A DNA stretch of 64,000 nucleotides. Origin: Nonlabens sp. YIK11 (GTDB lineage: Bacteria; Bacteroidota; Bacteroidia; Flavobacteriales; Flavobacteriaceae). The stretch is from NCBI RefSeq assembly GCF_001413925.1, contig NZ_LBMJ01000001.1, positions 1,900,001 through 1,964,000 of the forward strand, given 5' to 3'. Below are positions 1-64,000 of this stretch, in pieces. How positions within the stretch are numbered: position 1 is the first letter of the stretch; every line of letters begins with the position of its first letter. Both the position numbers and the translations under genes were made by a program. Under the pieces are notes generated by a model. That model ran no database searches. It saw only the letters and a list, made by a program, of their open reading frames with translations, and was not told where the DNA came from.

Positions 1-279
1 GTTCTGATCCTGAAAAATTTGGGATACTTGATTGCCCAATGTTTTCTCAAGACCTTTATTAGTATTATAAATGGTAAAGTCAATGGAGTTATGTTTAAGC
101 ACACCTTCTTCTGTAGCGATCCAGAGCATGCCACTTTCTTCCTGTATTATATCATAGGTAATACTTTGACCTATGGTTTCCTTACCAGTCAAAGGTTCAA
201 AGATCATCTCATCCTGTGCCCAGACACCGTTTGAAACGCTTATCAATAGAATAAATGTGATGATTATTGGAAATCTCAA
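1..279 (-). CDS. N-terminal fragment of a propeller-type sensor/regulator, cut by the window edge
   Basis: Reading the minus strand from a TTG codon at 277-279 gives an open frame of 93 codons to the left edge. It begins with a hydrophobic signal peptide (MRFPIIITFILLISVSNGVWA) and then has a segment of the form SGMLWIATEEGVLKHN, typical of one blade of the periplasmic two-component-regulator propeller (Reg_prop) domain. Proteins of this type are usually large inner-membrane sensors with a periplasmic beta-propeller followed by a kinase or a DNA-binding output. The output domain lies outside the window, so its nature is unknown. The frame has a stop upstream of the TTG, and no ATG is available at this end. 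The gene is divergent from the lipoprotein gene at 329. Confidence 0.7.
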   Translation of the reverse strand, partial: MRFPIIITFILLISVSNGVWAQDEMIFEPLTGKETIGQSITYDIIQEESGMLWIATEEGVLKHNSIDFTIYNTNKGLEKTLGNQVSQIFQDQN

Positions 280-293
280 AATGCCGAATTGAT

Positions 294-301
294 TACTTTT
301 G
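294..301 (+). promoter_or_regulatory. -7 promoter box (TACTTTTG) for the FGE-like lipoprotein gene
   Basis: TACTTTTG fits the Bacteroidota -7 consensus TAnnTTTG and ends 27 nt before the ATG at 329. No clear -33 TTG was found at the expected distance, so this is only a candidate. Confidence 0.4.
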
Positions 302-328
302 TGTATAAAGAATATCTAAATTAAGAAA

Positions 329-1453
329 ATGACCTTTAACAATTATAGATCTCGTAAATCTTTGATCAAATTAGTCGTCATCGCCACACTTCTTTTTTCA
401 GTAACGGCTTGTAAAAAGTCTGCAGAGGTTATGAATGATGCACCAGATGACGCGACAATTGTAGAGGTAGAAAAAGCTCCTTTTGAGGCGCCAGAAGGTA
501 TGGTTTGGGTTCCCGGTAAAACCTTTACCATGGGAGCAAAAGACAGCGATGCGATGGCCATGCCGCGAGAGAAGCCTTCCCATGAGGTTAGGGTCGATGG
601 ATTTTTCATGGATGCTACCGAGGTTACTAATGATGAATTTTCCGCTTTCGCGAAAGCGACACAATATAAAACCGTTGCAGAGCGCCCCATAGACTGGGAA
701 CAAATGAAAAAGGAACTGCCAGAAGGAACGCCAAAACCAGCAGATTCCATTCTCCAACCTGGATCGCTAGTCTTCAACAAAGACGTTGAAGGTGTCGTGG
801 ATATGAACAACTATGCCCAATGGTGGAAATGGAAGATAGGCGCAAACTGGAGACAGCCCTACGGTCCAGGCAGTTCTATTGAAGGCAAAGGAGATTATCC
901 AGTGGTTCATATCGCCTATGAAGATGCGCTGGCTTATTGCAAGTGGGCCAATCGCAAATTACCCACAGAAGCGCAATGGGAAAGCGCCGCACAAGGAACG
1001 GAAACACAACAGATATTCACATGGGGCGATGATTCCAGCAAGATTGGTCAAAAATCAAACACTTGGGAAGGTCAATTCCCGGTCAATAACACAGGTGCAG
1101 ACGGCTTTAAGTATGTGGCTCCGGTCAAGTCATTTGACCCTAATTCGCTAGGCTTATACGATATGGCTGGAAATGTTTGGGAATGGACGAGCGACTTGTA
1201 TAATGAGGATTATTACCAGACGTTACCCAAAGATCAGGTGATATCAAATCCGCAAGGAGCAAATACCTATAAAAACAGACAAAACCCATATCAGGAAGAA
1301 ATGGTCATGAAAGGCGGTTCTTATTTATGTCATGCGTCCTACTGCGCCAGCTATAGAATAAGCGCAAGAATGAGTACGAGCAGAGATTCTGGAAGTGATC
1401 ACTTAGGGTTTAGAACTGTTGCTACACCAGCGATGATTTCTGCTAAAAATTAG
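329..1453 (+). CDS. Formylglycine-generating-enzyme (SUMF1/FGE-sulfatase) family lipoprotein
   Basis: The 374-residue protein has a lipoprotein signal peptide (lipobox near VTAC, Cys about 28), a short acidic linker and an FGE-sulfatase domain from about residue 55 to the end. The C-terminal motif GGSYLCHASYCASYR keeps the two cysteines (about 334 and 339) that form the copper-binding catalytic pair of true aerobic FGE, followed by the conserved GFR segment. Family enzymes oxidise a sulfatase cysteine to formylglycine. In Bacteroidota, related lipoproteins (GldJ, GldK) have structural roles instead, but those lack this close resemblance to the FGE active site. No sulfatase gene is in the window, so the substrate must be elsewhere. 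A CGCTTTCGCGAAAGCG palindrome is inside the gene and is read as SAFAKA. Confidence 0.8.
   Translation: MTFNNYRSRKSLIKLVVIATLLFSVTACKKSAEVMNDAPDDATIVEVEKAPFEAPEGMVWVPGKTFTMGAKDSDAMAMPREKPSHEVRVDGFFMDATEVTNDEFSAFAKATQYKTVAERPIDWEQMKKELPEGTPKPADSILQPGSLVFNKDVEGVVDMNNYAQWWKWKIGANWRQPYGPGSSIEGKGDYPVVHIAYEDALAYCKWANRKLPTEAQWESAAQGTETQQIFTWGDDSSKIGQKSNTWEGQFPVNNTGADGFKYVAPVKSFDPNSLGLYDMAGNVWEWTSDLYNEDYYQTLPKDQVISNPQGANTYKNRQNPYQEEMVMKGGSYLCHASYCASYRISARMSTSRDSGSDHLGFRTVATPAMISAKN
643..658. repeat. 16-bp palindrome CGCTTTCGCGAAAGCG inside the FGE-like gene
   Basis: Perfect copy, in frame, read as SAFAKAT in the lipoprotein. It is the first of ten perfect copies in the window. Confidence 0.95.
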
Positions 1454-1585
1454 ACTGATCTTAGGTTTAGCTTGCTCAGGATGAGCGTTGCTTTGCAGTC
1501 AAAAAAACTCTAGGCTTTTGAACTATTAGACCTTTTCTTATGGTTTAGCAAATTATTCTCTTTTGACGATGGTTCAATGCGTTTT

Positions 1586-1676
1586 ACCATTCGTCGACAC
1601 TTAACCGTCATCTACCGACAGTAAAATACTGTTCAACTAACTATTTCCAGAAAACTGACCTTTAACATCATATTTG
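1586..1676 (+). promoter_or_regulatory. LytTR-type boxes and -7 box before the nitric oxide signalling operon
   Basis: ACCATTCGTCGACACTTA (1586-1603) is followed by a weaker copy with core TCATCTAC at 1608-1615. A CATATTTG -7 box lies at 1669-1676, only 4 nt before the ATG at 1680, so the transcript would be nearly leaderless. The same box and -7 pair recurs at 11395-11463 and 12899-12969, which suggests that this operon is regulated by its own LytTR product. Confidence 0.6.
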
Positions 1677-1679
1677 TAG

Positions 1680-2111
1680 ATGCTTAAACCCTCAACCTTG
1701 AACAACAAACTCAGAGTATTACTCATAGAAGACGACACGATTGAGGTCATGAAACTCAAGAGAGCGATCGCAAAACTTGAAATGCCTCATGAAATCGTAG
1801 AAGCAAAAAACGGTGAAGAAGCTCTTGATATACTTAGAAACCGTGATTCGTTACCAGACTTGATCCTCTTGGATTTGAACATGCCTCGTATCAATGGCTT
1901 GGAATTTCTCAAGATTCTAAAAAATGACGAAGTGATGCGCTTTTTACCAGTGGTAATTCTGACTACTTCCAGCAATAGAAAAGACATGCTGGAATGTTAT
2001 AAAGAAGGTGTTGCTGGTTATATCTTGAAGCCGCTCAAGTACGATGATTATGTGGAAAAGATAAGCACCACATTAAATTATTGGAGTACCAACGAATTAA
2101 TTAAAGGATAA
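1680..2111 (+). CDS. Single-domain response regulator (Rcp1-type receiver)
   Basis: The 143-residue protein is a receiver domain and nothing else. It has the acidic pocket (EDD at 17-19), the phospho-acceptor Asp65 in LLDLNMP, the switch Thr95/Thr96 and the conserved Lys117 in ILKPLK. Receivers of this kind carry phosphate between a kinase and an HPt protein or act by direct binding. It is the first gene of a seven-gene operon. Its stop overlaps the start of the H-NOX gene (TAATG), so the two are probably translationally coupled. The likely partners are the two histidine kinases and the HPt protein downstream. Confidence 0.85.
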   Translation: MLKPSTLNNKLRVLLIEDDTIEVMKLKRAIAKLEMPHEIVEAKNGEEALDILRNRDSLPDLILLDLNMPRINGLEFLKILKNDEVMRFLPVVILTTSSNRKDMLECYKEGVAGYILKPLKYDDYVEKISTTLNYWSTNELIKG

Positions 2112-2653
2112 TGAAGGGAATCGTTTTTACAGAATTTCTGGATTTGGTAGAGAATAAGTTTGGCCTTGAGATGGTGGACACCATCGTTTCTAATGCAGAT
2201 TTGCCTTCTAATGGTATTTATACCTCAATTGGGACCTATAGTTTTTCTGAAATGCTCAGTTTATTGGTCAACCTCAGTCAGGAAACGGGTATAGCCATCG
2301 ATGAACTATTGCTGGTATATGGGGAACATTTCTTCACGGTAGTCGAGAATAGTTATTCCTCTTTTTTAAGGGAGTTTACTGATCCTATAGAAATGCTTGC
2401 TTCTATAGAAAATCATATTCATGTAGAAGTCAGAAAGATATATCCAGACGCAGAGCTTCCTACTTTCAATGTTCTGGAGAAAACCGAGAATACACTGATC
2501 ATGATTTATAAGTCCAGTCGCTCCATGCACTGTTTTGGGTTGGGACTTATGAACAAGACTTTTGAGTATTTCAATGCTGAAGCCACTATATTAGTTGAGA
2601 AAATAAAGGAAGATGGGACTGAGGTAAAATTCAGTATTCAGAGAAATGGCTGA
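2111..2653 (+). CDS. H-NOX (HNOB) heme nitric oxide-binding sensor
   Basis: This 180-residue protein matches the H-NOX fold over its whole length, starting with the typical MKGIVF. The proximal heme ligand is His104 (the HVEVRKIYPDAELP region, aligned with the HDHLATIYPG segment of soluble guanylate cyclase), and the YxSxR pocket that binds the heme propionates is present as YKSSR (Tyr133, Ser135, Arg137). Bacterial stand-alone H-NOX proteins bind NO and control an adjacent kinase or cyclic-di-GMP enzyme, often affecting biofilm formation. Its stop overlaps the start of the histidine kinase gene by 8 nt, so that kinase is the expected partner. Confidence 0.9.
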   Translation: MKGIVFTEFLDLVENKFGLEMVDTIVSNADLPSNGIYTSIGTYSFSEMLSLLVNLSQETGIAIDELLLVYGEHFFTVVENSYSSFLREFTDPIEMLASIENHIHVEVRKIYPDAELPTFNVLEKTENTLIMIYKSSRSMHCFGLGLMNKTFEYFNAEATILVEKIKEDGTEVKFSIQRNG

Positions 2654-4622
2654 CGATAAAATTAAGATTTACGAACGTGCTCTAGCTCGCGAGAAGGCGG
2701 CCAGGAAGCAAGCGGAACAAATCCTAGAACAAAAATCTAGAGAGCTTTTTGAAAAATCTGAAGAGCTACGTATTTCCAATTTCAAACTAGAAAACCTCTA
2801 CAAGCAAACCTCGTCAGAACTACAAGGGGTTTTTGAAAACATAGTGGATGCGTATGTCGTCATGGACATGAACAGCAAGGTTATAAAAATGAACCATGCT
2901 GCAGAAAAGCTACTGGGATACAAATTAGAAGAAGATATCGATCTTTTCTCGCTGGTTCATGATGATGAAAAGGAGAAAACAGCCGAAGCGTTTAAATATC
3001 TATTTCACAACTCATCCATCACAGATTTTCGGATTAAAATCGTTGTAAAAGATGGGTCTGCCAAAATGGTCCACATCAATGCGAGCTTAATTTTTGACAG
3101 CGATAAAAAGCCGGTAGCAGCGCAAGGTATCGTGCGAGACATCACGAAAGAAAAGGCTGCAGAGCATCAATTGAGAGAATCCCAAAACCGACTGGCGACC
3201 TTAATCCAAAATCTTGAAAGTGGCATTTTGCTGGAAGATGAAAATAGGGATATCGTCATCACCAACAATAGATTTTGCGAGTTTTTCAATATTCCTGCAA
3301 CACCCGAACAGTTGGTTGGTCAAAATTGCGCTAACGCTGCAGAGCAGAGCAAAAGTCTGTTTGCAGATCCTGATAGCTTTGTAGAACGCATCAATACACT
3401 GGTAAATGACAAGGAGCTTGCCCTTGCGGATGAACTTCAATTGATCGATGGGCGCATTCTGGAACGAGACTTTATTCCAGTTTATGAAAATGAAATCTAT
3501 AAAGGACACCTTTGGGCCTATAGGGATGTGACCCTGCGACGACGCTACCGCAAAAACATTGAGGTAGAGCGCGAAAAATACAGCAGTATCATTGCTAACA
3601 TGAATCTAGGTTTGATAGAAGTGAATCTTGATGATGAGATCTTGATGGTCAACCAGCGACTAGAAGCTATGTCAGGATATACAGAGCAAGAGCTGCTGGG
3701 TAAAAAGGGAAATGAGATGTTACTTGTCAAAGAAGACAGGGAAGTACTGCAAAAAGAAAATCAGAAGAGACTCAAAGGCAGTTCTAATTCTTATGAAGTA
3801 AGGATACGTAGAAAGGATGGCGAGATTCGTCATTGGCTTATAAGTGGTGCACCACAGTACAACATCAACGGTAAGGTAACTGGCTCTATTGGAATACATC
3901 TGGATATAACGGAACTCAAAAACCTCGAAATCCAAAAGGAAAATCTTCTCAAAAAATTAGAGAAGAGCAACGACGAGCTCCAGGAATATGCACACGTCGT
4001 TTCCCACGACTTAAAATCACCTTTGCGCAGTATCAATGCTTTGGTGAGTTGGATTAGAGAAGACAATCTGGACAAGTGGACTGAAGATACCAGGCATCAC
4101 CTTAATATGATTGACGCGACATTAGAAAAAATGGAGCAACTTATCTCTGATGTATTGGAATATTCCAGTGTAGGATCAGATAGCAGCATCAAGGAATCTG
4201 TTGATTTGAATGAGGTCTTGACCGACATTGAAATGTTGCTGCACATTCCTGACCACATCACTCTGGATATTAAAAAACCATTACCAACCCTAAAAGCAGA
4301 TAGAGTCAAAATCCAACAGCTTTTTCAGAACTTGATCAGCAATGCCATACGTTATTGCGATAAAGATCCAGGATATGTCAAAGTGGATTTTGAAGAGACA
4401 CCCAAACATTTCAAGTTTACTGTAGAAGATAATGGTATAGGAATCAGCCCAGAGTATCATGAAAAAATCTTCAAAATCTTCCAGACGCTTAACAAGCGCA
4501 AAGATTCTACTGGAATAGGACTTTCCATCGTTAAAAAGATCGTTGATCTATATAACGGTGATATATGGGTAGAAAGCGAACTGGAAAAGGGCACTACGTT
4601 TCACTTCACTTTATCCAAATAA
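2646..4622 (+). CDS. Cytoplasmic PAS-domain sensor histidine kinase, likely H-NOX partner
   Basis: The 658-residue protein has no membrane segments. An N-terminal coiled coil (about 1-60) is followed by three PAS domains (about 60-170, 185-300 and 310-425), a HisKA dimerisation domain with the H-box HVVSHDLKSPLRS (phospho-accepting His454) and a HATPase_c domain with the N box (QLFQNLISNAIR), DNGIGI and TGIGLSI motifs. By analogy with HnoK-type kinases, its autophosphorylation is probably modulated by the H-NOX protein encoded just upstream with an 8-nt overlap. Its transmitter is a close paralogue of the second kinase in this operon, so both may feed the same receivers. There is no receiver domain, so it is not a hybrid kinase. 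Confidence 0.88.
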   Translation: MADDKIKIYERALAREKAARKQAEQILEQKSRELFEKSEELRISNFKLENLYKQTSSELQGVFENIVDAYVVMDMNSKVIKMNHAAEKLLGYKLEEDIDLFSLVHDDEKEKTAEAFKYLFHNSSITDFRIKIVVKDGSAKMVHINASLIFDSDKKPVAAQGIVRDITKEKAAEHQLRESQNRLATLIQNLESGILLEDENRDIVITNNRFCEFFNIPATPEQLVGQNCANAAEQSKSLFADPDSFVERINTLVNDKELALADELQLIDGRILERDFIPVYENEIYKGHLWAYRDVTLRRRYRKNIEVEREKYSSIIANMNLGLIEVNLDDEILMVNQRLEAMSGYTEQELLGKKGNEMLLVKEDREVLQKENQKRLKGSSNSYEVRIRRKDGEIRHWLISGAPQYNINGKVTGSIGIHLDITELKNLEIQKENLLKKLEKSNDELQEYAHVVSHDLKSPLRSINALVSWIREDNLDKWTEDTRHHLNMIDATLEKMEQLISDVLEYSSVGSDSSIKESVDLNEVLTDIEMLLHIPDHITLDIKKPLPTLKADRVKIQQLFQNLISNAIRYCDKDPGYVKVDFEETPKHFKFTVEDNGIGISPEYHEKIFKIFQTLNKRKDSTGIGLSIVKKIVDLYNGDIWVESELEKGTTFHFTLSK

Positions 4623-4625
4623 CCT

Positions 4626-5753
4626 ATGAAAACTGTTCAGCTACAACGTGGGAAGAATGAGGACTGGATTTACATAGGAGACCGTCAGCAATTGACCGTT
4701 CCTATGGTGCTCATCTTTGGGAATAGGTTTTTACTGGAAGATCCTGGGTTGTTGAGTGAGGTTAGAGCGTTATTTCCAGATGGCGAGTTAGTATTTGCTT
4801 CTTCCAGTGGTGATCTTGTGGCAGGTGCCGTCAACGACGAGCATATCACCATTACCGCGATCGAGTTTGAAAAGACTCAGTTTCAAATTAAAAGAATCAA
4901 CATCAAGGATTTTGATGACTCAGCAGCTGCAGGTGATGCGGTGGTGTCTCTTTTAAATACCACAGGGTTGCGTCACGTATTTGTCATTTCTGAAGGTAGT
5001 AGCGTCAACGGCTCTGCCTTGACTAAAGCCATGCAATCCAGATTGCCCAGCACGTTGATAACTGGCGGACTTTGCGCAGATGGTGATAGGTTTGAGCGTA
5101 CGCTGGCTTCCTACAATGAATCGCCTAAGGAAGGCGAGATCATAGTCATTGGTTTTTATGGAGAAAGTTTTGAAGCTTCCTTTTCTATCTATGGCGGCTG
5201 GAAACCATTTGGTCCAGAAAGAGTGATTACTAGATCAAAAGGAAATGTACTGTATGAAATCGACGGCAAACCAGCCTTGGATCTGTATAAAAAATACTTA
5301 GGCGATAAAGCCAAGGACCTTCCAGGATCTGCACTGATTTATCCTTTGAATGTACAATTGGAAGGTAACAAGCAATCCTTTGTACGCACCATTCTCAATA
5401 TTGATGAGGAAAATAACGCCATGATTCTGGCAGGTGATGTTCCAGAAAAATCCAAGGTCCAACTTATGATGAGTACCATGGATGATATCGCTGCGGCGTC
5501 AGAGACTGCCGCCATTAGAGCCATGGAAGGAAGGCGACAGCCACCACAACTAGCCATATTGATAAGCTGTATAGGCCGCAAATTGGTTTTGGATCAGCGA
5601 GTGGAAGAAGAAGTAGAAGAAGTCATGGATGTCATAGGAAGTAATGTGGTCATCACAGGAATGTACTCCTATGGCGAGATTGCTCCGTTTTATGGTGAGC
5701 GAGAATGCAGGCTGCACAATCAGACCATGACCATTACCTTAATAAGCGAGTAG
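4626..5753 (+). CDS. FIST-domain sensor protein, NosP-like
   Basis: This 375-residue protein is built of FIST_N and FIST_C domains, with typical segments such as LITGGLCADGDRF near residue 140 and ILISCIGRKLVLDQR and MYSYGEIAPF in the C-terminal third. FIST proteins next to histidine kinases include NosP, a heme-dependent nitric oxide sensor in Pseudomonas, Vibrio and Legionella. The following kinase has the N-terminal signature of NosP-associated kinases and starts directly at the stop codon of this gene (TAGATG), which supports the assignment. Heme binding cannot be read from sequence. A small-molecule sensor of another ligand remains possible. Confidence 0.75.
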   Translation: MKTVQLQRGKNEDWIYIGDRQQLTVPMVLIFGNRFLLEDPGLLSEVRALFPDGELVFASSSGDLVAGAVNDEHITITAIEFEKTQFQIKRINIKDFDDSAAAGDAVVSLLNTTGLRHVFVISEGSSVNGSALTKAMQSRLPSTLITGGLCADGDRFERTLASYNESPKEGEIIVIGFYGESFEASFSIYGGWKPFGPERVITRSKGNVLYEIDGKPALDLYKKYLGDKAKDLPGSALIYPLNVQLEGNKQSFVRTILNIDEENNAMILAGDVPEKSKVQLMMSTMDDIAAASETAAIRAMEGRRQPPQLAILISCIGRKLVLDQRVEEEVEEVMDVIGSNVVITGMYSYGEIAPFYGERECRLHNQTMTITLISE

Positions 5754-6806
5754 ATGAATCCATTGCTTAAGAGACAGATCAGGAAACTACTGCCCGAAGA
5801 CCTTCGGGATAGGGAAGACCTGCAGGCATTTCTTAAGGCAGTTGGTGACTCCTATGACAATCTGGAAGATCAATTCAAAATGACTCAGCGCGCCATGACC
5901 ATAAGCTCTGACGAACTTTTTGAGGCCAACCAGTCGTTACGAGAAGAATCAGAACAGCAACAAAAGCTACTGGAACGCTTACAAGCCGTCATCAACAGCG
6001 TGAACCCGCAAAAGGGTGACCTTGAAGATGTGGAAAGTATTCAAGACATTGAACAAGGTAGCCTGGCAGATTATATAAGCAATCAGGCAGAGCAGCTCAT
6101 CGCCGTCAATAAAAATCAGGAGCGATTATTAAAAGAACTCGCCTTGCAAAATCAAGAATTGAATGACTATGCACACATTGTTTCCCACGATTTAAAATCT
6201 CCTTTGCGCAGTATCGAGGCTCTGGTCAGTTGGTTGAAAGAAGACTATGAAAATGAATTGGGAACCGCTGGAAAGCAGCAAATCGATTTGATCGTGACCC
6301 ATTTAGAGAAGATGGATGCCTTGATTCAAGGGATTTTGAGCTATTCTTCCATTGATAAGGAAGACCGCAAGGAACACGCTATTGACCTCAATAAGCTGGT
6401 GGCCGAAACCGTTGAGCTGCTTCACGTGCCCAGTTCTATCAAGGTAAAAATCCATACGTTGCCCACCATTACCGCAGATCGATTCAAGATACAGCAACTC
6501 TTCCAGAATTTACTGGGAAATGCCGTGGACAATATGGATAAAGTGAACGGTCGCATCGATGTTATTGCCAGGAAGCTGGATCAAGGCATTCAGTTTGAGA
6601 TCAAGGATAATGGCAAGGGAATTCACAGGGATTATTTTGGTAAGATATTTCAGGTGTTTCAAAAGCTGGAAGACGATTCGCTCAGTACTGGTATTGGGCT
6701 TTCTATCGTCAAAAAAATCGTCAACTTTTATGATGGTACCATCTGGCTGGACAGCGAGGTGGACAAGGGCACCACATTCTATTTCACTTTACCTAAAACG
6801 CTTTAA
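5754..6806 (+). CDS. Cytoplasmic histidine kinase, NahK-like partner of the FIST protein
   Basis: The 350-residue kinase begins with a helical region that includes the motif TISSDELFEANQSLREE, typical of kinases encoded next to FIST proteins. A coiled coil leads to HisKA (HIVSHDLKSPLRS, phospho-His145) and HATPase_c (QLFQNLLGNAV, DNGKGI, STGIGLSI). It has no PAS, membrane or receiver domain. The catalytic part is closely similar to that of the first kinase in the operon, which points to duplication followed by pairing with different sensors. It abuts both neighbours (TAGATG before, TAAATG after). Confidence 0.85.
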   Translation: MNPLLKRQIRKLLPEDLRDREDLQAFLKAVGDSYDNLEDQFKMTQRAMTISSDELFEANQSLREESEQQQKLLERLQAVINSVNPQKGDLEDVESIQDIEQGSLADYISNQAEQLIAVNKNQERLLKELALQNQELNDYAHIVSHDLKSPLRSIEALVSWLKEDYENELGTAGKQQIDLIVTHLEKMDALIQGILSYSSIDKEDRKEHAIDLNKLVAETVELLHVPSSIKVKIHTLPTITADRFKIQQLFQNLLGNAVDNMDKVNGRIDVIARKLDQGIQFEIKDNGKGIHRDYFGKIFQVFQKLEDDSLSTGIGLSIVKKIVNFYDGTIWLDSEVDKGTTFYFTLPKTL

Positions 6807-7124
6807 ATGGAGCAACCCAATCTCGATTATATCAACGAACTTTCTGGCGGCGATGCGGCCTTTGAAGACAAACTGATTCTTGTTATCAAGACAGAATGGC
6901 CTGAAGAGGTCCAGGAATACGAGATGAATATGGAGAATTCCGCTTTCGCGAAAGCGGCACTCAACGTACACAAAATCAAACATAAATTAGGCATTGTGGG
7001 ATTGGTTGAAGGCTATGAACTAGCGGTGCAATATGAGCTCGACCTCAAAGCTGGGAACACGTCCCAAAAAGAGTCGTTCCAAACCGTTCTGGACCGCGTC
7101 ACCCATTTCATAAATCAATTGTAA
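6807..7124 (+). CDS. Histidine phosphotransfer (HPt) protein
   Basis: The 105-residue helical protein carries the HPt signature VHKIKHKLGIVGL, in which the first His (about 54) is the expected phosphorylation site. HPt proteins relay phosphate from one receiver to another. Here it could link the Rcp1-type receiver, or the kinases, to the LytTR regulator that follows after 34 nt. A 16-bp palindrome is inserted just before the HPt motif and read as SAFAKAA. If the insertion lengthens a loop it has been tolerated, because the motif and frame are intact. Confidence 0.8.
   Translation: MEQPNLDYINELSGGDAAFEDKLILVIKTEWPEEVQEYEMNMENSAFAKAALNVHKIKHKLGIVGLVEGYELAVQYELDLKAGNTSQKESFQTVLDRVTHFINQL
6941..6956. 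repeat. 16-bp palindrome inside the HPt gene
   Basis: Perfect copy, read in frame as SAFAKAA immediately upstream of the phospho-His motif. Confidence 0.95.
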
Positions 7125-7158
7125 TATGTAAATTGCTGTCCATCCTAAAACCTGAGAT

Positions 7159-7875
7159 TTGAAGTGTATCATTGTAGATGACGAGGCAGCAGCTAGAACG
7201 ATTGTAGGCCATTTGTGCAGCCAGACCGATAATTTGAAGGTGCTGGAAGAGTTTCCCAACGCGATGCAGGCCATCAAGTTCTTGAACAAGAATGAAGTAG
7301 ATCTCATCTTTTTGGATATTCACATGCCAGACTTTACGGGTTTTGACTTTATCGATACGCTTAAAAACCCGCCGAAGATCATCTTGACTACATCTGATAA
7401 GAACTTTGCCATAGAGGCTTTTAGTTATGAATGTATTGTCGATTATCTGGTAAAACCCATCACACTGCCCAGATTTCAAAAAGCAGTGCTCAAGGCAGAG
7501 AATTTTGTAACACCTGTGGAAGATCTTCCTGTGGCTACACAAAAGACCAAAGTAGATCCAGCAGAAAAGGAAATGTATGTCAACATCGATCGCCGTTTGA
7601 TCAAAATCGAATTTGACAAGGTCCAACTCATAGAGGCAAAAGGTGATTACATTCTAATTAAAACCGAGGATAAAAACTACACGGTACATTCCACACTCAA
7701 AAAAATCCAGGAAAAACTTCCTGACAGTAGCTTTTTAAAAGTTCACCGATCCTACATCATCAACTTTAGAAAAATCATTGATATTGAGGATAACAGCGTA
7801 CTCATCGCAAAAAATGTGGTGCCCATAAGCAGGTCCAACAGACCTGAGTTGATGAAACGATTGAATTTGCTGTAA
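7159..7875 (+). CDS. LytTR-family response regulator, output of the phosphorelay
   Basis: The 238-residue protein starts at TTG. It has an N-terminal receiver (phospho-Asp53 in LFLDIHMP-like FLDIHMP, conserved Lys in VKPIT) and a C-terminal LytTR DNA-binding domain (about 138-238, with the typical FLKVHRSYIIN segment). LytTR regulators such as AlgR bind direct repeats of a short motif spaced about two helical turns. An AlgR-like motif (ACCATTCRTC) is repeated upstream of this operon and of several polysaccharide units in the window, so this gene is the best candidate for their regulator. It is the last gene of the operon that starts at 1680. Confidence 0.9.
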   Translation: MKCIIVDDEAAARTIVGHLCSQTDNLKVLEEFPNAMQAIKFLNKNEVDLIFLDIHMPDFTGFDFIDTLKNPPKIILTTSDKNFAIEAFSYECIVDYLVKPITLPRFQKAVLKAENFVTPVEDLPVATQKTKVDPAEKEMYVNIDRRLIKIEFDKVQLIEAKGDYILIKTEDKNYTVHSTLKKIQEKLPDSSFLKVHRSYIINFRKIIDIEDNSVLIAKNVVPISRSNRPELMKRLNLL

Positions 7876-7878
7876 AGT

Positions 7879-7966
7879 ATTCATCGAAGTGAATGGACCA
7901 TTTGTCTACACTTAAAACGCGCTAGTCGTTTTTGAAAATATAGCGCGATAGTTCGCCCTAGATTTG
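7879..7966 (+). promoter_or_regulatory. LytTR-type direct repeat (21-bp spacing) and -7 box downstream of the LytTR gene
   Basis: Core TCATCGAA at 7881-7888 and the strong box ACCATTTGTCTACACTTA at 7898-7915 (core from 7902) are 21 bp apart. TAGATTTG, a perfect -7 box, starts at 7959, 57 nt from the core of the strong box. This would drive a short transcript that ends at the terminator at 8114-8146. Confidence 0.6.
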
Positions 7967-7971
7967 GCTTG

Positions 7972-8146
7972 TATAACCCATAAGCCATGAGAAGATCATT
8001 TTCATTTTATGCTATGATGGTCACACTTTTTACAAGCGATCAAAAATATCATTTCTCCAATACATTTACTACCCACTGAATACCTATTACTATTTTTGAG
8101 GTTGGTTAGGAGGAAAGCCACCGTGGGAAACTGCGGTGGTTTTTTT
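7972..8146 (+). ncRNA. Candidate short LytTR-controlled transcript (sRNA or 30-aa peptide mRNA)
   Basis: A perfect -7 box at 7959-7966 with a LytTR-type box upstream, and an intrinsic terminator ending at 8146, define a unit of about 175 nt. Inside it is one small frame, ATG at 7987 to stop at 8077-8079, encoding 30 residues (MRRSFSFYAMMVTLFTSDQK...). A second possible -7 box (TATTTTTG, 8091-8098) would give an even shorter RNA of about 40 nt. No known RNA family was recognised, and expression is inferred only from the signals. Confidence 0.35.
8114..8146 (+). terminator. Intrinsic terminator
   Basis: Stem CCACCG/CGGTGG (8118-8123 and 8134-8139) with a GGGAAAC-type loop and a run of seven T at 8140-8146. 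Confidence 0.8.
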
Positions 8147-8684
8147 AATCTGATTGATGAACCCAGTCATATTCTCCATTTCGATATGTTACAATTCCAC
8201 CACCTGCTTCTTCCTTACCAACAAATAAACTGGGTTGGGTCAATTGCACCGTTCTCTCTCCAATAAGTTCTCCATCTTGCACTAAAACCTCAACAGTTAC
8301 TTGGTCATATACTACACACCATAAATTGGCCCAACCTAAGTCATTTGGAAATCTTGAGGTCTGTTCCATGTTACAGCCTATTGAGATTAAATCTTCATCG
8401 TTTTCTTCAATTATTAATCTCCGACAATCGTTATTGTCAAAGTAAATCTTTTCTAAAATCCCATTACCATTCAGGTCAGCATATATGGTCTCTGATAAGC
8501 AATATTCTTCATATTTTTCAAACTGAAAATACTCTGGATGAGAACAATCTGAACTGTTGATTTGCTCTAATTCCGACTCCTTTTTTGACGTATTATATTC
8601 AAGTGTATATGTTTTAATTTCTTCATTTGAGTCGTTTTTACAACTAATGAATGAAAAGAAAATGAGAATGAGAATTGAGGACAT
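8145..8684 (-). CDS. Hypothetical lipoprotein
   Basis: I do not recognise a family. From the chosen ATG at 8684 the protein is 179 residues, with a hydrophobic stretch and lipobox MSSILILIFFSFISC (Cys15), then an acidic, cysteine-containing domain with no motif I can name. A longer version starts at the ATG at 8765, which overlaps the stop of the upstream small gene (TAATG). That would add 27 residues before the signal sequence. The lipoprotein signal favours the shorter form, while the TAATG coupling favours the longer. The two small genes probably form one unit. The stop codon lies in the T-run of the terminator from the opposite strand. Confidence 0.5.
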   Translation of the reverse strand: MSSILILIFFSFISCKNDSNEEIKTYTLEYNTSKKESELEQINSSDCSHPEYFQFEKYEEYCLSETIYADLNGNGILEKIYFDNNDCRRLIIEENDEDLISIGCNMEQTSRFPNDLGWANLWCVVYDQVTVEVLVQDGELIGERTVQLTQPSLFVGKEEAGGGIVTYRNGEYDWVHQSD

Positions 8685-8764
8685 TCTTGTTGAATTTACC
8701 AGTAAGACTCTTGCCTGTTTGTTGGCTGTAAACATGCTTTCCAAGGCTCTATTAATTTGTCGCA

Positions 8765-8983
8765 TTACAGAATTTCAATGACCGTTAAATCCCCAACATT
8801 ATAATCAGCTATCAAGTTTTCTAACCGCTGTTTTGTAATGTCAGAACTTCCTAAAAGGATTTCACTAAAGATCTCTATACGATCGTCTGCGTTCAAGGTA
8901 TTCAATTGTTCATCATTCCTAAAAAAGGCCATAAAATCGTCTCGGTTCATCTTGTTCATGGGCAAGGTTATGTATTGTAACAA
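8765..8983 (-). CDS. Small hypothetical protein
   Basis: This 72-residue frame has no recognised family. The sequence after Met9 or Met12 (MNRDDFMAFFRNDEQLN) is rich in charged residues and predicted helices, with no signal peptide or membrane segment. It overlaps the following lipoprotein frame by one nucleotide, suggesting co-translation. The start could be any of three closely spaced ATG codons (8983, 8959, 8950). Confidence 0.45.
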   Translation of the reverse strand: MLQYITLPMNKMNRDDFMAFFRNDEQLNTLNADDRIEIFSEILLGSSDITKQRLENLIADYNVGDLTVIEIL

Positions 8984-9058
8984 GATACAAACTACAGTTG
9001 GGTCAATGTCTATCTCCTAGAGAATTACCTCTCTTGATTATCTTAAAAAATCAAAACA

Positions 9059-9094
9059 CAAAAAACCCACTAAAAATCAAAGGTCTTTAGCGGG
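9059..9094 (-). terminator. Intrinsic terminator of the TPR/beta-barrel gene
   Basis: Stem CCCACTAAA (9066-9074) with TTTAGCGGG (9086-9094), one mismatch, followed on the minus strand by a T-rich run. Confidence 0.75.
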
Positions 9095-9120
9095 CAGGAA
9101 CGTCTTAGGGAACGAATTTC

Positions 9121-11166
9121 TTAGAATTGGAATAAAGGGCCATCTAGGATTTGCCATCTCAACTTGACGCCTAACTCCATGAATTCAAAACCAGCTGCGG
9201 TAGCACTGGCCGTGTTGCTGTACTTTCCATAAGCACCAGCTTGAAAGCGCTCGCTTATCGCATAGCTTAAATTACCTTCTAGACGGTACAAGGTGGTGGC
9301 TTTTTGGTCCTCGATAAATTGGTAACCGCCAGCGGCATTGGCGCTGTAGGTCCAGTTACCCGTACTACCGCTCAAATCTGCAAAAAGCTCGACCGCTTGG
9401 TATTTGGATGGGCTAAAGTAGAGTGTCGGCACCTGATCCTTATAACTCAGGTACTGATAGTTCACGCCACCTTTTAATGCCGGAGATTTGGTAAAGGTGT
9501 AATACAAGGATGTGAATAATAGGTTTCTCGAGTTGCCATCCGTTTGTTGGGTGTGCATCAAACCCGTGTACCATCCCAGGTTGATATTGGTGCCCATGTT
9601 GTAATTAAGTGAGTAGTTGTTCATAAAGATCTTCTCGTCAATCAAGTCTGCATTAAAGTTTTGAAGCTCGCGACTGTAGCCTACTTCAAGATATTGCAGT
9701 GCCCATGGTCTGGACTTTACAAAGACAGACCCATTGACATCTGTATAGTCATTCTGGTCGGCGTTGGCCTTTACAAAACCTAGCGTACTTTCTACCCAAG
9801 TATTGTTGTGAACACGATAGTGCGCACCAACAGAGGCATTGGTATTGTACGCCATGGAACCGTTACCGGTATTTTCGGTAGTTCTGTACGAGTAATTAAA
9901 AACAGATCTGAATCGGTCAGAAAATGGAATTACTGCATTTATTCCTGCGGCATACGCCTCATTATTACCATTATCACTGGTATAGGATCCTACGGTGTTT
10001 ACCACAGGAGCCAGTCCGTTTTTTAACGCTGCCAATAAGGCACGCGCATCTGGCTGATTGGGATAAAAGTCCAGCGTTTTCAAGGCGTAATCTCTTGCAA
10101 GATTCAGATTTCCTTGCGCTCTGTAGGCATTGGCGATTCCTAGGTTTCCGTCAAATGAGGTGCTGTCTTTTTCTAGAATGGCTCTGTAGTAGGAGATGCT
10201 TTTGGCAAAGGTTCCCGTGTACATGCCCAAGGTTGCTTTCAAGGCATCCAGTCTGTTGCTCGCGCCGCAAGCTGCTTCAGTCGTGGCGATGACCTCTCTG
10301 GCTTCTGGGTATTTGTTGTTCCAGATCAAGGCCTGAATATAACGTTCGTTAGCTGCTAGCAAGGTCTCTTTATGTTGCACGGAATCTTGTTGAAATTTCG
10401 CTTTCGCGAAAGCGGAACCTTCAACAGCATATTGCAAGGCGAGTTTAACTTTTTTGAGTAGGTGAGCGACCAGCGATTGACCGATCAAGAGGCTCAAACT
10501 ATCTGCCATGCCGCCGTAAGTCGTGGCTGCCTGGTCATAATTCTTTTGGGCGATGTAGGCATTGGCCAACGCATTCTGGGTGTCTGCATCTTTAGGGAAC
10601 AGTTTCAGGTTACTTTTAAGAGTGACGATGGCATCATCCACTTGTTCGTTAGTGATTTGCTGGGACGCCTTGCCCAGTTGCATGTACTTTTTAGAGATGG
10701 CAGCGTTTTGATTTTCTGGTTGTAGATCCAGCGCGTTGTTGACGTAGATTAAGGCATTGTCGTATTTCTTAAGATTGGATAAGGTGTTTGCATAACCCAA
10801 TATGGCTGGGAAACTCGTGGAATCTTGCTGTACCAGATCTTCATAAACGCTTTCAGCTTCTGTGAAATCTTTGTTCCATAATAGGGACTCGGCACAATTA
10901 AGCGCTACTTCAAAATCGGTTGGGTAATCCTTTTGTAGCTCGATAAACAAGCTTTTTGCTTCTTTGGTTTTACCACTTAAACCCAAGGCTCTTCCATAAC
11001 AAAGACGTGCGGTCTTATTGTCTGGATATTCCTGCAGCACTTCTTCAAAAAAGTCCCGAGCTTGGACATAGTTGCCTTGTTCCAATAATTGGAAACCGGT
11101 GTTCATGTCCTGGGAAAAACCAAAGCTTGCGATGAAGACGATCACTAAAAAACTAACTACTCTCAT
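9121..11166 (-). CDS. TPR and outer-membrane beta-barrel protein, likely exopolysaccharide exporter
   Basis: The chosen ATG at 11166 gives a 681-residue protein with a clean signal peptide (MRVVSFLVIVFIASFGFS). The first 390 or so residues are tandem TPR units. The remainder is a YaiO-like beta-barrel of alternating short strands that ends in an aromatic-rich strand (...LDGPLFQF). This TPR-then-barrel design is that of BcsC, PgaA and PelB, which pass polysaccharide through the outer membrane, and the neighbouring flippase and glycosyltransferases fit that role. An upstream in-frame ATG (11253) would add 29 residues, cysteine- and arginine-rich and without signal-peptide character, so it was rejected. 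The gene is divergent from the flippase and has a terminator right after it. Confidence 0.75.
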   Translation of the reverse strand: MRVVSFLVIVFIASFGFSQDMNTGFQLLEQGNYVQARDFFEEVLQEYPDNKTARLCYGRALGLSGKTKEAKSLFIELQKDYPTDFEVALNCAESLLWNKDFTEAESVYEDLVQQDSTSFPAILGYANTLSNLKKYDNALIYVNNALDLQPENQNAAISKKYMQLGKASQQITNEQVDDAIVTLKSNLKLFPKDADTQNALANAYIAQKNYDQAATTYGGMADSLSLLIGQSLVAHLLKKVKLALQYAVEGSAFAKAKFQQDSVQHKETLLAANERYIQALIWNNKYPEAREVIATTEAACGASNRLDALKATLGMYTGTFAKSISYYRAILEKDSTSFDGNLGIANAYRAQGNLNLARDYALKTLDFYPNQPDARALLAALKNGLAPVVNTVGSYTSDNGNNEAYAAGINAVIPFSDRFRSVFNYSYRTTENTGNGSMAYNTNASVGAHYRVHNNTWVESTLGFVKANADQNDYTDVNGSVFVKSRPWALQYLEVGYSRELQNFNADLIDEKIFMNNYSLNYNMGTNINLGWYTGLMHTQQTDGNSRNLLFTSLYYTFTKSPALKGGVNYQYLSYKDQVPTLYFSPSKYQAVELFADLSGSTGNWTYSANAAGGYQFIEDQKATTLYRLEGNLSYAISERFQAGAYGKYSNTASATAAGFEFMELGVKLRWQILDGPLFQF
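10399..10414. repeat. 16-bp palindrome inside the TPR/beta-barrel gene
   Basis: Perfect copy, read as SAFAKAK between two TPR helices. Confidence 0.95.
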
Positions 11167-11211
11167 GTTCCTTATTTTACAGTAGCAAGGTAGAACCAGT
11201 TTGCAGCGCAT

Positions 11212-11247
11212 CAATCGGCAGCAAAATACCACTCGTCTACACTTATG
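11212..11247. promoter_or_regulatory. LytTR-type box in the exporter/flippase divergent region
   Basis: Strong box ACCACTCGTCTACACTTA (11229-11246) has a half-site AATCGGC 21 bp upstream, exactly as at 12883-12911. No -7 box follows at the usual 57-58 nt on the plus strand. It may act on the minus-strand exporter gene (start 11166; a weak TACCTTGC box reads at 11185-11192) or assist the promoter at 11456. Confidence 0.45.
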
Positions 11248-11394
11248 GTCCATTCAAGGAACTTGAGAACTGCCCATAGACAGCCAGCTGATTCATAGGG
11301 ATAAAAATGATGCCACTACTGGCCTGCAAAACTTGGATTTGAAACCACTAACAACCCAAAATCGTTCGTCACAAGTTTAAAGAGCGATCTGCGC

Positions 11395-11463
11395 CATTCA
11401 TCTACAGCAAATTCCTGCTCATCGAAATCTGATCCTGCCAGAAAGGATGCGTCCACATATTTG
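11395..11463 (+). promoter_or_regulatory. LytTR-type direct repeat and -7 box for the flippase unit
   Basis: CCATTCATCTACAG (core 11398-11405) and TCATCGAA (11419-11426) are 21 bp apart. CATATTTG, identical to the -7 box at 1669, lies at 11456-11463, 58 nt after the start of the first core. Confidence 0.6.
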
Positions 11464-11488
11464 CACCAGTAATCTAAAACATACCGCT

Positions 11489-11623
11489 ATGCAAATGACC
11501 ATCATACACTCTGCAACACACCTGAAAGTCGTACACCAGACTAAAAAGCCTACTAAAGGCTGCCGCCTACAAGTGGTTTATAGAAAAGAAGAAGCACCAC
11601 TTCTTTTTTTAACCATTGCCTAA
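11489..11623 (+). CDS. Possible 44-aa leader peptide before the flippase
   Basis: ATG at 11489 opens a 44-codon frame (MQMTIIHSATHLKVVHQ...) that ends 12 nt before the flippase start, within the transcript expected from the -7 box at 11456. Its last third runs through a hairpin AAGAAG/CTTCTT followed by seven T (about 11589-11611). The region could therefore act as a translated attenuator, or as a small gene co-expressed with the flippase. No homologue was recognised. Confidence 0.35.
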   Translation: MQMTIIHSATHLKVVHQTKKPTKGCRLQVVYRKEEAPLLFLTIA

Positions 11624-11635
11624 AAAACTACTTCC

Positions 11636-12916
11636 ATGACTGCCATCATCCTCAAACTCAAAAGAACATTAACACCACAGCAAATCTTCATGGCGAGTGC
11701 CTTTGTCGTGAATGCTGGGAATTATGCCTATAACCTGTTGCTGGGAAGATTCTTGGGACCACGCGCCTTTGCAGATGCCGTGATTCTCATCACTTTACTG
11801 CTGGTGCTGTCCTTTGTGGCCATGACCTTCCAGCTTACCGTCGCAAAGTATATGGTAGAACTGCACAGCAGGAACCAGAACAGCTTTATCCAGCAGGCCT
11901 ACAAGTATGCGCTTACGTTCGGACTGGTGCTGGGTGCCGCGGTTGTGATTTTCGCACCAGAATTGCAAAGCCTTTTTCAAACCGAATCCAGTTTGATGTT
12001 TACCATTTTTGGTGCGGCCGTGCCGCTCTATTTTATTATGAGCGTGAATCGTGGGAAGCTGCAGGGCGATCAATCCTTTGTGGAATTGTCGATTACCTAT
12101 CAGTTTGAGATGTTCTGGCGACTGGGATTGACGTTTATACTTCTTTCCATTCTTCCTGTTAGTCCAGCGATTATCGTCTCCATCGCCATAGGCGTTTCAT
12201 TTATTGCAGGTTTGTTCCCTTTCAAGAAGGTGCGTAGCGCATCCTTTTTAAAAGTAGATCTGTCTGCAGCAGAGAAGAAAAGCATTCTTAGGTTCTTCAT
12301 GCTCACAGCCTTTTATGAGCTCACGCAAATTGTCTGTAACAACAGCGATATCTTGATGGTGAAACATTATTTTGATTCCTATGATGCAGGTTTGTACTCT
12401 TCACTTGCGTTGATTGGTCGCGTGGTGTATTTTGTTACCTGGATGTTTGTGATGCTCCTGCTGCCAGCGGTCATCGATTTGCGCAAACGCGGTGATGATC
12501 CCATTCCTGTTTTGAAAAAGTATGTAGGTTACATCACGGCCTTGTCTGCCATGATCGTGAGCTTCACGTTTATCGTGCCTGAATTTGCGGTGACCCTATT
12601 ATTTGGCGAGCAGTATTTGAGTATTGCGCCATTGCTGGGCTGGTATGCACTTGCGACTTCCTTTTTTGCCATTTCCAACATCTTTGCCTACTATTTCCTT
12701 TCCCTAGATAAATACAAGCCGGTGATCATTGCGGGTGTTTTTGGACTGGTACAGGTCTATGCCATCAGCCTATTTCACGACTCCTTATTTCAAGTGACCA
12801 TTGCTCAAGTGCTCGTCATGTCTGGTTTGCTGGTAATGCAGTTGGGCTATTTTATGATGCACCAAAAGTATGCGAAAAGTGCTAATCGGCTAGAATCTAC
12901 CATTCGTCGACACTAG
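11636..12916 (+). CDS. Oligosaccharide/polysaccharide flippase (Wzx-like, MATE fold)
   Basis: The 426-residue protein consists of about twelve hydrophobic segments and is of the size of Wzx flippases. Features of the polysaccharide-synthesis transporter family are the N-terminal QQIFMASAFVVNAGNYAYNLLLGRFLGP and the charged loop between helices 6 and 7. Such proteins move lipid-linked saccharide units to the periplasmic face. It lies between the outer-membrane exporter (divergent) and the STAS and GT4 genes. A LytTR-type box and -7 box about 170 nt upstream suggest regulated transcription. Confidence 0.8.
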   Translation: MTAIILKLKRTLTPQQIFMASAFVVNAGNYAYNLLLGRFLGPRAFADAVILITLLLVLSFVAMTFQLTVAKYMVELHSRNQNSFIQQAYKYALTFGLVLGAAVVIFAPELQSLFQTESSLMFTIFGAAVPLYFIMSVNRGKLQGDQSFVELSITYQFEMFWRLGLTFILLSILPVSPAIIVSIAIGVSFIAGLFPFKKVRSASFLKVDLSAAEKKSILRFFMLTAFYELTQIVCNNSDILMVKHYFDSYDAGLYSSLALIGRVVYFVTWMFVMLLLPAVIDLRKRGDDPIPVLKKYVGYITALSAMIVSFTFIVPEFAVTLLFGEQYLSIAPLLGWYALATSFFAISNIFAYYFLSLDKYKPVIIAGVFGLVQVYAISLFHDSLFQVTIAQVLVMSGLLVMQLGYFMMHQKYAKSANRLESTIRRH

Positions 12917-12969
12917 TTGTTCGTCGGTCGTTTTTAGTTCGCTTTCGCGAAAGCGTCACCCCATATTTG
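12883..12969 (+). promoter_or_regulatory. LytTR-type boxes and -7 box before the STAS/GT4 unit
   Basis: Strong box ACCATTCGTCGACACTAG (12899-12916, core 12904) has half-site AATCGGC 21 bp upstream, inside the end of the flippase gene, and a weaker TCGTCGGT at 12921. CATATTTG at 12962-12969 follows the core by 58 nt. Confidence 0.6.
12940..12955. repeat. 16-bp palindrome, intergenic
   Basis: Perfect copy between the LytTR-type boxes and the -7 box of the STAS/GT4 unit, so it lies inside a promoter region. Confidence 0.95.
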
Positions 12970-13020
12970 TACTATCAAACAAGAAATCATCATCTAAATC
13001 CACTTTTAAATTCAACTATT

Positions 13021-13317
13021 ATGGCACTAGAAATCAAAAACATCGAAGGAGTCATCTGCATCAAAGGTGAAGTAACCACCAACAGATTGACCGAGCTGAA
13101 AAACTATTTTACAGCGGCTCTAAAATTTGAAAACAGACTTGTGGTGAATGTATGCCAAGTAGGTCACGGACAGGCTTCACTGCTGTTTCTTTTGCAGCAG
13201 ATTAAGGACAGCCTTTCCATTGATAGATCGTTGATCTTTTTTGGATCACCAGACCGTAACGTCAAGCAATTGTTAAAAGAAATAAACAGCCCAGCCAACT
13301 ATTATCAAGCCGCGTAA
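13021..13317 (+). CDS. Small STAS-domain-like protein
   Basis: The ATG at 13021 gives 98 residues whose pattern of strands and helices resembles a STAS domain (anti-sigma factor antagonist fold): MALEIKNIEGVICIKGEV, then a central LVVNVCQVGHGQASLLFLLQQI. The usual phosphorylatable Ser/Thr of classical antagonists is not obvious; Ser62 or Ser67 are candidates. An in-frame upstream ATG (12967) is closer to the -7 box than expected and was rejected. It lies 37 nt before the GT4 gene and is probably co-transcribed, so it may control polysaccharide synthesis by protein-protein contact. Confidence 0.6.
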   Translation: MALEIKNIEGVICIKGEVTTNRLTELKNYFTAALKFENRLVVNVCQVGHGQASLLFLLQQIKDSLSIDRSLIFFGSPDRNVKQLLKEINSPANYYQAA

Positions 13318-13354
13318 ACACCATCCAATACCATAACCTCAAAATTACCGAATT

Positions 13355-14557
13355 ATGAAACTCGCTATAGTTACCGCTTATCCACCTAGTAAAGTTACCT
13401 TAAATGAATATGCGTACCATTTGGTAAAGCATTTCCGCCAGCAAGAAGAAGTCACCGAACTCGTGTTGCTTACTGACACCACTCCAGAAGCTGCAGATCT
13501 TGCTTTTGAAGAAGATGGATGCAAGATTACTGTCAAGCAATGCTGGAAATTCAACGGTATGTTCAATGTGCTTTCCATCGCCAAGGCAGTCAAAGCCACC
13601 CAACCTGATGCCGTTTTATACAATCTGCAATTCATGAAATTTGGAGATAAAAAAGTACCAGCCGCATTAGGCTTGTTTTCTCCATGGGTAACTAAACTGA
13701 TGAAAGTAAAAACCATCGTGCTGCTTCACAATATTATGGAAGCCGTAGACTTGAGCAGTGCAGGTTTTACCGAAAACAAATGGAAGTCCAAAATCTTTAA
13801 TTTTATAGGCGAAACGCTCACTAGAGTAGTGCTGCAAGCAGATCAAGTAGCTGTAACGATACAAAAGTATGTGGACATACTGGAAGAGAAATACGCGGCA
13901 AACAATTGCATCTTGATACCTCATGGTACATTTGAAATCCCAGCAGAACCAGATTACAGTTTGCCAGAAGGTCCTATGAAGATCATGACTTTTGGAAAAT
14001 TTGGTACCTACAAAAAAGTAGAAGTGATGATTGAAGCAGTAGAAAAAGTACGTCAATCTACGGGCCGTGATCTAGAAATCGTGATTGCTGGTACTGATAA
14101 TCCTAATGTTCCTGGATATCTAGAAAGCATGAAGAAGAAATACAGCCACGTACCACAATTGACCTTTACTGGTTATGTAGAGGAAGAAGAAGTTCCCGTG
14201 ATTTTTAGAGAAAGTGCCATGGTGGTGTTTCCCTATACATCTACCACAGGAAGTTCTGGAGTATTGCATCAGGCAGGAAGTTATGGCAAGGCAGTTGTGA
14301 TGCCAGATTTAGGTGACCTAAGCACGCTCATGGAAGATGAAGGCTATGTGGCAGAATTGTTTTTACCATCCAATGTGGACTCTCTAGCCTTATCCATCAA
14401 GAGATTTGTACTCGATACAGAATATAGAAATCACGTTGCCAAGGTGAATTATGAAGCAGCCACCGCAATGCCTATGTCGGTCATTACTAAAATGTATATC
14501 GATGCTTTTAAAAGTCAACCTGCAACAGTAGATGCTGATTTCCCAGTAGCTGCTTAA
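13355..14557 (+). CDS. GT4-family glycosyltransferase
   Basis: This 400-residue protein has the two-Rossmann GT-B fold of family 4. The N-terminal half begins MKLAIVTAYPPSKV, and the C-terminal half has the nucleotide-sugar-binding region (GKFGTYKKVEVMIEA, IVIAGTD, LTFTGYV and the FPYTSTTGSSGVLHQAGSYGK loop). The second Glu of the classical EX7E motif is not conserved there. Such enzymes transfer sugars from nucleotide donors to lipid-linked intermediates in the cytoplasm. It follows the STAS gene in the same unit and is convergent with the glycosidase gene, only 2 nt away. Confidence 0.8.
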   Translation: MKLAIVTAYPPSKVTLNEYAYHLVKHFRQQEEVTELVLLTDTTPEAADLAFEEDGCKITVKQCWKFNGMFNVLSIAKAVKATQPDAVLYNLQFMKFGDKKVPAALGLFSPWVTKLMKVKTIVLLHNIMEAVDLSSAGFTENKWKSKIFNFIGETLTRVVLQADQVAVTIQKYVDILEEKYAANNCILIPHGTFEIPAEPDYSLPEGPMKIMTFGKFGTYKKVEVMIEAVEKVRQSTGRDLEIVIAGTDNPNVPGYLESMKKKYSHVPQLTFTGYVEEEEVPVIFRESAMVVFPYTSTTGSSGVLHQAGSYGKAVVMPDLGDLSTLMEDEGYVAELFLPSNVDSLALSIKRFVLDTEYRNHVAKVNYEAATAMPMSVITKMYIDAFKSQPATVDADFPVAA

Positions 14558-14559
14558 GA

Positions 14560-16071
14560 TTACTTTTTCAAAAAAGTATTGTAGCTAGGTTTCTCCTCAC
14601 CATCGACATTAATAAGCCCAAAGTATTGTTGCTTGTTGCGTCGCCAAGGTCGTGAACCCGCAACGCTAGAAGGAACCTCTTGAAAATCATATAAAGTCCA
14701 AGAGAGATAGTTAATACTGTCTCTCTTTTGCGTTGTAAAAAACTCAGTGTATTTCTCGGCTTGATCTTCTTCGTCCATCCCAAATGGGTTCCACAAGCCA
14801 TGATAGCTGGACCAGCCTATTTCTTGTAAAACGATAGGTTTTGTAGTTTTTGATTTGAGTTCTTGATGCGTCGCAGACAAATTTTCCAGATCTTGATAAT
14901 AGTGATAAGAAACCAGATCTACTTGATCTTCTAGTTCCACAGCCGCTGCAGCGGTTGACCAGCCAATGGTCACTGGATTTATGGAGTCTAGTTCTTTCAA
15001 TCTCGTGATCGTCTGTGAAAGCCAGGCATTCACCTTGCGTTTTTCTCGAGAGTCATAATCCAGATCAGGTTCATTTTTAATATCCCAAGCAAATACGGCT
15101 GGATGATCTTTAATGTGATCCACGATATTTTTAAGGTAGGCATTAGTCAAAGTCCAGTCTTGGATTCCATAATCACCGTAAAAGTCAAACAGGGTAACCA
15201 TCACTTCTAAATCGGCTTTATCTGCTTGATCTAACAACTTCGTAAGCTTTTCCATTTTCTCAATGGAACCTTCGCTGATTTTGAAATCCTCATAGCTCAA
15301 GAAAATCCTAATAGTATTCAGTTGTAAGTCTTGAATAATTTTAAAATCGGCAGCGATTTGTGCCGCATCGAAGTTCTCTCCAAAAGTGTCCCAAGGACTG
15401 TCTTGTGGGTAATAATTTAATCCAGCCAGGTTTCTGACATCACTGGAAATTACGGGCTTATTTTCTTTGATAGGATGTGTTTGCAACAACTCAAAATGCC
15501 GTACTCTCCAGAAACCATCTTCCAACAGTAGAACGATGCGATAATCATTATTGAATTCTCGTTGGAGTACAAACTCGTCGTTTTGAGAGAGTTGCTCTAC
15601 ACCGCGCACATTACGATCAGTTAACACCGCTAATGTACCGTCGGCATTGTAAAAGTCAAGCGTGAGATGATGACTTAAGGTAGTGGATTCAATACTAATA
15701 TCTTCGCTTGCATTGTAAGAAATGAGTTCGCGTACTTTGGCTCTGGCGCTTTTGGTATAACGTTCATAAATTCCAGCATCATCACCGGTGAATAGCGCCT
15801 GATTTTTCACATACCAAGCGTCGAGATAATCCTGCTCTATTTTTTCCTGATTGGCTGGTTCTAGTGGTCTTCCTGTGTTTTCAATGGATTCCCAAAGCAC
15901 TTCAGGCACATAATAATTTTCTCGTTCCAGATCCAGATGCAGCATGGTTGAACGATCTGCGCCCGTATTCAAGTAGGCCAATAATTGACTAATACCGAAT
16001 AAGATTCCAGCAAATAGTGCCAGAAAAGCAGCCACGATCAATATGCGATACAAGGTCTTATTCTTTTTCAA
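14560..16071 (-). CDS. Membrane-anchored TIM-barrel glycoside hydrolase (GH5/GH39-like)
   Basis: The 503-residue protein has an N-terminal membrane anchor (about 8-32), a linker domain (about 40-210) and a TIM-barrel glycosidase domain (about 215-503). WDIKNEPD contains the probable acid/base Glu and VLQEIGWSSYHG the probable nucleophile Glu, as in clan GH-A. Exopolysaccharide operons often encode such an endoglycosidase (BcsZ, PslG), which trims or releases nascent polymer. It is the last gene of a minus-strand operon with the 412-residue membrane protein (14-nt overlap) and the GT-C-like protein. Confidence 0.7.
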   Translation of the reverse strand: MKKNKTLYRILIVAAFLALFAGILFGISQLLAYLNTGADRSTMLHLDLERENYYVPEVLWESIENTGRPLEPANQEKIEQDYLDAWYVKNQALFTGDDAGIYERYTKSARAKVRELISYNASEDISIESTTLSHHLTLDFYNADGTLAVLTDRNVRGVEQLSQNDEFVLQREFNNDYRIVLLLEDGFWRVRHFELLQTHPIKENKPVISSDVRNLAGLNYYPQDSPWDTFGENFDAAQIAADFKIIQDLQLNTIRIFLSYEDFKISEGSIEKMEKLTKLLDQADKADLEVMVTLFDFYGDYGIQDWTLTNAYLKNIVDHIKDHPAVFAWDIKNEPDLDYDSREKRKVNAWLSQTITRLKELDSINPVTIGWSTAAAAVELEDQVDLVSYHYYQDLENLSATHQELKSKTTKPIVLQEIGWSSYHGLWNPFGMDEEDQAEKYTEFFTTQKRDSINYLSWTLYDFQEVPSSVAGSRPWRRNKQQYFGLINVDGEEKPSYNTFLKK

Positions 16072-17296
16072 GCGATCCTATTTTAGAAGTTTTGGTTAAT
16101 CCCAGAGTGGCGATGGTCATCTCTGCATTCTCATCGATGGCGCTTTCAAAAGTGATGCTCGCCATTCCTTTTTCGGTAAAGAGGATTTGTGTTTCTCCTT
16201 GAAAATCAATCGTTACTTGAATACCATCGGGAATGATCTGGCCCAAATAGCTTGTGAGCGGCCCGACTACTATGGTGTCATTATTTCGCAATTTCACTGG
16301 TATGTCGTCGATAATAGATTTGAAAGTGACGTTGAGGTCTGGACTTTCTGCGATGCCTTGAATTAAAGCTTTAACCGTCCATGTGGTAGGTGTTTGTGGA
16401 TGTATCGCTTTCGCGAAAGCGTACCCATTAATCGTACTCGCCATGGTTTGCCACTGGGAACCGGTAGCATCGCTCACGAAAAACTTGACCAGTGTCCCAT
16501 CAGTCATCACATTGCCGTTCTCGTCTGTGATTTGGGACGTTTTGAAGGTTGAAATCTCGTTGCCGTCTGCATAGGAATGATTTTGATCCAGCGATAGTTG
16601 AAAATCCACCGCGACATCCGGAAACACATCGGCGACCAGTTCTGTTGAAGAAATCTGGTCCAGCGTGCTGCCTGTACTAATTCTACCAGTAGAAAGTGGC
16701 GCAGGAATACGTTGCCAAGCAAAGCCTTTTTCCAGGGCAAATGGAGTAGTGTTAATTTTGTTTTTGAACTGGTGTTTTAGGAAAACCTCTGTATCGTCGG
16801 GAAGCATGTTGTCCAGCGAATCTGTAGGAATGGCGACCAGCATGGTATAATCTCTCATGTTTGCCACGATGCTGCGAGGTCCCAAATAGTTTTCCAAAGC
16901 ACTCAAATTTTTAATGTCGGGCAATAATTGGAATTCGCCTTTCTGAATGATGAGATCCTCTAAAACCAAATTCCATTGAACGACACCAGCGCGTTTGGAA
17001 ATGCTTGCTGGAATTGTGAAAAACCATTTATCATCCTTCTTTTCGGGATTTAAAATTGTAGTGCCGTAGGTTCCAGAAACAATGAGTTTAAAATTCTCTT
17101 TTTTTACGGATGCGGCAACTAAAACTGATATTGAAATTCCGTTAGCATATACTTTTTGATCTAGCGGTTCTTGAATCTGGATCTGTACATTTTCCTGTGA
17201 TGGAGAAATCGCCCCAGTCATGGTATTCCATGATATGCCTATGCCGCTCAAGATGAGCAACAAAATTAAAGCTATATAGACATGCAGCTTTCTCAT
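16058..17296 (-). CDS. Membrane-anchored hypothetical protein of the polysaccharide operon
   Basis: The 412-residue protein has one N-terminal membrane segment (about 5-27) and a large periplasmic part predicted to be beta-rich, with Ig-like stretches (SISVLVAASVKKENFKLIVSGTYG). I do not recognise a named family. It overlaps the upstream GT-C gene by 4 nt and the downstream glycosidase by 14 nt, so the three are translationally coupled and probably form a membrane complex. The palindrome at 16406 is read as YAFAKAI. Confidence 0.6.
   Translation of the reverse strand: MRKLHVYIALILLLILSGIGISWNTMTGAISPSQENVQIQIQEPLDQKVYANGISISVLVAASVKKENFKLIVSGTYGTTILNPEKKDDKWFFTIPASISKRAGVVQWNLVLEDLIIQKGEFQLLPDIKNLSALENYLGPRSIVANMRDYTMLVAIPTDSLDNMLPDDTEVFLKHQFKNKINTTPFALEKGFAWQRIPAPLSTGRISTGSTLDQISSTELVADVFPDVAVDFQLSLDQNHSYADGNEISTFKTSQITDENGNVMTDGTLVKFFVSDATGSQWQTMASTINGYAFAKAIHPQTPTTWTVKALIQGIAESPDLNVTFKSIIDDIPVKLRNNDTIVVGPLTSYLGQIIPDGIQVTIDFQGETQILFTEKGMASITFESAIDENAEMTIATLGLTKTSKIGSLEKE
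16406..16421. repeat. 16-bp palindrome inside the operon membrane-protein gene
   Basis: Perfect copy, read as YAFAKAI. Confidence 0.95.
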
Positions 17297-20200
17297 TCAG
17301 GATTTCCTATATAACTATTAGGTGTAATGGAAATATATCTAAACGGCATATTTTTTACTGGAATCAATCGATTAGTTAAACCAATTTCATTGCGATTAGG
17401 AACCACTTTATCAGAGATGCTCTGATTGGGCAATCCATTCACCGAAACATTTTGCAGGCTGGTTGACAATAGTCTTGGCAATGCGATTTTAGAAATATCA
17501 ATTTGAAATTTACGCTTGCGCTGCTGGCGTACACTTTCATCAATATAAATGGATTCGACCCAAACCAGTTCTTGATTCTGATTGTAATAACTGATCAACA
17601 ATTGCGGAATGGTAGCTGCTTCTATGCTCGGGTTAAATAGAAAACCATTGATGAAGTTTTCGTTTTGCTCCACTTGGGATGTGGCTACCGCTTGGTATAA
17701 ATCGGTGGTGGCTACATTCGCTACGACTTGTACTTCAAAATTAACAGGCGTATCGCTCAGGTCTATTTTTGTGAATGTTGTTGGATCGTAAGAAGCTGGC
17801 TTTTGGGCTTGATTGCTGGCCCATGCGATGTCTTCAAAATTGATACGATATGGAGTCGTTTCTTTAGGCAGCAATTTGTGTTTGATGACATCTTTTGCAT
17901 TGAATTTTGCTAATGGATTGTTATCCCTGTCATAGAGCGTTCCCGTAATTGAAATGTCTGCAGGTACATTGTCCACATTTTGAATCTCACCTATGATGGC
18001 ATATTCACCGTCAACTACCACCATTTTTGCCATCAAGACCTCTACCACAGGTTGTTTGAGCACATCCTCATGATAGGTTTGCTCTGAGGTTATCTTGCGC
18101 TTTCCATGATTGTAAAACTGTGTGTTGCTCTGTATAACCAGTTGTTCTGGTGGTACGTCCGGATCAATAGGTTTAGGTTTGATGTACCATTTACTTTTGA
18201 TCTTTTCTAGATCCAAAGTATCCCGAGTATCAATAACCTTGAGCGGCGTGACCCAGTTGGCTTTTACAAAACCTGTAGCGGTACTGTCCGTTTTTGCAGT
18301 AATATCAATGTCAATTTCATCCAGCTTGGCATAGGAGCTCAATAGACCGTCTGATACCGAAATCTCGAGCATAAACTGAGAGATGGATTTATCTGCTTTA
18401 GGATCCAGATAGGAATGTGCCCGTTCAAATTCCTTGAAATCCAGCGCATCGTAGTAGGCAAGTACGACATTCTCTGCACTGATTTGAGTGGAGTTTTTCA
18501 AGTAAAAAATATACATACCTATAGCAACACAGACCGTCACGATCACGAACCATATCAAGGAAATCCCGTAAAGAAGCTTTGGCAGTCTTCTGTAGACTGT
18601 AGCAAAATGCATGTAGGCAGGCAATTCCTCAGGACCACTTTTAGAGGAACGTGTCCACATCGATCTTAGGTGCAATAGCAGGGCTACAATTATGGTTAGA
18701 AAAGGAATGGTTCCCCAAAGGATCTTTTGAAAAAGAGGCACATTGTCTTTAGGCAAAATACTGGGCAGTGGTGCGATTCCTGCTTTTTCCCAAACCATGA
18801 TTCCGTTTTCCAATAAACTCAATCGATGCCAACCCGTAAAGTAGAGTAGTGGATCGTAGAATTTATCATTGGAAAACACATACTTCAAATGGTACTTTTC
18901 TGGTACGGTAAGAAATTGCTGGAGCGAACCTATACCTTCAATTCCGCGGTATTTTGAGTTTTCTAGTCGCTCTACGGCTCGTGAGGTAAGTTCTGGTAAA
19001 CGTCTCGCGCTATGGTAATCGCCGTCTACGGTAGTTGCTTTGGTTTGCGCAGACAACCATGCCATTTGATCGCCAAATCCCAAGGGCAAATAACGCCACA
19101 TGTCATGATCGTCTTCATTCAAAAAGTTGACGATAGGCAGCATGTTGATTTCTTCAGGCTGGCTGGGTCGGAACTTTCCAAGGGTAATCGTAAAAATGGC
19201 TAGGAATATAAATAAGCTGGCGAGCAATCCGCCAGACAATCTATGGGCAAGGCTGCCCCATTTGTCCTGCAAGTACTCTTTATAGTCACCTTCTACAAAC
19301 CGGTAGCAAAATTCACCAAAAGCCGGTAAGGCCATGATCGATGCCCATAAGGTAAAACGATCGAGAGTAAGAATATTAAAAGCATTCTCACCCAATATCT
19401 TCAAAGGAATAGGCGTGGTGCCGCCAGTTCCAAGTACAGCGAGCAAGGTAAATGAGAAACCAAAGAACAACAATCTCTTGCTGTAATACCTGTAAAAGAA
19501 ATAGGGTAGCAGGATGAGTAAAAGTCCCCATGGAATCACAAAAAATACCAGTCCCGAAGAGGTCACCTCAAGAAAGTTGTCTCGAGATCCATGTGGAATA
19601 GGAACCTGAGTTATCGGGTTGTTTTTGGTATTGATCCAGTACGGCAGGATGCAGCCCACGATCAATACTAAGGAACACGCCCCAAAAAGGATGATGCGCT
19701 TGAGGTGCTGCCATAACGCTTTCGCGAAAGCGAAAAAGGTCACCTCTTTATTACTATTCACCTTTTCCCTGGTAGCATCCATCACCGCCATACCAATTAA
19801 GGGAAAAATGAAGAACGCCATTCCAAAAATGGGTGTGACATGATGAGAAGTCACGGTTACTGCCAGCAGCGCCAAGGCCTTAAAAAGGTGCTTATAGCGA
19901 GCCGTTTTGATCCATAAATAGATCTCTGGCATCGCGTGCATCAAAATGGAAATCCCTATGATACTAGGCAATTGCCCGAAGATATGCAGTGTCTCTACAA
20001 ACGATGATGAAAACACGGCGAGAAGCGCCGCATAGCCAGCCACCTTTTTATCAGGAATCAAAACCTGAGTAAATCGATACACACCGGTAATGAATAGCAC
20101 GATAGCGATCAAGGCCACTGTAAACATCCCAAACTTCAAGCCGCCTATAAAAGAGAGCGCACCTATAGCTTGATGGACCAGCGGTGGATAACCCATAACG

Positions 20201-20385
20201 GTGAAGCCCGTATACCAACTGTAGTTCCATGGCTCGAACCAACTGGTCGCATAGTGGTTTGCAAAAAACAGGTGAATAAGCGCATCATAAGTCTTCTCTA
20301 GGGTAAAGAACATGGATGTGCCATGAAAAACGAGGCCTACTAGAATGGCTACAATCAGATATTTATTGGTAGTCGATGCTTTCAT
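17293..20385 (-). CDS. Large polytopic membrane protein, GT-C glycosyltransferase-like
   Basis: The 1030-residue protein starts with about ten membrane segments (residues 8-400), has another at about 560-580 and one near 625-650, and ends in a soluble beta-rich domain of about 350 residues. The first periplasmic loop carries acidic and aromatic residues (EKTYDALIHLFFANHY) in the position where GT-C enzymes keep their catalytic Asp, and the PxxHQA and GYPPL segments resemble the PTPS-related membrane family. A role as polymerase or transferase using lipid-phosphate sugars fits the Alg5-like GT2 encoded divergently. It is the first gene of the minus-strand operon. The palindrome at 19717 falls in a cytoplasmic loop (FAFAKAL). 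Confidence 0.6.
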   Translation of the reverse strand: MKASTTNKYLIVAILVGLVFHGTSMFFTLEKTYDALIHLFFANHYATSWFEPWNYSWYTGFTVMGYPPLVHQAIGALSFIGGLKFGMFTVALIAIVLFITGVYRFTQVLIPDKKVAGYAALLAVFSSSFVETLHIFGQLPSIIGISILMHAMPEIYLWIKTARYKHLFKALALLAVTVTSHHVTPIFGMAFFIFPLIGMAVMDATREKVNSNKEVTFFAFAKALWQHLKRIILFGACSLVLIVGCILPYWINTKNNPITQVPIPHGSRDNFLEVTSSGLVFFVIPWGLLLILLPYFFYRYYSKRLLFFGFSFTLLAVLGTGGTTPIPLKILGENAFNILTLDRFTLWASIMALPAFGEFCYRFVEGDYKEYLQDKWGSLAHRLSGGLLASLFIFLAIFTITLGKFRPSQPEEINMLPIVNFLNEDDHDMWRYLPLGFGDQMAWLSAQTKATTVDGDYHSARRLPELTSRAVERLENSKYRGIEGIGSLQQFLTVPEKYHLKYVFSNDKFYDPLLYFTGWHRLSLLENGIMVWEKAGIAPLPSILPKDNVPLFQKILWGTIPFLTIIVALLLHLRSMWTRSSKSGPEELPAYMHFATVYRRLPKLLYGISLIWFVIVTVCVAIGMYIFYLKNSTQISAENVVLAYYDALDFKEFERAHSYLDPKADKSISQFMLEISVSDGLLSSYAKLDEIDIDITAKTDSTATGFVKANWVTPLKVIDTRDTLDLEKIKSKWYIKPKPIDPDVPPEQLVIQSNTQFYNHGKRKITSEQTYHEDVLKQPVVEVLMAKMVVVDGEYAIIGEIQNVDNVPADISITGTLYDRDNNPLAKFNAKDVIKHKLLPKETTPYRINFEDIAWASNQAQKPASYDPTTFTKIDLSDTPVNFEVQVVANVATTDLYQAVATSQVEQNENFINGFLFNPSIEAATIPQLLISYYNQNQELVWVESIYIDESVRQQRKRKFQIDISKIALPRLLSTSLQNVSVNGLPNQSISDKVVPNRNEIGLTNRLIPVKNMPFRYISITPNSYIGNPE
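19717..19732. repeat. 16-bp palindrome inside the GT-C-like gene
   Basis: Perfect copy, read as FAFAKAL. Confidence 0.95.
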
Positions 20386-20420
20386 TTTGATTCACTCGTG
20401 AGGTATGAGTTTCGTCAATC

Positions 20421-20428
20421 CGAAGATA
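20421..20428 (-). promoter_or_regulatory. -7 box (TATCTTCG) for the GT-C/glycosidase operon
   Basis: On the minus strand TATCTTCG matches the TAnnTTCG variant of the Bacteroidota -7 box, 35 nt before the start codon. The same octamer precedes the SusR-like gene at 22778. Confidence 0.45.
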
Positions 20429-20465
20429 AAGGTTTTAAAATCTGCTCTAACTATCGATAAGCGGT

Positions 20466-20533
20466 TTCCATCTACACAAATGCTCCATTGACCGAAAACC
20501 AACAGCTCACAGCCCTTACCAGCTCTAAGTTTG
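20466..20533 (+). promoter_or_regulatory. LytTR-type box and -7 box for the GT2/manA unit
   Basis: Box TTCCATCTACACAAA with core at 20468-20475. A perfect -7 box TAAGTTTG at 20526-20533 follows the core by 58 nt. The GT2 ATG is at 20557. Confidence 0.55.
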
Positions 20534-20556
20534 TCACGAATTTAATCTCAAATATT

Positions 20557-21369
20557 ATGAAAACTGGAATCATCATACCGTGTTATAATGAAGCGAATAG
20601 AATCGACCAACAGGCGTTCGTGGACTTTGCCATTTCTCATCAAGATTATCATCTGTGCTTTGTCAACGATGGTAGTACCGACAATACTAATGACATCCTT
20701 GAAAAGATGCAGTGGAAGTCTCCATACAATATCAGCATTGTAGATATCAAGAAAAATGCGGGTAAGGCCGCTGCCGTAAGATCTGGATCTCAATATATGT
20801 ATGGTATTCCAGAGATCACTTCTATAGGCTTTATCGATGCAGATTTATCAACAGACTTTAGAGATTTTAAGGATCTGGTAAAAACCTTGCATCGAGATGA
20901 AAAGCTCATGGTTTTTGGATCCAGAAACATGGGAACTGGTGCAGGAATCAAACGTGATCTTATGCGTAATCTCCTCTCAAAATTCATCAAGCAGTTTATA
21001 GGAATGATCTTAGGACTTCCTATTAGAGACACGCAATGCGGTGCAAAGGTTTTCAAAAGAGAGATCGTGCCTTTTGTATATGGTAAAAGCTTTTTGAGCA
21101 GATGGTTGTTTGATGTTGAGATCTTCCTAAGGTTAAAAAAATACCTAGGAAAGGAAAAGGTCATGAAACAGATTGTTGAACAACCATTAATGAGATGGGT
21201 TCACGTTGAAGATTCAAAATTAGGAATGAAAGACGCTTTGAAAATCCCATTTAACCTCACTCAAATCTGGTTGAACTATGCACTTACCAACTCAGGAAAC
21301 ACTGTGGTTGTGGATCACGATTTTACAATTGCAGCATCAACACTATCTACGCAAAGAACTGCAGCTTAA
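20557..21369 (+). CDS. GT2 glycosyltransferase, dolichyl/polyprenyl-phosphate sugar synthase-like
   Basis: The 270-residue protein starts MKTGIIIPCYNEANR and follows the GT-A pattern of Alg5-like enzymes: FVNDGSTDNT, KNAGKAAAVRSG, the metal-binding DADLSTD motif, GSRN and DTQCGAKVF. No C-terminal membrane segments are present. These enzymes make lipid-phosphate-linked glucose or mannose, the donor used by GT-C enzymes. That fits the GT-C-like protein encoded divergently. A longer frame starting at 20488 lies upstream of the -7 box and was rejected. ManA follows after 27 nt. Confidence 0.82.
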   Translation: MKTGIIIPCYNEANRIDQQAFVDFAISHQDYHLCFVNDGSTDNTNDILEKMQWKSPYNISIVDIKKNAGKAAAVRSGSQYMYGIPEITSIGFIDADLSTDFRDFKDLVKTLHRDEKLMVFGSRNMGTGAGIKRDLMRNLLSKFIKQFIGMILGLPIRDTQCGAKVFKREIVPFVYGKSFLSRWLFDVEIFLRLKKYLGKEKVMKQIVEQPLMRWVHVEDSKLGMKDALKIPFNLTQIWLNYALTNSGNTVVVDHDFTIAASTLSTQRTAA

Positions 21370-21396
21370 TTCCAATAACCTTAAAATCATATCACC

Positions 21397-22365
21397 ATGA
21401 ATATTTATCCTATCAAATTTGAACCAATTTTACAAGAAAAAATTTGGGGCGGTTCTAAACTGCGCGATGTACTTCACAAGAATACTGATAAAGATAATGT
21501 AGGCGAGAGCTGGGAAATATCTGGCGTCGAGGGAAATATTTCTGTTGTAAAAAACGGTGACTATAAAGGACTATCGCTAGTGGAAATGTTGAAAACCTAT
21601 AACAAAGACTTTGTAGGTTCTAAGAATTACGAGCGATTTGGTGATGAGTTTCCTTTACTTATCAAATTCCTGGATGCCAAAGAGAATCTATCCATTCAAG
21701 TACATCCAGACGACATTATAGCAAAGAAAGATCACGGGTCATTTGGAAAAACAGAGATGTGGTACATCATGGATCATGAAGAAGAAGCTGAAATCATCGT
21801 GGGAATGAAAGACAAAACAGCCAATACCGAAATATTAAGAACCGTCGGTAAAGAGAATGTATATGATGTTTTTGAAAGCAACCAAGTAAGTAAAGGAGAC
21901 GCTTATTTCATTCCAGCCGGTAAGGTTCATGCAATGGGAGCTGGTGTGGTTGCTGCAGAGATTCAGCAGACTTCAGACATTACCTACAGAGTTTACGATT
22001 GGGATCGTACAGATAGCAGTGGTTGTAAAAGAGAACTACATTTAGATCAGTCTGTGAAATCTACCAAAGAGTTTGAAGAAGAGAGCAAAAAGGATTTTGA
22101 AGTAAAAGCAAATGACGTTGCTAACGTAGTTGAGTGTAATTATTTTACTACCAACATCTTTGAAGTGCGTCACCAATTTGATCGTGAGTATTCAAATCTC
22201 GATTCTTTTGTAATCTTGATGTGTGTAGAAGGAAATTCTAAAGTAACCATCAATGGAACTACGGAAACGGTTCAAACAGGCGAAACCATTTTACTGCCGG
22301 CTACGGCAAATACAACCCATTTCACTTCAAACGGAGCTAAGTTCATGGAGGTTTATATTGCCTAG
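21397..22365 (+). CDS. manA: Mannose-6-phosphate isomerase, class I
   Basis: The 322-residue cupin protein has the signature pattern of type I phosphomannose isomerases. Zinc ligands lie in SIQVHPDD (Gln, His), KTEMWYI (Glu) and the PAGKVHAMGAG segment (His), followed by QTSDITYRVYDWDR. It interconverts fructose-6-phosphate and mannose-6-phosphate and so supplies mannose units, consistent with a mannose-containing polymer made by the neighbouring glycosyltransferases. It is the second gene of the unit starting at the -7 box at 20526, and the last core gene before the first repeated mnmE-like end at 22391. Confidence 0.9.
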   Translation: MNIYPIKFEPILQEKIWGGSKLRDVLHKNTDKDNVGESWEISGVEGNISVVKNGDYKGLSLVEMLKTYNKDFVGSKNYERFGDEFPLLIKFLDAKENLSIQVHPDDIIAKKDHGSFGKTEMWYIMDHEEEAEIIVGMKDKTANTEILRTVGKENVYDVFESNQVSKGDAYFIPAGKVHAMGAGVVAAEIQQTSDITYRVYDWDRTDSSGCKRELHLDQSVKSTKEFEEESKKDFEVKANDVANVVECNYFTTNIFEVRHQFDREYSNLDSFVILMCVEGNSKVTINGTTETVQTGETILLPATANTTHFTSNGAKFMEVYIA

Positions 22366-22390
22366 GTTATTTAGGATGTAGCGGAAAATA

Positions 22391-22416
22391 CCATCTGTTT
22401 ATTTGCCGATGCAGAA
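22391..22416 (+). repeat. Copy 1 of a 26-bp direct repeat resembling the mnmE 3' end (possible attL)
   Basis: Identical over 26 bp to 37500-37525. Its right part (TATTTGCCGATGCAGAA) differs by one base from the true mnmE end at 48878-48894. On the minus strand it encodes FCIGK plus stop. Confidence 0.75.
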
Positions 22417-22450
22417 TATTCAATGTCTTGATATTACTGGTATTCTGCAT
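22409..22450. repeat. Inverted repeat overlapping the attachment-like sequence
   Basis: ATGCAGAATA (22409-22418) and TATTCTGCAT (22441-22450) are perfect reverse complements 22 bp apart. The other two copies of the mnmE-end repeat lack this second arm. Confidence 0.6.
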
Positions 22451-22757
22451 AATCAGGTGGAGGATAGGTGTACATTTATTTCTCCTAAAATACTCCGAGG
22501 GAAGGATTTCCCATCTATAAGCATTGAACTGTAATGTTCAAATATTTGATAAGCTGGATAGTTTACAGTTCTTACTATCAGCTATCCAATGATTTTGAAA
22601 TGGTTTACTGGCGTTTCAGCAAATCCGATTTCATAAAATGTCATGTGCCTAAAGCTTAGGTCATTGCTTTTTATAATACTTACAGGAAATCAAAAATTTA
22701 CGGTAGATTTTCTTGAAATATAAAGTTAGGGTAGACTCAAGTATTTTTATGGTCGCG

Positions 22758-22785
22758 TTGATTTTGACCTTATTTTATATCTTCG
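22758..22785 (+). promoter_or_regulatory. Promoter of the SusR-like regulator gene
   Basis: TTG at 22758-22760 and TATCTTCG at 22778-22785, 17 bp apart, followed by the ATG at 22790. The transcript would be nearly leaderless. Confidence 0.5.
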
Positions 22786-22789
22786 GATA

Positions 22790-24406
22790 ATGGGTCTAAA
22801 ATCTTTTTTATTTCTCCTTATTATCTTTTCAGCCTTCTTGGGTTTATCTCAAGAAAATGAGCTTTTGAATGATCTTGATGCGGCAATAAACAAACGAAAG
22901 GAGTATGAGAGTGCAAAGCTCCAAAACATAAAGAAAATAAAGTCAAGGCTGGAGCAAGCTGTGACTAATGATTATCAGGCTTATCGAGAAAGAGAAAAAC
23001 TTATAGACCTTTATAAGGATTATAACCTAGACAGTACGGTATATCATATTTCCAAGAATATAAGTACTGCGAAAAGAATAGGCTATGACAGCTTATTGAT
23101 CAAGTCCCAATTGCAGTTAGCTTCAAAACTTTCCTCTTCAGGAAACTACAAAGAGGCCTTTGACATTTTAGAGAATATTCCCAAAGACAACTTGACTAAG
23201 GCAAATCGCTACACTTATTTGTATGAGTTTTCTTTGCTTTATAAACAAATGGGGAATTACACACCTCTTCAAGAATCCAGCGATTCTTACTTAATGCAAT
23301 ATAAAACCTATGCGGATTCCTTGCTGGACGAATTGCCGCGCCAATCTGACCTTTATAAGTATATGCTGCAAATGCGATTGAGGGATGATGGAAAACTCAA
23401 AGAAAGCCTTGATATAAATTTAGAATTACTTGAGAAATTGTCTCCCGACTCAAGAGAGTATGCGGGCTTGACATTTTTCATATCTAGCATATATAATTCC
23501 CTAGGTAATGTTGAAAAGCGTCGAGCCTATTTAGCAAAATCCGCTACGGCTGATATTAAGGCAGCTGTAAAGGACAATGCTTCGCTAGCTGACTTAGCGG
23601 TAGACCGGTTTCAGCAAGGTGAAGTTGAAAAGGCACATGAATACATCAACATAGCCTTTGAAGATGCTAAGCAGTATAATTCAAAGCTGCGTTTTGTAAC
23701 TATTGCCAATGTACTTCCTGCCATTAATCAAGCCTATGAAACAGAACTTCAAGCTCAAAAGAGAAGTTTATGGGTTAGTATAATAGTAATCAGTTTAATG
23801 GCTGTTTTACTCACACTGGCCATAATTTATATCAATAAACAGCTAAAGAGAATTGTTGAAGCAAGACGTGGATTAGAGAAAGTGAATGAAAAGCTATTGA
23901 ATACAAATAATGAATTGGTTGATTTATCTGAGGAATTACGTAAAACGAATACAATCAAGGAGCATTACATAGGCAGTCTACTCGGTTTAAGTTCCAATTA
24001 CTTGAACAAACTTGATGGATATAGAAAAACCGTGACTAAAATGCTGTTGCGAAAGGAGTACGATGAATTATTGAAGAGAACTAAATCCCACGATGTTATT
24101 AAAGAGGAACAACGTTCATTCTATAATAATTTCGACAATATTTTTCTTCAAATTTATCCAGACTTTGTTGCACAAGTAAATAGTCTTTTAAGAGAAGACG
24201 AACAAATCCAAATCAAAAAGGACGAACTTCTTACACCTGAGTTGAGAATTTATGCTTTAATAAGATTAGGGATTTGTGACAGTTCCAAAATAGCAGAGCT
24301 ACTTCATTATTCTGTAAACACGATATATAATTATCGGGTAAAGTTGAAAAACAAGTCCAGAGGTGATAGAGATTTGTTTGAAGAAGAGGTGAAACAAATT
24401 ACTTAA
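22790..24406 (+). CDS. SusR-like transcriptional regulator (DUF6377 type) of the glucan locus
   Basis: The 538-residue protein has a signal peptide (about 1-20), a TPR-like helical region (about 30-310), one membrane segment (about 325-348), a coiled coil (about 350-390) and a C-terminal cytoplasmic domain. Its last 60 residues form a LuxR-like helix-turn-helix (ELRIYALIRLGICDSSKIAELLHYSVNTIYNYR). This layout and size match SusR, the membrane-spanning activator of starch utilisation in Bacteroides. It lies upstream of the SusC gene in the same direction, so it probably senses an oligosaccharide released by the glycosidases in this locus and activates the operon. Confidence 0.82.
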   Translation: MGLKSFLFLLIIFSAFLGLSQENELLNDLDAAINKRKEYESAKLQNIKKIKSRLEQAVTNDYQAYREREKLIDLYKDYNLDSTVYHISKNISTAKRIGYDSLLIKSQLQLASKLSSSGNYKEAFDILENIPKDNLTKANRYTYLYEFSLLYKQMGNYTPLQESSDSYLMQYKTYADSLLDELPRQSDLYKYMLQMRLRDDGKLKESLDINLELLEKLSPDSREYAGLTFFISSIYNSLGNVEKRRAYLAKSATADIKAAVKDNASLADLAVDRFQQGEVEKAHEYINIAFEDAKQYNSKLRFVTIANVLPAINQAYETELQAQKRSLWVSIIVISLMAVLLTLAIIYINKQLKRIVEARRGLEKVNEKLLNTNNELVDLSEELRKTNTIKEHYIGSLLGLSSNYLNKLDGYRKTVTKMLLRKEYDELLKRTKSHDVIKEEQRSFYNNFDNIFLQIYPDFVAQVNSLLREDEQIQIKKDELLTPELRIYALIRLGICDSSKIAELLHYSVNTIYNYRVKLKNKSRGDRDLFEEEVKQIT

Positions 24407-25060
24407 AAAAGCCCTCCAATTTAAAAGTCCTGACGAATCTTTTATTGAATTAGGATATATCAGCTACTTTTTTTGCCTAATATGCAATAAAACCTACTAC
24501 TTTATTTCTAATCATACTTTTAATTAAGCGTCTGTAAACTAGATGTTTAAATATTTAAAAAGCTTCTATAGATCCACTTTAATTTTTTCGTGATGGTTTA
24601 GAGCCTTAAATCTTCCTTTCTTCGTAAGCGCTGTGAGAAACCTCACTTAAATCTAAAACTTATGAAAAATCGTCCTTACAATTTTGTAGTTGCTCATCAC
24701 GTAATCTTAAAAAGAAATGAGTTTTTAAATGCAGTAACTACATCGATGTAGCTATCGTAGGACAATTTCATTTCCAAATTACTTATCTGAATTCCAAGAA
24801 CAGGATTACTAGTTTTTAATGAGAAACGAGATGAATATTCAAAACACTAATTCAACCTCATTGTTTCAACAGCTAATAAGTAACCATAGAGTATTTGACT
24901 TCTAATTCTTTTAAAAAATGAGAATACAGACTTTTAAAAAAGCCTTAAGACAAAACAAAATATCGTCGATTACATCTGAATCAGAATTTAGTCATTTCGC
25001 TAAACTGCAATCACTTATCCTGTATTATCTATAACATATCAACCTAAAAATCAATCAATT
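24407..25060. other. Long leader/intergenic region before susC
   Basis: This 654-bp AT-rich stretch has no supported gene. Two small ATG frames (24662, 29 codons; 24918, 38 codons) have no recognisable product. It should contain the regulated promoter of the glucan operon, but I could not identify a convincing -7 box or a terminator after the regulator gene. Confidence 0.5.
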
Positions 25061-28000
25061 TTGAAATCATTAATTCATCTTTCTAGAGGTAGTTGTTATC
25101 TGGCAGGGCTATTTCTTATAGCTTTTGTAAATCCGCTTCAAGCCTCGAGCTTCACGTTATATGATGATGAAAGCAGCTTTCGCGAAAGCGAAATAACATT
25201 AAGCTCTCTTGATCTTGATAATACTACTACTTATGAAACGATCGCGTTGGGTGATATTTATCTTGTCTTACAAGACGTGATCAAAGGAAAAGTTACTACC
25301 GCAGATGGCCCACTATTGGGTGTAACCGTTGTAAACCTGACTACCAATAAAGGTACGGTCACTGACATTGACGGTAATTATGAAATCACAGCCAGTGCAG
25401 GTGACCAAATTCAATTTTCCTATCAAGGATATGCGACTCAAACAATTACGATCGCAAACGATGATCGTCTGGACGTTTTGATGAAAGTGAGTGAAAATGT
25501 TCTGGATCAAATAGTTATCATAGGATATGGAGAAAGTTCCAGACGTAAAGTAACTACATCCATCAGCTCTATAGATGAAGAACAAATTGAAGATAAGCCG
25601 TTTACTTCTGCAGAACAGGCTCTGGTAGGTACCGTTCCAGGAGTTTCGGTCATTCAATCCTCAGGAAGTCCTGGCGGTGGTGTCTCGGTTAGAATACGTG
25701 GAGCTAATTCTATATCTGCTGGTGTGGAACCTCTTTACATCATAGATGGTGTCCAAGTTTTAAATACCCAAGGTCTCAATCCATCTGACATAAAATCGGT
25801 GGATGTTTTAAAAGATGCCTCTGCTCTTGCAATTTACGGGTCACGAGCATCTAATGGTGTCGTTCTTATCACTACTAAACGTGGCTCAAGCAATAGATCT
25901 GTTTTTAATTTTTCGTCTTATGTAGGAGAAGATCAAGTCATCAACACTTTACCGGTTTTAAATAGCCAGCAGTACATTGATTATTTGAACATATCATTAG
26001 CAAATGCAGGTCTTGATCCAGTAACAGATCCATTTGGATTTCAAAATAATACAGACTGGCAGAGGGAACTCTACGATCCAGCGTTTATTCAAAACTACCA
26101 ACTGGCTTTTTCTGGTGGTAGTGAGAATTCCAATTATTATTTATCGGGTGGATATAGAAATCAGGAAGGCGTTATAGATCCTTCAGAATTTGAGAGATAT
26201 TCGTTGAGGTTCAATGGTGATTTTGATTTGAATGATAAATTCAAAGTAGGAACCAGCATCGCATTAACGAGAACAGAAAGCTCTGCCATTAGTGATAATG
26301 CCAGAGTCAATCAAGGTGGTGTGGTTTTAAGTGCTCTACAAACCCCACCAACCATTCCAGTCCAAAGCGCAGATGGCACCTATCCTTTAAATCCATATCA
26401 AGCGCTTGAAAATCCAATTGCACTGGTTCGTGGTCAAAATTTAGAAAGCCTGACCTACAAGATTATTTCTAACGTTTATGGCGAATACGATTTAATAGAT
26501 AATCTAAAATTGAAATCTTCTTTTAGCGTGGATCTTAATGCCGCTAAGGTGGATAATTTTATTGATCCTTTTACGACCGGCAACGGTAGGGCATTAGGTG
26601 GACAGGCCACCAATCAAAATTTTGATGAATTGGTCTGGACATGGGACAATACGATTGACTATAACCTTGATGTAAATGAAGATTTAAACCTTGGTTTTTT
26701 GCTGGGAACCACTGCTCAGGAATCTAAATTTGAATCCTCTTTTTTGGTAGGTCAAGGCTTTACCAATGCATCAGTTCAAACAGCGGAAGCCGCATCTGAA
26801 GCAGTAGACGTTGGAGCATCAGAGTCTGCATGGGCGAACATTTCTTATTTCACTCGATTGACGGCTGACTACAAGGATAAATATTTGTTGAACGCTACAT
26901 TGAGAAGAGATGGTTCTTCCAGATTTGGAGTCAATAACAGATATGCTACTTACTATGCTGCTTCAGCGGCTTGGCTAATGTCTGAAGAAACATTTTTAGA
27001 TGATTACGATTGGATAGACCTCGTAAAATTAAGATACGGCTATGGGACGTTAGGTAATCAACTAATAGGTGATTTCAATTCTTTTGGCCTTTATAGTCCA
27101 GGAGCTAATTATCCCATCAATGGTCAGATAGCTCCCGCGTTTTTTCCATCTCAAATTGAAAATAGAGACTTGACTTGGGAATCAACAGAAGGCCACAACA
27201 TCGGGCTAGACTTGACTCTTTTTGATAGAAGATTGTCTTTTACGGCAGAGGCCTATTACAAGCGTACTTATGATCTACTATTAAATAGAGAGATTCCAAC
27301 CACCTCTGGGTTTTCAAATTCCTTGCAAAATATAGGTGAGATGGTGAATAAAGGATTGGAATTTAGCGGGACTGCTGTTCCAATACAAACAGATGACTTC
27401 AACTGGACTTTAAATGCCAATATTAGTATTAATAGAAATGAAGTAATAGATATAGGAGGTAGTCCTATTTTTGGCGGTGGTGTTCCAGATCAAGGTAACG
27501 TCGCTATCATTAGAGAAGGTGAGCCTATAGGTAATTTCTTTGGTTATGTGGCAGAAGGTATTGATCCCAACACCGGAAATGTTATCTTCTCTGATATAGA
27601 TGGCAACGGAATCGTAAATGAAGCAGACCGTACCATTATTGGTAACGCGTTACCAGATTATACCTATGGCTTAAGCAATACATTTAGTTATAAAGGTCTA
27701 GAATTATTTGTTTTCTTTCAAGGAAATGAAGGGCAAGACATTTACAACGCCTCGCGTTTCGAACTTGAGAACCAATCGTCTTTTAAAAACCAATTAACCA
27801 CTACTCTAGACCGATGGACGCCCCAAAATCGAGATGGCTCTTTACCTATTGCTGTTTTTGGAGATCCTGCACAGAATGGTAGAGCATCATCAAGATGGGT
27901 CGAGGATGGTTCATTCATAAAACTTAGGGAAATCACGCTGTCCTACAATCTGCCTGACAGTGTTCTGGATTACCTTAATGTTTCCAGTTTCAAAGTTTAC

Positions 28001-28153
28001 ATGCAAGGTAGAAATCTCTATACCTGGACAGGTTACTCAGGATATGATCCAGAGGTAAGTAGAGATGGCGGTAGTACGATATCCTCAAATATTGATTTTG
28101 GTACTTATCCTCAAGTTAAGTCAGTCTTATTTGGTGCAAACTTAAATTTTTAA
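25061..28153 (+). CDS. SusC-family TonB-dependent outer-membrane glycan transporter
   Basis: The 1030-residue protein starts at TTG and has a signal peptide (about 1-28), a carboxypeptidase-regulatory-like domain (about 78-150; IKGKVTTADGPLLGVTVV), the SusC signature and plug (about 155-275; IIDGVQVLNTQGLNPSDIKS) and a 22-strand barrel ending in aromatic Phe (LFGANLNF). It imports oligosaccharides with energy from TonB, paired with the SusD lipoprotein that follows 4 nt later. A degenerate copy of the palindrome near the N terminus is read as SSFRESE in the segment between signal peptide and plug. Confidence 0.92.
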   Translation: MKSLIHLSRGSCYLAGLFLIAFVNPLQASSFTLYDDESSFRESEITLSSLDLDNTTTYETIALGDIYLVLQDVIKGKVTTADGPLLGVTVVNLTTNKGTVTDIDGNYEITASAGDQIQFSYQGYATQTITIANDDRLDVLMKVSENVLDQIVIIGYGESSRRKVTTSISSIDEEQIEDKPFTSAEQALVGTVPGVSVIQSSGSPGGGVSVRIRGANSISAGVEPLYIIDGVQVLNTQGLNPSDIKSVDVLKDASALAIYGSRASNGVVLITTKRGSSNRSVFNFSSYVGEDQVINTLPVLNSQQYIDYLNISLANAGLDPVTDPFGFQNNTDWQRELYDPAFIQNYQLAFSGGSENSNYYLSGGYRNQEGVIDPSEFERYSLRFNGDFDLNDKFKVGTSIALTRTESSAISDNARVNQGGVVLSALQTPPTIPVQSADGTYPLNPYQALENPIALVRGQNLESLTYKIISNVYGEYDLIDNLKLKSSFSVDLNAAKVDNFIDPFTTGNGRALGGQATNQNFDELVWTWDNTIDYNLDVNEDLNLGFLLGTTAQESKFESSFLVGQGFTNASVQTAEAASEAVDVGASESAWANISYFTRLTADYKDKYLLNATLRRDGSSRFGVNNRYATYYAASAAWLMSEETFLDDYDWIDLVKLRYGYGTLGNQLIGDFNSFGLYSPGANYPINGQIAPAFFPSQIENRDLTWESTEGHNIGLDLTLFDRRLSFTAEAYYKRTYDLLLNREIPTTSGFSNSLQNIGEMVNKGLEFSGTAVPIQTDDFNWTLNANISINRNEVIDIGGSPIFGGGVPDQGNVAIIREGEPIGNFFGYVAEGIDPNTGNVIFSDIDGNGIVNEADRTIIGNALPDYTYGLSNTFSYKGLELFVFFQGNEGQDIYNASRFELENQSSFKNQLTTTLDRWTPQNRDGSLPIAVFGDPAQNGRASSRWVEDGSFIKLREITLSYNLPDSVLDYLNVSSFKVYMQGRNLYTWTGYSGYDPEVSRDGGSTISSNIDFGTYPQVKSVLFGANLNF
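25175..25190. repeat. Degenerate palindrome copy inside susC
   Basis: 15 of 16 bases match (first C replaced by A), so the 14-bp core is still palindromic. Read as SFRES rather than AFAKA. Confidence 0.85.
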
Positions 28154-28157
28154 AAAG

Positions 28158-29537
28158 ATGAAAATAAACTCATATATATGCGCTTTGTTATCTGCTTTTC
28201 TCCTTACGGCTTGCTCAGATGACTTCATAGACAAAGAACCTATCACCCAGATTTCAACGGGTAATCTGTATCAAACTCAAGAAGATGCAGAAGCTGTTTT
28301 GATAAGCTGTTATGATGGCCTCCAACCAGATTCATACTATGGATTTGACATGCTGGTTTACGGTGATGTACGGTCAGATAACTGTTTTGCTGGTGGAGAT
28401 AATGCAGCTAATTTTCAGATAGACAACTTTAATGTCAATCCAACTAACGCGATTATTACACGATCCTTTTCCCAGATGTACAGCGCTATTAATCGTGCAA
28501 ACACAGTGCTAAATCGTGTAGAACAAATGGATGAAGCACTTTTTGATACTGGCAGAAAGGAAGGCATTTTAGGTGAGGCTTTATTTTTAAGAGGGTTGCA
28601 TTATTTTAATTTAGTTAGACTCTTTGGTGATGTACCTCTGGTAACTACTGAAACCACATCTTTAGATCCCGCTCAACTCAACGTTTCTAGAACTGCTCAG
28701 CAGGAGGTTTATAATCAGATTATTACGGATTTGTTAGAAGCTCAAAGTTTGCTTCCTGATGTGCCTGTCGATCCAGAACGAGCGGCAAAAGGTGCGGCAG
28801 AAGCTTTATTATCGAAGGTATACTTAACACTCGAGGATTATCCAAATGTGGATGTATGGACGGAAGCGGTTATGAGAAGAGGCTATGGTTTGCAAACAAG
28901 ATTTGATAATCTCTTTAATCAAGAAAATAAGTTCAATAATGAGGTGATTTTTGCGGTGCGTTATCTAGGAGATACTGAAGGCAATGTATTTCCTGAACTG
29001 GTTCTACCGACTCCAGAGGCTTCCTTTGATTTCATCAAGTTTAACACGCCAACTCCTAATAGTATCAATCAATTTCAAGGTGGTGATAGTAGAGCAGCGT
29101 CATCATTTGTTCAAAGAAATGGTGAGTCATTCCTCTATAAGTGGCGCAATGGAGAAGCTTTTCAATCTGCAGACTACACGATTGTCCTGCGCTATGCAGA
29201 TGTATTGTTAATGCGTGCAGAAGCTTTGAATCAAATTAATAGGACTGGTGATGCCATTGACTTGCTTAATCGAGTAAGACTTCGTGCAGGATTACCTAAT
29301 TATGGTGGTCAAACAGATCCCGTTTCAGTGGACGACGCCATTTTTCAGGAGCGTCGATTGGAATTCATGTACGAAGGTCACCGCTGGTTTGACTTGAAAC
29401 GCAAAGGATTTGCTGCAGTGACAGAGGCTCTTGACGAATCAAAGGATATCAGCATTTCAGAATTTGAATTGCTACTACCTATTCCACAAACGGAATTGGA
29501 TAGGAACCCTAATTTGACACAAAACCCAGGATACTAA
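28158..29537 (+). CDS. SusD-family outer-membrane glycan-binding lipoprotein
   Basis: The 459-residue protein has a lipoprotein signal peptide (LLSAFLLTAC, Cys19) and the SusD pattern throughout. Typical segments are FLRGLHYFNLVRLFGDVPL, the TPR-like helices and the C-terminal RRLEFMYEGHRWFDLKRKG. SusD binds the polysaccharide at the cell surface and closes over the SusC channel. It starts 4 nt after susC and is part of the same operon as the glycosidases that follow. Conservation is complete, with no frameshift. Confidence 0.92.
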   Translation: MKINSYICALLSAFLLTACSDDFIDKEPITQISTGNLYQTQEDAEAVLISCYDGLQPDSYYGFDMLVYGDVRSDNCFAGGDNAANFQIDNFNVNPTNAIITRSFSQMYSAINRANTVLNRVEQMDEALFDTGRKEGILGEALFLRGLHYFNLVRLFGDVPLVTTETTSLDPAQLNVSRTAQQEVYNQIITDLLEAQSLLPDVPVDPERAAKGAAEALLSKVYLTLEDYPNVDVWTEAVMRRGYGLQTRFDNLFNQENKFNNEVIFAVRYLGDTEGNVFPELVLPTPEASFDFIKFNTPTPNSINQFQGGDSRAASSFVQRNGESFLYKWRNGEAFQSADYTIVLRYADVLLMRAEALNQINRTGDAIDLLNRVRLRAGLPNYGGQTDPVSVDDAIFQERRLEFMYEGHRWFDLKRKGFAAVTEALDESKDISISEFELLLPIPQTELDRNPNLTQNPGY

Positions 29538-29548
29538 ATAAACAAAAG

Positions 29549-31021
29549 ATGACATTGAAAATGATTATTTTAAAACGTACCGTGGTATTCTTAACGGTAA
29601 TCACGCTTATAACTAGCTGTGATTATGATGATAGCACCGCTTTAAATACAATAGATACCACTAGCAATAATGGTCAGGTCACTGCATTTTTGACCACACC
29701 AGATCAAAATTCTTTAGTACAGGAATTACCTGATAAGTTTGAATTCTCCACTGAAGTGCGCAGTGATTTAGTTATCACAATTGATGAAAATGACATCAGA
29801 CAAGAGGTTGAAGGTTTTGGTGCTGCACTGACTGGTTCATCTGCCTTTCTCTTGAACAACAATCAGGAGGCTTTGAACACCTTGTTTGCTCAGGATCAAT
29901 TGAACTTAAGTTACTTGAGGTTGACTGTTGGTTCTTCTGATTTTACTAAGATTGGCAATTATTCGTACAATGAGACTGGAGGTGCGCCAGATCCTACACT
30001 GTCTCTATTTTCCTTGGAACAGGATATGATAGACGATAATCCGATCATTCCAGTTGCTCAACAAATACTAAGTATCGATAGCGAGATCAAATTCATGAGC
30101 TCTCCATGGAGTGCTCCAGCCTGGATGAAGAGCAATAATTCTTTGGAAAACGGCTTTCTGTTGGCATCAAATTACTCTGTGTATGCCCGTTATTGGGAAA
30201 TGTATCTAGAAGGCTATAAAAATGCTGGTATTGAAATAGATGCCATTACACCGCAAAATGAACCTTTGTTTGCTACAGATGATTATCCTACGATGTTTAT
30301 GAGTGCTCAAATGCAGGCAACCTTTATAGGTCAGCACTTGGGGCCTCGATTAGCGGCTAATACTACTGTCTCTCCAAAAATAATATCCTATGATCATAAT
30401 TTCTTTGTTGGGGAAGATCCGGATTATCCTACCACAGTGTTATCAAATCCGTTAGCGGCACAGTATACCAATGCTGTTGCTTACCACGCGTATGGTGGTC
30501 AACCATCAGACATTGATGCCTTTAGAGATGTCTATCCAGATGCAGAAATATATTTTACCGAACAATCTGGCATACGCACTGGAAATACAACATTTGGAGG
30601 AGAACTTAACTTCTTTTTGAAAAATGTATTCATCGGTACATTGCGCAGAGGTGCAAAGGCGATTTTGTTATGGAACCTAGCTTTGGACGAAAACAGCGGG
30701 CCGACAAATGGTGGTTGTGATATCTGCACAGGCGTTATCGAGGTTAGCTCTTCGGGAGCTATTAGAAAAAATCCAGAATTCTACATACTTAGTCATTTCT
30801 CAAAATTTGTTCAATCTGGAGCGGTAGTTATCAATTCAACACAAGTGGAAGGACAACTTCTCAATGTCGCATTTAAAAATCCTGATGGCTCTAAAGTACT
30901 GGTGTTATATAATGATTCTGGATTGAGTGGTCAGGATATTAGGGTAGATATAGAAATGAATGGGCAGCGTTTTAATTATGCAGTTCCCAACGGCAGCCTC
31001 ACCACATTTACATGGGATTAG
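29549..31021 (+). CDS. GH30-family glycosidase, lipoprotein (first copy)
   Basis: The 490-residue lipoprotein (LITSC lipobox) carries a GH30 (beta/alpha)8 barrel with flanking beta domain. The probable acid/base is Glu237 in TPQNEP and the probable nucleophile Glu338 in YFTEQ. GH30 enzymes include beta-1,6-glucanases and glucosylceramidases. The presence of GH3 beta-glucosidase and a second GH30 suggests a beta-1,6-linked glucan or a 1,6-branched laminarin. The lipobox places it at the outer membrane, possibly on the cell surface. It follows SusD after 11 nt. Confidence 0.85.
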   Translation: MTLKMIILKRTVVFLTVITLITSCDYDDSTALNTIDTTSNNGQVTAFLTTPDQNSLVQELPDKFEFSTEVRSDLVITIDENDIRQEVEGFGAALTGSSAFLLNNNQEALNTLFAQDQLNLSYLRLTVGSSDFTKIGNYSYNETGGAPDPTLSLFSLEQDMIDDNPIIPVAQQILSIDSEIKFMSSPWSAPAWMKSNNSLENGFLLASNYSVYARYWEMYLEGYKNAGIEIDAITPQNEPLFATDDYPTMFMSAQMQATFIGQHLGPRLAANTTVSPKIISYDHNFFVGEDPDYPTTVLSNPLAAQYTNAVAYHAYGGQPSDIDAFRDVYPDAEIYFTEQSGIRTGNTTFGGELNFFLKNVFIGTLRRGAKAILLWNLALDENSGPTNGGCDICTGVIEVSSSGAIRKNPEFYILSHFSKFVQSGAVVINSTQVEGQLLNVAFKNPDGSKVLVLYNDSGLSGQDIRVDIEMNGQRFNYAVPNGSLTTFTWD

Positions 31022-31054
31022 TGATCAGATTCAAATTAATTTAAATAATAAGTC

Positions 31055-32152
31055 ATGAAAATATTCAAGTACCTAACACTGATTTTTTTGTCAACGATGG
31101 TATTGTCTTCTTGCGAAGATGAGGAGGACAACCTAGACGAACTTAAGGCTTTCACTATTAGTGCTGCTGAATTGTCTTATCCTTCAGAGAATGCATCAAT
31201 TGCATTGAATTTAGAACAAGCACAGTCAAATATTGAATTCTCATGGAATCCCGCAACCACAGATTCTGGGTTTCTTGTAACCTATGAATTTCTACTGGTA
31301 GAAGATGGAGCAGATTTATCTGATCCTTTATATAGTTCCGCTTCCGCGGAAAGCGGTAAAGCCACATACATTAGCATACCTCAAGAACGATTAGACGAGG
31401 CACTTAGTAATGCAGGTTTGAATTCTGGCGAGTCAATGGATCTGTCCTGGGCAGTTGTCGCATCTGCACAACAAAACAGTGAGATATCATTAAGAACGAT
31501 CTCAATGACACGTTTTGATTTTCCAGAAACACCAGAAAAACTGTACATAGCAGGAACAGCAACTGAGGTAGGTGACAATCCTGAAAATGGGATTCTTCTA
31601 CGTCGTCTTTTTAATGCAAATGGAGATCCTATTAATAAGTACGAGGGCTATACTTCATTGAACTCTTCTGGAACATTTAGCTTTTACGGCTTTCAAAATA
31701 GATCATTAGTGTTTGGTGGTAGCAATGGAACTATAAGTGCTGGTGGTGACCCTATATCGCCAGAACGAACCACTACCTACAGGATTAGGGTCGACTTTAT
31801 AAACAGTACCTATGAGTTGCAACCTATCACCTGGAGTATAGTTGGAAATGTGATCACTAATGGTTGGGGCGGCGATGTTCCTATGACCTATCAGGGAAAT
31901 GGAACATGGGCCTTAACCTATGAATTTATTGATGCTGACGCTGGCGACCCTAACGACCGTTTCATTTTTAGAGCTAATCAAGATTGGGGCTTTGTAATCA
32001 AAAAGCTTGTAGGTAGCAATGAAGTATTAGCCGAAGATATTGCTAATAACCAAGGAATTACAGTCGACGATATCCCATTATCCCAATTAGGACAAGCTAC
32101 GGTCACGCTCAATCTTTCAGGCCAGCAGCCGGTTTATTCCATTAACAATTAA
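31055..32152 (+). CDS. SusE/SusF-like surface glycan-binding lipoprotein
   Basis: The 365-residue lipoprotein (MVLSSC, Cys about 20) has an N-terminal SusE-type domain (FTISAAELSYPSENASIALNL), then two beta-sandwich modules (KLYIAGTATEVGDNP and WSIVGNVITNGWGGDVPM) of the starch-binding SusE/SusF kind. Such proteins bind polysaccharide without catalysis and help hold substrate near the transporter. The gene lies 33 nt after the GH30 gene and 17 nt before the GH3 gene. A degenerate palindrome copy lies in the SusE domain. Confidence 0.75.
   Translation: MKIFKYLTLIFLSTMVLSSCEDEEDNLDELKAFTISAAELSYPSENASIALNLEQAQSNIEFSWNPATTDSGFLVTYEFLLVEDGADLSDPLYSSASAESGKATYISIPQERLDEALSNAGLNSGESMDLSWAVVASAQQNSEISLRTISMTRFDFPETPEKLYIAGTATEVGDNPENGILLRRLFNANGDPINKYEGYTSLNSSGTFSFYGFQNRSLVFGGSNGTISAGGDPISPERTTTYRIRVDFINSTYELQPITWSIVGNVITNGWGGDVPMTYQGNGTWALTYEFIDADAGDPNDRFIFRANQDWGFVIKKLVGSNEVLAEDIANNQGITVDDIPLSQLGQATVTLNLSGQQPVYSINN
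31339..31355. repeat. Degenerate palindrome copy inside the SusE-like gene
   Basis: CGCTTCCGCGGAAAGCG: the inner six bases have changed to CCGCGG and one T is missing from the left arm. Outer arms are recognisable. Confidence 0.6.
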
Positions 32153-32169
32153 AATTATCCAGCGTACTC

Positions 32170-34491
32170 ATGTCACACTGTAAGCTATACATATTCATAC
32201 TCATTGCTCTGGTCTGCAATTTCTCAAAATCCCAGACGGTCACCTATTCAAATGCTGAAATACGATCCTTGATAGAGAAAATGACCATCGAGGAAAAAGT
32301 AGGTCAAATGGCGCAAATTACCCTAGATGTTATCACGAAGGGGAAAAATGAGATGGAAAGCGATGAACCGCTGGAATTGGATCCCGCGTTAGTAAAAAAG
32401 GCAATAGTTGATTACAAGATAGGTTCTGTTCTCAATACAGCAAATAATAGAGCAAGAACTAGAGATAAGTGGCACGAGGTAATAGGTCAGCTACAACAGG
32501 TAGCTAAAGAAGATACACGCCTTAAAATACCGATACTTTATGGTATCGATGCCATTCACGGCACTACGTATACAGCAGGAGCTACCTTTTTTCCACAACA
32601 GATAGGACTTGCGGCTACATGGAATCCAGAAATTGCAAAAACCGCGGCGGAAATTACCGCTTATGAAACCAGAGCTTCTGGAATTCCTTGGAATTTCTCT
32701 CCTGTACTTGATTTAGGCCGTGACCCTAGATTCCCTAGAATTTGGGAGAGTTTTGGAGAAGACCCTTATCTGGCTTCCGTTTTTGGTGAGAAAATGGTAA
32801 TGGGTTATGAAGGAAACAAATCATCCACAGCAATTGACAAGTTTCACGTGTCTTCCTGCTTAAAACACTTTTTAGGCTATTCAGTGCCTACAAATGGAAA
32901 AGACCGCACTCCAGCGATCATATCTAATATACAGTTGGAAGAACTACACATTCCACCATTCCAAAGGGCCATTGAGGCTGGAGCATCCTCTATCATGATC
33001 AATTCTGGAATTATCAACGGTGTACCGGTTCATGCCAATAAGGAATTACTTACTGGTTTGTTGAAAGAACGTCTCAATTTCAAAGGACTAGTCGTTACTG
33101 ACTGGAAGGATATTGAGAACCTTCATGAAAGGGATAAGGTTGCAGCCACAATGAAAGAAGCTGTTATGATGTCAGTAAATGCTGGTGTAGATATGTCCAT
33201 GATCCCTTACAATTTTGATTTTTGCAAGCATCTTGTAGAACTGGTGAATGAGGGAAAGGTAGACATGAGCCGTATTGATGATGCTGTAGAACGTATTCTT
33301 AATCTCAAAAATAAGTTAGGATTGTTTGACGTATCGCTTTTCGCGAAAGCGGAATACCCCAAATTTGCCAGTACAGAATTTCAAGAAATGGCCTATCAGG
33401 CTTCACTGGAATCCATCACGTTACTGAAAAACGAAAACGCAATATTACCGCTATCAAAAAGTAAAAAAGTTTTAGTTGCGGGACCAAACAGTAACTCTAT
33501 GCGCACACTCAATGGTGGCTGGAGCTACTCCTGGCAAGGTGAAAAGGTAGAAGAGTTTGCACAAGGTTACAATACGATTTTAGAGGCGATTACCAATCAA
33601 CTGGGAGCTGATAATGTAATACATAAGGAAGGTGTCTCTTATGACCATGAGGGCAAATACTGGGAAGAAAAAGACATTGATATAAATGCAGCAGTTGAGG
33701 CATCACAGACTGTTGATGTCATTATTTTGTGCCTAGGAGAGAATTCTTATACAGAGAAACCAGGAGACTTACATGATCTTGAAATTTCACAGAATCAAAT
33801 AGATCTGGCTAAGGCGCTTGCTAAAACAGGCAAACCAATGGTTCTTGTCCTTAATGAAGGACGTCCTAGACTTATAGGTGAGATTGAGCCGCACATGTCT
33901 GCTATCATTCAAACCTATTTACCAGGAAACTATGGAGCAGATGCTTTAGCTACACTGTTGTATGGCGAGGCAAACTTTTCAGGAAAGTTGCCATATACAT
34001 ATCCATTGTACAGTAACAGTTTGGTAAACTATAACTATAAACCATCAGAAAGCCAAAACAAGATGGACGGAGTCTATGATTATGAATCTGATTTTGCGAT
34101 TCAATATCCATTCGGTTACGGCCTAAGTTACACGACGTTTGACTATTCAGATTTAAGAACTGATAAAAATGATTATGACGTTGATGATGAGATCAAGGTA
34201 TCTGTCAAAGTGACAAATACTGGAAATAGAGTTGGAAAAGAAGTGGTACAGCTCTACACGTCAGATTTATATGCATCTATAACTCCAGACACAAAACGAT
34301 TGAAGCGATTCAAGAAAGTGGAAATCAAACCTGGAGAATCGCAAAGAGTAGAGTTCATCCTTAAAGCTGAGGATTTAGCATTTGTCAACCAGAATTTACA
34401 ATGGACTGTGGAACAAGGTGACTTTGAAATTGTCATTAGTGATCACAGTAAAACAATCAACCTATCAAAAACGGAAACAATAACAAACTAA
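32170..34491 (+). CDS. bglX: GH3-family beta-glucosidase
   Basis: The 773-residue secreted protein (signal peptide about 1-22) has the three-domain GH3 layout: a TIM barrel (about 30-370) with the nucleophile Asp311 in VVTDW, an alpha/beta sandwich (about 400-620) and a C-terminal fibronectin-III-like domain (about 680-760). The substrate-binding KHF and GxxxGRDPR-like segments (LGRDPRFPRIWESFGEDP) are present. It probably hydrolyses the oligosaccharides released by the GH30 enzymes to glucose in the periplasm. It resembles periplasmic BglX. The palindrome variant at 33335 is read as LFAKAEY. Confidence 0.88.
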   Translation: MSHCKLYIFILIALVCNFSKSQTVTYSNAEIRSLIEKMTIEEKVGQMAQITLDVITKGKNEMESDEPLELDPALVKKAIVDYKIGSVLNTANNRARTRDKWHEVIGQLQQVAKEDTRLKIPILYGIDAIHGTTYTAGATFFPQQIGLAATWNPEIAKTAAEITAYETRASGIPWNFSPVLDLGRDPRFPRIWESFGEDPYLASVFGEKMVMGYEGNKSSTAIDKFHVSSCLKHFLGYSVPTNGKDRTPAIISNIQLEELHIPPFQRAIEAGASSIMINSGIINGVPVHANKELLTGLLKERLNFKGLVVTDWKDIENLHERDKVAATMKEAVMMSVNAGVDMSMIPYNFDFCKHLVELVNEGKVDMSRIDDAVERILNLKNKLGLFDVSLFAKAEYPKFASTEFQEMAYQASLESITLLKNENAILPLSKSKKVLVAGPNSNSMRTLNGGWSYSWQGEKVEEFAQGYNTILEAITNQLGADNVIHKEGVSYDHEGKYWEEKDIDINAAVEASQTVDVIILCLGENSYTEKPGDLHDLEISQNQIDLAKALAKTGKPMVLVLNEGRPRLIGEIEPHMSAIIQTYLPGNYGADALATLLYGEANFSGKLPYTYPLYSNSLVNYNYKPSESQNKMDGVYDYESDFAIQYPFGYGLSYTTFDYSDLRTDKNDYDVDDEIKVSVKVTNTGNRVGKEVVQLYTSDLYASITPDTKRLKRFKKVEIKPGESQRVEFILKAEDLAFVNQNLQWTVEQGDFEIVISDHSKTINLSKTETITN
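33335..33351. repeat. Palindrome copy with one inserted T, inside the GH3 gene
   Basis: CGCTTTTCGCGAAAGCG: 17 bases, otherwise intact. The extra T sits in the left arm. Confidence 0.85.
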
Positions 34492-34503
34492 AAATCAAAC
34501 ATC

Positions 34504-35778
34504 ATGAAAAAAATTACTTCATTAAAATTATTAATGGCATCATTACTATTTGGTGTCTATGCCTCTGGTTTTTCCCAGGTGATAGAAGATGGTACATATG
34601 CGATTTTTTCATCTGTAAATAACGAGGCTGTAACAGCACCTAATCAACCTGATTTTGACGCACAAATGACGTCTCCCAGCGATACTGATCCCATTCAGCA
34701 ATGGGTCTTCACACATCAAGGTGATGATATTTATCAAATACAAAATGTAGGAACTGGAAATTATTTAGGGATAAAAGACAACTGGTGTGGACAATTTGGA
34801 GATGTTCAGGCAAAATTTGCCAGTACCGATACGAACATTAACTTTAAATTGATACCTGGTCAATTGCCAGGCAGTTATCTTTTTACCGTCGCTTTTACAG
34901 ATTGCGGGTTCGGTTCCACTAATTCTCCAGTACGTGCATTTGATATTGAAGGTGGAGCCGCTGGAGGTCAATTGCAGACTTTTGATAATGATCCAACTAA
35001 TGCCAATCAGCAATTTTTTATCATAGACCCTAGCAAATTAGGACCATCAGGCCAGATCATTCCTAATGGTAACTATGCTATCCTTAACGAGAATCTTAAT
35101 CAAACGGTCACAGCTCCTAATTCTCCAGATTTTGATGCATTCATGACTGATCCAGACGCATTAGACGATGCACAAATATGGACTTTTACTCATCAAGGTA
35201 ATGATGAATATCAAATTCAAAACGTTGCGACTGGCAATTATCTGGGAATGAAAGACAATTGGTGTGGTCAATTTGGAGATGTGCGTGCTTCTTTTAGCGC
35301 GAGCGATAACAATATTGATTTCAAACTTGTACAGTCAGATGCAGCAGGTGCGTATAACTTTCAAGTAGCTCACACGAGCTGTGGTTTTGGTTCGGTAAAC
35401 AGTCCTATTCGTGCTTGGGATGTAGAAAATGGTGTAGCTGGTGGTCAAATTCAAACGTTTGACAGTGCTTCAGATAATGTCAATCAACAGTTTAAAACAG
35501 TAGAACCATCTGTTTTGAATACTCCAGAAATTAAAGTGACAATGGCATCTGTGTTCTATAACCCTGAAACTGGATTGAATATCAACTTTAATGAAAACTT
35601 GAATAGCCCAAAGGTGCAGATTTTTGATCTTCAAGGTAGAATGACGAACAGTTTTGATTCTTCAAGCATTTCTCAAAACACTGTGTTGGATGTAAGTAAT
35701 CTAAAGACAGGACTTTATCTAGTTCGTATTTTGAATAGCGATGAATCTGTTCAAGTGACAAAAATTGTTGTAGAATAA
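34504..35778 (+). CDS. Secreted protein with two ricin-like lectin repeats and a T9SS sorting domain
   Basis: The 424-residue protein has a signal peptide (1-24), two tandem repeats of about 155 residues (about 26-180 and 185-345) and a T9SS type A sorting domain (about 350-424, ending KTGLYLVRILNSDESVQVTKIVVE-like). Each repeat contains YQIQNVGTGNYLG-type and DNWCGQFGDV segments and two conserved cysteines, and resembles ricin B/CBM13 beta-trefoil modules. The role is probably binding of the extracellular glucan, with release or anchoring through type IX secretion. It follows GH3 after 12 nt. The repeats are about 60 percent identical, so a duplication is clear. Confidence 0.75.
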   Translation: MKKITSLKLLMASLLFGVYASGFSQVIEDGTYAIFSSVNNEAVTAPNQPDFDAQMTSPSDTDPIQQWVFTHQGDDIYQIQNVGTGNYLGIKDNWCGQFGDVQAKFASTDTNINFKLIPGQLPGSYLFTVAFTDCGFGSTNSPVRAFDIEGGAAGGQLQTFDNDPTNANQQFFIIDPSKLGPSGQIIPNGNYAILNENLNQTVTAPNSPDFDAFMTDPDALDDAQIWTFTHQGNDEYQIQNVATGNYLGMKDNWCGQFGDVRASFSASDNNIDFKLVQSDAAGAYNFQVAHTSCGFGSVNSPIRAWDVENGVAGGQIQTFDSASDNVNQQFKTVEPSVLNTPEIKVTMASVFYNPETGLNINFNENLNSPKVQIFDLQGRMTNSFDSSSISQNTVLDVSNLKTGLYLVRILNSDESVQVTKIVVE

Positions 35779-35902
35779 ATCAATTAGCCTTTTAAATTTA
35801 TTTAACTCAAAATGATGCCAGTCCTTAATTGCTGTGATAGGACTGGCTTTGTTTTAAATACCAGAGTAAATCATTCTCACAAAACGCATAAATTACGAAG
35901 AC

Positions 35903-37342
35903 ATGACTTCCAGTTTTACCAGTTTAGTTGACGGAACCAGAATTAAGATTGAAGTTGCATTAATTTTGTGTGTTTCTCTTATTGTAATATCTAACGTATC
36001 TACTGCTCAAACAGCTACTGTATGGCTTACTACAGGTGATCAAATCGCCCTATTGCAGGAACAAGAATCGGTATCATTCAAACCTGGAGCAATTACCGGG
36101 CAATATGCCATCAACATAGATGAATCTGAATCAATTCAAACAATTGACGGCTTAGGTTTTGCCTTAACACAAGGCAGCGCTCAAGTTATAAATAGTTTAA
36201 AACCAGCAATCAAGGAAAGTTTGCTCACAGATTTGTTTGATCAGAAGGATGGTAACGCAATTTCCATTTTGAGGATTAGTATTGGTGCTTCAGACTTGAG
36301 CAATTCCGTTTACACCTACAATGAAACCGATGGTGATTTTGATATGAGCGAATTCAGCTTGCAAGGTCCCGATTCTATTCATGTACTTCCATTGCTGAAG
36401 GAAATCCTACAAATCAATCCAGATATCAAAATAATGGCGACACCATGGACAGCACCTACATGGATGAAAAGCAACAACACATGGATAGGAGGTAGTTTGA
36501 AACCTAGCCATTATCAGGCATATGCAGACTATTTTTTAAAGTATCTCCAGGCAATGGACAAAGAAGGTATAAAAATATGGGCCATAACACTTCAAAATGA
36601 ACCAGAACACCCAGGTAATGAACCTAGTATGCTTATGAGCTCTGCAGAGCAAATAAAGTTTATCAACGATCATTTAGGGCCAACTCTAGCCAATTCAGCA
36701 TATTCCCCAAAAATTATAGCCTTTGATCATAATTGTGATAATACAGCATATCCTATTGATGTGTTGAATAATTCACAATATGTGGATGGTGCAGCTTTTC
36801 ATCTCTATGCTGGTGATATTTCAGCAATGGGTACCGTGTATGATCAAACAGGTAAAAATGTATATTTTACAGAACAATACACAAGTTCGAACAGTAATTT
36901 TGATCAAGATTTTGGATGGCATTTGGAAAATGTCGTCGTGGGTTCCCTAAGAAATCATTCTAAGGCTGTAATTGAGTGGAACCTTGCTACAGATGCCACT
37001 TATGGACCACATACAACTGGTGGTTGCGATCAATGTCTAGGAGCCGTAACCATAGAAAATGACGCTAACTTTGCTAAAAATGTATCTTATTACGTCATTA
37101 GTCAGCTTTCTAAATTCGTAAATCCAGGAGCGCATAGAATAGCATCAACTCAAAATGATACCATCGTTAATGTGGCACTCAAAAACCCAGATGGAAAAAT
37201 CATTATTTTGGCCTACAACAAATCAGATACTATGAAACCAATTCATATCAATTGGGAAGGAAAAACGGTCAGTTATGGCTTACCAGGTCGTTCAGCCGTT
37301 ACTTTATTGTGGCATTCAGAAAATACGGTTCGTATTGAGTAA
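35903..37342 (+). CDS. GH30-family glycosidase (second copy)
   Basis: The 479-residue secreted protein has an N-terminal hydrophobic region (about 17-35) and a GH30 barrel with the probable acid/base Glu232-233 in LQNEPE and nucleophile Glu324 in YFTEQY. It is similar to the first GH30 but lacks its lipobox, so it is likely periplasmic or secreted rather than anchored. It is the last gene of the locus and lies 124 nt after the lectin gene, so a separate or weaker transcript is possible. Conserved segments MKSNNTW and WNLATD are shared with the first copy. Confidence 0.85.
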   Translation: MTSSFTSLVDGTRIKIEVALILCVSLIVISNVSTAQTATVWLTTGDQIALLQEQESVSFKPGAITGQYAINIDESESIQTIDGLGFALTQGSAQVINSLKPAIKESLLTDLFDQKDGNAISILRISIGASDLSNSVYTYNETDGDFDMSEFSLQGPDSIHVLPLLKEILQINPDIKIMATPWTAPTWMKSNNTWIGGSLKPSHYQAYADYFLKYLQAMDKEGIKIWAITLQNEPEHPGNEPSMLMSSAEQIKFINDHLGPTLANSAYSPKIIAFDHNCDNTAYPIDVLNNSQYVDGAAFHLYAGDISAMGTVYDQTGKNVYFTEQYTSSNSNFDQDFGWHLENVVVGSLRNHSKAVIEWNLATDATYGPHTTGGCDQCLGAVTIENDANFAKNVSYYVISQLSKFVNPGAHRIASTQNDTIVNVALKNPDGKIIILAYNKSDTMKPIHINWEGKTVSYGLPGRSAVTLLWHSENTVRIE

Positions 37343-37377
37343 AGTTTTTTCTCATAAAAAACTGTGATAATAGAATT

Positions 37378-37393
37378 CGCTTTCGCGAAAGCG
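37378..37393. repeat. 16-bp palindrome, intergenic, after the second GH30 gene
   Basis: Perfect copy 35 nt after the stop codon. It is the last copy before the palindrome-free island. Confidence 0.95.
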
Positions 37394-37499
37394 AAACTTG
37401 CAAAAGTAAAATGAATTAGTATACATCTCCATCAATTTCTAAAATCACCGACATAGACTGGATGATGTCCTGTCTTAGAGAAACTTTGTTCTACAAGTT

Positions 37500-37525
37500 C
37501 CATCTGTTTATTTGCCGATGCAGAA
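37500..37525 (+). repeat. Copy 2 of the 26-bp mnmE-end repeat (left attachment site of the island)
   Basis: Identical to copy 1 at 22391. Same orientation as the mnmE 3' end at 48878-48894, with which it shares 16 of 17 bases. Together these bound the integrase-bearing island. Confidence 0.85.
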
Positions 37526-37563
37526 AATAACTAATGCTGATTTTTAGAGGGTTATATTTAAAA

Positions 37564-37583
37564 GGTACAAATAGGGTACAATT
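37564..37583. repeat. Arm-type direct repeats at the left end of the island
   Basis: GGTACAAAT at 37564 and GGTACAATT at 37575, 11 bp apart. The same pair with the same spacing is at 48725-48744 at the other end. Confidence 0.65.
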
Positions 37584-37920
37584 ATTGCACTTTGAAGAAC
37601 AAATTTTAAAACGAGTTTTAAGATAATTATAGAAAGTTGCTCTTTCACGGTTTATTTTGGAGCTATTGTTTAAAGGAAAGATAGTAATAAAAGTATTTTT
37701 TGGAATATGATTGGCTATCTTCTAATTCTTCAATCTATATATTTTAAAAAAAAGCTATTTTTGTAGAGAGATTGTTGTTATCTTAATGAATTATTTAGTA
37801 CCAATATAATTTGTTTGTTAGTTTTATATTCTATTGTTCTTTATGTTGTTTTTAACTATTGTTGTATAAATATTTAAGTAACATTATAAGTGTTTGTTAG
37901 TCTATATTATAGAAGAATAT

Positions 37921-37928
37921 TAATTTTG
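37921..37928 (+). promoter_or_regulatory. -7 box (TAATTTTG) of the chaperone/toxin-like operon
   Basis: Perfect TAnnTTTG match, 14 nt before the ATG at 37943. Upstream TTTG sequences are not at ideal spacing. Confidence 0.45.
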
Positions 37929-37942
37929 TTTAAAATAAAATA

Positions 37943-38209
37943 ATGGAAACTTTAAGAGAGAGAGCTCAATACCATTTTGACAATCTCGATTTAATTAAAT
38001 TTAAAGAAGATTGGGCTGAAATTATTGCTTCATCCTGTTCAGACGGTTTAAAAATAGATGATTTAATAGAACACCAAAAGAGGTATCTATATTTTTCATT
38101 CGAAAAGCCACCTGAAAAACAATCTTTTAGTTTTAATATTTCACAAGCAAATCCGAGTTTCAGCTCGGATTCTTTATTTTTACAAAATGAACAAAGACGT
38201 AGCATTTAA
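37943..38209 (+). CDS. Small hypothetical protein, possible antitoxin of a chaperone-linked toxin module
   Basis: This 88-residue protein has a helical N-terminal half (METLRERAQYHFDNLDLIKFKEDWAE-like) and a flexible C-terminal third rich in Ser, Phe and Gln. I do not recognise its family, and no helix-turn-helix is clear. It overlaps the SecB-like gene by 23 nt and comes first in a three-gene unit. In toxin-antitoxin-chaperone modules the antitoxin has a disordered chaperone-addiction tail bound by the SecB-like protein. The C-terminal region here could be such a tail, but that is inferred from position only. Confidence 0.5.
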   Translation: METLRERAQYHFDNLDLIKFKEDWAEIIASSCSDGLKIDDLIEHQKRYLYFSFEKPPEKQSFSFNISQANPSFSSDSLFLQNEQRRSI

Positions 38210-38594
38210 ATTTGAATCTTATCAATTTGATAAGGTTAGCATCAATTTTCAAAACTTAAGCTCAGAAAATCTGAACATAAACTTTAAGCCATCAGGTATC
38301 TTTAAAAAAGATGAGTCTGAGTTTGCTTTAAGCATAATTTTTACGGCAGACACCGAGGAAAATGAACAATTCATTGAAGTTCATAGTGTTGCTGTCTTTA
38401 AATTTAAAAATGCAAGTTCACTAGATGACATTCCATCATTTTTCTACAGAAATGCAATCGCAATTTTCTTTCCTTACTTAAGAGCTTTTGTTAGTTTAGT
38501 GTCAAACCAAGCTAATCATCCAGCATTTCTTTTGCCAACTTTAAACCTATCTGATTTGGAAGTTCCTTTAAAGGAAAATACAACAATTGTATAA
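38187..38594 (+). CDS. SecB-like chaperone
   Basis: The 135-residue protein has the order of strands and the C-terminal signature of SecB: a beta-sheet half (FKFESYQFDKVSINF) and the segment AIFFPYLRAFVSLVSNQANHPAFLLPTLNL, which matches the LFPxxRxxISxLxxxxGxPPLxLPPxNF pattern of SecB. Housekeeping SecB is absent from many Bacteroidota, and this gene is on a mobile island between two small genes, as in toxin-antitoxin-chaperone (TAC) systems. The likely role is to stabilise the antitoxin. It starts inside the preceding gene and ends 9 nt before the toxin-like gene. Confidence 0.7.
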   Translation: MNKDVAFKFESYQFDKVSINFQNLSSENLNINFKPSGIFKKDESEFALSIIFTADTEENEQFIEVHSVAVFKFKNASSLDDIPSFFYRNAIAIFFPYLRAFVSLVSNQANHPAFLLPTLNLSDLEVPLKENTTIV

Positions 38595-38603
38595 TTTTTA
38601 AGT

Positions 38604-39173
38604 TTGGAGGAATTAAAGTTATACCACACGGTTGAGGATACGGGAAATCCTGAGGTTATATTAAAAAGTGTTCCTTTTAAAAGCACAGCTGCAGATTGCT
38701 GGGTTGGTGAAGGTTATTATTTTTGGGAAAAATATATCAAACACGCTCACCGTTGGGGTAATATTCGATATGGGCATAAAAAAAAGAAATATGTTATTAC
38801 TTCCACAACATTATATTACTCAATAGTAGATTGTTTCAATTTATTTGACCACGATCATCTTGATTATTTAGCTTATCTGAAAAAATTAATAGAGAATCAA
38901 GAAGATGTAGAAAATGCTACTTTTGAAAATATTGTTAGATATGCAAGAAATAATGATTTATTCCCATTCAAAATTATACGAATGGCTGAGCAAAACAAAA
39001 CAAAACTGGAACCGTCTGATGAGAGTCTGATCGAACTTAGAGATGGTTTATCTGCATCTTTTTTATCATTGACCCCAAGAGTGGTATTATTTGTAAAATC
39101 GCTCACGGACTTGGAATTTGATGATTTTATAATTGAATATCCCGACAATTATATTTCAGGATATGTAGCATGA
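38604..39173 (+). CDS. ADP-ribosyltransferase-like putative toxin
   Basis: The 189-residue protein starts at TTG and contains LYHTVED (His8) and, after a short gap, GEGYYFWEKYIKHAHRWG (Tyr38/Tyr39). These resemble the first His and the G-x-G-Y-Y/F region of ADP-ribosyltransferases of the H-Y-E type, including the DUF3990 group. A third catalytic acidic residue was not identified with certainty. The remaining part is helical with no named domain. Together with the SecB-like chaperone and the small upstream protein this looks like CmdTAC, an anti-phage module whose toxin modifies mRNA. A different toxin fold cannot be excluded. Confidence 0.5.
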   Translation: MEELKLYHTVEDTGNPEVILKSVPFKSTAADCWVGEGYYFWEKYIKHAHRWGNIRYGHKKKKYVITSTTLYYSIVDCFNLFDHDHLDYLAYLKKLIENQEDVENATFENIVRYARNNDLFPFKIIRMAEQNKTKLEPSDESLIELRDGLSASFLSLTPRVVLFVKSLTDLEFDDFIIEYPDNYISGYVA

Positions 39174-39974
39174 CATATTTAATGTATTTATTATTCATTA
39201 AAGAAGTCTAAACCCTTGAATAGTTACTTCACCTTTTTGAAAGTTGGGAAGATATAATATGGAGAATAGGTGTTTAGGAAACTTATTCAATTTAACTTTC
39301 AGGTCAAATTATTATTCTAAACCTTTTCACTAAGGGCTTTAGAAATTGTGTCTGATGCAATTACCAATCGACTCGAGTTTTTTACAAACAAATTTTAGAA
39401 AGTTAAGAGTTATCGTTTATTGTTTTAAATTACGCTCGATGAAATAGCCTCATATCTTAATTTATCGCTATTGCATTAGAATTGTCTAAAAGTGAAATGC
39501 CAAAAATATTCATGAATTTCAATTTGTAAAGTACCCCACCCCTGTTTAAAATGCACTTTTTTTTTTGGGGGGGGTGGTACAGTGAGCTCATTCGTTAGAT
39601 GCGAACCTCTGATCACATCATTTTTTTTTATTTTGGGTAATAACTTTCAAGGCGTAGGGGGGGATTATTAATAATCAAAATTAATATTTTAATGTTATGA
39701 AATTATTTCATGGATATAATCCTTTTTGACATCACTAGAGCCCACCTTAAACCCTCCCTAAAAAACTATTTATAGCCATGAATTTGATGTAAAAGCTTAC
39801 GTTTCTGTTTGTGTGTGAATTAAATTCTTCAATTTTCCTTAACGTATTCTTGTCTTCATAGTAACTTTAAATCGTTCGAATATTTTAATTACGAGTTTAT
39901 TTTACAATGTTGTTTGAGAACGAAATTTCCCCTATAATCATGGCATAAGCTACTCTATCTAACTATGCTAAATT
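39174..39974. other. Unusual non-coding region between convergent operons
   Basis: This 800-bp stretch has no supported gene on either strand. It contains a structured block at 39532-39582: GTACCCCACCCC, about 20 AT-rich bases with a run of ten T, then a run of eight G and TGGTAC, which pair imperfectly. A second run of seven G is at 39656-39662. Such long homopolymers are rare elsewhere in the window. A bidirectional terminator is one explanation. Confidence 0.5.
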
Positions 39975-41678
39975 TTACCCTTTGAGGTTGATATATTTAG
40001 ATAAATAACCTCTCAATTCATCATCGACAACATAGACGTATGTTCCTAAAATACCTCTATACATCATTGTTTTGTATATGTTAATGACATATTCTTTGAG
40101 TTGATTGGGATCATCGATTCCAACAGAGCCTTTAGTGTCGTAATAATTTTCTTTGTCTATATAAATTTCATGATTTACAGCATCATATTTTATTTCGTTC
40201 CCAAATATCACACCAGCGTAGTTTAAATCATAACCTTGAACAGTATGGATGCAACCTATTTCTTTTAAGTCCTTAGTGCTGTTGATCCAATCGTGTGGAA
40301 CTCTATTCCAAGTTAACTCTATACCGTCAATAATTGCATCTGGAACATTTGCATTTTTACTTTTCCATTTCCATCCGTATCCTGCCATCATTCTTGATAA
40401 ACCATATTCACTTTCCTTTAATCTCAAAACATCAACCATCTCTGACATGTTTTTAAAAAGTTTTAAATCATAAGTGGTTGCATTAAACGGTTCGGCAACT
40501 TCAGGTAATTGATGGTTAAGTAGACGGTCTACAAACCGTATGTAGTCAACGCCACCCTTTGCTCTTAGTTGAGAGGTTAATTCTATGACATGAGACCCTG
40601 TATTCACTTTTAACTTGTCAAAAACACTTTGTGGTATATCTGATGGTCTTATGGACTGCGCAGAATCATAAAAAAATAATTGGTGTTTGCTGCATCTCAT
40701 TATCCAGTCCAACTCTGTTCCTTCATTGCCATATCCTAATAATCTATTATTATTATCGTGGCTTCTATAGTTGGTTATACCTTTTCGTCTCTTTAGTCGG
40801 TGAGCTTCGTCAACAATCAATATATCATAATCTTGTTTTGTAACGGCAGAAGGTCCGATCACCATAGACGGTTTTAGTCCCTTTACGTTTCTAAAAACGT
40901 TTTCGAGTGTTTTCCTTAAAGATACCATTGGAACAACTAAAGCGATCTTTAAATCCCTGTTAGACTCCTGAATCTCCTTTACAAATTCAAGTTCTAAGAG
41001 ATTTATACCTTCCGCATCCTCATAATCGTCAATATCTACCTTTGTTAGCAGCATTTTTATCAGATAGACGGCTAATATAGTTTTTCCAGTTCCAGCTGAA
41101 CCTTGTACAAATACTGTACTTTCCGAACGATTAAGAATAAGTTTTAAATACTGATAAATGGCTTTATGTTGGTCTGCAGTAAGTGCTTTATATGGTGAAT
41201 ATTTAAATAAATCCGAGTTGTCTATTTGAAGGATGTCTTTAACCGCCACTTTTTGCAGTTTCAGGTTTTCCCAAATGTTTTTAAAAACTTCGTAGTATGC
41301 TGGCTTTTGATAATAATTATGGTCGACTATACCTGCATTTCCGTTGAGAAGTATAAACTTCTCATCAGCTACCATATATTTAATTAAATATGACTCAATG
41401 TCCAATGTCGCAGACTTATTGAAGTTCGGGCTGCTAATTATGTAGACGTATTTCAGCTTCTTTTTTTCAGGGTGCGATAAATGATTTTGCATCCTTTGTA
41501 ATGCATTAGTGCTTTCACCAACATACGCAGTTGAAGATTCTAAATCATAAATTATATAAACAATAGGGTAATTGTTCAAGGTGTAATTATCCTTGACATT
41601 GTACTCATCGATGCCATGAAAGATATACGAGTTTATTTCAAAATTTGTAGGTAGAAAATCACTCATACTATAATTCAT
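39975..41678 (-). CDS. GIY-YIG nuclease fused to a DUF2075 helicase
   Basis: The 567-residue protein has an N-terminal GIY-YIG nuclease domain (about 35-118; IVYIIYD and YVGES are the two signature strands, Glu95 in TLDIES and NGN at 112-114) and a DUF2075-type P-loop helicase (about 165-567; Walker A GSAGTGKT at 193-200, Walker B VDEAHRL, and the C-terminal HTVQGYDLNYAGVIFG motif). Proteins of this kind occur in mobile elements and defence islands. The predicted action is ATP-driven movement on nucleic acid with cleavage, but the target is unknown. It overlaps the MazG-like gene by 11 nt and is the last gene of the operon. Confidence 0.8.
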   Translation of the reverse strand: MNYSMSDFLPTNFEINSYIFHGIDEYNVKDNYTLNNYPIVYIIYDLESSTAYVGESTNALQRMQNHLSHPEKKKLKYVYIISSPNFNKSATLDIESYLIKYMVADEKFILLNGNAGIVDHNYYQKPAYYEVFKNIWENLKLQKVAVKDILQIDNSDLFKYSPYKALTADQHKAIYQYLKLILNRSESTVFVQGSAGTGKTILAVYLIKMLLTKVDIDDYEDAEGINLLELEFVKEIQESNRDLKIALVVPMVSLRKTLENVFRNVKGLKPSMVIGPSAVTKQDYDILIVDEAHRLKRRKGITNYRSHDNNNRLLGYGNEGTELDWIMRCSKHQLFFYDSAQSIRPSDIPQSVFDKLKVNTGSHVIELTSQLRAKGGVDYIRFVDRLLNHQLPEVAEPFNATTYDLKLFKNMSEMVDVLRLKESEYGLSRMMAGYGWKWKSKNANVPDAIIDGIELTWNRVPHDWINSTKDLKEIGCIHTVQGYDLNYAGVIFGNEIKYDAVNHEIYIDKENYYDTKGSVGIDDPNQLKEYVINIYKTMMYRGILGTYVYVVDDELRGYLSKYINLKG

Positions 41679-41997
41679 TGTATTTTTTGGCAGTTCCCTT
41701 TGCCTTGCTTATAGGGTATTTTAAGCTGTTTTTTTCAATTTTATCGTTTACAATTTCTATGATGTCTAAACCGTTTTTATTAGCGAGTAGAAACGCATAA
41801 CACAGAACGTCTGCCAATTCTTCCTTCATTTTGGATTTGTCAAAATCTTCATTATCCTTCCAGAGAAACAGCTCTAAAAGTTCACTGGCTTCCAGAGAAA
41901 GTGCGATGCTTAGATCTTTGCTATTATGGAATTGTGACCAGTCTCTTTCATCTCTGAATTTAACTAACTTTTGAATTGTCATATCTAGATCGCTCAT
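41668..41997 (-). CDS. MazG-like nucleotide pyrophosphohydrolase
   Basis: The 109-residue protein matches the all-alpha MazG/dCTPase group: WSQFHNSKDLSIALSLEASELLELF has the EExxE-like pattern (LEASELLE) and KMKEELADVLCYAFLL the second (EELAD), which bind the Mg ion and hydrolyse nucleoside triphosphates to monophosphates. In a defence setting such an enzyme could deplete or modify the nucleotide pool or clear a signalling nucleotide. It lies between the TPR-peptidase gene (adjacent within 1 nt) and the nuclease-helicase gene (overlap), so the three are made together. Confidence 0.82.
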   Translation of the reverse strand: MSDLDMTIQKLVKFRDERDWSQFHNSKDLSIALSLEASELLELFLWKDNEDFDKSKMKEELADVLCYAFLLANKNGLDIIEIVNDKIEKNSLKYPISKAKGTAKKYNEL

Positions 41998-41998
41998 A

Positions 41999-43960
41999 TC
42001 ATTTTTTTAGAAATGCGGTTGCCAATTCATACTCCTTATCAAACGGCATTTGTAGTTGTCCTAACATGTCAGGAATACCTTTAGCCCAAGTTACATAGTA
42101 AAACGCTAGTGTTTTGTAACCGCTGAAATTTGAGTTTGGGATAGAAGGAACATGATATCCACCTTTATTTGGGTCAATGCCTTGCATGCCAACTGTAGCA
42201 AATTCAAAGGCTATCTTCTTTATTTTTTCTTGGGACATTTCCTTCAAGTATTCTAACGCAGAAACCATGTACATAACGACAGCCATATTCACGTCCTCCG
42301 AAGTATGTGATTCTACAAATGATCGCATTTTTCGTTCCTGAGAAGGATCGCTTTCGCTTAAGTTGAAGGGATCAGAGTTGACACTTTCAATCACATCGTC
42401 AATCGATTGACTTCTATACTTCGATTCTAAAATCAAATCAAAATACCCATCCATTTTTAAATCCTCAGCCCAATGTTGTATTAGTTCATATTCTTCTCCA
42501 GACTCTCTGTCTTCTCTGTATTCAAGAAATTCATCATAAAGCTTCTTAGCTGTGTCTGACTCTATTTTGTTAGGCTTATGAAGTCCTGTCAAATCAATTC
42601 CAAATAACGTTTTAAAATGCGTTGCATGTATTAGATTGTAAATCTTGCTTACTCTAATTATTTCCTTCGGTGTACGTTCTACTATCTCCTTTTGAGTTAC
42701 TGCCTTGACTCCTTCATTTATTAGAACATATAAGGAATAAAATTGTATCGGGCGCAGTGGTTTAAAACGTTGGAATATAATGTCTTCTATGAATAAGTCT
42801 ATCGGTGTATTGAAGACTTGGCTATTCAATCCGTTGTGAAGTGCCTGAAAATAGTTAGCAACACTATCCTTTGATATGCCATTGTTGTAAAGCTTCGTGG
42901 CTTCTGATTCTAAGTTGTGAAAAAACTTAGATTTATGGGATTGGTTAGAGGTGAACAAATGATTAGTGTCCGCTATCCTTGCATCTTCAGCTAATTCAAG
43001 ATGAATAAGTTCGTGAACGATCAAATGTAGATATGTAGAGTATTTACTTTGATATCTCACCAAATGATAATCCCTATCGTAGTTTTCTTTTAGCTCAAGT
43101 TTGGCGGCTGTAGATATGTTATCATCCTCTTCTATTTTTATTTGAGTATTGTATTTTAACTCTAAATCTTTGACATACCCTCTTACTAGATCTCGTACTG
43201 GTTTCGTTTTAGAAATTGTTTCAGACAATCGCTTTGCAAAAGCAATAGAGTTTTTGAATACCTCATCCTTTGATTCATTATTCTTAATAGACTTTTTAAT
43301 ATAATCGAATGCATCAGCATAATCCTGCTCGGCTTCAGCAATAATAGCTAGACCGTAATAAGTGTTTGGGTAATTGGGGTTAGAAAATATTGCCTTGTGG
43401 AAATACTCTTTAGCCTCCCTAAGTCTACCAAGCTGCAAAAGGTTGGCTCCAATATTATTTAATGCTAAATAATCGTCTGAGTCTAGCTTTAAAACCTCAT
43501 TGTAATAAATCAATGCCGTATCAATGTCCCCCTTATGACGAGCAAATATATTTCCCATCATAATTAAAGCATATTGATTTTTCGGGTTCCACCTCAAGGA
43601 ATCAATTAGCGCATTAATTCCTTCTTCTTGATTTCCTAGTTCTGATTGAATCTGACCAAGTAGTCTGTGATATTCTGAGACCTTTGGATAATCTTTTACC
43701 AATTGCTTTGCAAGGGGTAGGGCTTGGGTTATTTTATCCTGTTCACAGAGCGAAATAATTTCAGCTGAGAGATCAGACTCTCTATGACTAATTTCAATAT
43801 TGATCTTAATAGTAATGAAATCATCAGAAATTTCAACCTCGGGTGACGTAGAACCTATAGAATAAAAATCCTTTAACACATCAATCAAGTTGCTTTGATC
43901 TTGTCTCAAATTCGGAAATAAAATTGAAAGAAACTCTGAGCGAGCAATTACGATAGTCAT
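41999..43960 (-). CDS. TPR protein with a HExxH metallopeptidase-like domain
   Basis: The 653-residue protein has an N-terminal domain of about 60 residues, TPR repeats (about 70-230), a domain with the zinc-binding HELIH motif (His316, Glu317, His320) in LHLIVHELIHLELAEDA, and a long C-terminal helical region of unknown type. A downstream Glu suitable as third ligand is available (LESEA). I do not recognise a named family. TPRs often recognise partner proteins or invader signals, and a linked peptidase activity would be an effector or activation step. It is the first gene of the operon with the MazG-like and GIY-YIG/DUF2075 genes. Confidence 0.65.
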   Translation of the reverse strand: MTIVIARSEFLSILFPNLRQDQSNLIDVLKDFYSIGSTSPEVEISDDFITIKINIEISHRESDLSAEIISLCEQDKITQALPLAKQLVKDYPKVSEYHRLLGQIQSELGNQEEGINALIDSLRWNPKNQYALIMMGNIFARHKGDIDTALIYYNEVLKLDSDDYLALNNIGANLLQLGRLREAKEYFHKAIFSNPNYPNTYYGLAIIAEAEQDYADAFDYIKKSIKNNESKDEVFKNSIAFAKRLSETISKTKPVRDLVRGYVKDLELKYNTQIKIEEDDNISTAAKLELKENYDRDYHLVRYQSKYSTYLHLIVHELIHLELAEDARIADTNHLFTSNQSHKSKFFHNLESEATKLYNNGISKDSVANYFQALHNGLNSQVFNTPIDLFIEDIIFQRFKPLRPIQFYSLYVLINEGVKAVTQKEIVERTPKEIIRVSKIYNLIHATHFKTLFGIDLTGLHKPNKIESDTAKKLYDEFLEYREDRESGEEYELIQHWAEDLKMDGYFDLILESKYRSQSIDDVIESVNSDPFNLSESDPSQERKMRSFVESHTSEDVNMAVVMYMVSALEYLKEMSQEKIKKIAFEFATVGMQGIDPNKGGYHVPSIPNSNFSGYKTLAFYYVTWAKGIPDMLGQLQMPFDKEYELATAFLKK

Positions 43961-44142
43961 TGACTTGTTGTTTAAAGCAAAAATAGGAATAAACAGAATG
44001 TTTCAACCCCTTGTGGTTGCTACTTATCGCCACCTCCAATTGGGAACAACACATAGTACCAAAGACTTTTAAGATATATGACCAATATTCTGATCCAGCG
44101 TGGCCTTTTTTTCTTACCCATACAACCAATCTACATAAAAAT

Positions 44143-45618
44143 TCAAAAACATTCAGGATCATCCAATGTATGAGAGTATGTGACCAACGGATGGGATTCT
44201 TTTAGGATATTTTCCTCCTTCCATTCTTCCATAGCAAGTTTTGGAGGGTATCCGATGTATTCACTCAATTTTTCTACCATCATTTGATAAACATCTTGAG
44301 CGTAATCTTCAGTAGTAGCGATACTGTCGTGAATCGTGAATAATGGAGCCCTCGGATATTTTTCACTAATGAGTTTTGTTATGACATCAAGGATGAGGTG
44401 GCTTTCTATTGACTGTAGTAAACAAGCTAGGGTGTTTTTCTTTTGCTTTTTAATCACCTGAAAAAGTTCGTTAATGTTGGGAAAGCTTTTCTCAAAGACT
44501 TCCTTAAATAGCTTCCTTCTTGACTCTAAACCACGATATCCATTTGCTCCAAAAAGAACTAGAAACATAACATCCTTCAATTGCTTTCTATCTTCGATCG
44601 CAACCCCTGTTGCTAGCCTGATTTGATTATTGAGATATTCGTAAAATGTGCCTGAAGTGACTGCACTAATATAGCTCGTAAAGTCTCTATTTAAAAGGGG
44701 TTTCACACTTTCTACTAGCATAGTATAAGAGGTTTGTAGTTGTGGTGAAGTTTTGTTGATAATGTGGTGGATTGTTAATTTGTTTGAGGATTTTATGGTT
44801 TTTGAGGGATTTTGCGCTTCGTCGGAAATTTTTGAAGATTTGAGACACCAAAAATTTGGATCTAGCAACAATAAACTCATGTAAGGTTGGGAGTTTTTAA
44901 TGTCCAGACTTATTAGAGTTTTACCGTCGTATTTTAAGGCGTTTCTCATCCAACTGGGCATGTTAGTGAGATTAAAGTGAAAACGCTTTACAGTGCTATC
45001 TCTATTCATGTAATAGTCATTGTTCAATATCCTTAACTTAGACACCAACCCATGTTGATATTGTTTCCAAGGGCTCTTGTTTGACCTAATGAATCTTTTC
45101 GAGGAATTGAGACTTTTATGGGGAATCATGCGTTTCCTTCTCGAAAAGTCTAAGTCTAATTTTAAATTTACGAGATCGTTGTTTATCGTAAGCTTTTCGT
45201 CAATCCACTTTGTTAGATGGTGCAGTTCTTTACATCTATTCTGCCTTTTGCTTTTTTGTAATTTTTTACGGAGAGTAAAGTCAGTTATTTCAACGCAGAT
45301 TACCGAACATTCTCGATAAAGCTTGCAAAGACGGTAGCCTTTTGATTTTTGACTTGGTATGTAATGATCATCGCATTCTATTATGCCATGGTCTATTAAA
45401 TAGTCTAGATGCGCTTTATAATTGTGCTTAATGCGCTGTAAAACCTCCGAGTTGAGCGGTACAAAATTGATATAAAGGTAGTCGCTTGCCAATTGAGATC
45501 GACACAGGATTGAATCAACAACATATATTAAGAAGTCTTTTTTAAAGCCTTTAAAATTTGGTTGATTGGATGCAATGAGCTTATCAACCTCAAATAAGGT
45601 CGGGATATAATTGTACAT
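44143..45618 (-). CDS. Putative replication protein of the island, polymerase-palm-like
   Basis: The 491-residue protein contains three segments in the order expected for palm-type polymerases of the A family or T7 RNA polymerase: SLDIKNSQPYM (Asp), a FGANGYRGLESRRK region (motif B-like, with Gly, Tyr and Arg/Lys) and FTIHDSI (the His-Asp of motif C). Similar proteins are found on Bacteroidota integrative elements, where they probably initiate or carry out replication. I could not confirm family membership, so the assignment stays tentative. It lies between the HTH gene at 45683 and the TPR-peptidase operon. Confidence 0.45.
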   Translation of the reverse strand: MYNYIPTLFEVDKLIASNQPNFKGFKKDFLIYVVDSILCRSQLASDYLYINFVPLNSEVLQRIKHNYKAHLDYLIDHGIIECDDHYIPSQKSKGYRLCKLYRECSVICVEITDFTLRKKLQKSKRQNRCKELHHLTKWIDEKLTINNDLVNLKLDLDFSRRKRMIPHKSLNSSKRFIRSNKSPWKQYQHGLVSKLRILNNDYYMNRDSTVKRFHFNLTNMPSWMRNALKYDGKTLISLDIKNSQPYMSLLLLDPNFWCLKSSKISDEAQNPSKTIKSSNKLTIHHIINKTSPQLQTSYTMLVESVKPLLNRDFTSYISAVTSGTFYEYLNNQIRLATGVAIEDRKQLKDVMFLVLFGANGYRGLESRRKLFKEVFEKSFPNINELFQVIKKQKKNTLACLLQSIESHLILDVITKLISEKYPRAPLFTIHDSIATTEDYAQDVYQMMVEKLSEYIGYPPKLAMEEWKEENILKESHPLVTYSHTLDDPECF

Positions 45619-45682
45619 AAAAGATGTTCAAAATGACACAGGAGAGTGCGAGTCCATAAATGCAATGAACTTGTCTTCTTAC

Positions 45683-45994
45683 TTAATTAATCTTTTGAAG
45701 CATCTCGGTTACCGTATGTTTGCGATCCGCTTTGAGCCATTCTATTATCTCTGATTTAAAGAAATAGAGTCGATTTCCTTTCTTTTGGTAGGGAATTTCC
45801 CTTCGTTGGCAGTAGCCATAGAGCGTGTTCACTTTGAGACCCGTTAAGGCAGAAACATCTTGAATATTAATAGGCAAATCATCATTATGTTCGTTTGATG
45901 ATTGATTTAGTATAATTGTTTTAAGCTCTTCAATCTCATTTTGAAGGGTCAAGATTAGAGCAGGAAGGTTTTCAAATGTTACTGTAGAATTCAT
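45683..45994 (-). CDS. Excisionase-type helix-turn-helix protein
   Basis: The 103-residue protein has a MerR-like winged HTH of the HTH_17/excisionase class (NIQDVSALTGLKVNTLYGYCQRREIPYQKKGNRLYF) after a coiled N terminus. Such proteins bend DNA at attachment sites to direct excision or regulate element genes. It lies upstream of the replication-like gene and downstream of the integrase pair. Confidence 0.8.
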   Translation of the reverse strand: MNSTVTFENLPALILTLQNEIEELKTIILNQSSNEHNDDLPINIQDVSALTGLKVNTLYGYCQRREIPYQKKGNRLYFFKSEIIEWLKADRKHTVTEMLQKIN

Positions 45995-46096
45995 TGTTAG
46001 TACTTATCATTTAGTAGTACAACATTATCGCTGATTCACGGTGACACAAAAACCTTTGTAAAACTTGTAAGTATGTGCAAGGTTCTGTAAGTATAT

Positions 46097-46921
46097 TCAA
46101 TACTTTCTTCTAAAGTGACTCTGGCCACCTTTGTCCTTAGTGAAGTCAACAAAGTATTGAATAAGTAGATTTAAATATTTTTGCTTTTCTCCCTGTGAAC
46201 CTCTAGCAATATCCTTATAGAATCTATAAAACACATCACCAATGTCGCCTTTCGTTCTGTAGCGAATCAATCTAATTTTCTCCTTTGGTACATCAAGATC
46301 TTCGAATGCTGATTTTAAAAATTTATTTAAATCTAGCTTACTAATTACACCTTTGTTCAGAAGCTCTTTCTCGTAGAATTTAAAAACCTCTTCAGGTGGT
46401 ACATTATCAAAATTGTTGATGAAATTGATAGGTAGAATTTCACCGTCCACACCTGAAGAATCGTTTCTATTGCTATTGGGGTCAAGACTAAAACACAACA
46501 TCTCAAAAATCGATTCCATCGTGAGCTCGACTTTGGTAATATAATCTTTAAAAAATTTTAATGCTTCTGATTCACTGACTTTGATACCCTGTTGAATCTC
46601 AGCAACCATATGATCCTGCTGAACAGATGCTATACAAGCGGTAGATCCACACCATATCATATCTTTAAGGCGTTTACAAATTTCGATCGCTTGCTCTGGC
46701 TCAATCTGATCTCTTCTCATTTGAATTTTTAACGCATATATTTCATTTTCTATTATGTATGGATATTTCAATTCAAAAGATGATATTAGCTTAAAGAAGG
46801 TGTCTGGAGGTAAGTTTGCGTTAATATTTTTACCTCTAACTTCAATCTCTGGTTCAGGGTCTATAACAATGGAATGCTGAGTTTGCATAAAAAACTCCTC
46901 AGCCATTTTTAAAAAATTCAT
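46097..46921 (-). CDS. Hypothetical protein of the integrative island
   Basis: The 274-residue protein has no recognised domain. It is mainly helical and acidic and contains a segment (MIWCGSTACIASVQQDHMVAEI) of unknown meaning. Its start overlaps the stop of the integrase gene by 4 nt (46918-46921), so the two are translationally coupled. RteC-like regulators occupy similar positions in Bacteroides conjugative transposons, but no sequence similarity was seen. Confidence 0.55.
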   Translation of the reverse strand: MNFLKMAEEFFMQTQHSIVIDPEPEIEVRGKNINANLPPDTFFKLISSFELKYPYIIENEIYALKIQMRRDQIEPEQAIEICKRLKDMIWCGSTACIASVQQDHMVAEIQQGIKVSESEALKFFKDYITKVELTMESIFEMLCFSLDPNSNRNDSSGVDGEILPINFINNFDNVPPEEVFKFYEKELLNKGVISKLDLNKFLKSAFEDLDVPKEKIRLIRYRTKGDIGDVFYRFYKDIARGSQGEKQKYLNLLIQYFVDFTKDKGGQSHFRRKY

Positions 46922-48063
46922 GATTTTCTGAGTTTGATTTTTCCAGCAGCTTTGAATTTACTCTCGTTAGTGATTTTTGCATACACCTGAGTCGTTCCGA
47001 CGTCTTTATGTCCCAACATTTTTGAGACGGTATAAATGTCAGTACCCCCTAGTAATTGGAGAGTTGCATAGGTGTGCCTAAAGCAGTGGAAAGTGATTTC
47101 TTTTGTGATTCCCGCAGCTCCAATCCATTGATAAAGGTGCTTATTTTGGTATGCGGAATATTCCAATCCTTCAAAAACGAAGTCATACTCTTTTCTTTTT
47201 TCTCCAAGCAGCTCATATGCTTCTTTTGAAATAGGGTGGTACTCTGGAGAACCCGTTTTTAATTGATCAAAAAATATCATGTACCCAAGATTATCGATAT
47301 GCCTTATTTTACCCCATGTCAATGCTTTAATATCCGAGAATCGCAAACCCGTAAGAGCAGAAAATAACGCTGCTTTTTTCAATAAAGGGTTGTTACAATC
47401 AGTTTGATAAAGTCGTATCAATTCATCCTGCGTTAAAAACTCACGTCTGGTTTCGGCCTTTGGAATAGGGTTAACCTTTGAACTTAAATCTTCGGCTAAG
47501 TAGCCATCTTTGAACCCTGATTTTAAGGCTGCTTTGACTTTATTAAAATACGAATGAGCGGTATTTTGAGATAGCTTACTCTTTTTACTACGTACGCTAT
47601 TACTATTCAATAGATATCTCTTATATCTTTCTAAAACGTCAATATTTAGTTCGTTGAACTTGATGCTGCCGTTGCAAAACTCAACTAAATAGTTTAAAGC
47701 GGACTTCCAAGACTTCTTATTACTTCCTTTTCGCTCGGAAGCTAGACCTTGACAATACTTAATAAAACATTTATTCCCTGCCTCGATTTTTCTTTTCTGA
47801 TCTAACTCGAAGGCAGTGTATATTTCTGGTTTGTTTAGTTCGTTTTCTCTTTTTAAACACAATTGCTCTGCGATATACAACTTTTGCTTGTTCGACTGTT
47901 TCTCAGTGGTTGTTTTTGGTTTGGAAAGTATATATAGACCAAGGAACTCCCTTCTAGTAAACCCATCCTTATTTGGGTTTTTTATAGGAGGGTAAAAGTC
48001 TAAGTAAAGGCTTTGACGGCCTCTAGTAATAGTTTTTTTTCTTAGTGTAACTTTTACAGTCAT
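46918..48063 (-). CDS. Tyrosine-family site-specific integrase
   Basis: The 381-residue protein has an N-terminal arm-binding domain (VKVTLRKKTITRGRQSLYL), a core-binding SAM-like domain (about 95-215) and a catalytic domain with Arg241 (TGLRFSD), His326/Arg329 (HCFRH), a GHKD segment and nucleophile Tyr361 (QVYAK). It belongs to the group that integrates Bacteroidota elements. It lies about 800 bp from the mnmE 3' end, with the arm-type repeats between, as expected for an element that inserts there. It is preceded by an HTH protein gene only 4 nt away. Confidence 0.9.
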   Translation of the reverse strand: MTVKVTLRKKTITRGRQSLYLDFYPPIKNPNKDGFTRREFLGLYILSKPKTTTEKQSNKQKLYIAEQLCLKRENELNKPEIYTAFELDQKRKIEAGNKCFIKYCQGLASERKGSNKKSWKSALNYLVEFCNGSIKFNELNIDVLERYKRYLLNSNSVRSKKSKLSQNTAHSYFNKVKAALKSGFKDGYLAEDLSSKVNPIPKAETRREFLTQDELIRLYQTDCNNPLLKKAALFSALTGLRFSDIKALTWGKIRHIDNLGYMIFFDQLKTGSPEYHPISKEAYELLGEKRKEYDFVFEGLEYSAYQNKHLYQWIGAAGITKEITFHCFRHTYATLQLLGGTDIYTVSKMLGHKDVGTTQVYAKITNESKFKAAGKIKLRKS

Positions 48064-48067
48064 TCAA

Positions 48068-48631
48068 TTAATTTTCAGAGCCATCAAAAATTCTGTCTAT
48101 CTCATTTTTAAGTACATATGAAAACTTGCCTTGTCTGAATTTGGCAATGTCATATTTCTTAAGAATCGTGTATAATGCGCTTTGAGATATTCCATAGAGG
48201 TCAGATATCTCTTTCAAGGAATAACAATCTTTGAGATTTGGGGTTCTATAGGCTGACTTCGTTGATGAACTGCTTGAGGGTTCAGCGAATAGTTCTTCAA
48301 GAGAAACCTTATCAATTCTCGTCATCCTTTCTCCAAGATTGATTGCTTGTACTTTGTTTAATTTTATTAATCTGTAAATGGTTTTAGTCGAGCAACCTAA
48401 AAATTCAGATGCCTCATTTACAGTAAGAATTCTTTTGTCATGTAATGAGGCCTTTGGTTTCGAAGACCTTTTTAATGTACCGTTAGCGGCCTCTATTTTT
48501 TCATTCCTTTTTCTAGCCTTATAGGCTCTTTTGGCGCAAGTGTCTCCACAGTATTTTGTTACTGTAGTTTTGGCTGTAAACTCCTTCTCACAATGCTGGC
48601 AAACACGTTTAATTCTAATATTACTGCTCAT
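48068..48631 (-). CDS. Zinc-finger and double helix-turn-helix protein of the island
   Basis: The 187-residue protein begins with a zinc-binding motif (CQHCEKEFTAKTTVTKYCGDTC), followed by two excisionase-type HTH segments (ILTVNEASEFLGCSTKTIYRLI and YSLKEISDLYGISQSALYTIL). It reads out directly into the integrase gene. The probable role is to regulate the integrase or assist it at the nearby repeats (48705-48844). This N-terminal zinc finger with tandem HTH is common in Bacteroidota integrative elements. Confidence 0.75.
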   Translation of the reverse strand: MSSNIRIKRVCQHCEKEFTAKTTVTKYCGDTCAKRAYKARKRNEKIEAANGTLKRSSKPKASLHDKRILTVNEASEFLGCSTKTIYRLIKLNKVQAINLGERMTRIDKVSLEELFAEPSSSSSTKSAYRTPNLKDCYSLKEISDLYGISQSALYTILKKYDIAKFRQGKFSYVLKNEIDRIFDGSEN

Positions 48632-48704
48632 TTCGTTTACTTAAATAGAATTAACATCTAATAAGGGTAGATAAGGGACATTTTCTCTCCATTCCATGTA
48701 ACAA

Positions 48705-48744
48705 ATTTGTACCTCATTTTGTCAGGTACAAATTAGGTACAAAA
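48705..48744. repeat. Arm-type repeats at the right end of the island
   Basis: GGTACAAAT at 48725 and GGTACAAAA at 48736 are 11 bp apart, as at the left end. An inverted copy (ATTTGTACC) lies at 48705-48713. Confidence 0.65.
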
Positions 48745-48811
48745 CAAAACAGTAACAAAATTATATCCAAGAATAAATGGACGAAATAAAAAACGCAACT
48801 ATAATGCGGAA

Positions 48812-48844
48812 TTAAGCAAGTATTAAGCAAGTATTACGCAACTA
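48812..48844. repeat. Three tandem 11-bp iterons next to the attachment site
   Basis: TTAAGCAAGTA, TTAAGCAAGTA and TTACGCAACTA are exactly contiguous. They lie 33 bp from the mnmE end and are likely binding sites for integrase or excisionase. Confidence 0.7.
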
Positions 48845-48876
48845 CTACGATTCGTAAATGTTTATCTGAGGTAGGT

Positions 48877-50313
48877 CTATTTCCCGATGCAGAATTGACT
48901 AAAAATATTACCTAACAGCTCGTCGTTTGTGATCTCGCCGGTAATGAGGCCTAAAGACTCGGCGGTAGCTTTGATGTCGATAGCGAGAAATTCACTGGAA
49001 ATATCGTTGGCGATTCCTTGCTGGACTTCTAGAAGTGATGCATAGGCTTTTTGCAAAGCATCATAGTGTCTTGCGTTGCTCACAATGCTATCATCACCGC
49101 TCAAGGCACCGCTTTGAAAGCTTGCTACCAGTGCCTCTTTCATCTCATCAACTCCAGTACCTGATTTTGCGCTTAGCGAGATAACGATCGTTTCTGGAGA
49201 ACGTTTTTTGATTTGCTTCGTGATTTCGGCGTGTTGTAATCCTGTGATTTCATCAAGTTTATTGAGGACAACAATAACGGGTTTGTCAGGAAAGCGCTCC
49301 TTCAAAATCTGGATACGCATCAGGCAATGCACAATTCGCGGATTAGAATCCAGCTGTGTCGCATCCAGCAGATATAAAACCAGTCTGGATTGCTCTGCCT
49401 TTGCATAACTGCGTTGGATTCCCATGGTTTCAATAGTATCCGTCGTCTCACGTATACCTGCAGTATCTATAAACCTAAACCTGATGCCGTCAATATTGAT
49501 CTCGTCCTCAATGCTATCACGCGTTGTACCCGCGATCTCGCTTACAATAGCTTTCTCCTCGTTGAGTAAGGCATTCAACAGGGTTGATTTTCCCACATTG
49601 GGTTCTCCTACAATCGCGATGGGAATACCAGATTTCAATACATTACCCAGCGCGAAAGAATCAATAAGCTTGCGCAATGTTTTTTGGGCATTGGCCAGTA
49701 AAACCTTGAGGTCGTCACGGTTGGCAAATTCCACATCTTCCTCGCTAAAATCCAGTTCCAATTCAATCATACTGGAAAAATTGAGCAATTGCTTGCGCAA
49801 ATCTTGGAGTTCGCTAGAAAAGCCACCGCGCATTTGTTGCAGAGCAATTTGGTGTGCCGTGGCGCTTTCGCTAGAAATCAGGTCTGCAACGGCTTCGGCT
49901 TGTGATAGGTCCATTTTTGCATTGAGAAATGCCTGTAGGGTAAACTCACCTGCCGCGGCCATGCGAGCACCTTGTCTCAAACACAATCCTATGATTTCCT
50001 GCTGTATGTAGATGGAACCATGGCAAGAGATCTCAACCACATGCTCACCGGTGTAGGATCTGGGCGCGTCAAATCTGGTCAGTAGCACCTGATCTACGAT
50101 ACGATCGCCGTCATAAACGTGTCCCAAAGTCACAGTGTTGGGATGCAGTCTTTCATAGAGTTTGGCTGTTGGTTTTGAGTTCGCTTTCGCGAAAGCGGGA
50201 ACAAAAATAGCCGCAGCAATATCATGGGATTCCGGACCAGAAAGCCTCACTACTGCAATGGCACCAGAACCAGCCGGCGTGGCAAGCGCCACAATCGTAT
50301 CGTTTTTAAACAT
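48877..50313 (-). CDS. mnmE: tRNA modification GTPase MnmE (TrmE)
   Basis: From the ATG at 50313 the protein has 478 residues: an N-terminal tetrahydrofolate-binding domain (about 1-125), a helical domain interrupted by the GTPase domain (about 215-375; G1 GEPNVGKS, G2/G3 GTTRD and DTAG) and the C-terminal FCIGK with the catalytic cysteine. MnmE with MnmG adds carboxymethylaminomethyl to U34 of certain tRNAs. An upstream in-frame ATG (50370) was rejected, because TACCTTTG at 50318-50325 is a good -7 box and the mRNA would be nearly leaderless. The 3' end is supplied by the inserted island. Confidence 0.95.
   Translation of the reverse strand: MFKNDTIVALATPAGSGAIAVVRLSGPESHDIAAAIFVPAFAKANSKPTAKLYERLHPNTVTLGHVYDGDRIVDQVLLTRFDAPRSYTGEHVVEISCHGSIYIQQEIIGLCLRQGARMAAAGEFTLQAFLNAKMDLSQAEAVADLISSESATAHQIALQQMRGGFSSELQDLRKQLLNFSSMIELELDFSEEDVEFANRDDLKVLLANAQKTLRKLIDSFALGNVLKSGIPIAIVGEPNVGKSTLLNALLNEEKAIVSEIAGTTRDSIEDEINIDGIRFRFIDTAGIRETTDTIETMGIQRSYAKAEQSRLVLYLLDATQLDSNPRIVHCLMRIQILKERFPDKPVIVVLNKLDEITGLQHAEITKQIKKRSPETIVISLSAKSGTGVDEMKEALVASFQSGALSGDDSIVSNARHYDALQKAYASLLEVQQGIANDISSEFLAIDIKATAESLGLITGEITNDELLGNIFSQFCIGK
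48878..48894. repeat. Genuine mnmE 3' end, copy 3 of the attachment core
   Basis: TATTTCCCGATGCAGAA differs by one base from the cores at 22400 and 37509. On the minus strand it encodes the last five residues of MnmE and the stop. Confidence 0.8.
50182..50197. repeat. 16-bp palindrome inside mnmE
   Basis: Perfect copy near the 5' end of the gene, read as PAFAKAN in the N-terminal domain. It is in one of the most conserved proteins of the window. Confidence 0.95.
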
Positions 50314-50317
50314 ACTA

Positions 50318-50325
50318 CAAAGGTA
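50318..50325 (-). promoter_or_regulatory. -7 box (TACCTTTG) of mnmE
   Basis: Perfect TAnnTTTG on the minus strand, 4 nt from the start codon, so the mRNA is probably leaderless or has a very short leader. Confidence 0.6.
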
Positions 50326-50338
50326 GCGATTGGAGCAT

Positions 50339-50367
50339 AAAAAAACCGCTGTGGAAAAACAGCGGTT
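50339..50367 (-). terminator. Intrinsic terminator of the T9SS protein gene
   Basis: Stem AACCGCTGT/ACAGCGGTT (50344-50352 and 50359-50367), then seven T on the minus strand. Confidence 0.85.
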
Positions 50368-50389
50368 CATTCATGATATAAACTAAGGA

Positions 50390-52807
50390 CTAATTCAAAA
50401 TCACCTTGCTAGATTTGGATGTGCTACCATCTGTAATCTCAAAAATATACATGCCATTTGCGATAGTCGACACATCGATTTTTGCTGTGTTACCTGTATT
50501 TACAATCGCTTTAGTAGCTATAGTTTGACCTAATAAATTAGTGATTGTTAATGTCAAATCAGTGGAATCGAACCCAGCAGTGGTGATGTTTAGTTGGTCA
50601 CCATTGGTTGGGTTAGGGTACACCTTCAAAACCAGATTTTGACTGTCGATAAGGCTAGCCGTATCTTTAGTAAACTTGATGTAGAAACGATCGGCATCAG
50701 CACTCATATCCTGATTGTTGATTTGAAAGTCAATATTGTTGAGACCTTCAGACAACGTCTGTTCTGTATTCAAAAATCGATCGACTAGTATCGCAGTCGC
50801 CTCGCTAGCCAGATTATCGACTCTAATACTCATGCTATAGTCGTTACGCTTATAGTTAAGCAGATTTAGCTGCATTTCTTCATCGTTATCTGGTAAGGCT
50901 CTACTTTCATAAGCCAAGTAAGAAGATCCTTTAAGAAGCGACAAGTTTTCTTCAGGATTGAAAATCTTATTGGAATCGTTAATGTTGATCTCGTTGTCAC
51001 CATCAAAAACAATTTTAAGATCATCCAGGCGCACAGTATTACCATCCACCATAGAATACAAAGTTAACTTCATACTTGCAACATCTTCATTTGAGAATGT
51101 GACCAAATTGCTGTTGGAAGGCGATCTGTCATCCAGTTCAAACCCTATGGATGCAGCGCCATCTCCCGCTGTTGCCACAAAAAACGATTGACCTGGCTGG
51201 ACATATAAAAACGGAGTTTCCGTAGGATCTGTAGTACCTGTACTAATCGTTTCATAACCACCTTGTGTCGCTTTATTAGCGTTCCATACGTAAATGAAAT
51301 TAGTATTCAAGTTAGATTTGGTCAGGTTCCTAAAATCTACAACTGCTTGGAAAGGGTTACCGACGAGGCTAAAGTTGCCACCTACTTCATTCAAATTGCT
51401 AAATGTAGCTCCATCAAGATCAGGGGTTCCTGTAGCGCGTAGAACGACATTACTGTTAGGTGCTGGTGCTGGTGTAGCGGTTAAGTTATAATTACGGTCG
51501 CCACGTATGAATAAACGGTAGGGCGTTCCAGCGCTAAGAGTATTCACATCTGTATTGTCAATAGGTTGCCATGCCACCTGCTGATTTGCAGAAACGTCTG
51601 TATTGTCAAATGAGAACATCGATGGATTACCAGAAGGAGTAGCATCAAAACCATTAGCACCAGTTTCTGAACCCGTTATATGGGTTCCAACTCCTGGTAC
51701 GCTATTGCCGTTGTCTTGCCAGTTGGCAAAAATTGATCCTGATGTATTCACTGCAGAGGTTACAAAACGAAACGCTCTTCTATTATTATTTGCTGCAGGA
51801 ATAAATCGTTCTACCGTGATGTCACCGTTAACGGTAGCCGTGGCACTATTTAATAATTGGGCGGTACCGCTGGCACTACTGGCAAAACGAGTCGTTCCAT
51901 TGTTAGTCAAAGAACCGTTGAGGTTCATGACTTGATTAGCTGCTATTGTCAAAGTAGAACCGGTATTGACCGTTATAGAATTATCGATGGTAATAGGTAC
52001 ATCTGTTATAACGGCATTTTGAATGGTGATTTGGTCTTCTGCTCCAGGAGGATTTCCATTGGTCCAAACGCCTGGACTGCTCCAAAAACCTGCACTTGCC
52101 GTGGCCGCAATGCCTAGGGTTCTACCTTGTGGGTAATCAAAATATTGTGTAAAAGTCATTTCGTTGAGTTTCCCTGGATTTCCTGCAGAGATTCCGCCAC
52201 CTAACGCTTCGTCAGATGAAAACATTCCATTCGGATCTCCGTCATTCGGATTCCCGTAGGTAGCTAAGAATCCAAAATTAAGACCAGTTGAGCCGTCAAG
52301 CCCTAAATCACTCCAATTAAAAGAGAATGTAAAAGAAACATCACCAGAATTAAACCCTGAGCCAACATTTTTTATAAAATTAAGTTCATTATTTCCAGCA
52401 CCAGTGCCGACGTTACCGTTACTTGGAATAGAAAACAATTTTGGCTGGTTAGTATTGATTGCTATTGCATGAGAAACCTCAAAACCAGGAGGGAAAAAGA
52501 TAGCAGAAGAATTTGCATTTGATACTGCACGTCGATAATCATCGCTGGTGTCATTAATATCTACAGTATTTGTTCTACCAGTCGAACTTGCAGATATGTA
52601 AATTACCATGGTATCATTGAAGCCCGCACCACCTTTAGTAAAAGTTCCTGTGACCGTTGTCCCATCATCTGTCAATTGAAGAGTACCGTTGCCAACAGGT
52701 CCTCCAAAACCGGTATTCCCATTTCCATTGTAAGTAACTTGTTGTGCGTGTACACAAATCGTTGCTATAAAAAACGAAAAGATTATCGTAAAGTAATTTC
52801 TTGTCAT
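50390..52807 (-). CDS. Large secreted protein with T9SS C-terminal sorting domain
   Basis: From the ATG at 52807 the protein has 805 residues with a signal peptide (MTRNYFTIIFSFFIATICVHA), a long beta-rich region with Thr/Ser/Gly/Asn-rich repeats and a type A T9SS sorting domain (about 725-805; LVLKVYPNPTNGDQLNI and the terminal GMYIFEITDG). It resembles flavobacterial surface adhesins or matrix proteins but no specific domain was recognised. Upstream in-frame ATG codons (52828, 52870) precede a non-hydrophobic extension and were rejected. It is followed by a strong terminator. Confidence 0.75.
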   Translation of the reverse strand: MTRNYFTIIFSFFIATICVHAQQVTYNGNGNTGFGGPVGNGTLQLTDDGTTVTGTFTKGGAGFNDTMVIYISASSTGRTNTVDINDTSDDYRRAVSNANSSAIFFPPGFEVSHAIAINTNQPKLFSIPSNGNVGTGAGNNELNFIKNVGSGFNSGDVSFTFSFNWSDLGLDGSTGLNFGFLATYGNPNDGDPNGMFSSDEALGGGISAGNPGKLNEMTFTQYFDYPQGRTLGIAATASAGFWSSPGVWTNGNPPGAEDQITIQNAVITDVPITIDNSITVNTGSTLTIAANQVMNLNGSLTNNGTTRFASSASGTAQLLNSATATVNGDITVERFIPAANNNRRAFRFVTSAVNTSGSIFANWQDNGNSVPGVGTHITGSETGANGFDATPSGNPSMFSFDNTDVSANQQVAWQPIDNTDVNTLSAGTPYRLFIRGDRNYNLTATPAPAPNSNVVLRATGTPDLDGATFSNLNEVGGNFSLVGNPFQAVVDFRNLTKSNLNTNFIYVWNANKATQGGYETISTGTTDPTETPFLYVQPGQSFFVATAGDGAASIGFELDDRSPSNSNLVTFSNEDVASMKLTLYSMVDGNTVRLDDLKIVFDGDNEININDSNKIFNPEENLSLLKGSSYLAYESRALPDNDEEMQLNLLNYKRNDYSMSIRVDNLASEATAILVDRFLNTEQTLSEGLNNIDFQINNQDMSADADRFYIKFTKDTASLIDSQNLVLKVYPNPTNGDQLNITTAGFDSTDLTLTITNLLGQTIATKAIVNTGNTAKIDVSTIANGMYIFEITDGSTSKSSKVILN

Positions 52808-53002
52808 AATTATTTTAATTTGTTTCATATCAAATATATCCAAATTGTTGATTCCACAAAGGCATAACACCTTGCTTATACAGAGTTTATCTCAATTTTT
52901 AACAAATAAATAGGTGCCTCGTTTTACTATAACGTTTTCGCTAGATCTAGTAAATTCAATTGTTCTTAATTTCTTATTTTTAGGTATCTAACTTTTGAAT
53001 TC

Positions 53003-55471
53003 ATGAGAATAATAAAACTGTGTTGCATCGCGATGATTTATATCGCTTTCGCGAAAGCGAACTCACAAGAAAAACTATCCTATCAACAACCGTCTGAAGA
53101 GATCATGAAACTAGTGGACTATGATCGACCACCATCTGCACTCATTGATGAAAAGGCCGAAAACCTGATACTGCTGTATCGGGATACCTATAAATCCATT
53201 GCAGATTTGTCTGAAGAAGAAATGCGATTGGGCGGTCTACGAATCAACCCTAAAACCAATATAGGTAGTCGTACCACATTTTATGACAAGGTTGCGATTC
53301 AAAAAGTAGGCTCTAAAGAAGTAAAACCGGTAACGGGATTGCCTGCAAAACCCAAACTCTCTAACGTGAACTGGTCGCCAGATGAATCCATGATCGCCAT
53401 GACGCATACTACGTCTAATGGTACTGAGGTTTGGGTACTGGATATTGCAACGGCAAGTGCCCGTAAATTGACAGATGATACCGTGAATGCCAATATGGGA
53501 AACCCTATTGACTGGTTTGAGGACGGTAAATCTCTCATGGTAAAAATGCTGGCAGAAAATCGTCAACCTCTAATCGATACCAGTGTCGCCATTCCAGAAG
53601 GTCCTACGATCTCTACCAGTGATGGATCTAAAGCCCAGAATAGAACCTATCAGGATCTTTTGAAAAACCCGGCAGACGAGCACAATTTTGAGCAGCTTGC
53701 ACTTAGCAAATTGGTTAAAGTTAACCTTGACGGCACCGCGACAGATTTTTTGCCAGGTGCTATGTACACAGGCGTGAGCTTTTCACCAGATGGTTCTCAC
53801 GTGATGGTTTCCCAGTTGCAAAAACCGTTTTCCTATATAGTGACTTACGGCAGGTTCCCACAAAAATCTACCGTTTATGATGCGGCTGGAAATTTGGTAA
53901 CGGTCGTGAATGAAGTACCACTCATAGAAGAGATGCCTCAAGGATTCATGGCAGAACGTGAAGGGAAACGCAACATGAGCTGGCGAGCAGATAAACCTCA
54001 TACTTTAATGTATGCAGAGGTTCTGGATGGTGGCGATCCAGAAAGAGAAGTTCCTTATCGTGATATTGTTTACAGTTGGGAAGCTCCTTTTAATGATAGC
54101 ACAGCTACAGAGTTGCTTAAGACTAAAGACCGTTTTTCGGGAATTCTGTTTGGTGATGACAATACAGCGATCGCTTATGATTATTGGTGGAATACAAGAA
54201 ATACGAGAACCTATGTTTTTGATCCATCAGACAACACGGTTGAACCTAAGGTGATTTTTGACCGCAGTTATCAAGATGTGTATTCAGACCCTGGTAATTT
54301 TGTTACCACTAAAAATGAATACGGCAACAGTGTCCTAAAACTAAACGGTAGCAATGTTTATTTAATGGGTGATGGCTACAGTGATAAAGGCCAATTCCCA
54401 TTTGTGGATCAAATGAACCTGAACGCGGCAACTACTAAACGTTTATATGAATCTGCTTATACAGATAAAAAGGAAACGCTGGTGGAGGCGTTGGATATGG
54501 ATAAAGGAAAAATTCTGGTAAGAATTGAAGGTCCTACAGAATATCCTAATTACTACATACGCAACATTGAAAAGAAAAATAAACTGGATCAAATCAGCTT
54601 TTTTGAGAATCCATTTTCTGGATTGCAAAATGTTCATAAAGAGCTGATTACTTACAAACGTGATGATGGTGTGGACTTGAGTGCGACTCTTTATCTACCA
54701 CCTAATTATGACATGAAGAAAAAGGAGAAGCTTCCTATGCTGGTATGGGCTTATCCTCGTGAATATAAGGATGCAGCCAGTGCTGGTCAAAACACCCAAA
54801 ACCCTAACGAGTTTATATACCCTAGCTACGGTAGTTTTGTGTACTGGGTCATGAAGGGTTATGCCGTGCTGGACGATGCTGCTTTCCCTATCATAGGTGA
54901 AGGTGATCAAGAGCCTAACGATACCTTTATCAAGCAATTAGTGGCAAACGGAAAAGCTGCCATAGATGCCGTGGATGACATGGGTTATATCGATAGAAAT
55001 AGAGTAGGAGTTGGCGGCCACAGTTATGGCGCCTTCATGACCGCAAACCTACTTGCGCACTCTGATTTATTTGCCGCTGGTATCGCGAGATCAGGAGCCT
55101 ATAATCGAACCTTGACACCTTTTGGTTTCCAGAGTGAGGAACGCAATTACTGGGAAGCACCAGACATTTATAACACGATGTCACCATTCATGAATGCAGA
55201 AAAAGTGGACGAGCCTATTCTATTGGTACACGGGCAGGCAGACAACAATAGTGGTACCTACCCATTGCAAAGTGAACGTTATTTCAACGCTTTGAAGGGA
55301 TTAGGAGCCACGGCAAGGTTAGTGATGCTACCAAAGGAAAGCCACGGCTATGCGGCAAAAGAGTCCATTCTTCACGTGTTGTGGGAGCAAGACCAGTGGC
55401 TTGAAAAATACGTCAAGAACAAAACAACAACTTCTAACGAAATGAAAACAGATGCCAAGATGAAGGGATAA
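53003..55471 (+). CDS. S9-family prolyl oligopeptidase-like serine peptidase
   Basis: The 822-residue exported protein has a signal peptide (about 1-23), a beta-propeller-like N-terminal region (about 90-550) and an alpha/beta-hydrolase domain (about 560-800) with Ser674 in GGHSYGAF, the Asp in the HGQADNNS region and His781 in ESHGYA. This is the layout of dipeptidyl or acylaminoacyl peptidases and of glutamyl endopeptidases; substrate specificity is not evident. The palindrome at 53044 falls within the signal peptide (YIAFAKANSQ). Confidence 0.88.
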   Translation: MRIIKLCCIAMIYIAFAKANSQEKLSYQQPSEEIMKLVDYDRPPSALIDEKAENLILLYRDTYKSIADLSEEEMRLGGLRINPKTNIGSRTTFYDKVAIQKVGSKEVKPVTGLPAKPKLSNVNWSPDESMIAMTHTTSNGTEVWVLDIATASARKLTDDTVNANMGNPIDWFEDGKSLMVKMLAENRQPLIDTSVAIPEGPTISTSDGSKAQNRTYQDLLKNPADEHNFEQLALSKLVKVNLDGTATDFLPGAMYTGVSFSPDGSHVMVSQLQKPFSYIVTYGRFPQKSTVYDAAGNLVTVVNEVPLIEEMPQGFMAEREGKRNMSWRADKPHTLMYAEVLDGGDPEREVPYRDIVYSWEAPFNDSTATELLKTKDRFSGILFGDDNTAIAYDYWWNTRNTRTYVFDPSDNTVEPKVIFDRSYQDVYSDPGNFVTTKNEYGNSVLKLNGSNVYLMGDGYSDKGQFPFVDQMNLNAATTKRLYESAYTDKKETLVEALDMDKGKILVRIEGPTEYPNYYIRNIEKKNKLDQISFFENPFSGLQNVHKELITYKRDDGVDLSATLYLPPNYDMKKKEKLPMLVWAYPREYKDAASAGQNTQNPNEFIYPSYGSFVYWVMKGYAVLDDAAFPIIGEGDQEPNDTFIKQLVANGKAAIDAVDDMGYIDRNRVGVGGHSYGAFMTANLLAHSDLFAAGIARSGAYNRTLTPFGFQSEERNYWEAPDIYNTMSPFMNAEKVDEPILLVHGQADNNSGTYPLQSERYFNALKGLGATARLVMLPKESHGYAAKESILHVLWEQDQWLEKYVKNKTTTSNEMKTDAKMKG
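53044..53059. repeat. 16-bp palindrome inside a signal-peptide coding sequence
   Basis: Perfect copy, read as IAFAKAN at the end of the signal peptide of the S9 peptidase. Confidence 0.95.
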
Positions 55472-55509
55472 TCAGGCTCTAATTATTATTTGAGTAATTA
55501 CAATTTTAG

Positions 55510-55541
55510 AATGCGGTTCTTTCATGAGAGCCGCATTTTTT
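55510..55541 (+). terminator. Intrinsic terminator of the S9 peptidase gene
   Basis: Stem AATGCGG/CCGCATT (55510-55516 and 55531-55537), with further weak pairing in between, then a T-run to 55541. Confidence 0.8.
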
Positions 55542-55548
55542 ATGATCT

Positions 55549-55564
55549 CGCTTTCGCGAAAGCG
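55549..55564. repeat. 16-bp palindrome, intergenic, before the DUF4268 gene
   Basis: Perfect copy immediately after a terminator. Confidence 0.95.
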
Positions 55565-55599
55565 AACTCCTTCATGGCAAGGTTGTATTTTTACCGCCT

Positions 55600-56028
55600 A
55601 TGTTTTCAAAGGAAGAAGCAAAACAGGTACGTCAGGATTTTTGGACGTTTTTCGGTAAGAGATTCCAGCGCAAGTGGACGTTGTACAATACCAAGATTAA
55701 GGATGTTGTCCTAAAGTTTTCTATGGAAGACCATCGTGCCATGGTTTCCATCGATATAGAGCACGACGATGAGATTTTTAGGCACTACTATTTTGAGAAG
55801 TTTGAGAGCTTTAAATCGGTTATGCGGGATGAAGTAGGTGACGACCTGATTTTTGAGCGGGATTACCTTTTAGAATCGGGTAAAGTGATCTCTAGGATTT
55901 TTGTTTTTATGGAAGGTGTCAAGATTACCAGAAAAACCCACTGGCCAGAAGTGTATGAATTCTTTTATGAGAATATGGATAAATTGGAAGCCTTTTTCTG
56001 GGAATACAAAGACTTTATAGAAGATTGA
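55600..56028 (+). CDS. DUF4268-domain protein
   Basis: The 142-residue cytoplasmic protein starts MFSKEEAKQVRQDFWTFFGKRF and matches the DUF4268 family (RKWTLYNTKIKDVVLKFSMED). It has no signal or membrane segment. Function is unknown, though DUF4268 is sometimes linked with nuclease-like folds. It is alone between the S9 peptidase and the convergent HPt gene. A longer overlapping frame at 55490 was rejected. Confidence 0.75.
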   Translation: MFSKEEAKQVRQDFWTFFGKRFQRKWTLYNTKIKDVVLKFSMEDHRAMVSIDIEHDDEIFRHYYFEKFESFKSVMRDEVGDDLIFERDYLLESGKVISRIFVFMEGVKITRKTHWPEVYEFFYENMDKLEAFFWEYKDFIED

Positions 56029-56061
56029 GAAGAATCGACCTTACGTCTAAAGAAGAAATAA

Positions 56062-56433
56062 TTATATCTTCTTTTTAAGATGCTTAATGGTGCGCATGAT
56101 CAGTTTTAAACCTTCTTCATAACCATCTTGAAATTGTTTAAAGAGCACTGGAATCTCGTGAGTGTTCTCCTTACGTTTTGCCCTATCCTCAATTTCTTGT
56201 AGCAACAACGTTTCCTTTTCCATGCCCAGCATGCGGTAGCTGCTTTTGACTTTGTGGGCAAGCAAACCAGAGGCATAATAATCTTCCTGACCCATTTTGC
56301 TTATGAGGTCGTCATAATCCATGGGAACTTCTTGCATGAACATTTCCAGTACCGCAACAAAAGTTTCAGGATCATCACCAAAGGATTCCCGCAACTGTTC
56401 TAATTCAAGTATATCGTTCTTGCTCATATTCAA
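56062..56433 (-). CDS. Second HPt-domain protein
   Basis: The 123-residue helical protein has the HPt motif LAHKVKSSYRMLGM (phospho-His about 60). It is not paired with a kinase gene here and could receive phosphate from any hybrid kinase in the cell, including the operon at 1680. The start may be the first or the third codon (MNM). It lies 5 nt after the truncated comM and probably was co-transcribed with it when that gene was intact. Confidence 0.75.
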   Translation of the reverse strand: MNMSKNDILELEQLRESFGDDPETFVAVLEMFMQEVPMDYDDLISKMGQEDYYASGLLAHKVKSSYRMLGMEKETLLLQEIEDRAKRKENTHEIPVLFKQFQDGYEEGLKLIMRTIKHLKKKI

Positions 56434-56438
56434 CTATT

Positions 56439-57176
56439 TTATGCCAACCAACCATCACGATCTAGGCTGCGGTACTGTATGGCTTCGGCAATGTGCGTGC
56501 CGGTCACTCGCTCACTTTTATCCAGATCTGCAATGGTTCTGGCCACCTTCAAGATGCGATCGTACGCGCGAGCGCTCAAATTTAAGCGTTCCATCGCATT
56601 TTTCAATAAATCTTTGCTAGCATCATCGAGTGCACAGTATTTTCTTATCTCTTTTGTTCCCATTTGTGCATTGTAATGGGTTTTATCGCTTTCGCGAAAG
56701 CGAGCCGTTTGAACATTTCTCGCCGCCGTAACACGCTCTCTAATCACGGTAGATTTTTCTGCTGGGCGATCTTCGGTAAGCTTTTCAAAGGGCACTGGAG
56801 TGACCTCAATATGGATGTCAATTCTATCCAACAATGGCCCAGAAACCTTGCTCAGATAGCGTTGCATCTCGGCTGGGCTACTTTGCACCCGTGCGCTGGG
56901 ATCGTTAAAATAACCACTGGGACTTGGGTTCATACTCGCCACCAACATAAAACTGGATGGATAGGTAATCGTAAATTTTGCTCTCGAAATAGTCACCTCG
57001 CGATCCTCAAGAGGTTGTCTCATGACTTCCAAAACGGCTCTTTTAAATTCTGGTAGTTCGTCGAGAAAAAGTACACCGTTGTGCGATAAAGAGATCTCTC
57101 CAGGTTGTGGATAAGCTCCACCGCCTACTAAGGCGACATCTGTTAAAGTATCTAATGTGGTGGTTGTCGTAATCAA
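56439..57176 (-). pseudogene. comM: 3' fragment of comM/yifB (Mg-chelatase-like AAA ATPase)
   Basis: Only the C-terminal half is present: ALVGGGAYPQPGEISLSHNGVLFLDELPEF (Walker B), the sensor region and the C-terminal Mg-chelatase domain, 245 residues against about 510 for the family. The Walker A motif and N-terminal Lon-like domain are missing. Similarity stops just before DVALVGGG, where HHT-S-type residues are expected. ComM is a branch-migration helicase for natural transformation. The gene is a known insertion hotspot, and phage-tail-like DNA begins here. The frame shown begins at a TTG that is not the natural start. It contains a palindrome copy (ARFRESD). Confidence 0.75.
56687..56702. 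repeat. 16-bp palindrome inside the comM fragment
   Basis: Perfect copy, read as ARFRESD (alternative frame to AFAKA). Last copy in the window. Confidence 0.95.
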
Positions 57177-57376
57177 AGTATTAGAGGGATTAAATACTTA
57201 TAAAGTATCGCCATCACTACGACAATCACAAACAATGAAATTAGAAGCTTACCAAATACTGTATTAAAAATATCAGTTCTGGGATTATTATAGTTGTTCG
57301 TGTATCTATAATCTTTTTCAGATGGTCTAAGCCATTCTAAGTAATAGCTCCATTGACGTTTTAACCAGTATTTCAA
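57173..57376 (-). CDS. Small membrane protein at the phage-like region edge
   Basis: The 67-residue protein has a charged N-terminal half (MKYWLKRQWSYYLEWLRPSEKDYR) and one C-terminal membrane segment (about 43-65). No family was recognised. Its stop codon overlaps the start frame of the comM fragment, so it lies exactly at the junction. Confidence 0.5.
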   Translation of the reverse strand: MKYWLKRQWSYYLEWLRPSEKDYRYTNNYNNPRTDIFNTVFGKLLISLFVIVVVMAILYKYLIPLIL

Positions 57377-57385
57377 AGTTTACAT

Positions 57386-58363
57386 TTATTCTGTATCAGG
57401 CGTTAGTTCGGCTTCAAGATTTCGTTCTGCAACATAAACATCTAAATCTGTAACACTTAATCCTACTTGGTAAGTACGTTTAAAACTGGTGTTAGATGTG
57501 TACAATTTGTTTTCAAATGAGAATGCAGATGCTGGTGAAGGTAAATTGTTTACTGTGATTTTATTACCCTTTTCTTTGAATTTCTTTGATGTTATTTCAG
57601 TAACCGTAATCCCGGATATGAGATACATCTTTTCATCATTTGCTTGGGCTAATGTTCTCATTGCTGTAATACCGTTTACTAATTTCTTATCATCAATATA
57701 TTTACTGTCTAGGACTGCTTTGAGAATATCTGTAACAGTATAGTTAGCTATTTCCTTTTCATTGAGATTTACACCTATAAATAATCCAAAAGATGTATTT
57801 CTTTCATCTTTGTAAATATGTGATTCTAGTTCACCGTTCTTTGGTGTTTCTACTTTCGGTTTATAATCATCTTTACTAAATTGAATACCACCTACTTTCA
57901 TACCATTAGGGCTTTTGTAAACTATTCTACCTAAAAGTAATTCTAACTTATCTCTATAAACATCGATACCTGCGTTTTTAACGTAGGTTCTATCCTTTAG
58001 CATATTCATATGTGGCAATCCAGAAAAGTCTACTTCATAGTCATAAGAATTCACTGCTACCGACGAATTATAAATCTTCAATGATTCTTGCTCCATTTGC
58101 TCGATAGCTGCTTTATTAGCAGTTGCAAAAATCTCTTCAAAATCAGAAGCTTTTGTAGCCGACACCAAGGTTGACCAATCCTCATTTTCTTCCGCTATAT
58201 CAACTATCGACCCCATTTCATCTTCATCTTCTTCATACATAGCTTCACTCATTGATTCAGAAGCTTCTTCTTTCTTTGTTTCTTTACAGGAAATGCTAAC
58301 AACTCCTATTAGAACTATTAAAAGGAATGTTTTACTAGGTTGAAAAATTGTAATTGATTTCAT
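57386..58363 (-). CDS. Hypothetical lipoprotein of the phage-like region
   Basis: The 325-residue protein has a lipoprotein signal peptide (VVSISC, Cys about 26), a highly acidic stretch (EEDEDEMGS-like, about 35-60) and a mixed alpha/beta domain with no recognised family. It ends 9 nt before the small membrane protein. Surface lipoproteins at prophage edges sometimes exclude other phages, but nothing specific supports this here. Confidence 0.55.
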   Translation of the reverse strand: MKSITIFQPSKTFLLIVLIGVVSISCKETKKEEASESMSEAMYEEDEDEMGSIVDIAEENEDWSTLVSATKASDFEEIFATANKAAIEQMEQESLKIYNSSVAVNSYDYEVDFSGLPHMNMLKDRTYVKNAGIDVYRDKLELLLGRIVYKSPNGMKVGGIQFSKDDYKPKVETPKNGELESHIYKDERNTSFGLFIGVNLNEKEIANYTVTDILKAVLDSKYIDDKKLVNGITAMRTLAQANDEKMYLISGITVTEITSKKFKEKGNKITVNNLPSPASAFSFENKLYTSNTSFKRTYQVGLSVTDLDVYVAERNLEAELTPDTE

Positions 58364-58414
58364 AATTGGTTGATTTATAATTGGTTCATTAAATGTAATT
58401 TATTTTTTGAGTAT

Positions 58415-58441
58415 AAAAAAATACCCCATAAGGGGTATTTC
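58415..58441 (-). terminator. Intrinsic terminator after the tape-measure-like gene
   Basis: Stem AAATACCCC/GGGGTATTT (58420-58428 and 58433-58441) with a 4-nt loop and a T-run on the minus strand. It may work in both directions. Confidence 0.85.
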
Positions 58442-58462
58442 TTATCATCACCGAATGGGTAT

Positions 58463-61093
58463 TTAAAATGAAGCTGATGCTTCAATTACACTTACGTTGT
58501 TTGATACCCTAGATATTTCATCCACTGATACTCTTGGTGATGGTAAACTTCTATTACTATCTGCAATCTTGCTTGCTAATACATCATAATCAATAAGTGC
58601 TGATGGTTTAATAGATACATTACCCAAGATACCACCGTTGGCAAACTTAACACCACCACCAGCTTCATTTAAAGCTGATAGAATAGGCGCAAACATCGAT
58701 GTGCTACGTTTATTAATAACTGCTTCACCACCTTCTAGTTCACCGTATGGTGTTTTAATTCCACCCTGTGAATGACTTCTACCGGATAACAAACCACCCC
58801 TAGCAAATTTGGTATCAGTTGAAGCAATCTTTTTAACTGTTTGTAATCCAGATGTAACGATAGCACCAGCACTTGCAATTTTTTGAATACTACCAAATGG
58901 TTCTGGCAATACAGATTTAGCACCAAGTACTTCTGTAAAACCTAGGTAACTGTTTATGGTTGCTTGTGCAATACCAGCAGCTTTACCGGCTCTTGTTTGT
59001 TTACCTAACAGTTGTGCTATAGCACCTAGTGTTTGTTCACTTGCAGCAATTCTAGCATCCTTAACAGCTTCATCAATTGCTATCTTTCTAGCTGCATACT
59101 TTTCATTGATAAGTTCAATAGATGCACCAGTTCTTTGTGCTGCTTCAACTTCTTGTAATCTATCTTGTTCTAATCTATCATAGGCTAATTGTATTTCACC
59201 TTCTCTACGTTCTGCATCAATTTCTTTTTTATTCTCTAGGTCTTCTAGTTCCTTTTCTTTTATAGCAGCATTTCTAGCTAATTCAGCTTCTTCAAGAGCA
59301 ATCCTATTTTCTTCATTGATTGCATTGATTGCCCTATTGTATTCTGTCTGACTAGATACACCTTCTTCTAATCTAAGTTGTTCAAACTCTCTTTGCTTTT
59401 CAGCAATAGCATTTAATCTTTCTTCTTCAATTCTTAATGCTTCATCACTGAAATATTTATCAGAATCTATTTTGGATTGGTTAGCTAGCTTGTATTGTTC
59501 TAGTTCATATTCAGCATTATCAACAGCTATTTCAGCTTGTCTTCTAGCTAGTTCTTGTTTGATTTCCAGAACACCAGTTTCATATTCTTCTTGCAGAATA
59601 TTCTTATTCTTAAGTTCAGCTTTTAGTATTTCAATTGACTTTTCAGCAATTACCTTTTCATCTTCCAACTGCTCTTCTAGGGTCTTTGCTCTTATACCTT
59701 GTTCTGCTATTAATAAATCTAGTTGCGCTTGTTGTCTGGCTATCGCTTTATCTGCATATTCTTTAGCTTTATCTGCTGCTTCTTTTTGGATTGCAACCCT
59801 GTTTACAAGTTGTTCTGATTCTTGTGAATTAATTCTTTCTTGGGTGTCCAATAGTTTTAATTCAGCTTCTGCTAGTTCATCTAGTGATTCTGCATTAGCA
59901 CCATTTTGTTTAACCTTTTGCTTTGCGATATCAATTGCTAATTGATTGATAGCAGTTTCTTCTTTTGCTTGGTTCTTTAGAATCTTACCTAAATCTTCAT
60001 TAGCTTTTATTCTTTCCCTAGTTGATTTAGTTTCATCATCCCTAATTTGTCTTTGCTTTTCAGCATCTAGTTCTGCTTGCTTTTGAATCTTTTCTAGTTC
60101 ACGTTTTCCTTTGGTTAGTTTGGCTTCTGCATCAGCTAAAGCTTTGGATTGTACAGCGTTTTCTTGAACAGCTTTATTAAAGGCTCTAAGGTCTTCTGCT
60201 GCTTTATCTAACCCTAACGCAGCTAGACCATTAGAAACAGTTTCTAATGTTTCGTAAATAGCTTTTTCAGCTAGTTCAAAACCTTTTACAATACCATCTA
60301 TAATAAATTCACCAAGTGGTTCTAAGGATTGTAAAAGCTTCTTAGCGAATCCTGTAAATACAGAAAACACCTTGGTAATCTTATTAGTAGATTCTTCTGA
60401 ACGATTCATAGCATTCTTCACCAAAAGGAATGCACCAACTAATACAGCTAGTACAGCACCAACTGGTGTTGCAATAAATGTTAATGAAGCTTTAGCTAGT
60501 CCTAGAAAACCACTAGCCATTCCTTTTAAACCATTAATCAATAGGGGTGTGGTTCCACCAGCAGCTTTAGCACGTTCTGAAAATCCAGCTAATCCACCGT
60601 TGAAGATGTTTATTTCTTGGAATGCATCGGTGATACCTTCCTTATAGTTACCAACGTTGTTTTTAAGTTGTTCCAAGTCAGAACCATTTTCATTAATGTA
60701 TTCTGTATTCTCATTAATCTTATCGTTGATTTCTTTAAGTGCATCAGCACCTTCTTTAGTTTCAGTATTAAGTTGATTTCTAACAGTTCTTAGTTCTTTG
60801 TTGTTAGCAACTGCCATATCAACAGAACGTACTTCTTTGTTAAGTTCCTTTGTTAGTTTCTCACTTGCTTGGGTAGTGGCTTGAAGTACCTTTTGTTGTT
60901 TGTTGTATTCTGACTTAAGTGATTTTAATGCAGCTTCATTTTCAATGAAAGTTTCACTGGATGTATCACCACTTCTTTTTAATTCTTTTTGCGTTTGAGA
61001 TAGTTCATCAATCGCTTTTTTGGTTTTGGTTAGTTCGCTTATCAGCTTCTTGTTATCAATCGCTAGTTCAGCTATTTTAATTACTTCTGGCAT
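58463..61093 (-). CDS. Phage tail tape-measure-like protein
   Basis: The 876-residue protein has a long N-terminal coiled coil (about 1-160), two hydrophobic segments (about 183-235) with a Gly-rich stretch and a very long charged coiled coil (about 330-690) rich in Glu, Lys and Ala, followed by a Ser/Gly-rich C-terminal region. This is the design of tape-measure proteins that set tail length. Composition and codon use are more AT-rich than in the core genes. The following two minus-strand genes encode large beta-rich proteins in the order usual for tail tips and fibres. Confidence 0.7.
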   Translation of the reverse strand: MPEVIKIAELAIDNKKLISELTKTKKAIDELSQTQKELKRSGDTSSETFIENEAALKSLKSEYNKQQKVLQATTQASEKLTKELNKEVRSVDMAVANNKELRTVRNQLNTETKEGADALKEINDKINENTEYINENGSDLEQLKNNVGNYKEGITDAFQEINIFNGGLAGFSERAKAAGGTTPLLINGLKGMASGFLGLAKASLTFIATPVGAVLAVLVGAFLLVKNAMNRSEESTNKITKVFSVFTGFAKKLLQSLEPLGEFIIDGIVKGFELAEKAIYETLETVSNGLAALGLDKAAEDLRAFNKAVQENAVQSKALADAEAKLTKGKRELEKIQKQAELDAEKQRQIRDDETKSTRERIKANEDLGKILKNQAKEETAINQLAIDIAKQKVKQNGANAESLDELAEAELKLLDTQERINSQESEQLVNRVAIQKEAADKAKEYADKAIARQQAQLDLLIAEQGIRAKTLEEQLEDEKVIAEKSIEILKAELKNKNILQEEYETGVLEIKQELARRQAEIAVDNAEYELEQYKLANQSKIDSDKYFSDEALRIEEERLNAIAEKQREFEQLRLEEGVSSQTEYNRAINAINEENRIALEEAELARNAAIKEKELEDLENKKEIDAERREGEIQLAYDRLEQDRLQEVEAAQRTGASIELINEKYAARKIAIDEAVKDARIAASEQTLGAIAQLLGKQTRAGKAAGIAQATINSYLGFTEVLGAKSVLPEPFGSIQKIASAGAIVTSGLQTVKKIASTDTKFARGGLLSGRSHSQGGIKTPYGELEGGEAVINKRSTSMFAPILSALNEAGGGVKFANGGILGNVSIKPSALIDYDVLASKIADSNRSLPSPRVSVDEISRVSNNVSVIEASASF

Positions 61094-61135
61094 TCTATTG
61101 CATAGTGTTTCCTTTTGTGATGCTACTGCATCTTA

Positions 61136-63025
61136 TTAATCATTCAGTTCAAACATTTCTATTTTGCTTGTTCCTTTGCTATTACTTTTTACTGTATTCA
61201 AATAATAATATTTACCGGTCTGTTTTAAATACTTAAGCCTGATGAATGATAGGTTCATTAAGTCTATATCAGTTAAAAAGGCATTGATGGTAACCTTTTT
61301 GTTTTTATTCAAAAGCTTAGTTAGTTCTGAATAGTAGTTATTGATGAAGTAATCAAAATCACAATCATCATCACTTACAGATGATATTAAACCGGCATAA
61401 CTACTAACAGCACCATTATCATAAAGTTTATAGTTGAAAATCTTATTAGGCTTTTCGTGTCTTAGTAGGGATAAATCACTTTTGATTGGTTCATATTGAA
61501 TGGTACCATTGGTTTCTTTTGTTTTCCATAATGGTATTTGTTTCAATGCACCTTGGGAATTATAAATACTAAAGTTCCTTACCCTAAAAATTGAAGTGAA
61601 TAAATCCTTTTCTTCTGCTAGATGTTCATTGTCTATAAATAGGTTTCCATCTTGTCTTTGTGGTACTAACAATTCTTCATTGTTTTCTTCATATTTGAAC
61701 CTCATTCTATTGTTTCTGGCATAATCATTCAATGAATAATTTTCACTCTCAATAGATATCACCTTATCAGTCCAGTCTTCTGCATTAGCCCTATTTTTCA
61801 ATAGGTCTTCCATAGTAAGAAATTTTAAATTATTTCCATTGGTAGCTGATACGATTAGCCCATAATGCTGCATTATAGATTTAATAAATGCTGATTGGTC
61901 AACATCCACATACAGCTTGGAAAAGTCTATTAAACGACCACCACTGACTTCATAAAGCGATAGGGTAGCGATGTTACTAAAGTCGTATACGTAACCTTCA
62001 TCATATTCATCATTGAAATCTGGGTCATAATCATAGTATTGTGATTCTGCTTTGGTTTGAACTCTAAGAACATCACCAACAGCTACATCTATAAATGCTG
62101 TTTGTGTGGTATTCAAGCTTCTATTATTTAGAACTACATTACCATTTCTTAGTATTTCGGTTGAACATCCACCATAGTATTCAAGTAAATCTGGTGTCAA
62201 TTCTACCTTAATTCTACCGGTGTAGTTTGAAATGATATTGCCATTAGATATTCTAAAGCTCGTTGTACTGCCGTTGGTTAAACTTAAAGGCATTGGGAAA
62301 TAATGAGTAACCCTGTTTTGACCTTGATAGAAACCACCTTCATCTGATGAAGTATAGCTAGAGATTAATGAATCATTTGATGGTGGTATATTGACCACAT
62401 CCAATCCCTTATTGGGTGTGATAATTTTTCTTTTAAAATCTTCTGATTCAAATAAGTCACCTTCATAGGTATATCCATTTTGGGTGAAAATCATATCCCA
62501 AAGTGTGGATAGAAATAGTGCTGGTAGTTGATATTCAATTTGCCATAGGTCACCACTGAATTTACCACCATAATCTGCAAATGGGTAGGTGTAACCATTA
62601 GTGTTCGAATGACTATCTAACCAAAGGGTTTCGGTTAAAAAATGATTGTATTCACCAAAATCTAAATCACTAAGCTTTTTACCTTTAATTTTCTCTGAGA
62701 GATTGATTATACCATCAAAGATTGCAGCATCAAATGAATCTTTGTTAGTTTCCCTCACTTGCATATATCCGGATGATATGATGGGTATGGTATCAGAATT
62801 ATAGGAACAAGGTAACTTCCTATAAGGCACATTTGAGGTATTACCATTAATACCTAAGTTTTCAAATATTGTAATATTCCTACTGGTTTTAGGAAATGAT
62901 ATAGTGTTACTATAAGTACTGTTTCTAGTACTTATATCACTGATATTGTTTATCTGATAGGTTAGGTTTATTTCTTCACCTTCATATAAGTCTAATTGCT
63001 TTCCATTTACTGTTACTGTATTCAT
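61136..63025 (-). CDS. Putative phage tail or baseplate protein
   Basis: The 629-residue protein is beta-rich and low in cysteine, beginning MNTVTVNGKQLDLYEGEEINLTYQ. It has no signal peptide and no recognised family. The position next to a tape-measure-like gene, the AT-rich composition and the absence of palindrome copies fit a structural tail protein. Its stop is 42 nt before the tape-measure-like start. Confidence 0.5.
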   Translation of the reverse strand: MNTVTVNGKQLDLYEGEEINLTYQINNISDISTRNSTYSNTISFPKTSRNITIFENLGINGNTSNVPYRKLPCSYNSDTIPIISSGYMQVRETNKDSFDAAIFDGIINLSEKIKGKKLSDLDFGEYNHFLTETLWLDSHSNTNGYTYPFADYGGKFSGDLWQIEYQLPALFLSTLWDMIFTQNGYTYEGDLFESEDFKRKIITPNKGLDVVNIPPSNDSLISSYTSSDEGGFYQGQNRVTHYFPMPLSLTNGSTTSFRISNGNIISNYTGRIKVELTPDLLEYYGGCSTEILRNGNVVLNNRSLNTTQTAFIDVAVGDVLRVQTKAESQYYDYDPDFNDEYDEGYVYDFSNIATLSLYEVSGGRLIDFSKLYVDVDQSAFIKSIMQHYGLIVSATNGNNLKFLTMEDLLKNRANAEDWTDKVISIESENYSLNDYARNNRMRFKYEENNEELLVPQRQDGNLFIDNEHLAEEKDLFTSIFRVRNFSIYNSQGALKQIPLWKTKETNGTIQYEPIKSDLSLLRHEKPNKIFNYKLYDNGAVSSYAGLISSVSDDDCDFDYFINNYYSELTKLLNKNKKVTINAFLTDIDLMNLSFIRLKYLKQTGKYYYLNTVKSNSKGTSKIEMFELND

Positions 63026-64000
63026 TTATAGGGTTGGTAATATGCTTTCTGGTAACTCAATGGTTACGCTTATTTTATTTTTCATTGGTTTGTTGTTGGT
63101 TTCCAATTTTGATTTGGTTGTAACATCTATCCATTGTCCACTTTGAAATGGTTCCGTAGCTGAATACATCTGTACTAGAGGTGAAGTGTAAAGAGATTCT
63201 ATAACTCTTTGTTCCTTTGAATCCACCCTGGTCTTTAGGTTTAGCTGCTTAGAACCTTGTTTACCAATTAACCTAGTTGGTGCTATAATTCCTTCACCTA
63301 CATTATTGAAAGTGTTTCTACCAATGGTGGATAGGGTAGAAGTATCTATAGATGATTTATAGAATTCATCAAATAACCAATAGTTGAACCCACCTTGATT
63401 ATTGAACCACTTCAAGTAAACACCACATTTTGGTTCAATCTTTAAAAGGTTCAAATTGGTTTTTGACTGTCCATCTTCCAATATTTCCAGTTTGTTTAAG
63501 GTATCTGGTAGACCTAAATAATTATTATTCGTCCAATTACTGATGCTATCATCAATGTAGAATCTAAAAGAAGAATCTTTGATGGAAAATATTGGTGCTG
63601 AAACAGTTGATGTATTGATATTTCTTACTTGTAGTGTAGCATCATCTTCTACCTTTAGAATATCAACTGTAAATGGGTAACCCTCAAAATAAGTTAGGTT
63701 GTAATCAATTCCGTTAACAGATGCAGATAGAACTTGTAGGTTGTTATCGTAGATATCTTCACCTACTTGTTTTACACTTCTGGAAAAATCATACGATAAC
63801 TCAATGGTATCAACTGAGACATTATTGAATACCGTAATATTTACTCTAAGTGATTTTAAAACACCATCTATATTTCTTCCATTAGTATCATCATTATCTG
63901 TATTTAAGTCCTCAAACCCCTCATATTTACCTTTCACAAGCGGTTTTAGGTTGAGTAGGTAATTACCTTGTAGGTCTGGATAGATTGTAAATAATTGTGT
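63026..64000 (-). CDS. Putative phage tail protein, cut by the right window edge
   Basis: The frame is open from the stop at 63026 to the right edge without a stop. Residues before the internal GTG at 63935-63937 read TIYPDLQGNYLLNLKPLVKG, which is coding-like, so that GTG is not the start and the N terminus lies outside the window. The visible part (325 codons) is beta-rich with no recognised domain. It overlaps the next gene by 0-1 nt, so the two form an operon. Confidence 0.5.
   Translation of the reverse strand, partial: TQLFTIYPDLQGNYLLNLKPLVKGKYEGFEDLNTDNDDTNGRNIDGVLKSLRVNITVFNNVSVDTIELSYDFSRSVKQVGEDIYDNNLQVLSASVNGIDYNLTYFEGYPFTVDILKVEDDATLQVRNINTSTVSAPIFSIKDSSFRFYIDDSISNWTNNNYLGLPDTLNKLEILEDGQSKTNLNLLKIEPKCGVYLKWFNNQGGFNYWLFDEFYKSSIDTSTLSTIGRNTFNNVGEGIIAPTRLIGKQGSKQLNLKTRVDSKEQRVIESLYTSPLVQMYSATEPFQSGQWIDVTTKSKLETNNKPMKNKISVTIELPESILPTL

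Follow-up and report, generated by a model that had tools for sequence, protein, structure and literature searches.

A DNA code made of repeats 21 bases apart, whose spacing to the promoter is fixed, appears to allow a LytTR response regulator of Nonlabens sp. YIK11 to turn on its own NO-sensing operon and polysaccharide genes together, and the same promoter code recurs in many flavobacterial genera. The boxes found in the window, i.e., the whole analysed stretch of 64,000 nucleotides, are very likely the operators of the LytTR regulator encoded at 7159–7875, and an H-NOX and a FIST/NosP-like sensor would feed a four-step relay that activates matrix genes directly. A LytTR-type regulon joining the NO operon and the polysaccharide genes had been claimed in the original prediction, and it is supported here by the co-occurrence of boxes with the regulator ortholog, by the fixed spacing to the -7 box and by the targets across genera. 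The regulator's binding to the boxes, its activating role and the direction in which NO acts are all inferred.

Predicted operator boxes in the window

Boxes in one register start at 1586, 1607, 7897, 11228, 11393, 12899 and 20463 on the plus strand, and every site named in the original prediction was recovered within 3 nt (1–3) of where it had been placed. The strongest box, ACCATTCGTCGACACTTA at 1586–1603, shows 0 mismatches to the 18-mer and gives the profile's best match in the whole genome (E 3.1e-7); in the NO-sensor operon's tandem operator it is the distal member. The promoter-proximal member at 1607–1624, 21 bp below it, scores 20.7 bits with the cross-genus matrix and has a -7 box at exactly 62 nt; the core previously placed at 1608 is this second, weaker box, while the -7 box assigned to it at 1669 stands. 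Four further boxes lie 3′ of the regulator gene (7897–7914; 1 mismatch, 24.4 bits, genome E 2.1e-5), near the start of a divergent TPR/BcsC-like gene (11228–11245; 1 mismatch, 32.5 bits, E 1.2e-5), at the flippase promoter (11393–11410; 4 mismatches, 33.1 bits, E 1.2e-5) and across the flippase gene's 3′ end (12899–12916; 2 mismatches, 31.3 bits, E 3.6e-4). The box at the promoter of the GT2 and mannose-6-phosphate isomerase genes (20463–20480; 16.9 bits, E 0.035) is weak and was picked up by the cross-genus matrix.

When the window was scanned with the matrix from other genera, the top seven matches, from 33 to 17 bits, were the seven boxes, the next match reaching 5.7 bits and the best of 20 Markov control sequences 6.7 bits. 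The training sites of this matrix were first chosen by the earlier consensus and TTTG, and it is therefore independent in genera, not in motif. Ten first-order Markov sequences (64 kb, both strands) gave expected counts of 0.0 at ≤2 mismatches and 0.1 at 3.

A genome-wide scan, proposed earlier as a check on the regulon, used a profile built entirely from sites in genera other than that of the source. Its best matches in the whole 3.26-Mb genome are six of the window sites (E 3e-7 to 0.035), followed by a match at 0.19, and the seventh site, 1607, falls inside the profile's 1586 match; as no other genomic site beats the six, the regulon was not refuted. All 4 sites with ≤2 mismatches in the genome lie inside the window, on one strand and within 11.3 kb. 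However, the box count alone is not decisive in the source genome, because at ≤3 mismatches there are 10 matches vs. 14 for the reversed pattern, which still gives 2 at ≤2 mismatches. What decides is the clustering of the boxes, their common strand, their spacing to the promoter and their conservation.

Promoter spacing and repeat architecture

The -7 boxes on the plus strand comprise CATATTTG at 1669–1676 for the NO-sensor operon (62 nt from box 1607), TAGATTTG at 7959–7966 for an orphan promoter (62 nt from box 7897), CATATTTG again at 11456–11463 and 12962–12969 (63 nt from boxes 11393 and 12899, respectively) and TAAGTTTG at 20526–20533 (63 nt from box 20463). The near-constant spacing claimed in the original prediction (57–61 nt) holds and is tighter than stated: in one register the distance is exactly 62 or 63 nt for all five boxes. 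A YAnnTTTG motif follows at 62–63 nt in 5 of the 6 promoter-proximal window boxes, two being exact TAnnTTTG, the consensus of the Bacteroidetes housekeeping promoter named in PMC9723704. With 79 YAnnTTTG motifs on the plus strand of the 64 kb, the probability that 5 of 6 would fall at two offsets by chance is about 5e-13, not counting the freedom in choosing the distance. The sixth box, 11228, is found at the same place in six loci of the same genus (L104–L108 and L111) and has no -7 box at the expected spacing; when a divergent role was checked, no YAnnTTTG was seen on the minus strand from 11161 to 11420.

The second half-sites described earlier as 21 bp away belong to an array of direct repeats at -21, 0 and +21, in which the two outer repeats are weaker than the centre. 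The aligned operators of relatives show information peaks every 21 columns, as in LytTR-type direct repeats. A MAFFT alignment of operators (A2, 56 rows) has L115 and L148 badly placed and omits L166, one of 57 references. The architecture seen in the sequence is a 21-bp repeat period, equal to two helical turns, with a strong centre 62–63 nt before the Bacteroidetes -7 box. The Bacteroidetes housekeeping promoter also has a -33 element, and no strongly conserved columns were found at offsets 38–60 of the aligned operators, which is read as activator dependence.

The regulator could instead be a repressor of the box promoters; in CoxC, the triple-repeat LytTR operator overlaps the -35 box and serves repression (PMC11347149). 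We consider this unlikely, since the repeats here are all upstream of the -7 box and do not reach into it, with centres near -87, -66 and -45 (taking the -7 box to cover -12 to -5, following PMC9723704), the -33 element is not conserved, and the majority of LytTR regulators act as activators from sites upstream of -35 (PMC11347149).

Predicted operators at the loci of relatives

Among 107 fetched loci (2.09 Mb), 158 boxes with ≤2 mismatches were found on the regulator's strand and 1 on the opposite strand, with 0 matches to the reversed pattern; a further set of 80 loci, some of them shared with the first, gave 116, 1 and 0, and by matrix 7 matches fall on the other strand. No box at ≤2 mismatches was found in 24 of the 107 anchored and 18 of the 80 named loci, some loci being truncated, and the operators of Kordia algicida were detected only by matrix. 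The receiver gene is preceded by an operator above 10 bits in 95 of 102 loci, the stretch scoring at or below 10 bits in 7, compared with 0 of 102 control stretches inside the LytTR gene. In the TPR–flippase spacers, an operator is present in 55 of 58, 51 of them with TTTG at 66–68. TTTG piles up at offsets 66–68 after 54 of 121 boxes in relatives, against a background of 0.36 per offset, and after 213 of 349 boxes found by matrix.

Another repeat has hundreds of copies in genomes of the genus, and this, like the two reversed-pattern matches in the source genome, could suggest that the boxes are a dispersed repeat or a chance similarity without a regulatory role. This explanation was rejected and is left with next to no probability, as it is contradicted by the 158-to-1 strand bias, the fixed -7 spacing, the conservation across genera, the lack of any reversed-pattern match at ≤2 mismatches in 2.09 Mb and the genome-wide profile ranking.

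Co-occurrence of boxes and regulator

In a sample of 299 flavobacterial genomes, 114 (about 38%) have an ortholog of the 7159–7875 LytTR regulator and 185 do not; since the ortholog call scored 9 candidates in most genomes, a few of these absences may be false. The genomes with the ortholog hold 235 boxes vs. 62 reversed-pattern controls, and those without it 74 vs. 60; the rank test of this co-occurrence ignores shared descent. Within the source's own genus, operators are present in 15 of 15 genomes with the ortholog, and 7 of 8 without it have no operator, the exception being 77% complete. Operator presence therefore tracks the cognate regulator with exceptions, namely 22 of the 114 ortholog genomes without a box at ≤2 mismatches and 2 of the 185 ortholog-free genomes with three or more boxes (G154 with five, G245 with four). 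The box goes with the ortholog of this regulator, not with LytTR regulators in general. Boxes can also be unlinked to the regulator: genome G205 has the regulator at 40 kb and, at 2.03 Mb, a Wzy-type target cluster with boxes, and genome G300 has the regulator at 19.9 kb and two operators at 2.98 Mb.

The eight LytTR domains in the source genome, together with the four or five boxes in two ortholog-free genomes, leave room for another LytTR paralog that binds the boxes, the adjoining regulator being a bystander. However, ortholog-free genomes are at background overall while still having similarly built regulators (e.g., in G303, residues 2–236 at 35% identity), and most of those in the same genus have no operator. 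The paralog was rejected on the background level of boxes in ortholog-free genomes, and we regard it as very improbable.

The NO-sensor operon and its proposed relay proteins

All genes of the operon lie on the plus strand. The first encodes a single-domain, CheY/Spo0F-like receiver (1680–2111; PF00072) whose phospho-acceptor D65 is present in 105 of 105 aligned loci. The listed ATG of this gene coincides with the inferred transcription start, and the true start may be an in-frame TTG at 1698. The predicted H-NOX haem NO-binding sensor (2111–2653) has the HNOB domain (PF07700, 133 bits), a conserved Pro117, the YxSxR residues (Y133 in 93, S135 in 94 and R137 in 88 of 94 aligned loci) and H104 (92 of 94), which by motif spacing is the putative haem ligand. 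Its nearest solved structures are 6bde and 6bdd, the latter being the H-NOX of Kordia algicida.

A PAS histidine kinase follows (2646–4622; PAS, HisKA and HATPase_c), with no receiver domain found; of 104 aligned loci, 103 have His454 and the alignment of the remaining one does not cover it. The FIST protein (4626–5753; PF08495, PF10442) is by family a NosP-like second haem NO sensor and stands directly beside a second histidine kinase (5754–6806; HisKA, HATPase_c), in which neither a sensory nor a receiver domain was found. His145 of this kinase is present in 104 of 104 best matches, although in loci without a second kinase the best match may be the other kinase. The Hpt phosphotransfer protein (6807–7124) reaches 23.0 bits for PF01627, just under the cut-off of 24.6, with His55 in 104 and His59 in 102 of 104 loci. 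The LytTR response regulator (7159–7875), the proposed activator of the regulon, has PF00072 and PF04397 over cut-off and retains D7, D8, D53, T78 and K99 in 107 of 107 loci; in a solved-structure search with the alignment of this regulator, the best 60 of 181 matches are to the receiver domain only.

With kinase, receiver, Hpt and an output regulator, whose His and Asp residues are conserved, the operon encodes the parts of a four-step phosphorelay through which phosphate would flow. In the Spo0 relay, too, kinase, single-domain receiver, phosphotransfer protein and DNA-binding regulator are separate proteins. That relay differs in having Spo0B where Hpt stands here and Spo0A in place of the LytTR output, and in lacking the NO-family sensors; the predicted relay order here would be of the Spo0 type.

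Across 101 operons of relatives, the receiver is present in 99, Hpt in 98 and H-NOX in 90, while H-NOX was not found in 11 and FIST in 48; NO therefore cannot be the signal everywhere. These absences beside a nearly universal receiver and Hpt, together with the PAS domains of the first kinase, favour the possibility that the boxes are operators but that the physiological signal is not NO, the relay integrating several inputs (PAS and others) with H-NOX and FIST as optional accessories. We hold this to be the less probable reading, though a substantial one, because H-NOX is retained in most operons with its putative haem-ligand His, and because FIST proteins next to kinases are well established as NO sensors (PMC12570481).

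Predicted target genes

In many genera the box is found ahead of the NO-sensor operon as well as of polysaccharide genes, and the targets in relatives comprise the sensor operon, genes for flippases and glycosyltransferases, small genes of STAS-like type and one for a type IX-secreted protein. In the window, a TPR protein with a BcsC-like C-terminal domain (9121–11166, minus strand; BCSC_C E 4e-4, below cut-off), a probable exopolysaccharide exporter, is divergent from the polysaccharide flippase (11636–12916, plus strand; PF13440). The first gene behind box 12899 encodes a small protein (13021–13317, plus strand) that is STAS-like by eye and itself without a Pfam match; similar-sized genes behind the TPR–flippase operator match STAS in L116 and L133 (E 0.08 and 2.8e-5). 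It is followed on the same strand by a group 1/GT4-type glycosyltransferase (13355–14557; PF13692, PF00534). Behind the weak box, a family 2 glycosyltransferase (20557–21369, plus strand; PF00535) is followed by a type I mannose-6-phosphate isomerase (21397–22365, plus strand; PF20511, 57.8 bits), and in genome G316 a model match lies directly before the orthologous GT2 gene (E 0.0057).

In locus L104, which is 95% identical on both sides, a promoter matching that at 7959 is followed by a gene of 808 aa whose product has DUF4114 and a type IX tail. The comparison marks the open frame at 7987–8079, rejected as a small gene, as a remnant, and the 7959 promoter is, on this comparison, an orphan whose gene was deleted in the source genome. 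An open frame at 11489–11623, like the first one seen by eye, was also rejected as a small gene, no support for it having been found.

Comparison with known systems

RcoM is a PAS–haem protein. In CoxC, the sensor part is an MHYT domain (PMC11347149). Like the present system, RcoM and CoxC use a LytTR domain to serve a diatomic-gas (CO) sensor and three short direct repeats, with 12–13 bp between 8-bp repeats and about one copy per two helical turns (PMC11347149). However, gas sensor and LytTR form one chain in RcoM and CoxC, whereas here the regulator has receiver and LytTR only and the haem sensors are separate; the core is CATTCGTCTAC against TTCNNGCA, and the targets here are matrix genes.

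A resemblance of the box to the AlgR site had been noted, and it is real in that the published core CCGTTCGTC is close to CCATTCGTC (PMC4064291), but it extends only to common membership in the LytTR type, the repeats being closer to those of RcoM and CoxC. AlgR of Pseudomonas aeruginosa is likewise a LytTR response regulator controlling an exopolysaccharide, but its sites vary widely in position and orientation and do not require direct repeats (PMC4064291), whereas here strand, spacing and period are fixed, with 158 of 159 boxes on one strand. The available text of PMC4064291 describes no H-NOX or Hpt relay for AlgR.

The H-NOX and NosP networks of Vibrio, Shewanella, Pseudomonas and Burkholderia also place an NO sensor beside histidine kinases with a biofilm output, NosP being a FIST haem NO sensor, and in Vibrio there is an Hpt step, LuxU (PMC6769237, PMC12570481). 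Their outputs, as described there, are cyclic-di-GMP enzymes or LuxO, unlike the present operon, in which both sensor types, receiver, Hpt and LytTR are joined and the predicted LytTR sites lie at matrix promoters. No Bacteroidetes H-NOX joined to a transcriptional output was found in the available text of the literature on H-NOX, LytTR, biofilm and Flavobacteria.

Proposed mechanism and significance

The H-NOX and FIST/NosP-like proteins would gate the two receiver-less histidine kinases, from which phosphate would pass to the single-domain receiver, then to Hpt and finally to LytTR, probably in this Spo0-type order. Phosphorylated LytTR would bind the repeats, replacing a -33 contact, and activate its own operon, as feedback, along with the matrix genes. 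If published NosP systems are a guide, NO would act as an inhibitor of the kinases and thereby reduce matrix expression; this sign is a guess.

A broader proposal, to which we give slightly less than even weight, is that this is a main matrix switch of the Flavobacteriaceae, in which H-NOX and a NosP-like protein in one operon act through a Spo0-like four-step relay on a LytTR regulator that reads a hard-wired triple-repeat promoter code and switches on polysaccharide synthesis, a matrix protein secreted by the type IX route and the sensors themselves, cyclic-di-GMP playing no part. On this proposal, the receiver domains that occur inside target polysaccharide operons of relatives, one of them fused to a sugar transferase, would allow the relay to act on enzymes too. 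If the reading of the boxes is right, about 38% of the sampled flavobacterial genomes (114/299) would share a readable extracellular-matrix promoter code, which would predict matrix genes by sequence alone and flag unlinked target clusters, and NO control of flavobacterial biofilm would become directly testable.

Operator motif and promoter spacing

A scan of the window with the 18-nt repeat ACCATTCRTCKACACTTA located boxes at 1586 (no mismatch), 7897 and 11228 (one each), 12899 (two) and 11393 (four), all on the + strand, and at two or fewer mismatches ten Markov sequences of the window's composition gave no match. A 62-column matrix, derived from 97 boxes at 57 loci of other genera with the organism's own genus excluded, placed its seven highest scores in the window on + strand boxes at 1586 (33.2 bits), 11393 (33.1 bits), 11228 (32.5 bits), 12899 (31.3 bits), 7897 (24.4 bits), 1607 (20.7 bits) and 20463 (16.9 bits), with the eighth at 5.7 bits and the best match among 20 Markov sequences at 6.7. 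The −7 box, i.e., the Bacteroidetes promoter element YAnnTTTG, starts 62 nt on from boxes 1607 and 7897 and 63 nt on from boxes 11393, 12899 and 20463; box 11228 is without a −7 box at the proper place. The fixed distance of the original prediction stands, as 62–63 nt in one register at five boxes, and its spread of 57–61 nt is traced to an uneven reference point.

Genome-wide, the motif is confined to the window. At up to three mismatches, the 3.26 Mb genome holds 10 matches versus 14 for the reversed pattern used as control; at up to two, it holds four, every one inside the window, versus two for the control, and a gapped pattern combining the core and the −7 box at a fixed distance matched only 11396 and 12902, with none for the control. 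A profile covering both the operator and the −7 box, built from sequence alone on 56 sites from other genera, ranked highest in the genome the sites at 1586 (E 3.1e-7), 11393 and 11228 (1.2e-5 each), 7897 (2.1e-5), 12899 (3.6e-4) and 20463 (0.035), followed by three matches all at E 0.19; these E-values are rough, and 150 of 1209 initial candidates were scored. The polysaccharide utilisation locus at 25061–37342 (TonB receptor, SusD, SusE, two GH30 and one GH3) carries zero operator matches by this whole-genome profile.

A different repeated element of the window is the palindrome CGCTTTCGCGAAAGCG, with 12 copies in 64 kb and none in shuffles; 11 are exact (643, 6941, 10399, 12940, 16406, 19717, 37378, 50182, 53044, 55549 and 56687) and that at 25175 has one mismatch. 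The genome contains 752 copies of its core, GCTTTCGCGAAAGC, and the 23 genomes of the genus contain 288–857 each, versus none for the reversed control; among 58 genomes from the family's other genera, the maximum is 17 and 48 have none. CGCTTTCGCGAAAGCG is a genus-specific highly iterated palindrome, similar to HIP1 of cyanobacteria.

Association with the LytTR regulator

The motif is tied to the LytTR response regulator at 7159–7875 (+), the last gene of the NO-sensor operon starting at 1680. An ortholog (E ≤ 1e-60, with nine candidates scored per genome in most genomes) was found in 114 of 299 genomes of the family, which contain 235 boxes at up to two mismatches versus 62 reversed-pattern matches, while the 185 ortholog-free genomes contain 74 versus 60 (Mann–Whitney P 9e-24 for the box count, shared descent being ignored). 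At least one box is present in 92/114 genomes with the ortholog and 57/185 without (reversed control, 45 and 49), and at least three in 37/114 and 2/185 (control, 2 and 1). The exceptions are two genomes lacking an ortholog at E 1e-60, G154 with five boxes and G245 with four, where a diverged regulator is possible. Within the genus, the ortholog occurs in 15 of 23 genomes, and all 15, the present one included, have operators at E ≤ 0.01; seven of the remaining eight lack them, the exception being G309 (77% complete), with five. Further LytTR regulators exist: the genome itself encodes eight LytTR domains, and weaker full-length relatives occur in ortholog-free genomes, e.g., G303, among the matches listed. 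From sequence, the regulator is predicted to bind the boxes. At three loci (L166, L181 and L189, in genomes G024, G131 and G087), a second LytTR regulator gene lies 0.8–1.2 kb past the first one's start.

Operator architecture in relatives

Across 2.09 Mb from 107 ortholog-anchored loci, 14 of them from the genus, the regulator's strand carries 158 boxes at up to two mismatches versus one on the opposite strand and none for the reversed pattern, or 244, six and two at up to three; 83 of the loci have at least one box at the stricter threshold. A partly overlapping set of 80 named loci (Dokdonia, Aquimarina, Winogradskyella, Leeuwenhoekiella, Cellulophaga and others) gave 116 boxes on the + strand, one on the − strand and none reversed, with at least one box in 62. 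When aligned, the sites centre on a strong CCATTCGTCTACAC that is flanked 21 bp away on each side by a weaker copy (A-14 C-12, A7 C9, A28 C30); strongly conserved −33 columns were not found in these operators. Outside the genus, 54 of 121 boxes have TTTG at offsets 66–68, and 16 form a second peak at 87–89, from promoters bearing two boxes 21 bp apart. With the matrix above 12 bits, TTTG lies at 66–68 in 213 of 349 promoter-proximal operators, with seven matches on the opposite strand; a side peak at 45–46 (34 operators) is closer by one repeat, which is what a matrix placed on the adjacent repeat would produce. Placing the −7 box at −12 to −5, its mapped position in Flavobacterium psychrophilum (PMC9723704), would put the repeat centres near −87, −66 and −45, a geometry suited to an activator. 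Triple-repeat LytTR operators are described for RcoM and CoxC (PMC11347149).

Box 7897 heads an orphan promoter. Against L104, a locus of the genus with 95% identity on both flanks, the window has 98 bp (7994–8091) in place of 2.4 kb (8836–11265) holding an 808-aa gene. The gene, for a DUF4114/type IX-secreted protein, has been lost; what remains is the LytTR promoter together with a stem, recognised by eye, that resembles a terminator. Box 11228 lies near the start of the TPR/BcsC-like gene (9121–11166, −), the position that holds the −7-bearing operator at the majority of other loci, including six from the genus. Since another operator, whose TTTG sits at 67, follows 165–198 bp further on in the window, in six loci of the genus and in L131, box 11228 would be either an older site stripped of its −7 box or an extra site.

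Target genes

Clustering of the first genes behind 235 boxes (18 without an ORF) gave the targets of the motif across genera. The commonest is the receiver-led sensor operon (84 loci), followed by secreted proteins of about 800–900 aa (40 loci, mostly directly after the regulator), two scanned examples of which combine DUF4114 or DUF6923 with a type IX sorting tail, and by glycosyltransferases of the type at 13355–14557 (+) (30 loci). Smaller clusters are small proteins, some STAS-like (9, 4 and 2 loci), flippases (5), CAP proteins (5), a large protein that is Wzc-like by eye (3) and further minor groups. An operator precedes the receiver gene in 95/102 loci, some of which also trained the matrix, versus 0/102 control stretches inside the LytTR gene, and one is present in 55 of 58 spacers between the TPR gene and the divergent flippase gene (11636–12916, +, in the window), 51 with TTTG at 66–68.

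Targets need not be adjacent to the regulator: in G205, with the regulator at 40 kb, three boxes lie at 2.03 Mb in a cluster encoding a receiver and a receiver–sugar transferase fusion together with a Wzy-type protein and an outer-membrane protein of the efflux type. In G300, two operators were located at 2.98 Mb, the regulator being at 19.9 kb. At L143 (7915–9093), a receiver domain fused to a bacterial sugar transferase is the second gene behind a LytTR box, and through it the same relay may exert control at the enzyme level.

Sensor operon and predicted NO sensing

The operon encodes, in order, a receiver, H-NOX, a PAS kinase, FIST, a kinase, Hpt and LytTR, and the residues needed for relay and for haem are conserved. 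By tblastn at 101 loci with enough upstream sequence (six truncated loci dropped), the numbers of loci with a match are 99 (receiver), 98 (Hpt), 90 (H-NOX), 83 (PAS kinase), 68 (second kinase) and 53 (FIST); the two kinase queries may cross-match. The 12 kb downstream include a flippase at 61 loci and the TPR/BcsC-like gene at 60. FIST proteins are described as NosP family NO sensors that often adjoin kinases, and NosP of Vibrio cholerae as acting via the Hpt protein LuxU, its kinase being inhibited by NO-bound NosP (PMC12570481, PMC6769237). The predicted proteins thus place two families of haem NO sensor, H-NOX and FIST/NosP, in one operon. The solved structures closest to this H-NOX are 6bde and 6bdd, the latter from Kordia algicida (PMC7356049), whose strain has the operon (L268) and operators of 31.7, 29.2, 11.3 and 7.1 bits by the matrix, with no box there at up to two mismatches. 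The phospho-acceptor stretch SHDLKSPLRSI is nearly the same in the two kinases (3984–4064 and 6165–6245), and the two stretches cross-match L104 at 84–85% DNA identity over 81 bp, which suggests a common phospho-partner or gene conversion.

Literature searches, which covered few subscription papers, yielded the parts (H-NOX/NosP networks, AlgR, the RcoM and CoxC operators) and not, among the papers listed, the joint system. Two loci assigned to Saprospirales, L275 (Portibacter lacus) and L291 (a Saprospiraceae MAG), have a box and a regulator 67–69% identical, L275 with the whole operon and polysaccharide genes, through either horizontal transfer or a misassigned record. We infer binding and activation by the regulator with NO as the signal, as well as the relay order and the sign of the NO effect. 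The motif, its spacing, its confinement within the genome, its tie to the regulator and its targets across genera uphold the predicted LytTR-type regulon with fixed spacing, which joins the NO operon to the polysaccharide genes.
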